Assembly (NCBI RefSeq): GCF_019649055.1 | Contig: NW_026570271.1 | Coordinates: 806,001 to 870,000 of the forward strand | Direction: 5' to 3' | DNA length: 64,000 nt | From: Paramacrobiotus metropolitanus | Lineage: Eukaryota; Tardigrada; Eutardigrada; Parachela; Macrobiotidae | Part shown: positions 1-64,000 of the stretch, one piece after another | How positions within the stretch are numbered: position 1 is the stretch's first letter | How the letters are laid out: each line of letters begins with the position of its first letter | The notes under the pieces: generated by a model | Seen by the model: the letters and a program-made list of their open reading frames with translations, nothing else | Database searches by the model: none | What the model was told of the DNA's origin: nothing | Program-made: the position numbers and the translations under genes

Positions 1-1880
1 GACGAAGGAAGCGATAATCGCCATTTCCGTTGGATGTAGTGCTCTGTTGGTGATTTCGATCGTTGTGGCAATATTATATTGCCGACGACGAGTTAAAAGA
101 TCACAAAAGCCCGTAGTGGGATTAGGAATGCAACAGGATGGACAGGTACGAAGTTACTCTTTTTCCAGGGTCTATTTTGAAAATTCTAATACGTAACCAT
201 AAAATTCCTTCATACGAGACACTGCTGACAGTCAACTTTTTACGTAGGCACTAACAGCCACTAGTTCCGAGAATCAGGTCAATGTGACTGAGTGGTTTGG
301 AAGCGATTGTGCATACAGATATGAAGCCAACGATTACATCGCCAAAGGAGCGTTTGGACGAGTGTACATTGCGACCGTAACAAAACTCCGCCCCTTTAAT
401 GGTGATGCCACCATGGCAGTCAAAGTTACACATTTCGACGTCCAAGAACAAATGGAAGTCAATTCTGAACACTGGATCAAGTTACTGACAAGGTGGAGGA
501 TGCTGACTACTTTGACCTACGATCACCTCGTAACGTATCATAAGGTGTCCATTATTCGACCACGAGGCGGCCTCTCAGTGGAGTTTCTGATGGACTACTG
601 CCGCGGTATGATTTTTATGAAAGTCGAATTATCTAGAAAATCAGATTTTATCCATGTTTATTCTCCAATGAATTAGATCTCTAATTAAGTAATTGGGATA
701 TATTCAAGTCGTTCCCAGGAGGCTCTATGTTGGTTACCATATAATTACGAGGTGAAAACTTGCAGTTCATTTTCTTATATCGGTGTTGAAAGAGGTTTTA
801 AGTGCACTTACAGAGTACTAGTTACTACTCAAAATGTAAAAAATCTCAGTAAAACCATGGAGCATTAAAACAATATTTAGAATACCTTAAAGCCGAAGTA
901 ACGTACCGCTAACTGGACGCGTAAAAAAGCCCGATCACCTTGAATATACACATCGAAATTTCGATCACTGGCCCTGGTTCAAAGTTTTTTTAACGGATTT
1001 TGTTTTAGTCTGTGATTAGCTCCTGTAGTTGACATAACTGTGCGGCAAGTACACAAAAACAGAACTAAATATGCAACAACCGTTAATATAAAACGTTTAA
1101 TCTGATACTCCAAGTGGTTGGTCTTGGAGGTAGAGTATTGAACTGTTTTTTTTATTAGGAGGTGATTTGGCTTCGGAACTCCACAAAATTAAAAAGAGCA
1201 ATGTCTGCTTAGACTGGACCCGGGCGCTCTGCTACGCGCTGCAAATCGCCGATGGCTTGGAATTTCTCCACCGGCATAAGCTGATTCACGGAGACCTGAA
1301 ACCGGGCAATGTTCTGTTAAAAGGTCACAACGGCCGCCACGACACACTACTAATTGGCGATCTGGACAGTCTCGTGCAGATGCATCACAACACGACAAGT
1401 GCCACCGATATGTCCCATCTTCACGGAACAGTTCGCTACATGTCACCGGAAATGCTGAAACGTTTTGGTGAACTAGACACACCAGCGCCGGGACGGGCGA
1501 CGGACATCTGGAGCGTGGGCTGCATTATCCACGATCTGTTCGACTGCTCGGCTGGCATCCTTGTGAGAGTCTTGCGTAAAATTGATTGCAACGATTTCGT
1601 CGTACAGGATGCCACGATCCCCGCGACATTTGCTATGAAAATCATGGAGGGCTACAGTCCTGTCGTCGACGAAAATATTCGAACAGAATTCGCTGACGTC
1701 ATTAAAAACTGCTTGGTTTTGGATAGCAAGGGCAGACCTTCGGCTGACTGCCTCAAGTGTACGCTTCTCGACGTGATCGCTGGGCTGGCAGCTGCGAGCG
1801 ATACTGACACCGTCGCTGAGATGGACACTGTTCGCCAGTGCGTTTGTGGCAGGCATTTGCCAGTAGAAGTTCCGATGTAG
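1..1880 (+). CDS. Transmembrane protein kinase, 3' part of gene (5' end outside window)
   Basis: Exons about 2-145, 248-605 and 1159-1880 join in frame (phases 0 and 1) and give 407 visible residues. The first exon encodes a hydrophobic helix (AIIAISVGCSALLVISIVVA) followed by a basic CRRRVKR stop-transfer, so this is a single-pass membrane protein whose extracellular part lies left of the window. The rest is a protein kinase domain: glycine loop GAFGRV, lysine in MAVKV, hinge-side MDYCRGGDL spanning the second intron, catalytic loop HGDLKPGN, metal-binding GDLDS, GTVRYMSPE activation-segment end, and TDIWSVGCIIHDLF. The usual HRD is HGD and DFG is DLD, so it is a non-RD kinase with an altered DFG, though both catalytic aspartates are present. 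The domain is cytosolic by topology. The subfamily (receptor-like, NEK/STE-like in the hinge) and ligand are not identifiable. Ends QCVCGRHLPVEVPM then stop. Confidence 0.85.
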
Positions 1881-2289
1881 TTATGTTTTCTAACATTTTT
1901 CAAAGTGCTTCTACAAAGGATTAGTCAGTCTGGATTCATATATCTTTGTCTGTAGATAATGAGCACAAGGTATTACTGTAGTGTGCTAAACATTCTCGTA
2001 CATGTTCATTGCTTCAATTTACCTCGTACAAAATCCTTGTACCGACTGTCGGTTCAAGCAAGAGTATGTAACTAAATAACAATTAAGTGGATTTAACTAA
2101 GAAAGTTTACTATAGATTTTCTGAAGGAAACTTACTGTTCTGTTTTTCAGCGCTTTTAAACCAGACTTTTTCACTGCAAAAGAATTGATTTAAAATTTTG
2201 TTTGATTATTCTTTTCTATTACACGCGTTGTTCAATGTATATTAGGCATCCTTAGTGTTAAGCATTTTTGCATACTTATGATAATCTCT

Positions 2290-2824
2290 TTAAATGTACT
2301 TCGATAAACGGTCCCCGGATGAAATCAGATGCCAGGTTAAGAGTACCTTCCAATGATACTCGTGCATAGTAACATTTGCTACCATGGATGCGATAGGTCT
2401 AACATGGGCTGGTCTGTTGCCATGGCCCATGGGCATGGTAAATTTGAACAAGGAAAAGCTTTGCTTCGAACAAACTACCTCTGCGTTCATTGTGTTCCAC
2501 GGGCTGAGTGAACGCATCACTTCGGCCACTTCACTGGCTACAGTAGGTTAGTAACTCTCACTCACTATAGTTGTAGCTGATGTCATAAAGGATGCCGGCA
2601 GGGTTTGGCCATAGTTTTTGCCCGATTTCCGCAATGACATTGGCGACGGAAAAGCTTAGTGGCGAGTAAAAAAGATCTGAAACAGAAACTTTCGTAAAAG
2701 CTCTATCATGCTTCTGCAGAGGATTACTGTGCACTGGCAGTGCTCTTTGGCTCTGTACTGGTAATGTGCAATCACAGTGTTTGCTTGCGGGAGTATGTAT
2801 GCATTGCGAAATTGTTTTTTGCAA
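2290..2824 (-). other. Coding-like stretch of unknown identity, possible relic
   Basis: Two adjacent minus-strand open stretches (about 2558-2800 and 2290-2540) have ordinary protein-like composition (for example SVANVIAEIGQKLWPNPAG and HVRPIASMVANVTMHEYHWK). They are separated by only about 28 bp bounded by GT and AG, too short to be a convincing intron beside the 57-bp-plus introns elsewhere in the window. I cannot assign a family. A resemblance to extracellular ligand-binding domains of receptor kinases or cyclases is only a hunch. Treat as a possible gene fragment. Confidence 0.2.
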
Positions 2825-2899
2825 CCATTATGCTTTTAATGCCTGATGCAATACTTTGGAAATGCGATAGGTTGTCTGATGCAATACGCACCTCGTATA

Positions 2900-3022
2900 C
2901 TGTATTTTGTGTTCATCAGCCAGAAGGAAGTTATTCGGCAATGCGTATTCGGTATTCGGAAGTTATTCAGCAATGCGTTTGTGGACAGCAGTTAGCCGAG
3001 ATGGACTTCGTCCCAAGCTGTT
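2900..3022 (+). pseudogene. Duplicated fragment of the kinase 3' end
   Basis: The stretch ending VIQQCVCGQQLAEMDFVPSC then stop closely matches the C-terminal tail of the kinase that ends at 1880 (VRQCVCGRHLPVEVPM then stop). Part of it is itself tandemly duplicated: ggaagttattc(g/a)gcaatgcg occurs twice about 30 bp apart (2927-2970). No kinase core precedes it, so it is read as a truncated copy. Confidence 0.4.
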
Positions 3023-3787
3023 AATGAGCGTCAGCAGCATCACTATAACTACGTACAGTGAATTGCGCGCTACATTTGTACATAAATTGGATGCATGCTA
3101 TCTGATAAAATTAACGGTATTTACAACTTACCGTGTTATTTCGTCTTATATTCCCCTGGTTTTAATATGACCTCTCTACGTGGACAACCTTTAAGTTTTC
3201 AGCCTTTGAAGTTTCACGTGAAATTACCGGGTTCGTGGTACCAAAATAATACATTTGCAGAAACAATGGTTTCATGCAATGCTAGATTTTCAAACAATAT
3301 ACAATGTCGTTCAACAAAAACGGTATGTGTTTTAATTGGCCTGAAAATCGCGTGTGCGGTGTGCCTACCATCAAGTTGTTGCGGTACGAATTGCTGTGCA
3401 AAGATCATGAAGTTTGAACTCATTGCCGTGCGCGGTGCACTTACAATATTAGGCAGGTTCATAAAACTGTGTTGTGATATGCAGCGCCACCGATACCTTT
3501 ATAGTTAAACGTTAAACGAGTACAATATAAAATACACGAGATACGTTGTTCCAACCGTTAAAACATCAAATACACGAAAACAGTTTGTAGTTAAGGACAT
3601 CGATTATAGACTTCCTGGGTCGCACGATAACGTTATTCCATTACACCCGTACCGGTAGGTATTCGAGAAACGCACGAAGCTCGAACGAAACCGTAGCTGT
3701 TCGATACTTGGGTCGGGGGAAACTGAGAATACCGTGTTAGTCGGTTAATATGAAATTTACATTCGAAATACTGACTGCTGTCGACAA

Positions 3788-6700
3788 TCAACTGCGAGGC
3801 ACCGAAGCCGCTATACCCACAAGGGAATCTTTTTCACCTGATTCATTGTTAACTTGCGCAGCTGCTGTTCTGAGTTGATTAAATAGTCGTACAATCGCTG
3901 TAAACTCGCCGTTCTTCCACTGTACCCGAACATGTCGTATCCACTGGTAATACATCTTCGCAATAATGATCGTCAATATTAAAAAAATGCCGGGTAACTG
4001 CAGGTGTTCCGGGAGGAGAAACTGCGTCAAAGGCCACGGTAGCAGATACCACATGAGCGGTCCGATCATGTAATGGATCAAAACACGCAAGGCTGCGATC
4101 CACGGTGCACAGGCACAGAATGTAATTGCTGGGCTGTAAATAGAGGAGCTGTAAATCCGATTTTCTTGAGGGATGTCAATACAGCAGTCATTGCTTTTAT
4201 ATCTTTTTAGGTATACGTATACAATTTCTGCGTTTTCTTATTACATCCGTGAGTCTGTGTAGTCCGCATGGATTGGAAGTTGGGCTGAAGATCGATCGAA
4301 CTCGTCAAAGCTTTATTAAAAACGGGAGTGAACAAATCGCTGCAACATAATGTTGCTGCGCTGATAACTGCGCTAGATAACTTTCCTTTGATTGGTTGGC
4401 AAGTTTGGCCGAACCTAGGAAGTTGCGTGGCATGGCATATGGCTCGAATACGGAGAGAAGTTCTGATGTTGCGAAAAAACTAAATCTTGGTAAAATTATT
4501 TAAACAGAATATACAATATACAGTAGACAACTAAATTTCCTGCTGCCGAGCACACCGAACTTGAACAAAATTTAACGTTTATATTTTTTTCTGTTCCCTA
4601 CTGCCGGTCGACTGTTATTATTTTTTCAAGCTGTTCTTATTTTAGTTTTTCTAACTTTAAATCGCCAAAGTGTCAAAAGAAAATTCGGGTCTGACATCAG
4701 ATAAGTGCGCTAACTTTAAATCTGTAGCGAATAGCTTGTTTTACCCACCATTATTAATTTGGCTGAGTTCGATCGACTTTAGGCACACATACACTATGCC
4801 AATCCACTCGATATCAGAGTATTTTTGCTACACTACTTTACATGGGTAAACGAGCTTTGCCATGTAAAGTTATCGGCAAAATGTGATTCAGATCTTGCAA
4901 TTTCCGATTTCGTACCTCGCCCGCGATGGTTGTGGGGTTTCCCAAACGAAAAGGTCAAAAAACATAAAGATGTAACCCACAACGACGCATACCACCAAGA
5001 TTATCCAGGGGAACAGCGCCAGGTAGAAAAGCGTTCCACCCCAGACCAGAAAAGCGAATCCAAATGTGGGAAAAAAAGGGGACATATCCGGAATAGTTAC
5101 GTTGGTCGTATTTCCCAAGACATTGCTCACATCCGCCCAATACGAAACCATAGCCACTCCGGGTTTCAGCATCTATACACAAAGTGAAATCATCATCATC
5201 GTCATTCGTTATTAGAATTCTCGTTGTACTTAGTGAGTTTGTAAAACAGTCATAATGCGGAAAATATTACGACAGCGCTCACATCGGTGGTCTAAATGTC
5301 TGTCAGCCAACTGACGGTAAAATTTTTATTGGACCTAGAGCCTAAAATTTATATTGGAAATTTTTATTGGACCTAAATTTTTATTGGACCTTTTCATCTT
5401 TACTGAAAAGAAAATCAAAGACAGCAAGTTTTCTGCGTTATGGACATAGACTGATAAACACTTTTTAGCCAGGATGTGACAACGGTTTAATGCTGCTGAA
5501 TCAGGAAATTCTGTATTGCATCAATAAATACAATCATTTCTTGGGCTCCTATACAACCCGGTGACTTGGTTTTTACCTGTACAGAGGTCTGTATATCGAC
5601 TGTGGAATTGACTGGACAGCTGATAGCAGCAGATATCGGGTGTCGCACATAACCAGAAACTTGCGGAAAAGGTTGGTACAGCGGATCGACGTTGAAGAAA
5701 ACGCCGGTTCCGTACAAGAGTAGTCCAAACCACACTTGTACCGTTCGGAAAACATGTGCCGAGGATTCCTTAATGACCAGCCCGCATGGGTTTGCATGGA
5801 GCTTTAATGGAGGCGGGTGGCAACCGCATAACAACCTGCGCAATCAAATATATTACGGTAAAATCAGTCGCTTCAAATAACAATTTTTCTGCCTATTATA
5901 AGTTATCATATTAGTATTAATTTGTCATTTTCACGAAGATCATTTTTACCGTAACAATGACTACGATTTCGCTCAACGTTTTTATATAATATTACTCACG
6001 CCCACTGTACGGTTCAGCTGTCTACTCACCAACCCCTTTATTTGGTGCGTCACATACTGCTACCGTATTCAATTTCGTGTGTTGAACTTGCATTTTGCGC
6101 TGTGACTGTCGAGTTATTTTATTTTTATTTCGAAAGCTCGGCTGTAGTAATCTGATCAAGATTAAGTGTTAGAGCAAAAGAAAGAACTTCACAAAAGCTA
6201 GCGTTAACCGATATCAGCAACAGTTCACCGAAGAAAGTGCGTACAGGAAATAAATGATGATCTTTGTTTTTTAGCCCGCACAGCTGACCCGTACAGTGTG
6301 CTTGAGCAATTTACGAACAAAATCGAAGTATTAACCAGGATCAATTAGCATGTATGTAGCGTAAATCGTGGATTTAAGCGTTATAAAAGTTGACTGTAGT
6401 AACCTGAGTCTGTTCCAAAATGACCACAAATAACTTTCACGCAGCCACAGTCCCGACATTCTTCCGCAGCAGTATATAGTGAGCGCCGTTACAAAAGTCA
6501 CGCAGCATGGGAAAACAGCTACTTCGCCGCAATACATGACGATGGTTTGTGCGAGAAATCCAGCCACCCATAATATTATCGTCGAGAAAATCCACCAAAT
6601 AAATGTGACCAGATAGGTTAACGGCCCCGTAACAAGTAGGACGCATACAAATTTCAGCGGTCCACGCAATCGGTACGGGATGTTGTCAATGTTATAATAA

Positions 6701-7893
6701 GCTGGCCGCTGTTCACGTTGAGAAGCCGAATAATTTTCACTGAAGACGACGATCTCCTCAGTGTTAACTTTGGGTTGTGCTTCGTAGCGATCTTCCGCAT
6801 CGGGTGCTTCATTGATAACGTATGGTGAATCACTGTGAGCAAAGCCAAAAAACCGGCTGATTGTTGGGCATAATGGAAGGTGGTACGATTCGTAATGGGG
6901 GAAACGCCAGTGAAGATTGGCAAAAAGGTGACAGCAAAACCACAGGAAGAGGGTCGCCGTTGTACACAGGATCAAATATGTACCAACGTAAGCAAAGCCT
7001 AATTTCTGGATGTTAAGATTTGGTGCATCATCGTAAGACTCTTGTCAATAAGAGATCACGCGGTCCAGAAGCATCCGTCGATATCCTATCGTATGAAAAA
7101 GGGTCATATTTAACGGTTGCAATAAAATTAGCTTGATTTCGTTACTAACATACCACAACCTCATACAATTCTCCACAATTAATTTAATACAGTAAATTCC
7201 ATATTATTGTTGCCATGTACCTAATACAGCAGCTCCGTATACTGTTTTAATTCTTGTGTTTATATACATAGGTTAGAAAAATAGCACTAGAAAACGGAAA
7301 AAAGTGGTAACAATTTTTTCGACTTCTAGGTACATTTCTAAACTGGGTTAAATTTTGTTTCCGAGTAAATGATACGAGTAGGAGCATCGTATACCCAGTA
7401 ATACACCAATCACTCACGTAATCCAAATAATTCAGGACGCTATCGAAACCCGTTGCATTCTTGGGATCGATTCTCGTTGTTCTCCAGTTAGGCAGGATGC
7501 GAGAAGCAAAAGTCACCGACAGTTGGCAAGCTACCCAAAGCACCACAAAGGCTTCAACTACGATCTCTTGATAAGCCCAGGACAGATCTCTTTGGAGAAA
7601 CGATATTAAATTCGCACGGAATTTCTTAATTTCCGCTTTTAGAAGCTACGTACAGTATGTATGCAATTAAAAGAGTTTGTTGCTATAAAAAAATTAATTC
7701 AAATTTGCGGAAGTGCAAACCGAGCAGAAGCTCGGTTAATGTGTTCAAAAAATGCGGTCTGGCACAAGATTAGCCGCACAGTGGATAACGCACCATGAGT
7801 TTCTTGATGTTGGATTCAAGTTGAAAAATTGCACGGTATACGATCGATTTTCAGCTCAGAAATCCGCTCTCCACTATGTGCTCCTCCGACCGG
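3788..7893 (-). pseudogene. Multi-pass membrane protein gene, copy 1, degraded
   Basis: Six exons are recognisable by comparison with the copy at 15151-19444: exon 1 relic about 7800-7893, then 7418-7635, 6404-7085, 5577-5835, 4916-5172 and 3788-4133. All but the first have canonical splice signals. The product is strongly hydrophobic, about ten membrane segments, with an NTTNVT glycosylation sequon in exon 5. No known family was recognised. Lesions: the start codon position reads ATA and an in-frame TGA follows in exon 1; exon 3 is 682 bp instead of 683 (one G lost near 7064) and has TGA (7045-7047) where copy 2 has a Trp codon. Exons 4-6 stay open. The exon 3 damage could be avoided only by a later acceptor around 7015. 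Probably a pseudogene, though a sequencing error cannot be excluded for the single-base loss. Confidence 0.65.
5320..5396 (+). repeat. Short tandem repeat, aatttttattggacct
   Basis: Three near-identical copies of a 16-17 bp unit (aatttttattggacct), the first separated from the others by about 22 bp. It lies inside an intron of membrane-protein copy 1. No further function visible. Confidence 0.7.
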
Positions 7894-9918
7894 ACTGGTT
7901 TGTACATCTCTCTCGTTTCCAGTGCTATGTACGTTACCATGTACCATAAGTTCGTCCATTTGTCATGTACCTCAATAACGCTCTATGGGAAATTCTGTGT
8001 AACTAGCCGCTCACTCCCGTACGTTCGTTTTCTCCATAAAACTCGTACAAGGGTGTACGACGACTGACAGTTTGACACAAACCGAGAGGATTAAGTACTG
8101 TATTGATTTTGACTGTGTACTGCTGCAGATGATCCGCCTTACTGCCGACTAGGATTATTGCGGAACGTACGGAAGATGTGTTAGCCTGCTCGATTACTCC
8201 TGCCGCCTATAATACAACAATCATGCATAATAATAAATAACACATGTAAAGCTATTTTTGTGCATAAGCTCGAGTGCGTTTTTGTAATTTGTAAATACTC
8301 CCATAGATATTGTTGAACAGAATAAATGGCACTTTTCTTCTGAAGTCTCATGTGCAGTAAACTGTATTTTATTGATAAACACACCGCCTAAATGATGGAC
8401 CTGTACCTGCGGACCTGCGGTTGTTCAACGCATATTCAGAATAATTTGGTCGTGCACAACTGACTATGACTATTTTACGAAACATTTGACGGAAACGTTA
8501 AATGGTTTTCTTTTAGACTTAGGATAAATTTCCCGGGTATTTTTTAAATTGCTTGGAGGTCTTAGGTTTCAGGTTATCCAAAACCGACATAAAACCGAGC
8601 AAGCCGACGCAAGTCAGCGCTGCCAAATTTTACATCTTCAGAAATTCGCTAAAATTTAATATTTTCGCTAAATATTTTTAGATTCGTGCACACACAAAGA
8701 TTTCCATGTGCGAACATGCTACTGGTTCGCCACTAACAAGTTTGTAAAAACTTAATTGGGTTGCGATGGCTTCAGGACAAGGTACAGTACGCGTGGCTCA
8801 CTGGCCACGCTAGTGCTGGACCAGCAATGAAAAGCTATGACTATCGCAATGCTCGCAAAACTGAAAAAATTACAGCAAAAGCCTACAGTGCACTGCATTT
8901 AAATGGTATATAAAGCTACGTGCTCATATCATCTTTGTTTAATCAAGACTTCTAACCTTTGCAGATGACAGTAATTTTTAACGTATTACTCTGTAGGGTC
9001 GTATTAGTGCCTGTTCGTTGCCTGCTCGAAAATCGAGATAACCGGCGACAGTGAATCTACAGTCTGTACTTGCCTAACCATTATTAACTTGCAGGATATT
9101 TTTGCTGTAAATTTCATTCCACTAATTTACAAAATTAAATGGGTTTCCTTCGTCCTAAAGCCTAATATGAGTTGAGTTTGAAAAGCTGGCTTACAACCAT
9201 CATGTATTTTAGTTCCTTATTACGGTCACTATAACTCGAATTTTTTTTAAAATGATGTAGGAAATTCATAATGTCACGCGCTGTGAGTCGTGTGACTACT
9301 GGGCGGAACCTTGCAACATACACCAAACACCGCCTCGATTGCAGTGCATACGCTAAATACGCTCGTACAGATATGTAAAACAATTATACTCGCATTGTAT
9401 TACGAACGGCGATAATCTTGCACGAACAGGAAAGCTTGTTAAATGCACATGCACAGTAATAAGTATAGCCAAAAATACGAATAGTATTATAGGCAGACAA
9501 CGTAGTCGATCAAAGTGCATTCCTGATACTGTACTTCTTACAACAAGGAAAGTCTGCGACGCCAGACGGCATAACGACGGCTTGGTATTCAGTCCAAAGT
9601 AGGCTCCATTGAATTGCTCATACATACTCTATCACAATCGCAAAACCAGTTTTCTTGCTATCGATCGCTACGGCAGCACTTAAGCAACTTTAAATTCAAA
9701 CAGCTGATCATGAGCAGCGCTGTCGATGCAATGTTTGCAGCATTATATCGCTAATATTGTACATTGCATAAGTGCTCGTATTTGTACTGGTTTCAAGGCA
9801 GCTGTGGCTGCTTTATCTTGCAAACAAATTATTGTGCCATTTTGCAATGACGGTGTATATAATGCTGAACAGTTTACTTGGATTGCGACTGTAGAAGCGG
9901 CTTACAGTTTTAACGAAA
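7894..9918. other. Intergenic, no gene recognised
   Basis: About 2 kb, AT-rich, between the degraded membrane-protein copy and the divergent P450 gene. Its left part (to about 8050) still aligns loosely with 19440-19640 upstream of copy 2, so the duplication extended into flanking DNA. Small open frames here (for example 9353-9625 minus, with one hydrophobic stretch) have no splice or homology support. Confidence 0.5.
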
Positions 9919-12460
9919 ATGCTTGCGTGGATTCTGGGAATTTTGAGCGCAGCTCTGGCGTATTTCGTATAGTAAGTCATACAAGCGTTATCAATCACAC
10001 TTACGAAGAAGCCACTGTTGTGAGTAAAACTGCTTGTTTGAAGTGACGCTATATGGAAAAACGAGTTTTGGCGTCGAAAAGGAATCCCCAGTCCCTTGTA
10101 TTATCCCCTGGTTGGACGATTCGTGGAGTTTGCTCTGGTATATCAAGGGAACTCTTGTTTTGAAAGCTGAAACGGAAGTTATTTATTTGACAGATAGGAC
10201 AAGCCAAATTCGACCAAAAATGGACTGCAAAGCTGGGCAAAGTTTTTGGGTAAATGTCAAATGAAAGCGACTGAATCACTGGTGAACTGATTCGTCTTAC
10301 GTTTCTGCTTATTATTCTCAGCGTATTCGAAGGCGCCCAACCGGTACTCGTTGTATCCGATCCAGGTACGACGCTGTTGCTGACTACTGTTTCCGACATG
10401 ATGCGCTGATTATTCATTGCGTTGCCTTGCAGATATTATGAAAGTTGTGCAAGTGAAGGACTTCTCCCACTTTGTTAACCGTCGCGAAATCGAAGGCATC
10501 CAGGGTCCGCTACTGGATCAGTCTGTTACCAGCCTTAAAGATCAACGCTGGAAGGTAATTTCAACATTTACATATATGTATCATAACAAATTAATTTTCC
10601 ACACATCAAATACTACACCATACTTATGCCTTGTTGTTATTTAGGACGTCAGGAGCGTGTTGGTGCCCACATTTACATCCGGCAAATTGCGACAGGTACA
10701 GAAGATTACTCGAACACACAGCTTGGTATAAAGCACACATGGTTGTGTAAACAGATGAATCCTTTAATCAACGAATCTTGCCAAACACTGGTAAAAAACA
10801 TGGAATCCTTAGCGGAGACCAGCGCTGATTTCGAAGCTAAGGAGTAAGTTCGCCTCAACACCAACAACCACTACCATTGCGGCATTTCATAGTCTTTTAG
10901 GTTGTTCGGCCGTGTCTCCATGGATGTCATCGCCTCCACGTTTTTTGGCACAAAGATCGACTCCCAAAACGACGTCAACAACGAGTTCGTTCAGCATGCC
11001 AAAAATGCCTTCGACTTCAATTTCGCCAATCCGATCTTCCTGGTCGTGTGTGAGTACGGAGTGCGGACAATTGCAGGTTACAGCGATAAATTTTGACCTC
11101 AGTATTTTAACAGTGCTTTTTCCCAAACTCGTGCCATACATGGTCAAGATGGGCATCGATTTCCTGGTGGACAGGAAAGTCATCGCCTTCTTCGTGCGTA
11201 ACACGGAGGAAATCATTAAACTGCGTACAGACCAGGTACCTAGGCAAAGAACACTCCTCATTCCATAAAACAGCGCTTAATTTAGCAGGTTTTGTGTAAT
11301 GTAGAATCAATCGCGGAAAGATTTCCTGCAGTTAATGCTCAACTCGCTCAAAAGTTATAACGGCTCTGTCAAAGCTGCAAAAGATGACACCGAAACCGTT
11401 GTTCGAGATGAAACAAACGATCAAACAGATATCTTGTCCGATGTGGTCTCCAACGCGGCTGAATCGACATATAGTTCTAATTACAAAATGACTACCGAGG
11501 TATTTCTCCATTACTAAACGTTTATTTCGCCGTTTTGCTTATGGTTTTTTTCTCAAACCGCTACTAAAGTATTATGTCATTACTACTGCGGTAGTGTCTA
11601 CACAAAAAAAGCACGCTCTTTAGGAGCTGGTAGCTCAGTCGGTAACCTTTTTCCTCGGCGGCTACGACACAACAGCCGGCACACTGGCCTTCTTAACCTA
11701 CTGTCTGGCCATCCATCCCGACATTCAAGAGCGGCTGCGCGAGGAAATCGACACAGTAATGGGCGACCGGGAGGTGGCTACGTATGAAGTGCTGGCCGGA
11801 ATGGAATACCTCGACTGTTGCATCAACGAAACGCTGCGAATGTATCCGCCCTTGGTGCGGGCCGAGCGCATGTGCAACGAGCAGTGGACGTATGAAGGGA
11901 TGACCATCGACAAGGACACGCTGGTGGTGATTCCGGTCTATGCTATCCATCATGATGCGGATTACTGGCCGGATCCCGAAAAATTTGATCCGGAACGGTA
12001 GCTAAAAACTATGATAGCTTTTTGTAGATCGCTCGCTACAGAAGTCGATTTGTTGAGTCGGGCGGTATCTTACATAAACGTTTCATAGGTTTTCCCGTGA
12101 AAACAAGCACAAGGTTATTCCTTACACATTTCAAGCGTTTGGTCAAGGACCTAGGAATTGCGTTGGAATGCGTGAGTAACGCGAGAGTCGTTATAACATC
12201 CGAAGAGCGTTTAGAAGCCACTTTTTGTGCATTCCACAGGTTTCGCGTATTATGAAATTAAACTGGTGATGGTTTCGGTTCTAAGGAAATACCGATTTCT
12301 TCCCAGCTCGAAAACCGAGGTACGAACAACACGGAATTCCTTCCCGTGTTCGCAAATCAAAACTAATTTGGCTACATTGTTTCAGATTCCTCTGCAACTC
12401 ACAGCTATGAGCTTCTTACGCGCTAAAAACGGCATCTGGGTCAAACTGGAGAAAATCTAA
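9919..12460 (+). CDS. Cytochrome P450 (CYP3-clan-like), complete
   Basis: Microsomal mono-oxygenase. Fourteen exons: 9919-9971, 10044-10137, 10194-10249, 10322-10365, 10433-10554, 10645-10695, 10755-10843, 10901-11049, 11114-11235, 11305-11499, 11624-11997, 12089-12171, 12240-12319, 12386-12460. They sum to 1587 bp (528 aa), and the phase closes at each of the 13 introns (about 57-124 bp). Visible features: N-terminal membrane anchor [17 protein letters not shown], then [11 protein letters not shown]-helix [17 protein letters not shown]-helix [12 protein letters not shown] with the oxygen-activating acid and threonines; K-helix ETLR (ExxR); PEKFDPERF (PERF); and the heme loop [11 protein letters not shown] with its cysteine thiolate. 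The SGKLRQMNPLI and NPIFLVVLLFP segments and the overall layout fit the CYP3/CYP13-type clan. The substrate cannot be told. It lies between the two broken membrane-protein copies and itself has no visible lesion. Confidence 0.93.
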
Positions 12461-13233
12461 AAATACTGTATTGAGTTCAAAATGTTTTCGGAATTTGCGG
12501 AAGAAGTTGCTGCACAGTGTTTATCAAAACTTGCATGTTTTGCAAGATAAATTAGTTGCAGTAAATTTGCTAACCGCGGAATTACTAATCAGTGCACATA
12601 TATTTCGGTATGTGGTGGCATTTTCTGAAGTTGCAGGAATTTTTTCTCTGTGTTGAGGGTTTGATGGGTAACGGTGCATTGAAAACTAACGCAGTACCAT
12701 AATTAATACTAAAGTAAATACGTATACTAGTACTAAAATTATTAGACTGTCATGTTTAGCGTACTGAATGTTATGGTATTACGGTAGCGGTAGTATTATA
12801 ATTATGTAAGTACCTAAGTACGTTATTTCAAACCATGCCTGTCACAGGCTGTGGGCTCATCACCATAAATTTAACTGTTCGACACATCCGTTTTGTAGTC
12901 GCTGCCTGTTACAGCTTCCCTCCTATCGGAGAGGATAGAACATCTGAAGCAAATTTCCAAATTTTTTGGCGGTAGTCACAAATTTTAATCGCAATCTCTG
13001 CCGTTACAAGAAATGATGAAGCGCTCGGGTACGGCTGAACACGCCTGAATGGATTTTGCGTATTGAAGAGACACCTTTTCGCTAACCACCGGCGCGTAAC
13101 CATTCCTGATTTTACTGGAAAAGAGCGCATTTCCTGCATGATGAGGCTCCTGAAAATCGAAATTAGCCTTAACTGGTTTCGCATTTTTGCGGAATACTCG
13201 CAGGGTCAAAATACGAGTACTCTTCAGTCGAAT
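12461..13233. other. Downstream intergenic, nothing recognised
   Basis: About 0.8 kb AT-rich DNA after the P450 stop. Open frames here have no homology or splice support. Confidence 0.4.
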
Positions 13234-13923
13234 ATCGTGCCGTAATATTACTAAACTAAAAGGTATCTAATCGACTACGATGACGTCACGATGGAGAGAC
13301 GCACTGTGCGACGCATGGGTAACCCCTGCGGGTTTTGTGTTTATCAAAACTTTCAAATTCATTTAATTCGTTTGTAGTAGGGCTCAACAAATGCAGCAAA
13401 AAATTCTGAGTGGGAAAAATAAAAGTTCGTAAGTGATCTTTTGCCAAAGACCTCCATGCTAAGCAAAAATCTACGAAAGTCTTAGATTTTTGGTTTTCGA
13501 TCAAACGAAACGGCCAAAACCTGATCAGTCAATCAAAATAGAACAGATTAAATTTTATCGATCGACCAAAGGCATCAGAACTTTTGATTTCGACTCAAAA
13601 CAAGTGATTTTTGCTTAGCATACTAAGCATAGAGGTCTATGGCAAGCTGCCTCGTAGACCTTGGCAATCAAGAATTACGTAAATCGATAAAGTTTCATAT
13701 TCCTGACAACATTTTGCTTACCAAATTTCACTTTACATACTTCAAATTTTCTCCCGCATTTTTTGAGCCATAGTACGAGCGGAATCTGAAAGTTTTGATA
13801 AACACAAAACCCGCACGGGCTGCCCACGCGTCACACAGTGCGTCTCCTCCACCGTGACGTCATCGTACAAAGTGCAAGCTCGATTAAATACCTCAGTATT
13901 TAGTAATATTATGATCGTGCATA
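13234..13923. repeat. Large imperfect foldback (inverted repeat)
   Basis: Outer arms 13234-13360 and about 13786-13923 are inverted copies sharing taatattactaaa, cgatgacgtcacg, gagacgcactgtg and ggttttgtgtttatcaaaac. A nested inner pair, about 13449-13472 and 13607-13639 (gacct(c/t)(c/t)atgct...aagcaaaaatc), keeps the same symmetry. Together they form a palindrome of roughly 690 bp centred near 13.55-13.58 kb. The right arm runs into a kinase relic. Confidence 0.75.
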
Positions 13924-14106
13924 AAAGAGCCAAAATTCCAGATATCGGTGGCCCGTTCCGGCGCTGACGTTTCCAGCTCACCGAAGCGCCTCATCGTTTT
14001 GGGTAACATGCTGAAGACGGTGCCCCGCAAACTCATCCCATCGGCGCTTGGCGGTACGGGTGGTGTCGTGCAACAGCTGAATAAAATTATCTTGGCACCC
14101 GATTAA
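13893..14106 (-). pseudogene. Kinase-domain relic
   Basis: Minus-strand translation aligns with the kinase at the left edge from the metal-binding loop to subdomain IX: LRGTVFSMLPKTMRRFGELE and ATDIWNFGSFMHD match HLHGTVRYMSPEMLKRFGELD and ATDIWSVGCIIHD. It reaches a TGA at 13893-13895, and the SPE motif is changed to LPK. No other exon of the gene is present. A short degraded copy in inverted orientation relative to the edge gene. Confidence 0.7.
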
Positions 14107-15150
14107 TACTGTGTAACGGCGCCTAGGGTGAATTTTTAAAAAGTATATTCCCTAGCTTCGGATCTTCGTGTATTATTTGCTGATTGCAGAGTTATCGGCA
14201 ATATGTCGCGGACAGCACAGTGAGCGCGTCCTTTCTAAGGTCGAGGTGTTTCCTTTTATCCTTGACAGTTTCAAATCCAAATCGCAAGAAACAATGTTTT
14301 TTTTCGGTGTTCGTAGTTAATTTTCGATATACCTATACCGTTCGACGCGTCAAACTTAGCTTCCAAAGCGCAAGAAAAATGAATTGGTACTGTTTGGATA
14401 TGCCGTGGGACCTGGGTTATTTGCATTTGTCGGCATTTTGGTTACGTGTATTCCCAGATTTGTGCAACATGCTTTATGTACTGTAGCAAGTGCCTGCCCC
14501 TGGCCGGACGTCGCACACGTTACGAGAATATCGCGCAAGAATATGCGTCATTTTCCGTGTATCTGTACTCTGTGGTGCAAGTTCGTTTAGCGGCTACAGT
14601 AATTTGTATGAGGTAGGCCACTATGTTATAGACGGAAACGTACATTGGTTGAAAAGCCGCTAGCGCGCACGTAATCCGGCTGCTGAGATAAAAACGAATT
14701 AAATTGGAAAAAAAGTTGAACGTATTGTCATGCTTCAAAGGAAAGTATACATATATTCGAGAAGTTGAACTTTCTAAATATTTTTAATGCCCTCGGTACG
14801 ATTACATACGGCTCGTATAAATTATGTGGTAAACCTTCGTATAATGCGAGTAGAATGTTAGCATCCACAAATTAAAACATGCCTCGGCAAAAAATCACTC
14901 AGTACATCGAAATTATTGTAGTTTGGAATGGGAGAACCTCATACATATATTTTTGGGCATGCACGGATGTTATTCCATAAAGCTAATAGAAATCAAGCGT
15001 GTTAAAGATTGCTGTACTAGCTGTAATTGTCCGTTAATACTTACGGTAATACTGATTTGGTGGCATTTCCGTGTTATTAATGATGAAATGAACATCACTA
15101 ACACGACCAAAATATGGAGAAATATTGACCAGCCCCCTGCTTCCACCCAA
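14107..15150. other. Intergenic, nothing recognised
   Basis: About 1 kb. Open frames are short and unsupported. Confidence 0.4.
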
Positions 15151-18100
15151 TCAACTGCGAGGCACCAGGGCTTCTCTGTGGTGTGGCCTCTGGCAAACTT
15201 GTGCATCTCTTCCTTTCGGTTGATAGAATCGGCGTAAAAGCGGTCTGAAATCTCCATTTTTCCATTGTAGCCTCACATGGAGAATCCATTCGTAATACAT
15301 CCGTGAAACAATGACCGTCGATATCAGCAAAATGCCGGGCAGCTGCAGGTATTCTGGAAGGAAAAACCGCGTGATAGGCCACGGGAGCAGGTACCACATC
15401 AGCGGTCTGGCCAAGAGCAGAATAATAACACGACCAGCTCCCATCGGGTTAGCGCAGGCACATGGTATGCAAAGTAATCTGTAAGTTGACAAACCGCTTA
15501 CGTTATGTTCAAGGATTTCTGTATGTTCAGCGTTGCAATATGGTATTTTCATAGGGGACTAGTATAGCCTAGTTATTAATAGATAGTATTCAAAGTTGGG
15601 TTTTGCGGTTTTTGGTATCATACCTCCCTCGTGACGGCATTAAACAATCCAGAGCGCCAGAGAAGAGAACAACGAAAAACCCGACTTCGCCCACTACTAA
15701 AAGCAAGAACGGGAACGCCGCCAGATAGAAAAGCGTTCCACTCCAGACAAGAAAAGCGATTTCCATTGTCGGCATAATAACCGATAGGTCAGATAAAATG
15801 GTGACATTAGTCGTATTTCCCAGGATACTACCCACATCCGCCTAATACGAAACCATAGCCACAGCCGGCTTCAGCACCTACGTACGTATACAGTATGACC
15901 GGAGGCCATCATAGTCATTATTATTCTCGTTGTGCGTACGTATATTTTGACGTACCATTAATGAATAGAAAGAATCAACTAATGTGAATTTACTGGGTAT
16001 TAGAATGTTGTTGTAAAACTGCTACTCGTAGTACAGGTAGCTGGAATCAAATTTATCCATCTTGAGAAAATTTATGCGCAGCACTCGCATGGAAGAACTT
16101 CAGTAAATTACGTACTTACCTGGATGTCAAGTGAGGAATTGGCAGCGCAGCTTATAACAGCAGAAACAGGATGGCTGACATAACCAGACACTTGTGGAAA
16201 GGGTTGAATGTACAAGCCCATCCAACAATTCTTTGACCGCTGTAAGCGGGAATTTAAAGAAACGTGGGCTTGAGCCATTTACTGTGCTTCGACACATCAC
16301 GCCACATGAGTCTGCGTATTCAACGTAAATAAGCAACAAATCTGCCAGGATCTTTACAAATCTATTCCAGTGCGATATGAGAAGGTCTTCCACGCAGGTG
16401 GCGCTCGAATTGAGTACTGATATTTTGTTCCATATTTCGTTTCATGAATGGTAGTTCATAAACTGATCTGTTTCTTTTGTAGCTACTGGTAATTTAACTA
16501 TGATAGTTCTAACTGCGATCTGTTTGGTTTTGTTGATTAACCTGATAATTTTAACTGTGATGATGCTTTATCGGTGATTAATTGTGATCTGATATATTAT
16601 TGTTGGTTGAATATTTATAAATATATCTGCCACTACACTACGATGCGTAATTGCATTACTGTGCGCGATTTATATGCGCTGCGCTTACAGCGGTCAAAGA
16701 ATTGTTGGATGGGCTTGTACAACGAATCCACGTTGAAGAAGACACCCGTACAGTACGAAAGTAGTCCAAGCCAAACTTCCAAGGTTCGTAAAAGATCTGT
16801 CCCGGATTCATCGCTGTCACTTTCGCAAGAAGTTGCATCGGACTTTTCTGGATCAGTTGGATGTGGTTGGCATCCGTATAACCACCTGTGCAATCAACTC
16901 AAGTTTAATATAATTTTTTGTACTGGTTGTAGGCTATTGTTACAGCAATTTCTACTGCTTTAGCTTACAGTGGTCAATGGAAATGTGCAGTTGCCCTGTG
17001 AACCGGTGCGCTCCGGGCAACGCACGAAACACGTAAACTCTTGATGCGTTAACGAAAAAAACATTAAACAATTAATTACAAGACAAGGTAGTTTAAATGC
17101 CAAAGCAGAGTGATTAAACTGAATTCAACACTAAACTAAAGCAATTGAAACAGGAGCTGAGACATTCACGTTTAATGAATGAATGCTTAATTCTTGGTAC
17201 GGTAAAGGTCAAAAAATCAGTGTTAGGCGATTCTTCGAATGTTTGCGTTCTCGTTCGAAATACATAAAATTTTTGTTGACTTTTGCAAATGTCTAACGGG
17301 TAACTGGAGCGATTCAACGTCGAAGCACAGTGTTAAACGCTATAAAAGTAAGCTGAAAACTTATCGAAGGTTCTTGTTAACGCATCAAATCGTTTACTTG
17401 TTTACGCTCGGTTACGTCACGTGGTTTAGGCGACTGCTTCATGCGCGCCGCATAAAGGCTGCACAGAGACAGAGAAGTTGCCCCTCCCAATTTTTCTTGC
17501 AGCTAGGTATCTTTATTACAAGTAAAGTGTCATTTGCACGCAGAAATCCTACGTAGACTATCAACAAAGCCGACCGTGAATAACCATACGATAACGATAT
17601 CGTATTCGTGAACAACGAGACGATAACGATTGTGCATTTCGACGCTAAAAAAGTTGAGCGTTTTACCTGATTTTGTTCCACAGAGCCCACAGATAACTTT
17701 CACACATCCACAATCCCGATATTCTTCCGCAGCAGTACATGGAGCACACGGTTATAAAGATCACACAGCAGGGGAAAATTGCTACTTCGCCGTAATGCAT
17801 TGCGATAGTTCGTGCGACTAATCCGACCAACCATAACAATATCGTCGAAAAAAACAGCCAAATGATGATGGCCAGATAGAATAACGGTCCCGCAGCAATT
17901 AGCATGCATACAAGTTTCAGCGGTCCTTGCAATCGGTGTGGGATACTTTTGATGGTGAACAACGCCGGGCGCTGTTCGATTTGTGGTACCGAAGGACTTT
18001 CACTTGGAAGGACAACTTTCACGGTGGCAACCCAGGCGTCTGCAACACAGCGACCCTCCGACTCGGATACTTCATTGATAACGCACGGGGAATCGTTGTA

Positions 18101-19444
18101 GGCAAAGTCGAAGAACCGGCTGATTGCTGGACAAAATGGTAAGTGGTACGATTCATACAGGGCTAAACACCAGTGGCGGTTGGCAAAAAGGTAGCAACAG
18201 AACCACAGGCAGAGCGTTGCGGTGCTGCAGAGGATCAGGCATGTACCGACGAAACCGAAGCGTATATTCAGGATGCTGGGATTTTGCGTATCTTCGTAAA
18301 CTTCTTGCCAGTAAGAGGCCACGCGGTCCCAGAAACATCCATTCACATTCTATTGTAAGACATCGAATAATGATATTTAACAGTACTGCAATGAATAAGC
18401 AGCGTTAGGGTAATTTACCCGGTTCAAGGTATCAGTTTTGTTTACATCCACTAAAACATTCACTTTTTGTTCACTATGAAACACGGTTTCGCATTGTTTA
18501 TGTCATTTTACGTACACTTTATCCAGTCGTTTCACATTTGTACACATTTAACGGGTAACGTTCTTGCCCGCAACAATCTCTTGCTGAAATACGAGGATGA
18601 CAAATTAAAATACTGTAGACAAAATTTTTAAATGTATTTTCTTGCATAGGGATTTATTTTCAGTTTTTCTGAAACTGTGCTATAAAAAGGTGGACTGATT
18701 TAGTTCCAACTAAAACTTTTCCTAAAACAGCAAAAAAAATTCAAAAATTTTCTTTTTATTCATGTTAGATTTCAAAAAATTTCAAATGTTTGTCCATTTC
18801 AATTGTCCATATTGCAACAGCTTTATGTTGCGCCCACAAGCGGTTTTTCTGGTCATAGTTACAAATTACCTGACTGTAAAATGACTACAATGTAATGGCA
18901 TATAAAAGCTGTGTTATCATACACCGCAGTGCTTGGTTAACTTAAATATCACGCAAGCCTTGTATGTCCAGTAACATTCCAGTACTCACGTATTCTAGAT
19001 AATTGAGAACGCTGTCGAAATCCGTTCTTTTCCGTGGATCGGCTCTGGTTGGTCTCCAATTAGGTAGAATGCGCGTAGCAAAAGTCACGGACAGTTGGCA
19101 AGCTACCCAAAGTACCACAAAAGCCTCGACAACGATCTCTTGGTATGCCCAGGTTAGGTCTCTCTGGAGTAGAGATATCAAATTCACACGGGATTTTCTC
19201 ATTTCTGCAAATTTTTAAGGAATGATTCTAAGACAAACTTTTATCAGTCTGATAGCTCCCGACTGTGGGAACAAAAAATGGCAGCTTTCATAATGCACTT
19301 TCATAATGTAGTACATATAATATTATATAAAGAATATGAGTTAGGTTAAGTGAATAAATTACTCGACTGCTGTATGTTGTCCACGTGGAAAAGTTCCGCC
19401 AGGCCCGATCGATCTTGCAGCCTCAAGATCCGCTCTCTTCCCAT
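15151..19444 (-). pseudogene. Multi-pass membrane protein gene, copy 2, interrupted by a MITE
   Basis: Exons 19363-19444 (start ATG), 18990-19204, 17667-18349, 16120-16885, 15624-15877 and 15151-15478, with phases 1,0,2,0,2. Leaving out the inserted 501 bp and its 6-bp target duplication, exon 4 is 259 bp, exactly as in copy 1, and the coding length would be 1821 bp (606 aa). About ten hydrophobic segments; sequons in exons 4 and 5 (NSS, NTTNVT); a hydrophilic loop in exon 3 with an acidic patch. No family recognised. Two independent lesions: the MITE-like insertion at 16215-16715 brings stops into exon 4, and TAG at 15842-15844 replaces the Trp codon seen in copy 1 (VSYWADV). Copies 1 and 2 are tandem paralogues about 11.4 kb apart in the same orientation. 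Confidence 0.75.
16215..16715. mobile_element. MITE-like element with 34-bp terminal inverted repeats
   Basis: Termini 16215-16248 and 16682-16715 are exact inverted copies (34 bp, beginning agcccatccaacaattcttt). The 501-bp element is flanked by the 6-bp direct repeat tgtaca (16209-16214 and 16716-16721). It has no transposase and lies inside exon 4 of membrane-protein copy 2, whose empty-site length is known from copy 1. Because tgtaca is itself palindromic, the true target duplication could be shorter (for example gtac or ta), so the superfamily is left open. Confidence 0.88.
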
Positions 19445-20512
19445 GTGCTCCTAAGACCGGAACCGAGGTGGGATATTCATCTCGCTGCCGTTCGCAGTGT
19501 AACGTTGCTTTAACTATCAGCTTTACTTTGTACTTATATATCGATCTGCAGAACGATTGAAAATGCGTTTTAGCGGCTGACTCCCGTACGAGCGGACCTG
19601 TCAGACGTACGGATTGATTCTCTGTCAGTCAATAGAACAGCGCTCTTACTTCTGATTGCAGACAGTGTGCATTGTTTGTTGTGCTGTGCATTGTTGCATT
19701 GTTTCTGAATACTTAAATCGAGAATATTTTGTATATTCGTTTATTTTGATGAGTTAAGCATGTGTTTAGGTTTGCATGGTTACGTAATTGCGGATGATTA
19801 TAATGCTTATTTACTACTGTGTTTGTCTAATAAGCTACCTATCAATGAATAAGCGAACTGTGGGCACCGGCACTCATTAGCGCTAGCGGTATGCGCGTCG
19901 CTTACAGGTTGAAATTTGTTTATGCGTATAATTTTTGTTACCCCCATAAAACTAGATTTGGTCGTGGTGATTGTTTACATAAGAATTCAAGTTATTCGGC
20001 TGCTATGAAAAGTAGAATCACTGAAAAGCAGTAAGTATATCTTTTCACTATGATTATGAAACAATTATTGTGGTTAGTTGACAACCAATGACACGCGTCA
20101 ATGATTTGGTGTCATCCTACAACCGGGCTGGACTAACCTTCTTTCTATCTTTCTGGTTGTAGAGAAACTGATAATGTGGGCATGTTTCACTCAACTGGTC
20201 CTGTTTGTCGGCGACGGTTCAACCACGGCGGAATCGGCAATTTTATTGTGTGTAACTACCGCTGGTAAAGAAGTATACAATATACAGGGTTCTTGCCAAT
20301 GCGGTAATTATCTTGAAACGGTTCATCGATGCATTTGATGTCTACAAAGCCCGCATCACTTTATTTACGCAGCGTTTACAAATCCGCAGAATGCTGTGAA
20401 GGACTACAGTCGCCATGGAGTAAGCAACAGATTTACCTAAGACGGCCGGAAAAGCCAGCAGCCAGTAAAGGCCACAGTCAAACGCCGGTGGAATTTCGTA
20501 TGATCACAACGA
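19445..20512. other. Intergenic, nothing recognised
   Basis: Left part is upstream flank of membrane-protein copy 2, partly duplicated upstream of copy 1. No gene or RNA recognised. Confidence 0.4.
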
Positions 20513-20576
20513 AGTTCTTTCTTCCATAAAAATTCTCGCCGGAAGGCCGGCGAAATTTCTTGTGGAAGAAAGAACT
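20513..20576. repeat. 30-bp-arm stem-loop
   Basis: Arms 20513-20542 and 20547-20576 pair at 26 of 30 positions around a 4-nt loop (aagg). The right-arm core tttcttgtggaagaaa recurs exactly at 39673-39688, with further loose similarity on its right, so the hairpin may belong to a dispersed repeat family. Confidence 0.7.
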
Positions 20577-22754
20577 AACTCTGGCGGGTGGTGAAATTAA
20601 TACGGCTTGAAGTCGCCCATTTCGATAAATTTCACTATGTCCGTGGTAATTCCAGCAGCCTAAGAGGCGGATACGCGCAACCCTACGTATGGCAAGGATA
20701 TCAATGCAGATAATAAATTCGCTAATACCGGTAAACGAAATTTATGAAATATCTAATACGATAAAATTGTACTGCATGTTATAAATAACGAGTAACTACA
20801 TAATGGATGTAGAGTGTCAACATCTTTCCCGTATTGTTCGATGAATAAAAAACGTTCGTTTACGCATTAAAAATTTAGATCTGGAGTTCACAGCTAGGCC
20901 TGAGTATGAAGCCATGTACCCGGTCAATTCCCTTAAATGTAAAACTTAAATCTGAAAAAAACTAAAATCAATACCCTGGCAGATCTCGTACAGCATTTAC
21001 GTGCCGTTTTTTTTAGTCACGATGTAACTGCCAAAGCGTAACATTGAAAGACTGACTATTCTTACAAGGTTAGAAAGGCTACTGATTGCATCTCTACGGT
21101 AGTCCATTTATATAAACAAAAACCGGGGTAAATACATACGGTACAACATCCTCTTAACAACAGAGGACTGCTAGACTGGAATCTTGTTCAAGCATTGCAC
21201 CTCTAGATGGTTGCATCGGCTGCATTACATTACATAGCCAAATCGGCTGCATAACATCACAGTTACGGTACAAATATCAAGAACAAACGTTAGCAATTCG
21301 AAATTGTATTCGACTTCCATGCGCAGAAGATAATGCCTATAGGTTTATTAATTTTTTCCATAAAGGCGGAAATGGTTGTTTGTTATTGGTGTATGATTGT
21401 TAAATGCCGCGCACGCCAGTTGAGAGCTTCATAAAGTTCATCTCCAGTAGTGCAGAGCATGATTGTACATGCCGCTGCTCACGGTATTTTTAAGTTATGT
21501 GCCACCGAAGTATTGAAATATCAAAGAGACGAAAAATTCCAGGTGGCTTGGAAGATCATTCAACCCGAGACCCTCACCGATTTCCCCAGCCGATAACGCA
21601 TGAAGACGATCCTGCTTATTTGACAGAATTAAAAATGGAGAATTCTAAAGTTCGTCTGCAGTGACCTAATATGTTGCAAGATCTTTACCGTTCAACAAAT
21701 ATGGCCGCATCGGCATTTGCCCCGTTTACTAAATACTATAAGTGTGGTGAGATTGTATACGACTAATACGAGTACAGGTGTATGTAAAGAACGGTAATTG
21801 AGCTAGACGTTTCATCGATATCAAATAGATTTATCTCCGTCATATTACAATAATTTTGGATGAGAATTATCAGATATTTGCGTTTAAGACATACCAACAC
21901 CAGTGTGTGGTTCTTCTTGGGCTTTGCTCATTCGCTGTCGATCGTTAGATTCCACCACGTAAATAACCGCTTTTGCACCTTGGAAGAAATGATGCTATAA
22001 AGAGCGCACCCGAAATCATGTTCGGAAATGACAATCTAACCAATCCCTCTGTCAACTGCAAGAAAGGTTACCGAGTCAAATGGACAGTAACATGTACGCG
22101 CACACTGTGTGTGTATAATTACATTATTTCTGTTTTCATGAAATGTTTTAATCGTTTCGGTATTAAAATCGGTATGATATTGACGGCTTATGTAGTAACT
22201 CCTGCGCCAACGACTATCACTGGAGATTCAGCGCGGAAATGCTGCATCCATCCTTGGTACGATGGATGAAGTGGATAGTTTGAATGAAGTTTTGCTGTTG
22301 TAAATTGTATCGCGTGTTCCCTTTCTTTCCAGAAATGTGTGTTGGTAACATAAAAGTTATGTCAAATTATGCGATCGATGAGTAAACCTGAATATTCCTA
22401 GCTGTAAAAAACTTTAACTGTCATGCGAGTTCACACAAACTGCCGTACTGGCGTACCCCGCCTGGCCACAGATATACCGCACAGTAAAAGTGAGATTCTT
22501 ATAAGAAACTGTTTCCACATCGAATCCTACAAAAATTGGTTGTATGGACAGCAATTATAATGGTCGCCGGTCTTTCAAAAGGTTTATTATGTACTTATTA
22601 AAGGTAAGTAGAAGAAAACTATGAGTGTAAGCTGTGTAAACCCCTCAAGTCAAACCAGTAAAGTGTACAGTACAGCTTTTGATTTCACTCAATGTATCAT
22701 TACCCTTGCATGATTACTTCAGAAAACAAAATGCCCAATGTCGCATATCCCACG
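20577..22754. other. Gene-free stretch
   Basis: About 2.2 kb, AT-rich, downstream of SMYD copy A. Only short unsupported open frames (for example 21973-22269 plus). Nothing recognised. Confidence 0.45.
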
Positions 22755-25700
22755 CTATTTACTGTTACGAAAAACTTTCTTGATGTCGTGCACCAAGGCA
22801 ATGGTACGTGTGAGCATGTCCCGTCTTTCCATGGCCTGCTTAGAAAACTCCCCATACAGAGTCACGAAGATATCGGCGGATTCGTGGGAGTAATTGAGAA
22901 TAACCGGACAAGCCGTGTCCAACATCGCCTGCAGTTGCTCCTTTTCCGCTGCCGGCACCTGACCAGCCCGCTGGACCACAAGTTTCTTGAGAGCAATAGC
23001 CGCCGACATTCCGGCCAGCGACAGAACAATAGCGCGAGAGACTTCGTATTTCGGGTAAATATTTCTGCAAAAAAACTTTTTGATTAAATCCTTTAACAAG
23101 GTTTGTTCAAAGTACAAGAGATTTGCGAAACCACATTGACACACATCGAAACACATTCATACGTGCTTTAATGGCCTATTTTCGTAAATTCCGATAAATA
23201 CAGCGTTCTAATTATTCGGGAGTACTAACGGCAACACGCCAAATTTTATTAAACAGAATGAACACATGCCGAATTACCGTGCACAAACGATGAACTCCTG
23301 CATCATTTTCCAGCCCTCTTCAAAGCGATTGTCATCGTACAGCGTCCTTGGTAATCCCCAGCCGCACACGTAACGGATATGCGCATCCGGCTGCAGAATG
23401 TCGACCGCGTCCATCTCCTTGCATAGATCCATCATCATGGGCACGTGGAGTTCTTTCCGAAAGCGAATCTTCACGTTCTCATGCTGCTGCAAGAAACGAC
23501 GGAAGCGCACCAACCGTTCCTTGTTCAGCGCACCGCACTCCGAACAGGGCTGCAGAGCACGGTCGTCGCTGGGAATTCGATTCGGACAGCCCATGTTCAC
23601 GCATTTCAGTGGATTGATGTCGGCATCCTGCAACAAAAACGAAATCTTCAAACAATGATGTCAACTTAGAACAAATTCAGTACACCTTTTTACATCATTT
23701 AGCTTATACTGGTCATCTAAAATTGGTAGTTTATTTGCTTCAACGTGCATTACTAATTTTAGAATGTGTACATGTTATGTAGGTTATTTATTTATTTTTG
23801 CATTCGTTTACTCATTTCAGTTTAATAAAAATTTTTTGAATTACTGACGCGCTGAGACGAACTTCACGTACGTATTGCGGAGAGCATTTGCGGCATGTGC
23901 AGGGATATCCGTGCAGTTTTTCGAACTCCGCACGACGCTCGGCTCGTGTCATATAGAACGGTTCCGGCATGATATTGTATCTCAGCTGCAAAAGAATGCA
24001 CTTTCCATAACTGCAAAAGAACTGAGCCACTTCTGTGTTAACGTCAAGCCTAGCCAGTGAAAAGGCTACAGACGGTGGACAGTTAGTTGAAGGTTTGATG
24101 TTGCGAGAAATTTCACCGACATCTTTCTGTCCGGTGTAGTTGCTGATATCCTCCACAGCGTGTATGGTCAAACGTCGTCCTCGAAAAGTCAGCACGACAT
24201 TTGTATCCCAGCACACCGGTGTCATAAGACGAGGTGACGCGAGTGGATAAACCGCTGTACCAATGCGTGCCACACCGTTCAGCGTATCCTCGATGGGCAT
24301 AGCGTTGTAGGCGATATTCGCAGAAAAGGTGACCATGTCGGCAAGGAAAACCCCAGCTTGGGATCCGTGATCTTCGACAAGGAACTGAGAACAGACATAC
24401 ATGTATAAATATTAATTATTCAGTTTATTAGAATTCATGGGACAAAACAGATGGCACTGTATTTCGAGCAAACGAAGATGTCCGGTGTTGCCTGCCGGTG
24501 CAGTAGATGTTCTAACAATTTTGCAACACGTTGTTGGAGTACTACAGATACAATCGCGCGCCGCGGTCAGCAAGAATGAGGAACATCCCAGTAACTAGAA
24601 TAACGTATTCATAACAAACTTACAGCTGTTCTTTCTTATTAAGTCGCGCTAATTTTGGATTGGACGGCAGCATGTTCCACAGTTCCTTGGCGGTTTTGAG
24701 ACCGAACCCCGGAATATCCACCATAACGCCCAGCTGGAAGAAACAGAGCTCGTCAAGCATGGCAAAAACATGTGTTAAGCGCCACAAAGCCGAAGTCTGC
24801 CTTTGGGGAAATAGGCCCCGTACTTTCAAAGCTACAGTCGAAAATCGAGAAGATGGAGGAGAATCAAGGAACGTTTTGATACCGGCAAATAACTTTAAAT
24901 ATTTATTTTAAGATTTCTGGAAAACGTTATAACCACGGTTGTGGTGCACATCTGGCCACGCACTACTGTCATACAGTTTTTAGTGCGAGTTTCAAGAGGA
25001 TTGAACCATAATCTGAAATTTGCTCTCATAAAGTGTTCAGGCTTTTAATCTCTCAACAACCGGATATTGCGCGCACAGAGGTTTTCAAACCAACGTGTAA
25101 AACAGAAACCATATGATCATAAGGCACCTTGAATTTATTGATCAACTTGGCGATGAGATCACGAGGAACGTCCAGGCTGCTGTACTTTGTGCTGCTGCTC
25201 GAGGCCGATGGTCCGCGATCGGTCTCCAAGGAGCCATCCGACTGATTGGTTTGCTTCAGCAGGCTGCATTCCAGCTTATGCTCCCACTTCCAGTCGTCAG
25301 ACTAGTCAGTCAAAAGGCTGTCAAGTCGTAATGTCACCTACTATGATTTAATTGGTCTTCTGTTAGTGCTTTTACTGCAGCAATGCGCAGTACTTGCCTT
25401 TTCAGACAACTAAGTACTATACAGCATGATGAATGATGCAGTTCAGTGTCTGCACTTGTCCCAAAACATTCGTACAATCGTCAAAACTATTTTCTATCAG
25501 TTATTCTTTGAGAATTAAGACAGTTACTAGAGTGTTTTTCTTTTACGATAGTTTTGCGGAATGACGGAGTATGTCATTCCGCAAAACTGGTGTTTGCCCG
25601 TGACTGGATCGTAAACTAGAAAACCTTCCAAATTTTAGAGAGTCATACCTGGCAAGTCACGTTACAGTAGCGGTGCAGCTTGCATCCCGAACATGTTCGC

Positions 25701-25852
25701 AGTTCCTGACTTTCCCGCAGGCAGGAGGCACAACGCGTTTTGTAGGCACTACTCGTCAGTACCCAGATCAAAGGATCGTAGCATGCCACAAGATCGCCTG
25801 ACTTAAAAGAACGCCTGCCAGAAGCAGCCTGCGAAGTCTCAATAGTTGCCAT
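22755..25852 (-). CDS. SMYD-like SET/MYND protein, copy A (one apparent frameshift)
   Basis: Exons 25649-25852, 25128-25301, 24624-24733, 24121-24384, 23872-23985, 23278-23627, 22755-23064. Order: MYND zinc finger (CASCLRESQELRTCSGCKLHRYC...C, completed by EHKLEC in exon 2), a linker, an IPGFGLKTAKELW helix, SET core (AVYPLASPRLMTPVCWDTNVV, then FRGRRL), post-SET CTCRKC, a four-cysteine C(x4)C...CSEC module, and a helical C-terminal domain. Exon 4 is 264 bp where the family needs 265: relative to copy B one base is missing in the run at 24347-24354 (aaaacccc on the plus strand), shifting the frame before the SET core. All else is open (about 508 aa if the base is real). Closest paralogue is copy B. 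Either a young pseudogene or an uncorrected homopolymer error. Confidence 0.75.
25550..25588. repeat. Perfect 16-bp hairpin in intron 1 of SMYD copy A
   Basis: Arms 25550-25565 (agttttgcggaatgac) and 25573-25588 are exact reverse complements around a 7-nt loop. No poly-U tail or known motif, so no function is assigned. Confidence 0.75.
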
Positions 25853-26269
25853 CCCAGTTTACAATTTCGGTGACTTGCGTATACTTAACTCGAACTTAAA
25901 TATAAAATTTGATTACAAGCTAAACGAGGCAGCGAAAAGCAACAGTCGTGCCATGAACTTTGAAATTTGAGTTGCAGGCATTTCAAATTTCGACCGATTC
26001 AAAATTAATGTTTTCCACGGTGATCAGTCACGCATCAGTCGGCATCACAGGCCGCAAATCTCGACTTCTTTATGGTTGCCAAACCGCACGGAGATGGCTG
26101 GCTGTATGCAATGGCCGGTAAGCGAAGGAGGTGTGATTTTGCCATTTTGGGTATGTTTAGGTTAATTAACCCAAAAACTCTCTCGCGAAGGAGTTTCTGC
26201 ATCGAAACCATGTCGATACGGTATACGGTTGGAATACGAGACCCATTTTAAAGCCCAGTAGTGACAGTG

Positions 26270-26430
26270 TGCGACAGTGGGCAAAGCGGCATTTCGCCGA
26301 GGACAACCCGACGCAGGACTTTTGGCCGCAGAAATTTCACCGCAAGGTCATTTCGCAGCGTCGCGCTTCGTCGCGGGAGACTTAGTTGGCAGGACATCAC
26401 GCCGCGAGACATTTCGTCCCAAGGCCACGT
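26270..26430. repeat. Degenerate GC-rich minisatellite
   Basis: A run of diverged units of about 15-16 bp built on variants of gcaggacatttcgccgc (catttcgccgaggac, cgcaggactttt, catttcgcagc, ggacatcacgccgcg, gagacatttcgtcc). It is clearly GC-richer than its surroundings and lies between SMYD copy A and the GNAT gene. The rest of 25853-27668 holds no recognisable gene. Confidence 0.5.
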
Positions 26431-27668
26431 CGATGAAAAGTTATTCCTTTAACAGATAAATTTTTTAGGAAATCACTATAGCCACCCCTTTTCACCCCCG
26501 TTTTTTCATATTGGCCAGTCGGTTGCATTCCGTAGGTACGTCGGAGAGTGCATTACATGGAAAAATGATGGAATTAAGTAATTCGTGACACTGGTAGTCA
26601 TTAGTCAATGCTTCCCGCAAACACAATGGCGGACGATTTCCGATTACGCTGTGACGACTGCATCGCTAATTATGGCTGCATAAATAAATGGTAAAATTAC
26701 AAACTAAATTTATCCTAACGTACGAGTATCAAAGCAAATCAAACAGTTTTGTTCGCTTCGTAACAACAATAAGGATAGAACAACCACTACTTTTTTAAGT
26801 CAACCTGGTCGAAATTATCAGATATCATCACAACGCTTTTCTTGTTCTTATGATCTTATCGAACGTTTTGAGTCTTAAGTGGCCATGGCAGGACACCGTT
26901 GACGTTTTCCCCGCTGGGAAGGTCATAAATAACAGACGCTTATGAATTTCGCTGCCATCGGTGACGTATAAAATTTACATAAACCTCAGATCCCTGAAAA
27001 TGGGAAATGAAATGGGTGTCTGTACCTAATAATCGCAAATACTTCGTTCTTATTTAACTAATTGTGAAAAAGGTGCCTGTAATTAACGGGATGCAAAAGG
27101 GGGTGGGTGTGGCCATTGCAGTTAAGTGCTGCTTTGTAGTCCCACAGTAGCGATGTGTTTTGTTATTAATTGGTGATAATTGGTTTTTCGATTTTGGCAA
27201 ATGCCCTGTGCTAGCAAAAACGGCTTTTATCGATTTTGTTAGCATTGCATTGCACTGCATTGCTAAGAAAGCCGTCTTAATAGTAGCAGTGGTGCGTAAA
27301 CGCCGGTTATAAAGAGTATTAAAGACTGCATGAAAGCCAATAATGCCAAGAAGAATTCGTGAAGTATTAGTATGTAGATATCTTTATCTGCGGCCAACCT
27401 AGACTGATAAACTGTGACAAGTTGGTTGATTTTTAGTATGTAGAACGATACCCCTATTGTGCGGATCTAGCGGAATTTGAAATGATACGTGATAGTGTGA
27501 TACTAGTATTATTTATGCGTGGCTATGTTAACGGTACGATAAGCAAGTGAGCGCAGCTCATAATAATGTGTTGTACGCTGGGAATCCAAGAAATGTCTAA
27601 ATAAAAATTAATGTGCATTTTTTGAATATTTTGGTTATAATTTGAAGCCGTTAGAATACAGAAACGCA

Positions 27669-28586
27669 ATGTCGGAAACGACGAAATCGACGCAGTCTGA
27701 TCTACTGAATGTGCAGTGCTGCAATACGGACAACCTTCGCAGCCGGCTCAATGCAGCGCTGGAGAAGATGGCCGAGGAGAACAACATCGCCGCTACGTAT
27801 GATCATGTCACATTCACCGGTTTAATCGATCCCGATTCTAACTTTGCCGGACTGATCAACGATGAAATTGTCACAACGATATCGGCATGCAATTACGACG
27901 ACCGGTTTTCTTTTATTGGCAGCTTCTTAACCCTTAAAGCATACCAACGACAAGGGTGTGGACGGAAAATATTCGAAGCATGCCTGGAACACGCCGGTGA
28001 TCGAGTAATCGGGATGTATTCCGTAGAACACATGGTGGACTGGTATAAAGCCTACGGATTCGAGCAGACGACCACCACTAACACATATCGTCTGTATCCT
28101 GGAAAGAAGCCGGCAGTGCTCGGTCATCAGGACGATGCCCATATTGCTGCGGTTTCGGAGGTTGATTTTGATGACCTTTGCCACTTCGACCGCAAGTATT
28201 TCCCGGCGGAGCGCCGAGCCTTCTTAAAAGCTTGGCTTAATCATCCGAAAATCACGTCTGCTTTGGCTTATGTCGAAGACGGTAAAATCCTGGGTTATGG
28301 AGCGATCCGGAAATGCGTCGGCGATAAGGTTTGCAAAGTTGGACCCTTACTTGCTGACAGCTTTGACGTGGCGGAACGGTTGGGAAGAGCGCTGTTGTAT
28401 GGACTGCCGGACGGAATCGAGCTGGTACAATACGAACGTATAACTGCTAACGTACAGGCTGGAGTGTTAGCGGAAAAGTTGGGATTCGACGCTACACCGT
28501 TCGGAGGTGCTGTGATGTACAAAAATGGCCGCCCGGATTTTGATGTTAGCGGTGTGTATTCGTACACCTCCGGGGCATACGGCTAA
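27669..28586 (+). CDS. GNAT acetyltransferase with two GNAT-like domains
   Basis: Single-exon frame of 305 aa starting at ATG 27669 (MSETTKSTQS); the frame is open a little upstream but without an earlier ATG. The N-terminal half is a Gcn5-type N-acetyltransferase fold: the acetyl-CoA loop RQGCGR lies around residues 94-99, followed by IFEACLEHAGDR and the beta-5 region. The C-terminal half has the layout of the YitH/HolE-type second domain (LGYGAIRKCVG, KVGPLLADSFDVAERLGRAL, then LAEKLGFDATP and a final VMYKNGRP). Acetyl-CoA-dependent transfer is expected by family; the substrate is unknown and a cytosolic site is likely (no signal peptide or membrane segment). A possible AATAAA signal lies at 28777-28782. 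It is divergent from SMYD copy A and convergent with copy B; a relic of the same gene lies at 63126-63262. Confidence 0.9.
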   Translation: MSETTKSTQSDLLNVQCCNTDNLRSRLNAALEKMAEENNIAATYDHVTFTGLIDPDSNFAGLINDEIVTTISACNYDDRFSFIGSFLTLKAYQRQGCGRKIFEACLEHAGDRVIGMYSVEHMVDWYKAYGFEQTTTTNTYRLYPGKKPAVLGHQDDAHIAAVSEVDFDDLCHFDRKYFPAERRAFLKAWLNHPKITSALAYVEDGKILGYGAIRKCVGDKVCKVGPLLADSFDVAERLGRALLYGLPDGIELVQYERITANVQAGVLAEKLGFDATPFGGAVMYKNGRPDFDVSGVYSYTSGAYG

Positions 28587-29130
28587 TCTTATCAAAATAA
28601 TTCAGCGTTGTCTACTAAGAACGGAATATTGTAATACTGATCGTCACTGTTCAGCCACGACCACAGTTATAGTCGCCAAGAACGTAATCACCAATATTTC
28701 ATGGTATCAAGGAAGTGGTAGTACGAGTAATTGTATCGTACTTATTTGCTGGAGGAATTCACGGAGTAAATGCAGTAATAAACCGATATTCGCATTTTGC
28801 TTGTTGTTTGACCATGAAAATTTTTATTAGGTAACAGTTAAGCGTATATAAAAAACAGGACTACCTTCCTTAACAACCGGTAAGCTAAAACGTTGCTGAA
28901 GATAAGCAGTCGATTAATCCGCTTCCCAACTTCTGCCGTAGATGACGAATTGTTCATCCCATAAAATATAGCAGTTCAATTAAAGCCTAATCGAATAAAA
29001 TAATGAAGATTCCCGCTCAGAAACTTTTGTATTATTTCATGCACAAGCAAGCACCCAGCAAAATATGCAGACGTCAAAAGACAAGAACAAACCATCTAAC
29101 CGACAACAAATTAAATTGCACGCTTTCACG
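28587..29130. other. Convergent 3' flank, nothing recognised
   Basis: 544 bp between the GNAT stop (plus) and the SMYD copy B stop (minus); probably the 3' UTRs of both. No further element seen. Confidence 0.4.
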
Positions 29131-32100
29131 CTATTTCCGACCACGAAAAGCCCTCTCAATCTCGTGCACGTAGCGGGTAGTGCGCGCTACCAGGGCAAGG
29201 CCTTCCAGGGCCTCCTTGGAGTTCTCCCCATACAGCGTCTCAAAAATGTTGGCAGATTCGCGGCAGTAATCAAGGATAACGGGGCACGCTGTCTCCGACA
29301 TTATCTGCAGTTGCTTCTTCTCCGCTGCCGACAGCTGACCAACCCGGCCGACCACGCGTTTTTTGAGAGCGTCAATCGACGAAGCTCCGGCTATCGACAT
29401 GACAAGTGCGCGGAAAGTTTCGTATTTCGGATAAATATTTCTGCAAACGTTAGAACAATTAACTTTATCTTTTTTCAATGGTTGATTTCGGAAATTTAGA
29501 CAAAAGGTCTCAGCTCTCAGGTATTTTAGTTTTTATTCTAACTGAGCAAATTATTCACAAAATAAACAAACTATTTAACAAACTATTTATTCCGATAACT
29601 TGAAAATTTAAATTTTTTTCTAACCAATTTTTACAACGAAACAATTTTTACAACGAAAATTAGGCTGGCGAATTTCCGACGTGTGGATCGCGACTTCCGT
29701 TTCAATCGACTGCACACTCACAATTAGTAAGACACGGCTGATACGCTATAAATAGCGCAAGAATTCCAAAAAAATACGAATAATATTATTTTATAAAGTA
29801 AACATCATTTTACTTAAAAAAGTAAATATTCTTTCGCTGGATAAAATAAATCAATACAGTACATCCGGATTTACCGCGCGCAAACGATCAGCTCCTGCAT
29901 CATCTTCCAGCCCTCCTCAAAACGATTTGCATCGTACAGTTTTCGCGGCACTTCCCAGCCCAGTACATAGCGGATGTGCGCATCCGGGTGGAGGATGTCG
30001 GCGGCGTCCAGCTCCTTGCAGAGATCGGCTACCAAGGGATTGTGGATCTGGTTGGGAAAGCGTGTCTTAATCGCTTCGTGCTGCTGCATGTAGTGGTGAT
30101 AGCGCTTCAACCGCTCCTTGTTCACCGCACCGCATTCCGTACAGGGCTGCAGAGCGCGGACATCGCTGGGAATCCGGTTCGTGCAGCCCACCGTAGCGCA
30201 TTTAAAGGGATTGATCTCGGCTTCCTGCCACAAACCCGCGAATTTTTCAAGCTTTAATGCTAGTTACTGTAATTTGCTTTATTATGTATTATGAATGTAG
30301 CACGAAATACTGCCAGTAGCGTAAAGTACGAATTTATCACGAACCGGGTATTTATTTATTATAAATTAATTTCTTATGAAACTACTCGTATTAGTCATCA
30401 ATATACTCGTACATCTACGATATGTACAAAAAATAACTAGTTTACAGTACTTAAAATTAATCAAATTATACTTATCAGTTTATTGACTTATTGCTTACGT
30501 ATTTAGAATATCAGTTTACGTATATAATTTAATTTATATTAACCATATCAGAAAGTTTTTGAACGTGGTAGTGCATATATATTTTTGTTTCTAATTTATT
30601 TTTGTTAAGTTATTAACCGAGTTATAAATTTGCCTATTTTATACACAATAAATCGATATTTAAATATATATTTAAATTAATTAAGATGAGCGTTACATAC
30701 GTATTGTGGGGTGCATTTGCGGCACGTGCACGGGTATCCGTGGAGTTTCTCGAATTCCGCACGACGCCCGGCCCGTGACAGGTAGAACGGTTCCTGCATC
30801 TCATTGTAGCGCAGCTGCAAGGGAGTACATGTCATTTGTGGGGACACCAACGGTTAGCAACTTCACTGTCACACGATGATAATTAAATCGTATGTAAGAG
30901 AATTCGCTAACGTCTTTCAGTCCGGTGTAGTTGTTGATATCCTCCGCAGCACGGACGAATAAGCGGCGTCCCCGGAAGGTCATCACCACATTCATATCCC
31001 AGCACACCGGCGTCATGAGACGCGGCGAGGCCAGCGGATACACGGCCATCCCAATGGGCGCCGTCCCGATCACCGCGTCTACGATGGGCATGGCGTTGTG
31101 CGCGATATTGGCGTAATACTTCACCATGTCGGCCACGGAACAACCCAGCTGCGGATCCGTCACCACCGACAAACACCTAGGGACAGACACGCCGAATTAT
31201 TTTACGGCACACAAAATGCACTAAAATAGGTGTGAAGAGGGAAAAGCGAACGGTATTCACTGATCAAGTGAGTTTGACAACACCAACAAGCTAATAACAA
31301 TCGGAGAATCAGGATAATACGAAATTACAATGGACGGACAAACGTACAGTTGTTCCGTCGGGTTAATGTTGGATAACTTCGGGTTAGACGGCAGCATGTT
31401 CCACAGTTCCTTGGCCGATTTCGGCCCTAGTTCAGAAGTCTCAATCATGGTGTTCAACTGGAAAATAAAACAACAAAACGGATCGACATTACGTCATTAA
31501 TGTTATTAATAACATGCAGTTAAGCCTTAAGGGAGCCAGCGTCCCACAAAACTGATCGAGAGGGGCGTTCTACAAGCAACCACCATGGGGGCCGGCGATA
31601 CTAAACAGCCGACGAATCCCCTACAGTAGTAAACCGTTATCGCATACTCCCGGATCGCAGTCACAAATAAAGCACCAATAATAAAGTGAACGATCAGTAT
31701 GAGCACCTTGAGTTTGTTGATCAACTTGAGGATGAGCTCGCGCGGCACGTCCAGGCTGTACTGGGTGCTGCTGCCCGAGGGTCCGCGGTCCGTCTCCATG
31801 GAGCTGCCCGTCCCGCTCTGCTTCAGCAGGCTGCATTCCAGTTTATGCTCCACTTTCCAGTCGGCAGTCTAACAAGCAGCTGTCACAGCTCCTGAATCTT
31901 CTTAACTATTTACGTAAATTGTCACTGAAAGCCGTGAGCAGCGCTGTACTGTGGCTGCAGTACTTCAAGTACCCCAGAATAAACAGCAACGGGTTCAGTA
32001 ATTTCATTTATTGACTTCGGCCTCTGGTAAGCCTTAAAAAATTATGCTACAGTACCTTTTGCAAATTTGTTTGGCAAATGTAATATTTTAATTGTGGAAG

Positions 32101-32383
32101 ACTGAGGTGTCTGCATTCACGAGATGTCTCAAACTGAGCGAGAGAGTGGAAAAAAACCTACCGATTAGAAAACTCGAGCATGGCATACCTGGCAAGACAC
32201 GCTACAATAGCGGTGCAGCTTGCATCCCGAACAGGTTCGTAGCTGTCGATTTTCCTTCAGACAATAGGCACACCGCGTCTTGTACGCATTACTCTCCAGG
32301 ACCCACACCAGGGGATCACAGCTTACCACAAGCTCCCCAGCTGTAAAAGAACGACTGCCAGCTGTGGCCTGCACAGGCTCCAT
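29131..32383 (-). CDS. SMYD-like SET/MYND protein, copy B, intact
   Basis: Exons 32189-32383, 31707-31868, 31348-31457, 30912-31176, 30701-30814, 29875-30224, 29131-29440; total 1506 bp, 501 aa, every phase closing. Domains: short N-terminus; MYND finger residues about 30-80 (CAYCLKENRQLRTCSGCKLHRYC, C, H, C; the last ligands in EHKLEC); serine-rich linker; SET core with AVYPLASPRLMTPVCWDMN; LRY, then post-SET CTCRKC; C(x4)C and CTEC cysteines; TPR-like helical C-terminus (LHPDAHIRYVLGW...). The SMYD family usually methylates lysines, but NHSCxPN is absent and the N-terminal SAM-binding GxG strand is missing, so catalysis is doubtful. The in-frame TAA after VCAR is the exon 6 splice donor, not the end of the protein. 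Sister to copy A; nucleus or cytosol expected from the family. Confidence 0.88.
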
Positions 32384-33218
32384 CGCTGTTATCGCACTGA
32401 TAACTATCGAAAATTTTGACAAAGTACAGACAACAGACCGCGATAGGTCGTATGGAACAAAACTCAAAAGTCGAATTTTTATCGGAGTAGGTGGTAATAA
32501 GTAATAACGTTGCTAAATCGACAACAAAGGAAGACTCGTAAAGTCATAACTCGTAACTCGTAATGAAGAATTTATTTGTAAAATAATACAAAGTATTATG
32601 AATTTGGCTTTTTGGATCTTGAAGCATTATGTGGCTGCCGCCATGCGTACGCTAATGGCAGGCAGCTACGTTATGTCGCTTACTTCCGGACTGCCCGGAC
32701 TGCTACGAGTACGAGACTACAAATAGTTGGCAACTTCACTGACAAACAACTGGAAATGTGTGTAACTGGAAATTGGAATGAATGAAGCAAGGCGCTGCTG
32801 TTTGTTACACATTACAGTGAGCCTCCTCTTAAGGGAAGATACACAGTACCAAATTCCAGCACATGCACGAAAACTTTCCCTTTCCCTCCCAAATACTTTT
32901 TTCAGAGCCTTATCATTGTGACATTTTAAATCGACGAAATTTGTGTTGTTTGCATGAGAAAACCGCTTATGCGCTCCACATCCGGTTGAGAAGTTATGGC
33001 TGCAAGAAAATTCCAAAAAGTTTAAGCGCCTTTAGCCTTTAGGTATACTTTAGGTCTACCAAAAGTCTGATTATGGATCGATTTGCTTCAAATTTTTAAC
33101 CTTTTACTGCATGCATGACGCTGAGAACCTAACCGTCCCGAGTCTCCCGACTATAAGATAGGGGCACTTCTTCTCAGTTCTCTGTATAACTTTCACACCC
33201 TTTTCAGCCAGAAAGCCA

Positions 33219-33285
33219 AGATCGGAGAATGTTGGTTTACTGATCGGAGAATGTTGATTTAAGAATCGGATCGGAGAATGACTTT
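33219..33285 (+). repeat. Short tandem repeat, gatcggagaatg
   Basis: Three spaced copies of gatcggagaatg within about 65 bp between SMYD copies B and C. The rest of 32384-33542 shows no gene. Confidence 0.6.
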
Positions 33286-33542
33286 ACATAACTTCGTTAC
33301 TTCACAAATGAATTGCACTGAAATGGCTCAATGCCAGCCGCCGTAGACATCGCGGCGTGAGACTGTACAGTATCCAGATCGCAAGGAATTTCGCAGCCCG
33401 TCAACAAGGGCAATGCGCCCACATGGCACAAGAACTCTGAAATGCACGTCAAACTGAATTACAGTTTTGGACATCTACCAGTTTTCAAAACATACATAAA
33501 AGCATCAGCGCAGATTCGCCGCAGAGTAAATTGAGCAAAACG

Positions 33543-35897
33543 TCACATCAACGAACACATCGACTTAAAAGGACCCTTGGAGTTATCACTGTCAGATGTC
33601 GTGAAAGCCTCCTCAATGCGGCATACCGTCGACGTTATCTTCTCAACCCAAGCATCGTTCATCTGCGCTTCCAGTGACTCATTACCAAACAAAACAGAAA
33701 AAATATCCTTCGCCTCATCAGCATACTCCAACATGAGACGGCACACATCCCCAGCCAACGTCTGCAGCTTTTGCTTCGCCGGCTCCGGCAGCTGGGCAAT
33801 GCCACTCAGTATTCGTGTTTCCAACGCTTCGGTAGTATCCCGCCCAATGGCAAGCAGCCAAGCAGCGCGAATAATCGTATACTTTGGACAAATCTTCCTG
33901 TAGAGTGGACATGCAATAGTGTTACGCCTACAGTTTCTGGATTTTACGCCTGATTTACTGTAATGTCAATTTTATTCCCAGATGTGAAAGTACCGCACAA
34001 CAGTTCCAAAATCTTTCATCATTTTCCAGCCTTCGTCGAAGCGATTCTGATTATAATAGTTTTGTGCTAATGGCTGGCCGCAGACATAACGGAAATGCGC
34101 ATCCGGCTGCAGGATGCCAGCAGTCTCCAGTTTCTTACAAAGTTGCAGTATCATGGCCATCTGGTACTCCTCCGGGCAGTTACTCTTAATCGTCGCGTAT
34201 TGCTGTGCAAAGCGACGAAACTGCGTCAGTCGCTCTCCGTTCAGGGCACCACATTCCGAACAAGCTTCCAGTGCACGATTGTCGCTTGGAATTTGATTGC
34301 TGCATCCGACCGTCACACATTGCAGTGGATTGATGTCGGCATCCTAAAATACAAGGGTTAAAGCTTCAGATAGACTGCCATGCAACGGACTCCGACGTTC
34401 AGCCTCAAAGTTGATTAAAAACGTACATATGCTTCCGTGCATTTGCGGCAAGTACATGGACGCCCGTGACGCAGCTCAAAATGAGCGCGTCGTTCCGCTC
34501 TGGTCATGTACCATAGATCCTCCATGTCGTTATAGCGCAACTTAAAAGAACATAAATGGTAACAGAGTAACAAAACGGACGTTGCTGAGCATTTCTACGT
34601 AAGACGAGATCTTGCACAAGAGTACGACACTTACGTCTCCAAGACCAGTAAACTGCGGAATGTCCTCCACAACATGGATAAACAAGCGCCGTCCGTGGCG
34701 GTTCATCACTACATTGATATCCCAGCACACCGGCGTCATTTCTCCTCGCGGTGCTTGTGGATACACCGCTCTGCCGATCGGTGCGGAGAAGGGGTTGAGT
34801 ACATCGTAAATGTTCACACCATTATAACTGAGAATCCCCATACAAGTTGTGAGGTCCTGGAGAAGCGGTTCGGCTCCCCTGGAATTGCCCAAATCCGTGA
34901 GCAGTATTCGCATCATAACTCGTACGTAAGACTAAACTATGGAGCACTTTACGGACGCGTCAGAGAAAACAATAACTTACTTCTCTTGCACCATGCGTTC
35001 AACTTCCGATTTCAGGGGATTAGCGGGCAGCATGAGCAGAAGATCTTCGACTGATTGCAGACCCATCCCCGGGATGTCCATCGTCGCGTTCATCTAAAGA
35101 ACCGTAAAAGGACTACAATAAGCAGCCGTATTACGTACAATGGCCATCATAATGGAGCTTACACCACGAGTCTAATAATTTTATTCAAGTACTGTACTGT
35201 ACATTAGGTTTGACTGCAGGTAATTAATAGTCGGAGGCAGATTACTTAAAACGGCCATACGGAGAGCGACTCTACCGTCGCATTCCCGTATGTTACACTT
35301 ACACCCTATCATGGCACTTTATTTGCAATAAAATTGGTTTTACTGTACCCTGATTTTGTTGATCAATTTTGTGGTCAAGTGAGAGGCCACAGGCAAAGAA
35401 CGGAGATAAATGGGTAACGGAGGGTTGTTTGCCGCTGCATCCCGTGCGTCTTCATTGCCGAGTTCCTTCAGCATGGCACATTCCAGTTTGTGCTCCACTT
35501 TCCAATCAGCGGCCTATTCTCAACCAAACGACATAATCAGCAACATATTAAAATTTTAACGCTGTCTGAAAACTGCAACGGCCCAAAGTCGTCCCATTAC
35601 TCCCATACCAGTGTGCACGGACTAGGCAGTCCTCCGTCTTGTTTTGCATTTATTGATGCTTTCATCTACACTTCTACCGCAGTTTGGTAGAAAAAAGAAC
35701 CAACGTACCTGGCAATCCGAATCGCAGTAGCGGTGCAGTCGACATCCCGAACATGTTCGTAATCCCGGGCTTTTATTCCAGCAGTAGGCACAGTGCGTTT
35801 TGTAGGCGCTGATCTCCAGCATCCATACCATCGGATCACAGGACATCACCAGCTCGCCAGCAAAAAAAGAACGCTTACCAGCCACTTTTGATGCCAT
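33543..35897 (-). CDS. SMYD-like SET/MYND protein, copy C (frame uncertain at the exon 3/4 junction)
   Basis: Exons 35709-35897, 35349-35513, 34981-35093, 34635-about 34918, 34427-34540, 33994-34343, 33543-33897. The MYND ligands are complete (CAYCWNKSPGLRTCSGCRLHRYC plus EHKLEC), exon 3 has IPGMGLQSVEDLLLMLP, the SET core reads AVYPQAPRGEMTPVCWDINVV and the post-SET is CTCRKC. The C-terminus is longer than in B and ends SKGPFKSMCSLM. Exon 3 ends in phase 2 as in the other copies, but no AG near 34918-34950 enters the SET frame in the matching phase; the summed coding length is off by one. So there is a one-base indel or an unusual splice. All other exons are open. Groups with copies F, G and H by sequence. 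Confidence 0.7.
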
Positions 35898-37117
35898 TTT
35901 CACGGAGAACTTCAAACAGGAGAACCTATTAATCTGTAGAGGAAAACAATTCAGAAACAGTATTAAAATGGTTCGCGAATTCGGAAATTCGATACGGTGA
36001 TTTAAACTGATTGCTCCTCTCATACAGAGCGCTGACAGCGGAGCAAAGTGACGCGGCGTTTGTTTGTTCCCTCTATGGTAGAACTTGCGCCGACTACATA
36101 CTGTATACGTAACTGGCGATCAAGTAGTGACTCATATTTGGATTTTGCATGCCGATTCCAGAGACATGCTGAGCGTTCAGACTTCAGAGTCACTGAATCA
36201 GACTCAAAGCTTCACCAAATTTGAGCTCAGAGATACGAACCGATGATTATCCTGTAAAATGAACCGTTTCGATAAAAACTAACCGAATGAAGCAAAGCAG
36301 CAGGTTTCAGATTAAAAACATCCGGTGCGCTGCAGGTTGCAAGTGTATTCAAGGCATCCAGCCCACCACCTTGCAGGTTGCAAAGAACGCAGAATCAGCT
36401 GCTCATCAACAGGCCGAGAACTCGCGAGAATAACACAGAAACTACCTTTGCCACGGTCCGAGACCATTCCACCCAATGACTAAACGGGCCACCACAGCGT
36501 CCGTTCATACTTGGCAGTTGGCGATCGCCGTATTTGCAGCCAGCTGCCAGCCACACAACAACCAGGAACAAATCAACTGGACTCCGGTAGATCACATTGG
36601 CAACAGGTCACAGTGGTGATTGCCGAAATTTTGCCACATAATTATGACAAAAGATGTGCACCCTGGAAGAGCACTACTTCTATACCGCACATCCGTCCAC
36701 AGTCGTAATATTAGAAATCAAAACGTTAATTTTATATTTCGCCTTGTAGCCAGCAAAGCTGTTTCTTGTACAAAGTATTGTTAATGCCTTCTGCTAAATT
36801 ATCAATAAGATTACTACTCATGGCAAAGATGTTAATACTGTAACAACAGTTATTCAATGTAAACATGTCTGCTTTCAATGCCCAATCAACAGGCTGACTT
36901 TTCAGTTTTCCATGCCAGAAATTAAATTGACAATGTCTGTAGAACTTCTTTCCGCTGTTGGTGAAATAAATATTACCATTTTCCACAGTTAACAGAACAT
37001 AAAGTTTCCAGTTACAAAACATCGTTTGGTTGACCTAATGGAAAAACAGAAAAACTGACATTAGAAAACACAGCAGTTACCGAAATGAACAGAACAGCCA
37101 CTGAAATAACAAAATCA
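35898..37117. other. Intergenic, nothing recognised
   Basis: 1.2 kb between copies C and D: 5' flank of C and 3' flank of D. No supported gene. Confidence 0.4.
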
Positions 37118-39986
37118 CTATTTCTTGGCTTTCCATCCGCTGCCGCGAAAAGCGCGCTCGATGGGGCGTATATTGGTAGTCACTCGCTCCAGCGCAGCTT
37201 CGGCTTGCTGGACCTCCTGGGACTCTTCACCAAACAAAACCGTAAAGATTTCTTTGGCCTCCTCGCAGTACTTGATGGCAAGATGACTGATTTGAGGGGC
37301 TAAGATTCCCAACTCATTTTTCCCCGGTCCCGGCAGCCGACCTGTCCGATTCACCGCTCGTTGGTACAGCGCTGTGGAGGCGGTAATTCCCTGTCCCATT
37401 AGCTGGAGGCCGCGACAAACATCATACTTTGGATAGATTTTCCTACACAGACCTGTTCGTCATACTACCGCTACCGAGTACTCGTATTACTATCTGTAGG
37501 TATTACCATTTCACCGTAGTACGTACATTAGAAAGTCATTAAAAATAGTGAAAAAACATTCAAATATTAATTTAATTATATGTACAGGCTCAGTAATTAT
37601 AAATCGATGTTTTCAATAATATTTATAAAAACTTTACATAAGCTACATAAATGGAAATTAAACGAATTTTATTCCTTTCGGCTACCGTTAGTATTATGCA
37701 GTTAAAGAAAGCTACCGAGAAACGTACCGGACACAGAGAGTTAATCCCACCGTCATCTTCCAGCCCTCCTCCAAGCGGTTCTCATTGAAGTATTTGTTCG
37801 GGATCATCCAGGCGCAGACGTGACGAAAATGCGCGTCCGGCTGCAGGATATCGGCATTTTCTACCTCGTGGCCGAGATTCATCATCATGTTCATCGCCAT
37901 GGAAGCAGTTCCGTTGTGACGCCATTTCAGTCCCTCGTACTCTTGCACAAAACGACGGAATTGCACCAGCCGGCTGCGATTGATGGCACCGCATTCTGAG
38001 CACGCCGCCTGTGCACGACGGTCGCTTGGAATGCGATTCGTGCATCCAACCGTCACACATCGTAGGCGATTAATGTCCGCGTCCTACAGAAGACAACAGA
38101 AGTATTAAATGTGATTTAAATATTTGATCTGAAAAGCGCAGTACGTACGTATTCGTCCGTGCATCTGCGGCAAGGACACGGATAACCGTGACGCTTTCGG
38201 AATTCACCGCGACGTTCCTCGCAAGTTTGGCGCGACGGTTCCATTAGTTCGCTGTATCGCAACTGTGAATAAAAAACGAAAGAAAGCGTAAACATCGCTT
38301 CAGTTTTCTATCGGAAAATCAAGTATCCAAAGCAGCGAAAAACTGTATTGTGACGCGAATACGAAGCGCAGTTATACCGCTTACACAAATATTATTTATT
38401 ATTATCTGTTACGTAAGAGGTAGGATACATTATTAATTAAGTAATTTTATTACTAATAAAGTAGCATTTCGTCGAATGTTTCGAATATTCAACATCGATA
38501 ACTCACATCTTTCAGTCCGGTATACTGCGGAATATCTTCTGCGGCATGGATGAATAATTGTCGTCCGCGGCGGTTCAACACCACATTGATATCCCAGCAC
38601 ACCGGCGTCATTTGGTGTCGCACGGTTTGTGAATACAGGGCGAAACCGATGGGATCCTTGCCATAGCCGGTCAGTACATCGTACAGGGGCCATGTGTTGT
38701 AGCTTAGAATTTCATAATAGATGGATTTATCCGGGAGCATGGAGGACTTTCTGTGAAAAGGAAAAATAATGAGGAATTCGCTCGATCTAAATAACGTAAA
38801 TTAGCTTACTCGAAAGGCAGTACGGGATGGGATTCCGGGTCCGCGTGATTGGCTGGCATCATGCGCAGAACCTCTGCAACAGATTTCGAGCCCATTCCAG
38901 AGACGTCCATCATCGCGTTTCTCTAAAAAATCATTCATTTCGCTTCCAGTGAACAAGCATTTTCAATATTTACGGAAAACCTGTTACCACACCAATGCTT
39001 TGTAGAAGACGCCAAGACGGTATTAGTAAAGGTATTAGACGGTATAAAACGTGAAGATTCACATTACTGCATTCCGGTATGAGCAAATATGAGATCAGTA
39101 ACAAGAGCAACGAGTCGTTGTAATACGCTGTTTAATATGTATCTGCTTCGAAAGTTGCTTCCCCTCGCATTTTTTACCTTAACTTTGAAGTCCAACTTGG
39201 TCGTCATATCCCGGAAGATATCAGTAGACATGGGAAACGGCTGCGATGTTCGGCCACCTCGAAGCCCGGCCAACAGGATAACCGTGGGCTCCGTCTCCCC
39301 GTTCACTAAACCCATCTGCTTCAGCATGGCGCATTCCGCTTTATGCTCCATTTTCCAGTCCGCGGTCTGTCGCAGAAAGTCTTACAGCACAAGTCAACAA
39401 TATTTTATTGGCATCTTCAACGACAGTGATAATGAGCATACACCTATAGGAAAAAGGCCGAGAGCATAGCCAGTGGCAAATTTAGGCGAGCGACCCCACG
39501 TTCGCCAACCGGAGGCAAAAAAACGAATCGAAAGTACGCTGCCAAAATTTTCCTCAGATGACTCCATCCAACCCTCACAGAGAACCTGTCTAAATTTGCG
39601 AGAACCTGGGGGCTGCCAAATCTCTCACTGCCACTCTCCCCCATCCCTTTACAACGGCCTCACTAACATTCGTTTCTTGTGGAAGAAAAAAGTTCGGTTC
39701 TGGCTTAGGGACTGGTGAGGTCTCTACGACCATACCGCGACGCACCAAAATTTATTATTTCATAAACTTTATCGTTTCCTCTTACCTGGCACGTGGTATT
39801 ACAGTAGTGATGCAGTTGACATCCCGCACATTTACGCAATCCCTGGCCATCCTTCAAGCAAAACGCACAGTGGGTTTTGTACGCACTGCGCTCCAAGACC
39901 CACACCAAAGGATCACAGGCCATGACAACATCGCCAGGAGCGAAGGAACGCTTCTCAGTGATCGGTACAGATTCCTGGGTCTCCAT
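37118..39986 (-). CDS. SMYD-like SET/MYND protein, copy D, intact
   Basis: Exons 39786-39986, 39178-39366, 38810-38922, 38507-38750, 38149-38262, 37728-38083, 37118-37442; total 1542 bp, 513 aa, all phases closing. MYND: CAFCLKDGQGLRKCAGCQLHHYC and EHKAEC. Exon 3 helix is DVSGMGSKSVAEVLRMMP. SET core: ALYSQTVRHQMTPVCWDINVV, then RRGRQLFIH. Post-SET CPCRRC. The cysteine module CVTVGC...CSEC follows, then the helical C-terminus, ending GSGWKAKK. Exon 6 is 356 bp, 6 bp longer than in most copies, a feature shared only with copy E; with SRQT and NRLE(D)GWK this makes D and E sisters. The catalytic NHSC motif is absent as in the other copies. Confidence 0.88.
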
Positions 39987-41098
39987 TCCACCACAGTCCA
40001 AAAATTAATCCGAAGCGATTGGGTAAAAGCTGTGCTAGTTAAAAAAATATCAAAATCATAAACTTAATACAGTCAGGAGGCTGAGAGTACTAGTGACTGC
40101 TGTGAGTGTGCAGGTGCTGCAGTCATGACGAAAAGTGCAACAAGTACTGTTTCGACTAAACGGTTACCTTCTACGAAATGCGCTTTCTACGTATCAATGA
40201 CAAAATTAAGAACGATAGAAGACGCAACTTCTTGCTGCAAGACTTGGATTTTAAAATGAATTTAAAAACACGTAATGTGCATGAAGTGAGTGTGTGTACT
40301 GTTAGTGTACGCCGTGAAGATTGCACCAATCTGCGTGTCACGTACGGTAGGCGTTACTCCGGAATCCAATCAGGCTAACGGTGAGTTCAGCTGTTGGCTG
40401 TTCGTAACTGTGATTAACTGTTACTCTGTCTTTGCTCTATGTTCAGTGTATTGCACCTTCAGTATTTTATGAAATAAAAATCACTTCGTTCCTAACTGCT
40501 TTGATTTTTCAGTAAGTAGATTGTTTTTCAGTACCGCCGATTACAATTTTATCGGTTTCCATTTTTGTGGGTATAAAATCGTCCTTGTTCTTTCCAGGTA
40601 CGACTGATGCATTATGTTCACATCCACGTTGCGAGAAATCCAATGCACTAGCGTGATGATACAGTAAGGAAGTGACGCAATAAAGAAGCAAAACGCGTAT
40701 AGAATATATAAGAACATATTACTATTTTCCACTTCCGTAACACAGACATTTTTTTGAATTAGTGACCTGTTTTCGGTTCGTTCCCGTCAAGTATAGAGCA
40801 GAATTTTATACGGTAAAGACACCAAGACAGTAATTCGGTTAAATCAGGGCTGTAGAATTCAGTAAACACAATTTTGCTCCGCCCGTTAAGGAAATCAGGT
40901 ACAGTAAGTAGTACAGTAAATGGATAACCGGCCACTGTCAGTGAATGCACTGTGAAGAGAGTTATTACGTACTAGTATTAGATACCAGTTCGGAAATCCA
41001 TCACCTCCCGATATGATACAATTAACAGCGACTGATTGGAATTCGGGAAAAAGAAATGAAATCTTAAATTTAAAGTGTAGTCAAACGTAATAACACAT
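39987..41098. other. Intergenic, nothing firm
   Basis: 1.1 kb between copies D and E. A minus-strand frame at 40541-40732 has a hydrophobic stretch but no homology or splice support. Nothing else recognised. Confidence 0.4.
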
Positions 41099-44000
41099 TC
41101 ATAATTCAAATTTATTTTGACCAACTCTCGCGAAAATCTGCTCGATTTGACCAAAAAGTGCAGCCACTCCTTCCAGTACAGTATCGGCTTTCTGAACCTC
41201 CTTCGACTTGTCACCAAACAAAACAACAACGATTTCTTTGGCCCCTTGACAGTAACGGAGGACCGGACAACTTATGTGAGCAGTTAATGCTTCCAGTTCC
41301 TTTTTCGTCGGTCGCTGTCCCTCCGTTTCTATTTTCCCCGGTCGCGGTCCTCCCAATCCCAGTTCTGCTTCCAATAGCTGATCAACCCAATTCATCACTC
41401 GTCTGTGCAGCGCTATAGAGGAAGACGTTGCCTGGTCCGTTAGTTGAAGATAGCGAAAAAGATCATATTTTGGATACATCCTCCTAAATGAATTTTCTTG
41501 TTATTATTACTGACACTAGCATACACACGCTGCCCTGCATATCGCGCAGTGTGTATGCAAATTTCCGTACACCACCACACCGTAAATTTCCACTCTGTAA
41601 CCCACCTTCTAAGCGCCGCTAGAGTAACTGATAATAAACTATGTAACTCTCTAACAAAATCTTGTATAATTTCTAGTATGAATGTTGCAGTCATCTTATG
41701 TTAGACTATAGATTGTAAACGGGAGGCCGCTTGCAGTGTGGTGCATCCAGTGCGTTTTGTGCTTGCAAGCAGTAAAAAGTTACTACAAACGCTACAAGTG
41801 ACTCTTTCCCGTACATAAACCCCTTCGTCTATAGTGTATGAAACGGCTACAATATGTGCGTAAAACCTGCGCTGTAAATGGGTAAATCACCGATAAACGA
41901 TGTTGTTTTTGCTATTGTTACTGAAAACCAGCAGAATCGATTTGAACCGTTTACCGAACAGAGATAGTCAACTTCTCCATCATCTTCCAGCCATCTTCTA
42001 AACGGTTTTCCTTGAAATACTTGCGCGGTAAAATCCAGCCGCAGACGAAGCGGAAATGCGCATCTGTCTGCAGGATGCCCGCCATATCCAGTTCCTGGAC
42101 GAGATTCGTGACGCAGTCTATCCACGTATTGGGATTCCTATTGCAGCACCACTTCAAACCCTCGTACTTCTGCACCAAACCCCGGAATTGAGCCAATCGT
42201 TCACCGTTGAGGGCACCGCATTCCGAGCAGGCTGTCAGTGCTCGGCTGTCGCTCGGAATCCGATTGGTGCATCCGCTGGTCACACATTGTAACGGATTGA
42301 TGTCAGCATCCTAAAAACGTTCGGAAATGCAAAATATCGTTTAACGTTTTCAAACCAGGGATTAAAGGTTAGTACATATTCTTCCGTGCAGCTGCGGCAA
42401 GGACACGGGTAACCGTAACGCTTCTGAAATTCATCGCTACGTTCCGTTCTTGTTTGGCGAGATGGCTCCAGGAGTTCGCAATATCGGAACTGCAAGCAAT
42501 GTGACAATTTTGAAACGATCGTCGCTTACACAATTCGTGAAATTTGCGATGGAAACGAATATTCGCGACCGTTATCGGCAGGAAACCATGAAGAAATAAT
42601 GGCGAACTAACGAAAAAGGCAAGTACATTCATGATACATGTACTGTGCTTTTTGTAAAAAGCCCACCTAGAAACGGGCGACCCGATCCATATCTGCGGCG
42701 GCAAAAACATTTTTATGACTGATAAATACTATGTCGCTTAAACTGCACAGTGCAGAATACAGTAAATAATTTCTTCCTAGCGGCAAAGTTACGGTTAACT
42801 AATAGTCTCGCGTGGTTTTCCATCAGCACACACGTTTGACTTTCTAGGTTTCTCGGGTCGGTCGTTTCTAGATGGCTTTCCATATTAAGTGCAGTATTAG
42901 GCAAGCAGCACCACGTCGAACAATCAGCGGCGATTTGTGCGAGAGTTCAACAAGATGCAGTGGTTTACACTTTACAGTACTTACATCCTGCAGTCCGGTA
43001 AAACGCGGAATATCTTGCACGGCATGTAGCACTAACTGTCGGCTGCGGCAGTTGGCCACAACATTGACATCCCAGCATACTGGCGTCATTTTGCGCCGCG
43101 ACGCTTGTGGATACAAAGCGAAACCGATCGGGGCTTTGGTGCTGCCGGTCATCGCATTGTACACAGGCCACGCGTTGTAACTGATAATACCGTAGTAGAG
43201 CAGCGTGTCTTTGCGGGGTATCATATTTTCCGGCCAGATAGACGTACTTTGAAAAGAGCGAAAAATTTATTAAGAATCCGCACAAAAATACCTTTTTTGT
43301 GCTTACTCTGAGTTTAACTGCATAATGCTCTCGATTTCCCGTTGCGCGGGATTTGTGGGCAGCATGAGCAGAAGTTCTCTGGCACATTTCGGACCTATCC
43401 CGGGGATATCTATTACCACGTTCCTCTGGAAAAAGTATATTTTCAATAAGAAAAAGTCCAACATCTTTCTTTGCAATAAAGAAATTTAGCAAAGTTTTAA
43501 TAACGTCAAACGTTTACAGATGGAATATCTATTATAGTTGCTGCGCCACGGAACTCTTTAGTATGCTGTTACAGCACTAATGTGAATCCTGTAGCGGAGT
43601 ACGAGTAACTGTACAGTATGATGTAAGTCCTTACTTTCGTATAAAAAACTTTCAACACCGCATTAACTGCTAATAATAACACAATAAAGTAAAATACAAA
43701 ATTAATGATACGATCGAAGAATGACAAGCATAGAACGATGCTAAAGGTTCATTGTTGTGCATTCAGGAATCACGATTAGTACTGGAAGTCTGGTATCTAC
43801 AGACTGTACCGTATTATGCGGTAATTAAATTATTGATTGCGCTTTCTTTTCATTGGTACTACGCTTACCTGAAGTTTGAAATCCAACTTGCACATCATAT
43901 CGGTAAAGGCGCCTTTAGTCATGGTAAAGGTGTTCGATTTAATTCTACCCAAAGGTCCGCTAACCATCGTCATGGGGGCGACGTCTTCGTCCCTACCGAT

Positions 44001-44484
44001 AATCTCTCTCAACGCTGCGCATTCCAGCTTATGCTCCATCTTCCAGTCGGCGACCTGCATCATACCAGTCACTCAACAAGTGCTTCAACGGAAGTTCTAA
44101 TGTGAAAGCATAGATTCTACGTGAAATATCGATATTAAGAGGTGGTGATAGCGGCTTCTTACAGTAGTAAAACTGGCGCTAAGCTCTCTGGTGGGTTCTC
44201 CATAACCAGTCAATCATTATGAACCGAAATATTACCAAATAATAAACGATTGCTTATCGTTTATAACGTTTTTCTTATCATACCTGACAAGTGGCGTTAC
44301 AGTAGTGATGCACCTGACATCCCGAGCATTTGCGCAGTGCCTGGTTATCATGGAAGCAATAAGCGCAGTGTGTTTTGTATGCGGCGCGCTCGAGGACCCA
44401 CACCAGCGGACTACATGACATTATGATGTCGCCAGGAGAAAACAAACGGCTGCCGACGCTTAAAACGGGCTCCTGGATCTCCAT
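41099..44484 (-). CDS. SMYD-like SET/MYND protein, copy E, intact, longest
   Basis: Exons 44284-44484, 43869-44054, 43307-43425, 42985-43246, 42376-42489, 41955-42310, 41099-41483; total 1623 bp, 540 aa, phases all closing. MYND: CAYCFHDNQALRKCSGCQVHHYC plus EHKLEC. Exon 3 carries DIPGIGPKCARELLLMLP. SET core: ALYPQASRRKMTPVCWDVNVV. Post-SET CPCRSC. Cysteine module CVTSGC...CSEC. The C-terminal helical domain has about 20 extra residues rich in Gly, Pro and Lys (LGGPRPGKIETEGQRPTKKE) in the loop before the LTAHISCPVLRY helix. Sister to copy D. Its start codon is 222 bp from the copia insertion, so the promoter region may be affected. Confidence 0.88.
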
Positions 44485-44706
44485 TCAATCTTAGTCGTCA
44501 AAAAATTTAAGGGTTATTCAGGCATTAACGATAGTCGACAGTAGTTGTGAAAAGAGCAATGTGTGAATTGTTTACAAAATGAGACTAGAAAAAATTTACG
44601 CAGTGCTTACAGATAGAAAGCTTGTAAGAAGAACTATTTAACAAAGCTACATTACGCTGGCATAACGTAAATCCGGTACGCCAGTGCCACTAAATCCGGT
44701 ACAAGT

Positions 44707-44711
44707 ATTCT
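44707..44711. repeat. Target-site duplication (ATTCT), left
   Basis: attct directly outside the LTR at 44712; identical to 49161-49165 outside the other LTR. Confidence 0.9.
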
Positions 44712-44929
44712 TGATACAATTAAGGTGGTTTTGGTAGTTTGCTTTAATGAAGAGTAATTCCAAGTGTCGTTAACATTGTAATTGTAGCTTCTTATATACT
44801 CAGTAAAACAGTCAGATTGACTAAACTTCTGAGTAACAACTTCGCCTTTAAGGCCGGTGTATGACAAAGGGGCTGGGTGCCAACATGAGTAACAGACATT
44901 AGTAACGGTTACACTCATTTATTCTAACA
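44712..44929 (-). repeat. 3' LTR
   Basis: 218 bp. In the minus sense starts tgttagaataaatgagtg (containing AATAAA) and ends tgtatca; same as the LTR at 48943-49160. The RNase H frame stops inside it at 44924-44926. Confidence 0.95.
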
Positions 44930-46827
44930 CCCCCCTTCACCCAGTCCGCGGTCATTCAGTCCATGCATCCCGAGCAGTCCGGTGATGGATTTGACCTTGA
45001 TCCCTCCGAGCGCCTTCGTCAGCATGTCCGATGGATTTTGATCCGTTGGAATATAGCTCACCTCGATCGATCCGGCTTTCGTTTCCTGGCGGATTCGGTG
45101 GTAGCGAATTCCGACATGCTTGGTCCGCTTATGGAATTCGGGATCCTTCGACAAGGCAATCGCGCCTTGATTATCCACATACATCTGGGTGGCCTTTGTC
45201 ATGTCCACTCCGAGCGCATCCAGAAACGGTCTGCTCCACTCGTTCTGCTTAACTGCCTCGGCCAGTGCCATGTATTCGGCTTCCGTCGCAGAGAACGCTG
45301 TCACTTTTGCAGCTGGGAACTCCAGGCAACAGGTCCGCCTCCCAGGGTGAATACATATCCGGAGGTTGATTTCCGCTCATCCGGATCACCTCCCCAATCC
45401 GAGTCACAATATCCGGTCAACTCCATACTTGCTGTACCAAACGTCAAAGCCATAGTTAATGTGCCTTTTAAATAGCGCATTACCCGTTTAACAGCTGTCC
45501 AGTGGTTGAATCCCGGTTTCTTCCCAAACGACGCCAGGCGGTTCACTGCGTAAGTGATATCCGGTCGTGATATGGAAGAGATGTAGATGAGGCAGCCAAT
45601 CGCTTCCATGTATGGACAGCTATATGGCTCTTCTCCATCCTCAGATTTCATCAGCTTGACATTCGGATCCAGAGGAGACGTATAGGTTTTACTCTCCTGT
45701 AGTCCAAATCGCTGCAGCATGCGATTGATGTATCCCTGCTGGTTGATGCTGATGGTGCCGATCTTCCTGTTCCGACCGATCTCCATGCCCACATAACAGT
45801 CTGGCTCATGAACCGTCAGTTCGAAATCTTCTTTAAGTTTCTTCAGGAAATCATCCACCACTTTTCGCGTCGCACCACATACCAGCCCATCATCAACATA
45901 CAGACACAGTACCATGTACTCCTTACTCGTACCTTTCTTCACGTAGACGCACGGATCTTCACTGCATGCAACAAATCCATGTCCAGTTAGTACTGCGTTC
46001 ACTCGCTCGTTCCACAATCTTGGACTTTGCTTCAAGCCATATATTGAACGCTTCAACCGGCATACACGTCCACTACCGTCGTCGTACGTTGCCGGCTGGT
46101 CCATATATATGACTTTATCCAAGTCACCATTCAGAAATGCAGTCTTCACGTCAAACTGCACCATTTCCAGGTTGCGTGCAGCAGCCACCGCTAACACACA
46201 GCGCACCGATTCGTGTCGTACGACGGGGGCAAAGGTTTCGCCATAGTCGATGCCTTGCGCTTGTGAGTAGCCGCATGCCACAAGCCGCGCTTTCCGCTTA
46301 TCCAGCTCGCCATCTGGAAGTAGTTTCGATTTAAAAACCCACTTACACTTCACAGTGCGCCGGTCTGCTGGTAGCTGTTCCAAAGTCCAAGTGCCCGTTT
46401 TATACAGCGCTTCAATTTCAGCATCCATTGCTTCCTTCCACAGGTGCCCGTCTGCTCTCGACAGCGCATCCTGAACATCAACTGGATCTGCGGCCGTGGC
46501 CATTGCGCTCAACGCAGCTCCCTTGGCTCTGGTTTCCATGGGATGCGGAAGAGGCGGATCCTTCACCAGATTCTTTGATCCCGGTGGTCGCCCTGGCCGT
46601 CGCTTCTCAACTGCTGCATTTTCTACAGCAGTCTCGCTTCCCAGCTCATCCTCCGCATCTTCCCACTCTTCGTCATCATCCCGCTCGCTCTCATCCCCTT
46701 TGAGGCAGGATACCGTAGAGCAACTTCGGGAATCTCGTCGCCACCATCCGCGACAACCACATCTCCAACCCGTTCCACCTTTTTCGTTTCCCGGTTGAAC
46801 ACCCGGAACACTTTCGTGGTATCCCAA
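44924..46827 (-). pseudogene. copia pol, reverse transcriptase and RNase H part
   Basis: Open frame 46827 to 45301 carries an acidic spacer, then RT: KCKWVFKSKLL, FDVKTAFLNGDLDKVIYMDQP, the catalytic YVDD in LYVDDGLV, and the RNase H start TGYCDSDWGGDPDERKSTSG. The frame breaks at 45301-45310 beside a four-A run. The next frame (45304 to 44924) has ATEAEYMAL, YVDNQGAIAL and HKRTKHVGIRYH, the rest of RNase H. Copy-DNA synthesis and RNA degradation are the family roles. The break makes the unit non-functional as read, unless it is a sequencing error. Confidence 0.93.
44930..44944 (-). other. Polypurine tract
   Basis: In the minus sense gtgaagggggg directly abuts the 3' LTR. Matches the expected plus-strand DNA priming site. 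Confidence 0.8.
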
Positions 46828-48061
46828 TCGTAACCTACAAACAGTGTTTTTACCGACTTGGGATCCAGCTTCCGTCTCTGATCCTCCGGAACTTTCACGT
46901 AGGCAGTTGATCCGAACACCCGCAGGTGGTCAACTGTTGGCTTTCGGCGGTGCCACAATTCATACGGGGTAATTTCCAGCTTTCCCCGATTTGGCACAAT
47001 GTTCCGTAGGTAGGCAGCGGTTGAGATGGCTTCATTCCACAGAAGATTTTTCTCACTTTTTGTGATGTCCGCATCGTAGAGCAGCGTTCGCGCACTGTCA
47101 CAGAGCGTGCGGTTTTCCCGTTCTGCCATGCCGTTTGCTTGCTTCACGTACGCCGGACTTCTTTCGTGCTTTATCCCTCTGTTCTGAAACAGCGTTTCAA
47201 CCTCCTGGTTGATGTATTCAGTCCCGTTGTCCGTGCGAATCGACAACACCTTTCTACCAGTTTCCCTTTCTGCTGTGATAATCAACTCTTTGAATGCATT
47301 ACCCACAGAGTGCTTACTTGGTAGTGTTCGAACCATTCTGTATCCGCTGCTTTCATCTTTGAACGTCAAGAGATATCGATGTCCTTCCCAGGAGTCTGCG
47401 CCCATATGACACACATCACTATGGAACCTCTCACCTGATAGACATTCCCTTCCAGCACTGCTGTCATGGGTGTTAGCCGTTTGCTTTCCCATATGACACG
47501 CTTCACAGTCACCGCGCTTCGAGGTCACCACCTCCAGGCCGTCCACCACCTTGTTGCGGACCATGGAGTCAACCAATGCGTCGCTGACGTGTCCAAGTCG
47601 TTGGTGCCAAATTCCCACAGGCTGCGCCTTCAGCGCACCTCCGCTTGGCGGCACCACGCGTATGAAAGGTTGGTACGTTGTACCGTCACCTCGCACTCCA
47701 CCCAGGAACGGCTTGCCATCTCTGCTGATTGTCATCTTGCCTTTAGCGTGGGAAAATGCGAATCCTTCTCGCTCCAAGGTCACCGTGGACAGCAGCGTAG
47801 TGTCACATGCATCGGGTGCGTAGAAGACATTCTTCCAATCCACTTCCCGCCACTGTTTCCATCGACGGACACTTCGACGTCAATCGTGCCAATATGGGTA
47901 GCCTTGATGCTCTGATTGTTGCCAACCACGAACGATTTGGGAACATCTAGCTTAACTAGAGTTTTAAACCAGTTGTATTTATTCGTGATATGGTCACTTG
48001 CCCCACTATCGGCGATGATCACATCCTCACTTCCGGTCGCATGCATGGCTGATACCATCAT
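46623..48061 (-). pseudogene. copia pol, aspartic protease and integrase part
   Basis: The frame from 48061 holds the protease active site DSGASDHIT. After a shift at about 47838-47850 the frame 47843 to 46623 holds the integrase: the HHCC zinc site (HQRLGH...CEACHMGK), the DDE catalytic core (FHSDVCHMGAD, SIRTDNGTEY, AERENRTL) and the C-terminal FVGYDWDTTKVFRVFN. A second shift at about 46695-46705 (aaagggg) leads into the RT frame. Roles: polyprotein cleavage and insertion of the cDNA. Confidence 0.92.
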
Positions 48062-48869
48062 CGATTCCTTCTTGTAACCGTGACCGGACTTGTCCTGTCG
48101 CTTGTTGGTGACTGTTTCCCCTTTTGGCTTTGACCAGCAATCGGCCTCTTTATGGCCCGCTTTGCCGCAGTTGTGGCAGCTTCCGGTGAACTTCTTCTTC
48201 GCTCCAGTTGGTAGTCGCTTACCTTTTGCGTACAGCGACTCACCGGCTGGACTGGACCACTTCCTTCTCCTGTCCCTTCATCATCTTTTCCGCTAGAGCA
48301 GCTTCTCCCGGAACTTGGACATCTCAGGATTAGGACCGGCCATCATGTTCCACGACGACACAAATGACGCGTACTGTTTGGGCAAGCTGGCCAGCGTCTT
48401 ACCGATCAACCAGGTGTCGGTAACCTTTTCCGGCTTCCCGCACGCGTCTATCTTCGCCGCTAGAACATACAATGATGCCATGAATGTATTTGCGTCGTCT
48501 ACCTCCTTCCACTTGACTTCGAAAAAATTCGGTCATCGCCGACATCAAGTCGTTGTCAGTCTTCGGCTCTTTCAGCTCCTGGATCCTCTTCAGAATCTCA
48601 GCGGACGTCTTGCAGTCCCGACACTGACTGAAGGTGGTATCATCCACTGTTGCGCGCAAAATACTTCTGGCTTTTCCATCGGCAGCTATCCACTTCAGGT
48701 GGTGCTCATGCGCCGCTTTATCCGTTGCCGAATCTAAGGGCATCGTCAGTGTCCCATTCACAACAGACCACAAGGACTCACCAGTCAACACATCCTCCAC
48801 CTGTACCCTCCATCGCGAGTAATTGGAGTCGTTTAACTCGGTGACCTTAATACTCTTCAACTGCGCCAT
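48062..48869 (-). pseudogene. copia gag
   Basis: Starts at ATG 48869 (MAQLKSIKVTELNDSNYSRW), the UBN2/retrotran-gag type capsid. The frame breaks at about 48521-48530 (a six-A run on the plus strand), continues as MASLYVLAAKIDACGKPEKV, and breaks again around 48285-48300. The zinc knuckle CHNCGKAGHKEADC (CX2CX4HX4C) at about 48135-48180 is in the same frame as the protease. Role: capsid formation and RNA packaging. Confidence 0.88.
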
Positions 48870-48920
48870 TGTATTATCCACAACACAATGATAAAACAAA
48901 CTTCACACAAACACTGCTTA

Positions 48921-48942
48921 GAGACAAGCAGGTCTCATAATC
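48921..48942 (-). other. Primer-binding site, tRNA-Met-like
   Basis: Directly after the 5' LTR the minus strand reads gattatgagacctgc. The first 11-12 nt equal the complement of the anticodon arm of elongator tRNA-Met (from general knowledge of that tRNA), as in copia-type elements primed by a 5' half-tRNA. Confidence 0.6.
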
Positions 48943-49160
48943 TGATACAATTAAGGTGGTTTTGGTAGTTTGCTTTAATGAAGAGTAATTCCAAGTGTCG
49001 TTAACATTGTAATTGTAGCTTCTTATATACTCAGTAAAACAGTCAGATTGACTAAACTTCTGAGTAACAACTTCGCCTTTAAGGCCGGTGTATGACAAAG
49101 GGGCTGGGTGCCAACATGAGTAACAGACATTAGTAACGGTTACACTCATTTATTCTAACA
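48943..49160 (-). repeat. 5' LTR
   Basis: 218 bp, same sequence as 44712-44929; holds the promoter of the element by family rule. Confidence 0.95.
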
Positions 49161-49165
49161 ATTCT
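49161..49165. repeat. Target-site duplication (ATTCT), right
   Basis: attct directly outside the 5' LTR; partner of 44707-44711. Confidence 0.9.
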
Positions 49166-50248
49166 GTTTGTGATGACATGTCAAGAAAGGGCCTGCAAAC
49201 CGCGAAAGGGCGAAAGTTATAATATAGAAAGTGTCTGTACAGATATACGAATTTATTTGGTTTGCTTAGCGACGTGTCTATATGTCATTGCAAGGAAATT
49301 GGTCGCATCCGTGTAATTTGAACAGGTTTCCCCTATTGATGATATCCGTACTTACTGCTTTTTTATCGAAACTCATGCTGCCGAATCTCCCGAAGGCTCC
49401 TGGAAAATTTGAAACACGCCCGGTACAAACATTTGCTAATGTTTTTTATCGGAAAGTATCTTTATTAGAGAGCGATTGCTTAATTTGTGGTATTTGCTAA
49501 CAGCTGATGCCGAATTGGTGGACCGGAACGGCTTTTCCGGTGCCATATCGCCTTATTTCCATTTAACACCGTGAAATTTCAGATCGCTTGACATCTGAAA
49601 TCGCTTTGGCGCTTCCATAAACCGATTAAATGTCCGATAAAAGTGCAAGCGATTAAAAAGCCTTTTCGAGAAAATTACTGGATCCTGTGTCGGTTCAGCA
49701 GATGCCTAGCGCCCTCTAGGTGTATGCTTAGCATACAGTTGACGCTTAATGGTTTCAGGCAAGATTCTGGTAGCAGTTGCTGGATGCGTTACGAATTTAC
49801 GGGAACCGGTTATCCATTTATCTTACTGTCGCTGCGCGATGCTTATCGTAATTAGCATTACGTAAAAAATTGTGTTATACATAGAAACCGGAAAGGTTGT
49901 ATACTGTCATAGTATGTTTATAAAAATATTTTTGTCCGCCGTGGTCAACTGGGCGTGGTCAAACAAGAATTCAGAGTTTACATTTTATCAAGCGGGCTCG
50001 CTTCGCTCGACCGCCTTATGTAGTTGAAGACATTTGAAGTTTTTGTAACCGGGTAACCCGTGGTCATTAGGTCATCAAGTGACCTTTGGGTACCCTTCGA
50101 TTTTCTTCATGAATCTTGTAAAATGCGGAATCTAGGCATAGTACGTGAATGATGATAGTTGTCGGGAACAGCTCTAAATGATTGCAGTACTCAGGCCTTC
50201 TGTGTTAGTGTTGGTGATTACTTGATTGTTTCGTTTGGCTGGAGACAG
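49166..50248. other. Gene-free stretch
   Basis: About 1.1 kb between the copia element and relic F. I looked for a SMYD exon 1 here, in the sense needed by relic F, and did not find one. Confidence 0.5.
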
Positions 50249-51612
50249 GCGGCTGACTGGAAGATGGAGCACAAAATGGAATGCTCGGTGCTGAAGAAGG
50301 TGAATAGCACAAGTGAGAATAATTTGGAGAATACGGTGGTGGGGGAGCTGACGCAGACATCAGGCAGCTCTCTCTTTGTCGTCTCTGGTCTGATAACAAA
50401 ACTGACCAATAAAATTGAGGTAATACACCGGTCTTTGATTAGGACTTTGATTGCTATTGCTATTGCTCTTCAGAAGAATGCAGTGAGGGGCATCCCTGGG
50501 ATGGGGCAGAGATTTGTCAAAGATCTACTGCACACGCTGCCGGCAAATCCTTTGCAACCGGAATTGGAACAAATGACACAAGAAGAGTAAGTTTTCTAAT
50601 TTAGCTTAGCTGGAAATCAAAGCAGTAAGAAAATCTTCGGCAAGGAGAATAATTTAGTATAGAGCTTCAACCTGGATATGATACAGTTCCATCGTTTCCT
50701 CCACCTGTACCAGGCCATTAAGAGTAGCTGCCCGGAAGGATATCACTCAGTCGAGATCCTGCAGCTCTCCAGAGGCTTAGACGCTGCCGGCATTATGCAG
50801 CCGGATGCACATTTTAGATACATCTGCGGGAGGGAGTTATCGGTGCGATACTACAGGGAGGGCCGTTTCAAAGATGGCTGGAAAATGATGAAGGAGTTTG
50901 TAGCCTGTGTCCGGTAAATCAGACAGCTGCAGATCTAGGAATATGATTTCATTTATTGCACCGAGCGCTGCGAGATTTACAGCAAGATTGCTGTACGATG
51001 ATATTGATGGGCAAATATTCACCTGTAGACACTAAACGTGTAGTGTAACATAGTACCAGTTTCCAAATGCAATGCTTTTTCCCAGTGGTATTGAACACAA
51101 GCTCGATGCAAAGGATGTGGTTTTTTACCTATCGCTAGTTGAAAATGATTGAATTTAATAACAGTTACCGGATATTTTGCAGTCGCCGTTCAAATGATTG
51201 ACAGTCATTGATTGTACACGTTTTTAGGAAAGTTTGCCCTATCTATGCACATTTTCGCGCCCATCTGTTGGTAACCATTGCGTGGTCTACCACAGAGGCA
51301 CTGGAAAAGCGTGTACCGAATGATATTAGTGAGCTTCCGGAACCGGCGAAGCAACAGCTGAAATCCCTGGTTACTGAAGTACGCTGCCTGATTCTGGAAT
51401 GTGCTCAAGAAACGAAGAACACATTTCTTGTACTGTTTGGTGAGGAATCACAAGAAGTCCGGATAAACGATGCTGCGATGGAGCGGGTGGCTTCAGCATT
51501 AAACCGTGTGAGCACTGAGCAGTCATTTCATAGGAGAAAGTTGAGAACGTTTTGGATTGGTTTAATTAAGTGTTTGCGGATTTTGTTCTTAAATGCGAAT
51601 TCGCGTTGGTAG
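50249..51612 (+). pseudogene. SMYD-like relic F, inverted, internally deleted
   Basis: Plus-strand remnants of exon 2 (50249-50419: AADWKMEHKMECSVLKK ... TKLTNKIE), exon 3 (50474-50586: GIPGMGQRFVKDLLHTLPAN), the right part of exon 6 (about 50669-50913: LDAAGIMQPDAHFRYICG ... EFVACVR) and exon 7 (from 51228: KVCPIYAHFRAHLLV), with splice sites preserved. Exon 1, exon 4 (SET core), exon 5 (post-SET) and the start of exon 6 are missing; only 82 bp separate the end of exon 3 from the exon 6 remnant. The retained exons are open, so the deletion and inversion may be fairly recent. No SET catalytic centre or first half of the MYND finger could be made. Closest to copies C, G and H. Confidence 0.85.
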
Positions 51613-53336
51613 TTTTACAAACTGCAGAAATGGCTCATTTGCGTAAGTACTTGTTTACAAGTATACTTCCTTTTGTTAATCAACCGGCCATGAAACAGTC
51701 TCGATTAATTGCCGGTAGCCTAGTTTCCATAAGGGATTCGATAGTACATCTACTGGAATGGTGTTTTGATTTTATTAAAGAGTGGTTTGCGATGTATCTT
51801 TACTACAACCTGTATTGCGCTGTAAGAAACCTTTTCTAAACAAAAGCCGTCGTTAGTTGCACTGTTGCAGTATATTAAATGATAATGATAATCTAGTCAG
51901 TTATTCTCCTTTTATTGGCACAAGCCAGTCAGCAACACGTAATAATCGGTTGAAAAGGATTTCCTGGAGGAACTCAGAAATACGCTAAACGTCGAGATTT
52001 GGTTTTCGGTCTTTTGGTGGCAAAACTTTATGGCGATATAATATTGATGTCCCAGGCATAAACTATAGGCACTGACATATTTCATTGTTTTTATTTTTCT
52101 ACCCTGCTGCATTTTATTATACCGTAAGTGGCAATGTGCGCAATTGTGTGGCGCGAGTGGGTGTGGGAAAGAAACGCCATAAAAGCACAGTCACCCCAAC
52201 CTGCGTATCACACCGGGTCCCGACTTTATTTAATTGTCACGGTATCACATTCTGGCTTCATTCAGTGCCATCGCTTCCGATTGGTAATGTACTAGTGCAT
52301 CCTCTTAAGCCGTTTTTCTGTTAATGAATAGAACAGTAGAGATGGCAATGATATTCAATGGCAATGAAATCATAAATTACAGAAATTTTAAATTTTTAAT
52401 AAATGCAGTAGTTCGTGGATTGTTGGGTTTTTGTGCAGATGGAATGGGATTTTGCTGCAGGGTAATTTTACCTCGTCTCCGTTGTTACGGTTATCGTTAA
52501 AGTTGTTGTTGTTATCATTCCGTGTTATTTGCGAATAATTTGACAGCAAACCATTGTAAGTTTGTAACCAAAACTGATGCGCTATTAGTTTGTAGGATAA
52601 TCAAGAAATACACAAAAGCTGCATTGCATAAGAATAGTGCACAAGAAACAACTGTACCACATTACAGCGTTCAGTTTAAGTATTTTTTTTTGTTGTTAAA
52701 GGAAATATACGGTCGCGTTGGGTACTCAGTCTTTGATCGGGGATTCGATAAAAACTTCTGCCGCTTTTCTGTTGTCGCAGTGTGGCAAAATAGCCTTCCT
52801 GAGCGTTTTCAGGGCTAACCGTAAGGCTTTTTTGCAGTTTTTCATACTGCGTCAAAATAACCATTATTGTAACGCCGTATGTGGCAAAAATGTCAAAGGC
52901 TATATTACCGGCCATAGTGCAATAAATGCTGCAACAAAAAAGGCACTTTGAAATTTTTACTTTTACGTAGTGTGGTCACTGGTCGTGCTTACGCTCTTGT
53001 TATCTGTGTGGCTGTCGTCTACTAAAAATCTTTACAACAATTATTGACACGATTGGTAAGGCTGCGTTTTAATGCAGATGCTCATATCGGACCGCCACGA
53101 GAACGCGAGCCTTCTAAGATCGCACCGATCTTCTTTGGCAGAAACCAGAAAGTGTTGCGTTTGTTCAAATGAAGGCTTAACTAACAATGGCCAATGGGGA
53201 ACAGTTTAAAATAACGGTTAAGAGTTTTACAAGTCCTGTTTTTTATGCACGTCGTAAAGAATACCAGTAGTAATAATTGTAAGCCGGATAGTAAGAAAAC
53301 AAACGTAATCCCTGACAAAAGTAATCCATGACTCAG
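51613..53336. other. Gene-free stretch
   Basis: 1.7 kb between relic F and copy G. The first 150 bp is matched after relic I (57440-57560), so it belongs to a duplicated block. A minus-strand frame at 52676-52915 has no recognised homology. Confidence 0.45.
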
Positions 53337-56210
53337 TTATTTGCTGCCCTGCAAAGCCTGTCCAACGCGGCATACGATCAAAGCAATCTGCTTCATCGCG
53401 TTATCGTTTATCTGGGATTCCTTCGATTGCTCACCGAACAACATAACAAATATATCCTTCGCTTCGTTACTATAATCCAAAATGCAACAGCTAACTTGAT
53501 CTGCCAATGTTGCCAGTTCTTGCCTGGCCGGTCCGGACAGTTTCCCAATAGCATTCGTGACGCGTTTCTCCAGCGCTCTCGCGGTAGACAACCCAGTGGA
53601 GATCAGCACAACAGCACGGAAATCCGCATACTTAGGGCTAATCTTCCTGTAAACAATTTAAGTTTTAAGGATCACAACAGTAATATTCTGTATTTAATCA
53701 TCAAGTAATTTTAAAAGTTTTAATTATTACTCGAGATCGGTAACGCTTAGTCTGCGACTACTTGATTTACCGTGCACAAGCTACAAACTCCTGCGTAATT
53801 TTCCAGCCATCTTCGAAGCGGCCATCACTGTAATACATCCTCGCTAATTCCCAGCCGCAGATATACCGAAAGTGCGCATCGGGTTGCAGGGTGCCGGCAG
53901 CGTCCAACTCCTTGTAGAGCTGTATCAGCATCGGCGAGCGCAACTCCTGTGGGTAGTTGTTTTTAATGGCCTGATGCTGCTGCATGAAACAGCGCAATAG
54001 CCTCAATCGTTCGCCATTGAGGGCTCCGCATTCTGAGCAAGCTGGCAGAGCACGGCTGTCGCTCGGAATACGATTCGTGCATCCGACCGTCACACATTGC
54101 AATGGATTGATGTCTGCATCCTAAATTATATCGTTTATGTTTCAGTTACAAGTTTTGGTGATCGGCTTAAAGATTTCAATAACGTACATATGCTTCTGTG
54201 CACTTGCGACAAGTACACGGGAAACCGTGACGTCTTTCGAATTGTATCCGCCGCTCCAGTCTTGTCAAACAGAATGGCTCATCCGTGTCGTTGTAACGCA
54301 ACTGAAAAACGACGCAATATATAATTACTGATGTTAAATATCCATAATCTATAAGGAAAAGCTTTTTACCGAACTACTGGTGTCAGTGTCTGATATATAT
54401 GTACTGGAAAATGGAAAGAGACAAGGGAAAGTCTCCAAAACCAAAATCGTTTGTTTGCGGCTGGGATGATGTCGCCAACACATTTTCGGTACTTACATCT
54501 TTAAGTCCACTAAATTGCTGAATATCTTCCACGGCATGTATTAGCAATCGTCGTCCGCGGCAGTTCAGCACTACATTGATATCCCAACACACCGGCGTCA
54601 TACGTCCTCTTGGTGCTTCCGGATACACCGCTCTGCCAATCGGTGCGCCGGGGGAGAACACTTCGTATATTGGCATGCCATTATACTTGAGAATTCTACT
54701 GCAGACCATGAACTTCCAGTAGGTATCTTCGGATGGCATGGGATTCTCCGACTCCGCAACGTATTGTCTGCGAAGCCTCAGCCATTAGGGAGTTAAAGCA
54801 TCAGTGTTGCGAAATGAATTATCTACCTTGGTTGCTTTATCTGCTGCACTTCCGGTTGTAGGGGATTCTTGGGCATCGATAACAGAAGATCTATGACAGA
54901 TTTGCGACCCATTCCCGGGATATCCATCATCGCGTTCTTCTGAAAACCAAAGAACATGCTTGCAAACCAACCGTTTACAGTACCCCGTTAGTACAGAAAA
55001 CGCCCTTTTGTAATTTACGCTATCGATCCTACTGCAATATCGTAATGAAATTCTGCTCACGAACATTTAATATGTTTCTGTTTTAAAAAATTATGAAACT
55101 TAAAACTCCAAATCCGTTGCAACGTGCAGAAGCTTAATGTGATCAGCAGCAACTGGAACAGGCGACGGGTCCTTATGAGGAAAGAGAGGAAGGCGGCTCC
55201 CTTCGACTGGTTCGTGATAACGAGTTAGCAAACTACATGGGCTATGACGAAGATCGAAGTATTCATAGATTAACGGAATTGTTTTGTCGTGCGTCTTCAA
55301 TCGGTTGAAGATTCAATTCGGATGAGCTTACAGTATATTTTCAAACTCTTATGCTGGAGACCAGAATAGAAAGATATAACTTATCCGGGATCATAAATTG
55401 CGAAGGGGGTGTTTTGTTCAATAACCACAGCACGTTTCTATAAAAAGCTGCTAATTTTATAAAAAGCTTTTAATTCTTGAGTGGGTAATGATGGCCGTAG
55501 TGATTTGACTCATGACAGTTATGTCGCGACGTAAAAGTAATAAAGATACCTTATGCGTAAAAAGAGCTGCTTGCTCCGTATGCTAACACGAAGCAGGTCA
55601 TCTTCAAATTTAAAAAGAAATGCTACATGGCTGTACACCACACCCTAAGATGTTCGGGTCTCTAATAAAATCAGGTTTTTACCGTCATTTTGTTGATCAA
55701 CTTTTTGGTCAAATCGTAATCGACAGCGGCGGCGATGATATTTTTCGGCGAGGGACTGCTGCCGGAAGTTTGGGAATCCGTTGGGCGGGCCGCCATTTCT
55801 TCAATCGGGTCTTTGCTGCCGATCTCTTTGAGGAGCGCGCACTCCAGTTTATGCTCCACTTTCCAGTCAGCCGCCTATTTAATTTAAATCAAAAGCACGC
55901 TTTATACGCAAACTGCAGTCATCTCCAGCCACTATGCCGATGCTTCGAAGTGTTTTACCTTGGGTTTTACTACTGTTCCATATTGGTTTAATAAATAAAG
56001 TTAGGGTACCTGACAAGCAGCAGTGCAGTAGCGATGCAACTGGCATCCCGAACATGTGCGTAATCCGGGGCTTTCCTGCAGACAGTAAGCGCAATGTGTT
56101 TTGTAGGCAGTCCTCTCCAGCATCCATACCATCGGTTCACAGGACATCACCAGCTCGCCAGCAAGTACACAACGGCGACCACCGTTGGGCAAAGTGCCCT
56201 TTGCCTCCAT
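53337..56210 (-). CDS. SMYD-like SET/MYND protein, copy G, intact
   Basis: Exons 56010-56210, 55683-55874, 54827-54939, 54497-54767, 54188-54301, 53771-54120, 53337-53646; total 1551 bp, 516 aa, all phases closing. MYND: CAYCLQESPGLRTCSGCQLHRYC and EHKLEC. Exon 2 continues into a Ser/Pro-rich linker. Exon 3: DIPGMGRKSVIDLLLSMP. SET core: AVYPEAPRGRMTPVCWDINVV, then CRGRRLLIHAVEDI. LRY and post-SET CTCRKC. Cysteine module CVTVGC...CSEC. C-terminal helices with LQPDAHFRYICGWELARMYY. As in all copies, the residues aligning with NHSC are TPVC. Start chosen at MEAKGTLPNGG, matching the start region of other copies. Neighbours: relic I upstream and relic F downstream, both inverted. Confidence 0.88.
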
Positions 56211-57047
56211 TTTCACTGGGATCGCCCGCACGAACGAAAACTGTAGGAAATAAATACTCAGTGTTTGAAAATCAGAATCTAGGTGCGATGATTTCAAGGA
56301 AGATTTGCGAAATTATACTGGCTACAACAGCATCGACAGAACTGCGATCAGGCGTTGAATCATATCCATTGCACTGAGCCGTTAGCATCCGGATCAGAAA
56401 TGCGCACTTGCGCAGCGTGCGAAATGCTCATGCTGCATGCTCTGGTACGTACTACGTACACTGTACTGCACATAGTACACACTAGTACTACAATGTCATA
56501 CTGTACTACATAAAATTTAGTACGTACATACTGCAGTCGCATTACACAATAATTATGTAATAAAATAATTATTATTTTTAGCGTATTGGTCGCTAAATAA
56601 AAGACGCTGCTAGGTCGCTGCTTGATGAATCACGCTTGACGAAATTGTACAGACTGTAAGAAAGTACCTCACTGTAACTAATGCTGTAGTCTGTATGACT
56701 ATGATGTATGCTCATCCCTTATCCTCTGTTTCCCTATTACTGCACGCGCCAGTGCGTTCCAAAAAAGACGTGGCGAATCTTGTCTGGCCTTTATGGAAAT
56801 CAATACCATTCTCGAGTACCGCAGCTGTTGGATTCTCCCAGTTCGTTGACAGAGAGTACTGGATGGACATGGGCAACCAGTATTTCCTCCAGTAGCGGTT
56901 AGTCTCTGGGGTGGATATAGAACACGCCCGGAATCCGTACTATCTGAACATTTTCTCTTCACCTGGTTGCAGTGGCCGCATCGGTTCTACGTATGCACCT
57001 GAGATCTGAGAAGTGAGAACTGACCAACCCAACCAACCGACCAACAC
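56211..57047. other. Intergenic, nothing recognised
   Basis: 5' flank of copy G; includes a patch rich in tacgtac/agtactgta motifs near 56.44-56.54 kb. No gene seen. Confidence 0.4.
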
Positions 57048-57560
57048 CTGCGCGCCCACCTGCTGGTAACCACTGCGTTGTCTACCGCGGAAGCTCTGGA
57101 AAAGCGAATTCCGATGACGTCAGTGAGCTGACAGCACCCGAAGCAAAAGCTGGAAGCATTGGCAACAGAATTGTGCTGCCTCATTTTGGATTGTGCTGAA
57201 GAAGCGAAGAGCACTTTCATTGTATTGTTTGGTAAGGAGACGCTAGAAGCCTAGATAAACGATGCTATGATGGAGCGGGTCACTTCATAATTAAACCGTA
57301 TTAAACTGTATCATAATTAAACCGCTGCGGGTGGCTTCCTAATTAAACCGTATTAAGCAGAAGTTTCACGCCAGAAAATAAGGAAGTTTTGGGTTTGTTT
57401 AATTATGTGTTTGCTGATATTGCCTGTTGAATCCGACGTTGCGCTTGTAGTTTTAGAAACCGCAAAAATAGCTCACCTGCAAGATTGTTGAGTGTTCTTT
57501 GCTACCTTTTGTTAATCCACCGGCAACCGAGCGGTCTGAATGAGCATCCGTGAGCCTACC
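57048..57560 (+). pseudogene. SMYD-like relic I, exon 7 fragment
   Basis: Aligns along its length with relic F from about 51250 to 51720: gcgcccacctgctggtaacc, then accgcggaagctctggaaaa, the LPEPAKQ-type region (reading cagcacccgaagcaaaagc) and downstream non-coding DNA (cttttgttaat). In-frame stops and small indels are present, and the cttcataattaaaccgtatt stretch is locally repeated. No other exon is nearby. A decayed partial copy in the same orientation as F. Confidence 0.75.
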
Positions 57561-58865
57561 AGAACAGGTTCCATTTGATTACTTATTTGAAACAGGACTT
57601 TGATTATCCCAAATTGCAGGCTTTTACTGTACCTCGTTTTCTTCAAACATTCTTACAGAATGCCCGAATCTTATGCCTTGGTATTAGCAAGTATTTAAGT
57701 AACAATGATACGACAATGAATAAAATGAAGTCAAAAAATTGTGAGGATGCATGAGGAATACTCAAGGGATACGGCGGGACACTGCCAGCACAGTAAGCAC
57801 TAGCAAAAAAATGTCTCGAAAAATTTAACGTGCATTGATAACTCAACGAGGGAATGCCGCATATCTGCAAGTAGGTACATTAAATAATCTGTGTTAAACA
57901 AATTCGTCTAACGTACGAATTATTTCTCGTAGCCTATAACACGCAATAGCATCACTGGTAACATCAGTAATTTCGAACCGCAAAAACGGAGACTGTGTAA
58001 GCTTACCGCTGCACCAAACTCCCATTTCGTCTGCATAAAAACCCACATTCTACTTAATTACTGAAGTCATAAAGGTAAGACAAAAACCATCGTATTATAA
58101 TACGACCAAACTTATTTTGTTATGTAATATTTCTCGATTTAATGTTTAAAAAATCTGCTGTAGCTGCTAACTAAACCAATAAATATTCCTCACATTTCCG
58201 TGTACCAGAATCGGTGGTGCAATCTCACCGCGCGGCTACAGTATACTTTGAATACGAATTTGAAGAAGAAATCTCGCCACGCACTACTTTCCAATAAAAA
58301 AATTTAAACAAACAGAATAAGTAGCATGCCGCTCAAACGCCCTGGATTGAATTAATATGCAGTTGTATGACCTCTTCCGTAATGAAAACACAGAGAAAAA
58401 TTTGCGTAACGAGACAGCCCACCAGTTTCTGGAGATTGACCCTTCCTCATCTTCGCACTGCGCTCATGACGGCCTGCGATTGTGTGAAGGGAATTGTTCT
58501 ACACGTGCTTTCTAATGCACTTCCGTGATTGTTCTAGCATTTCCGTTCCGCTAATTTTTTCTAACTGTACAAGATTCTAATGAGTAAAAGCTCGCTGACC
58601 AGTTCTGCGTTTCAGTTCTGGTGATCGGTTTTATAGAAAATTTTCAAACGGCTATTTGGGAAGATTGTAGATTGGGATGGTGACGTTTTTGCGGCGGCAA
58701 AGGTAAAGTCTAAAAAGGTAAAAGGTAAAACAGAAAGACAAAGGGGAACTTTGCGGACCCTTATTATAACCTGTACTTAAGAAATCATTTGTTTGAAATC
58801 GGTGTACTGTGTACAGATACACACTGCACAATACGGTACAAGGAAGACTACTGCGGTAGCTGGGT
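57561..58865. other. Gene-free stretch
   Basis: About 1.3 kb, AT-rich; no supported gene, repeat or RNA. Confidence 0.45.
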
Positions 58866-58902
58866 GTGCAATAAACACTACCTTGGGTAGTGTTTATTGC
58901 AC
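58866..58902. repeat. Perfect 17-bp palindrome
   Basis: Arms 58866-58882 (gtgcaataaacactacc) and 58886-58902 are exact reverse complements with a 3-nt spacer. It lies 3' of SMYD copy H, with no gene around it. Confidence 0.8.
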
Positions 58903-59545
58903 TTAAAAACGAATATTTGTTGAAATCCCATTCCATCCACGCACGAATTAAACATACTTCATAAACTCCATCTTATTATGGTGACAAGATTAACGCTAAA
59001 TGGGTTAAAATGTTCCGGGGAAAATTAGTAAAAGTTTAAAAATTATCAATAGTTTTGCAAATCCACCGCAGACAACATCATATACGAGTATTTTTTTAAA
59101 CCCAAAAAAACATTGGCTGACTGAATTAAAAAAAAACGGAACACAGTAAAAGAAAAAAAAATGCTTGCATTACTTGTTGTCGCGAAAAGCCTGTTCAATG
59201 CAGAATATCATGGAGACCACAGCCTTCACCGCCGTATCATTTATCTGGGCTTCCTTGGACCGCTGATCGTACAATGCCCCAATAATATTGTTGGATTCGT
59301 GGACATATCCCAAAATGAGACTGGACACTTGAGCAACTAGTGTCTGCAGCTCTTGCTTCGCCGGTCTCGTCAGCTTACCAGTTGCATTCAGGACGTGCTG
59401 TTCCACCGCCTGGGCGGTAGACCTCCCAGCGTACATCAGTACAGTAGCACGAGACGTTGCAAACATCGGACAAATGTTCCTGAAGGCCATAAGTAATTAC
59501 ACAATTTATACCGTACTCACTACGATAACCATTGCAAGTAAAAGA

Positions 59546-59609
59546 TAAACGTTATAAAGCAGACATGAGTAACTACGATAAACGTTATAAAGCCGATACG
59601 AGTAACTAC
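59546..59609 (+). repeat. Short tandem duplication in intron 6 of copy H
   Basis: gataaacgttataaagc(a/c)ga followed by (c/t)a(t/c)gagtaactac occurs twice in tandem (unit about 33 bp). Confidence 0.6.
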
Positions 59610-62337
59610 CGAATTTACCGGGCACAGGTGACAAACTCCTTCATCATAGTCCAGCCGTCTTTGAAGCGACCTTCATTGTAATACTTTTGAGCTAATTTCC
59701 AGCCACAGACAGATCGGAAATGCGCATCCGGCTGCAGGATACCGGCAGCGTCCAACTCCTTGCAAAGCTGCATAATCATGTCCGTGTGCAACTCGCTGGG
59801 ACAGCTTTTCTTTATCATCTCGTGCTGCTGCATGAATCGGCGCAACTGCGTCAACCTTGCACTGTTGATGGCACCGCATTCCGAGCAGGCTGCAAGTGCG
59901 CGGCTATCGCTCGGAATTCGATTGGAGCATCCTACCGTCACACACTGTAGTGGATTGACGTCCGCATCCTTGCAATATAAATCAAGGTTTAGCGGTAGCT
60001 TCTAGCACGATTATTTTGATAACATACATATGCTTCCGAGCATTTCCGACAAGTGCAAGGACGCCAATGACGCTCCTCGAATTCAGCGCGCCGTTCAACT
60101 CTTGTCAGACCGAACGGTTCCACCATATGGCTGTAGCGCAGCTGAAAGAGATACTTCGATATGGCCATCATTTTGTACAATTGCACTGTGGGGATCAAAA
60201 TAACTCGGCCAAATTAACAGCTGCTCTTGCAGGCTACTACTTTAAAAAACTGGTAAAAAAACTACTACTTTAAAAAAATGCCGACCATTGTACAGTACAA
60301 TCTGCATTATGAACAGAAAAACTGAGATAGAATTAAAAACGGAGATGTCAGCTGCTTTTACTTTTTTGCCGTATTGAGATTTGAATAAATATTTGTAGGA
60401 GTTGGAAGATTTACATAAATAGCCATCCAGCATACAGCGATTCACACATTATCACTCGCGTAACTTGGCCGAAAATGCCAGGCAGTCAGAAAACTTTGAA
60501 ATGTTAATTTTGCGCATATTCACCTACATCACAAGTGCAATCAACTCCCAACCGCTTAGCCAAGATTAGTTTTACTAGACTCATAATATTATTACGTATT
60601 CGGCACTTCGTGTAGGCGTGGGCAACTTACATCTGCAATGCCGGTAAACTGCGGAATACCCTCCACGGTACGTATAAACAGCCTCCGTCCGCGGCGCAAC
60701 AGCACCACATTGATATCCCAGCACACCGGCGTCATCCCTCCCAACGGTGCTTGTGGATATACGGCTACGCCGATTGGTGTACTGGGCTTGCGTATATCGT
60801 AGATTTCCACAGCGTTATAAGAGAGACATTTACAGTAAGCAATGAATTCCACAGAAGTCATATTGGCTGCCCTGCGATTTCCCGACTCCATGGAGGACTG
60901 TCTGCGAAACAGCAACCAATAAGAAGTTGAAACGGAACCATTACTTGATAATGTCCGGTCGGGTTCACAACCCACATGCAGATTTACCGCCCTTGCCGAA
61001 GATTGAGCTACATGCTCTGTTGTTATTTGCTGTATGCCCGTAACTTACTCTTCTTGCGTCATTTTGGGATTTTTCGGCAACATGAACAGAAGGTCTTTAA
61101 CAGATTTCGAACCCATTTCCGGGATGTCCATCACCGCTTTCTTCTAGAGTACCATGAGAAGATTACAATCGGTGAGATGACACTGGTAATACGACTGTCG
61201 ACTGAAGGAAATTTTGTTAAGATTGTACTTCGGTTTTCCTCATATTTCGGTCACTTTCATTATACAGTTGCATATTTCAGTCACGAGAAAACAAAATTTC
61301 CTAGCAAAACAAAATTCATGGAAATGATTAGTTTTCATAAAAACGATTTCTATCATTAAATCTTACACTCAAACATCAAATAAACTTTTTGAAAAACAAA
61401 GCAAATAACACAAGTGTAATATCTTAGGTCTAGTATTTTATTAGAAGTATTACCGTTTTGTAATAGTGCAAAGAGTCAACTGAAATACATTCAACGTTGT
61501 AACCGAGGCTTAACATGTCCGGTTGCTGCCAGGTCACAACAATAACAGCAATTAACCAAGCCGCAAGTCTGACAGCCTGTATTTTTTTAATAGGGGCAAG
61601 TAAAAACACACTATTGCGCAGTTAGTTTTACTTCCGGCAAAACTAATTTTGCTAATCATTATCGCAGTGTCGCGAAAAGCTACATTTCATTAGGTCTTTC
61701 TCTCTGTCATGACAATCACCTTCGAAACAATAAGACTTCCGTTACAAGGAAAACGACTTGTCTATCGAATCGGGTAAAGATACGAAACATCATAGAGAAA
61801 ACTAAACCGGGTGCTGGTGGCATGGTGCCAAATGGGTCATCTCGCAGGGCCTCATGGTATGAATGTTAGTGAAGGGTGCGAGGCGACTTCACATCCTGAC
61901 CCGGATCCGTCTTCTGATAAAACCGGTTGCTTACCTCAAGTTTATTGATCAACTTTTTAGTGAGATCATGGACGACGAAGGCGGCCTTAACGCGTGTGGG
62001 GAAGCTGTCCGCTGTTCCGGAACCCGCCGTTATGCCCGCCGCTGCCGCAACTGTTTCCATGCTTTCCGTCTTCTTAAGCGTCGCGCATTCTAGTTTGTGT
62101 TCCATTTTCCAGTCAGCGACCTGACACCAATGAAACATGCGATAAACAGCGCGTTTAACGCGGCTTGGAAACGGCAATGGGGATGCTCCTAAATTTTATG
62201 GTCTTGCACCTACAGATCTGTATCGCTGCCTTTCACTGAGCTTTGCAGGATAACAGTTCAGACACGTAGCCACCGTACCTGGCAAACAAAACTGCAATAG
62301 CGATGCAACTGGCATCCCGAACATGTGCGTAACCCCG

Positions 62338-62458
62338 TGGATGAGTTGGGAAGGACCAGATATTGTCCTAAGTATGGTATAAAGTACATTCGCTGAACAA
62401 AATTAATGGACGAAGGCGATTAGGTTGACCGTAACGACGATTGCAGAATTTAACCATG
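62338..62458 (+). repeat. 121-bp direct repeat, copy 1, inside the MYND exon of SMYD copy H
   Basis: Matches 62714-62834 at 119 of 121 positions by eye (starts tggatgagttgggaaggacc, ends near gcagaatttaacc). The other SMYD copies have no sequence at this point of exon 1, so it is an insertion there. No terminal inverted repeats seen. Confidence 0.85.
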
Positions 62459-62713
62459 TGCTCGGCTGGAAACAGTAGGCACAGTACGTTTTGTAGGCGC
62501 TCCTCTCCAGTGCCCAAACCATCGGATCACAGGACATCACAAGCTCGCCAGCTGATAAACAACGCCCACCAGCGCTCGGCACAACCTCCATTGTCTCTAT
62601 TTTCAGCGGAATGGTCAAAACAAATATGATACTCTATGCAAGTAGTGGGGAAAACACTGATGATATTCAAAGTGGTTCGCAAAATTTCAAAATTTTAGTT
62701 TTCAATAGCTTAC

Positions 62714-62834
62714 TGGATGAGTTGGGAAGGACCAGATATTGTCCTAAGTATGGTATAAAGTACATTCGCTGAACAAAATTAATGGATGAAGGCGATTAGG
62801 TTGACCGTAACGACGATTGCAGAATTTAACCGTG
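62714..62834 (+). repeat. 121-bp direct repeat, copy 2
   Basis: Partner of 62338-62458, 376 bp further on, in the 5' flank of copy H. Confidence 0.85.
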
Positions 62835-63125
62835 GGCAGCGCGTACGCGTACTGCAGTTGCATCCTGCCGAAGTAAATAAAGACGATTCAAACAATTGAG
62901 AGGGACGCTTCACATTCACACAGCAGACTAGCAAAATCACAAGTTCTATGTACTCGTACGTAAGAGTAATTACGTACATGGAAGTGATGGAACTGTACAA
63001 CTCTACTCTGTATGCTTCCGGGTTGCTTTCGGGACATTTGCTGCAGGTCAATTTTAACACGCGCTAACTATACGAGTACAAAAAATTTCAACCGGATGCC
63101 GGGAAACATTTTGATTATCGGCTTC

Positions 63126-63262
63126 CGGCAACGTTCGCAGACAGTTTAATAGAGTCGTGGAGATCGGCCATAGTGACAGCAGCTGTAGAAAACTATCACT
63201 GCTACGTATACCGGACTGGTTTTAATAGGTTTCATCGATCCCGATTCCATTTTTTTCCGGAT
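63126..63262 (+). pseudogene. GNAT gene relic
   Basis: Aligns with 27730-27855 of the GNAT gene (aac(g/c)ttcgcag, gtggaga..ggcc, ctacgtat, atcgatcccgattc.a.ttt..ccgga) but with many substitutions and indels. Only about 45 codons are represented. It is plus-strand and upstream of copy H, as the intact GNAT gene is to copy A. Confidence 0.65.
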
Positions 63263-63266
63263 TAGG

Positions 63267-63384
63267 TATACAACACATAAACACAAAACTATGCAGCAGC
63301 GGCTTTTTATGTAACGACACAACTATGCAGCGAAGCTCTGTTTATATATTTATGCGAAAAAGCCTTATTTTTATGTGTTGTATA
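63267..63384. mobile_element. Small MITE-like insertion
   Basis: Perfect 15-bp terminal inverted repeats: 63267-63281 (tatacaacacataaa) and 63370-63384. 118 bp, no coding capacity, internal aactatgcagc repeated. ccgg lies close to both outer sides (63257-63260 and about 63391-63394), and the insertion falls at the end of the GNAT relic. Confidence 0.6.
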
Positions 63385-63394
63385 GCTAGCCCCG

Positions 63395-64000
63395 GAAAAG
63401 GCGTCCCGTCTTCCGGTTGACTAACCGTAGGTCAGCTGTTCTCGTAGCTGTTATTAAAAATACCACAGCGCAATCTCCCACCAATTAAGAATCTTTCAGA
63501 ATAAAAAAAACTAGAGAATTTTGCACAACCGGGAGTGTTTAAACACGCACCGGCGACATGCGTACGATAAAAATCAAATTTCCGAAACAACGTTTCTCAA
63601 TATGGATAACTAGGAAAGTGCACCGCTGTTGGCTTGCACTAAAAGACCGAAGCGAAGCGGGAAAACAAGTTTAATGCCCAGTGCTGCTGGTGCACAGTGT
63701 TCATAACTTCATATATCTGTAAATGCTGCACAGTGTTCCTACTTCCCTCTTGCAGTTCTTCCCTCATTCAATTCTTCCCTCATTCAAGTACTTACCTATA
63801 GCACGAGTAAGTTCTTGGCTCATTGTAAAATCGCGGAATGCCGCAGGCAACTATATATGTAATAAGATCTTTTTTGCTAGGTATTAATCGTCAATTTTAA
63901 ATGTTTCGTTCATAAAATACGCCAAGGTGGCGTTTTCATGTCTGCTTCGCAGTCAGCGAAAACATTCCGTCGCGGACTCCCTGTTCAAATTACGTATTAT
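63395..64000. other. Window end, nothing recognised
   Basis: 600 bp with no supported gene; a short local duplication (cttccctcattcaa) near 63760-63786. Confidence 0.4.

Follow-up and report, generated by a model that had tools for sequence, protein, structure and literature searches.

We show that seven SMYD-like genes in the genome of the tardigrade Paramacrobiotus metropolitanus belong to a family of about 100 copies, evolving under purifying selection, in which a different motif aligns with the NHSC active-site residues of SMYD2. The window analysed here is a stretch of 64,000 nucleotides (contig NW_026570271.1, positions 806,001 to 870,000 of the forward strand). We consider it probable that the family consists of lineage-specific pseudo-methyltransferases derived from SMYD, in which a zinc-stapled scaffold persists without S-adenosylmethionine (SAM). 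Such proteins would have retained the MYND finger, the C-terminal half of the SET fold, the cysteine of NHSC with the CxCx2C zinc cysteines, a four-cysteine module and a helical C-terminal region, and would have lost the SAM-binding first GxG strand and the Asn-His of NHSC.

A motif search in all frames finds seven MTPVCWD sites in the window, all on the minus strand, and the seven genes (C1 to C7, Table 1) follow each other head to tail from 62591 to 22755, with MTPVCWD-x-NVV common to all of them. Each gene model has seven exons and six GT-AG introns, and the intron phases are 0,0,2,0,0,2 in the five frame-intact copies. Exons 1, 2, 4, 5, 6 and 7 of C2 were matched in all seven copies (tblastn), and exon 3, the product of which resembles NAMMDIPGMGxKSVxDLL, was deduced from splice sites and phases. 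The preliminary description of this DNA had counted seven full-length copies with the motif; the motif is indeed present in seven, but only C2 to C6 are intact and translate without internal stop, C1 and C7 being disrupted. The GC content of the window is 43.3%, and scans of it for Rfam families and tRNAs gave no match.

Table 1. Gene copies, motif sites and remnants in the window (positions are those of the window)
Feature	Position	Strand	Exons or basis
Copy C1, exon 1 disrupted	59170..62591	-	exons 62591-62279, 62120-61935, 61143-61049, 60901-60631, 60141-60028, 59968-59619, 59479-59170
Copy C2, intact, 516 aa	53337..56210	-	exons 56210-56010, 55874-55683, 54939-54827, 54767-54497, 54301-54188, 54120-53771, 53646-53337
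Copy C3, intact, 540 aa	41099..44484	-	exons 44484-44284, 44054-43869, 43425-43307, 43246-42985, 42489-42376, 42310-41955, 41483-41099
Copy C4, intact, 513 aa	37118..39986	-	exons 39986-39786, 39366-39178, 38922-38810, 38750-38507, 38262-38149, 38083-37728, 37442-37118
Copy C5, intact, 509 aa	33543..35897	-	exons 35897-35709, 35513-35349, 35093-34981, 34878-34635, 34540-34427, 34343-33994, 33897-33543
Copy C6, intact, 501 aa	29131..32383	-	exons 32383-32189, 31868-31707, 31457-31348, 31176-30912, 30814-30701, 30224-29875, 29440-29131
Copy C7, frameshifted	22755..25852	-	exons 25852-25649, 25301-25128, 24733-24624, 24384-24121 (1-bp frameshift), 23985-23872, 23627-23278, 23064-22755
MTPVCWD of C1	60715..60735	-	motif search
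MTPVCWD of C2	54581..54601	-	motif search
MTPVCWD of C3	43069..43089	-	motif search
MTPVCWD of C4	38591..38611	-	motif search
MTPVCWD of C5	34719..34739	-	motif search
MTPVCWD of C6	30996..31016	-	motif search
MTPVCWD of C7	24205..24225	-	motif search
Remnant copy: exon 2, part of exon 6, exon 7	50249..51510	+	tblastn
Orphan exon 7 remnant	57033..57281	+	tblastn

We searched the whole genome (533 contigs, 169,799,020 bases). A single exon 4 used as query has at least 99 matches on 24 contigs, four of them with stops and at least two overlapping at one place (contig C51, 873 kb); exon 6 gave at least 127 matches, ten with stops, some of which are pieces of one exon. The Pfam families of cuticle collagen (PF01484) and of arthropod cuticle (PF00379) had no match, in searches where no control responded either and which carry no weight alone. 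With 99 exon-4 matches in the genome, a random coincidence of the motif is rejected. On the contig that holds the window (C51), 16 exon-4 matches lie between 830 and 924 kb, and seven of these are the window copies. Positions 41411-62837 of the window have a collinear counterpart on contig C59, the pieces being 78-94% alike up to 53163 and 99.1% alike over the next 9.7 kb; this block may be either a haplotype or a segmental duplication. We took 95 of the 99 exon-4 places as loci, the remainder being three window copies and one overlapping row, and added three loci from other matches. Residues were counted in 94 rows of these 98 loci, leaving out a duplicate locus and rows of fewer than 40 residues; the rows include near-identical copies from C51 and C59 and are therefore not independent. 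An exon-4 tree of 88 rows and 116 columns, which includes exon 5 for the loci that have it, shows good support for 46 of its 84 inner branches, and MTPVC is present in both halves of the tree under midpoint rooting, the root being for drawing only. The class labels on this tree come from a regular expression, which mislabelled two loci (L005 and L087).

Searched against the PDB, a profile built from the five spliced models hits chains of SMYD2, SMYD3 and SMYD1 (E 1.6e-16 to 9.3e-11) via the GELV strand and the MYND finger, and a second stretch, weak alone (8.2 bits), places MTPVCWDINVV over MNHSCC-PNVIV. The 49-member profile of exons 4 and 5, which are joined at 63 of the 98 loci (one duplicate and short rows were left out), matches SMYD2 172-270 with 22.8 bits (E 6.5e-4, scaled to 177,635 PDB sequences), the best of 2000 shuffled controls reaching 7.1 bits. 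In this alignment MTPVC-WDxN lies over SMYD2 MNHSC-CPN, with one inserted residue needed between Cys and Asn, which bears out the earlier placement of the motif at the position of the SET active site. Four of the five intact proteins were given to Pfam; the MYND finger (PF01753) is above its cut-off in all four, and none of them has a match to the SET domain (PF00856) at E up to 1. Across the whole genome, the pattern NHSxxPN occurs 78 times (once when reversed); 62 of the matches form one repeat array on contig C19, and 12 of the other 16 lie inside PF00856 matches. Two are on family-bearing contigs (C86:38063 and C124:211364), each in a strong PF00856 match outside the family exons. None of the 78 falls in any listed exon-4 match of the family.

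The profile match starts only at the SMYD2 strand FQVGDLLFSC, and the family proteins begin a few residues before that strand. In C3, C4 and C7 the ATG is preceded by an in-frame stop (0, 6 and 2 codons away, respectively) and no AG lies between the two, so that splicing cannot attach an upstream coding exon in frame. Upstream of the ATG in C1, C2, C5 and C6 there are 14-74 open codons with AGs, and no GxG strand was seen in this open frame. The absence of the GxG strand, asserted earlier for all copies, is therefore provable in the three copies with stops and only likely in the four with an open frame. Two loci elsewhere in the genome (L098 and L102) have an N-terminal start similar to that of the window copies; at a third (L096) the frame is open further upstream, yet no GxG is found there.

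An AlphaFold model of the SET/post-SET region of C7, contiguous and with an in-frame intron-derived insert, has a pLDDT of 50.7. With this low-confidence model, Foldseek ranked SMYD2 first at a non-significant E of 0.43 and a TM of up to 0.22, and VIA-align 2 gave one row with Z >=2 among the 298 chains aligned, which was not a SMYD. Exon 6, which encodes the four-cysteine module, was predicted alone as four helices (pLDDT 65.3); the Foldseek rows for this model include TPR proteins and SMYD2, all at E >1, and no PDB sequence matched exon 6 with an E below 0.29. Four-cysteine ribbons follow the post-SET region in some SMYD4 or SmydA proteins.

The same genome carries a gene on contig C26 (L101), which we take to be SMYD5, with GNGLFA and NHSCQPN beside a MYND finger and inside a PF00856 match; its exon is not recognised by the 49-member profile of exons 4 and 5 (-0.9 bits). 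The presence of this gene, the SMYD frame kept by the family and the binding of partners by the MYND and TPR-like C-terminal domains of SMYD proteins, as reported in PMC4307310, would all suit paralogues that work as dominant negatives or competitors and are directed specifically at active SMYD or HSP90 partners, that is, regulators of methylation and not general scaffolds. About 100 copies, however, seem many for one regulatory task, and we regard this explanation as unlikely.

In SMYD2 the structural zinc is held by Cys209 (of NHSC), Cys262, Cys264 and Cys267; the amino group of the cofactor is held by Asn206 together with the Lys17 and Arg19 carbonyls, and its adenine by the His207 backbone (PMC3125274). 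Another report disagrees, stating that His207 chelates this zinc (PMC4696779). In the family, 92 of the 94 rows have C at the Cys209 position, and all 57 rows that extend to the three post-SET cysteines have C at each of them. The Asn206 position is N in none of the 94 rows (T in 71), the His207 position is H in none (P in 72) and the Ser208 position is V in 87. Because the Cys209 and post-SET cysteines are kept and the Asn206 and His207 positions are never N or H, the zinc staple appears to be retained and the cofactor site lost, and we infer that these proteins hold zinc, do not bind SAM and have no methyltransferase activity. Since its cysteine corresponds to a SMYD2 zinc ligand, the motif is best read, at the level of sequence, as a zinc ligand retained with the SAM ligands gone. 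After the motif Cys, 92 of 94 rows have the Asp and 90 of 94 the Asn of PN, and the motif W position is W, S or L in 68, 12 and 10 of 94 rows; over the genome family, it is C-x-D-x-N that is close to invariant, rather than the whole of MTPVCW.

Some traces of the old cofactor pocket persist: 70 of 94 rows have N at the SMYD2 Asn182 position, and of the 57 rows that extend to the Phe260 position, 33 have Y or F there. An LRY-type tyrosine is found in 35 of 49 full exon-5 rows, with F, H or another residue in 14; its alignment to SMYD2 Tyr240 is ambiguous, the residue count putting the Tyr240 column on L (64/94). Residual binding of SAM or another ligand is conceivable, since Asn182, the aromatic at the Phe260 position and the LRY tyrosine are partly kept. 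These same residues, together with the strong conservation of the motif in the window copies, could be taken as signs that the proteins are still enzymes, which bind SAM differently, take the first strand from a partner subunit or use another cofactor or chemistry. However, Asn206 and His207 are gone in all 94 rows, the GxG strand is missing, the tyrosine is replaced in over a quarter of the exon-5 rows, and the T and P of the motif vary genome-wide, so that continued enzymatic activity seems quite unlikely.

We estimated dN/dS (NG86) among the window copies, and the values of 0.18-0.37 in all 21 pairs are not neutral, with dS high and near saturation in many pairs (0.87-2.3), the last exon partial for C1 (34 codons) and for C7 (where the model is also cut) and exon 1 of C1 omitted. 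Pooled over the five closer pairs, dN/dS is 0.25 for exon 1 (three pairs only), 0.28 for exon 2, 0.43 for exon 3, 0.35 for exon 4 (SET), 0.16 for exon 5 (post-SET), 0.17 for exon 6 (four-Cys) and 0.52 for exon 7 (last); the first codons of C7 exon 4, before the frameshift, were taken out of frame, an effect that could inflate dN there but not lower it. Constraint is strongest in the post-SET and four-cysteine exons and weakest in the last exon, the pattern that a constant frame carrying a variable tail should show. Comparison of C1, C2 and C3 with their counterparts on contig C59 gives 0.28-0.31, from 2, 18 and 48 differences, with 24 of the 128 codons of exon 7 used for C3. Over the ten motif codons, the 21 pairs show 0 non-synonymous (504 sites) and 41 synonymous (126 sites) differences, the pairs sharing copies and not being independent; the rest of exon 4 has pN/pS = 0.56. 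Several synonymous codons encode the motif amino acids among the 94 loci, a variety that argues against one converted tract.

Individual copies do decay, as two of the seven in the window are broken. Exon 1 of C1 measures 313 bp, against 189-204 bp in the other copies, and contains inserted DNA; one copy of a 124-bp repeat lies inside this insert (62338-62461) and the other, 98% alike, at 62714-62837. In C7 the frame of exon 4 is shifted by one base next to a GGGG-TTTT run; this is possibly a sequencing or assembly error because the assembly is nanopore-based with Illumina polishing (PMC8277472). Exons 4 and 5 were not found in the plus-strand remnant copy, and both are present in the collinear stretch of contig C59. 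The earlier conclusion of selection and not decay holds for the family and fails for C1 and C7; the new role proposed with it, such as methyl-lysine binding or altered chemistry, would be conjecture. Although these two disrupted copies, the remnant and the orphan exon, and the duplicate block on C51 and C59 (up to 99.1% alike) would also be expected of a relic family of pseudogenes or near-pseudogenes, whose common motif is due to inheritance and gene conversion, we reject this for the family as very improbable, since five of seven copies are intact with splice sites kept, dN/dS is low in every pair, the motif amino acids are constant while their codons vary, and stops occur in only 4 of 99 exon-4 and 10 of 127 exon-6 matches.

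Under the reading that we prefer, that of SMYD-derived pseudo-methyltransferases, the MYND finger and the open SET cleft would hold partner peptides with no methylation, and the faster-evolving last exon would change the partner or the context between copies; the role as a peptide scaffold is our guess. The family suggests a large set of non-catalytic binding proteins. More tentatively, and here we are inclined to doubt, the tardigrade lineage may have built, from a SMYD enzyme, a large and diversifying set of about 100 non-catalytic, zinc-stapled binding proteins, with the former cofactor pocket conserved as T-P-V-C-x-D-x-N to form a ligand or peptide pocket. The family would separate the features of the SMYD frame kept for structure from those kept for catalysis, and it offers a natural set for testing how a SET cleft behaves without SAM. 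A caution for annotation follows too: such genes should not be labelled histone methyltransferases, since only the MYND finger is visible to Pfam.

The P. metropolitanus transcriptome paper (PMC11191345) does not name SMYD or MYND in its main text, and the Paramacrobiotus genome paper (PMC8277472) does not mention SMYD. Our literature search, mostly outside subscription journals, found no paper treating both SMYD and tardigrades and no report of a SMYD family without a cofactor site. The SMYD5-like gene of the same genome is similar to the family in combining SET with MYND and differs from it in having GNGLFA and NHSCQPN. SmydA, an arthropod-specific expanded SMYD class, resembles the family in its lineage-specific expansion, its diverged SMYD genes and its purifying selection (PMC5459927, PMC4521844), and is described in the latter as highly divergent in its core. 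SmydA-2, however, is reported to retain methyltransferase activity (PMC5459927), and the present family is from a tardigrade, the two being compared here by description. Such arthropod expansions have been described as added epigenetic enzymes; here, about 100 genes kept the zinc cysteines and appear to have dropped the cofactor site. SMYD1-3, with SMYD2 as reference, are also close to the family: it shares with them the MYND finger, the GELV strand before it, a C-terminal half of SET as aligned by the profile, the Cys of NHSC with the post-SET CxCx2C, and the order of these parts, and differs from them in being without the GxG strand and NHS, in the one-residue insertion of C-W-D-x-N, in the extra four-cysteine exon and in its copy number of about 100.

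The duplicate block shared by the window and contig C59 of the same assembly diverges patchily, with pieces that are 78-94% alike and then 99.1% similarity across 9.7 kb, and it may represent either a haplotype or a segmental duplication with conversion. The Ty1/copia-type insertion within the window looks very recent, because the collinear C59 block carries the empty site and the two LTRs (218 bp) are identical to each other; a 5-bp target duplication flanks the element.

Features in the window and on other contigs of the assembly
Feature	Location	Details
Duplicate block	window 41411-62837; C59:540900-560899	
LTR retrotransposon	window 44712-49160	Ty1/copia-type
Repeat array	C19:692538-757682	spacing ~490 bp
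Two related ORFs	window 6331-7044; 17663-18349	hydrophobic products
Open frame	window 27612-28586 (+)	two GNAT acetyltransferase matches: Acetyltransf_1, Acetyltransf_18

The genome scan with NHSxxPN, the DNA-level pattern for the SET active-site motif, placed 62 of its 78 matches within the C19 array. Since no match to the SET domain profile (PF00856) at E 0.01 is listed within this array, its repeats may or may not have originated from a SET exon. A second, separate set of clusters of PF00856 matches, in single open frames, is found on contigs C12, C17, C73 and C448 (E values of about 3e-5 to 0.01).

The two related ORFs, for which no Pfam match was found at E 0.01, probably encode membrane proteins. 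The GNAT-matching frame sits between copies C6 and C7 of the SMYD-like family, on the strand opposite to both. Upstream of the ATG in copies C2 and C5, acceptor-like pyrimidine tracts end in CAG ~33-36 bases before the start codon, as would fit either trans-splicing or an intron within the 5' UTR.
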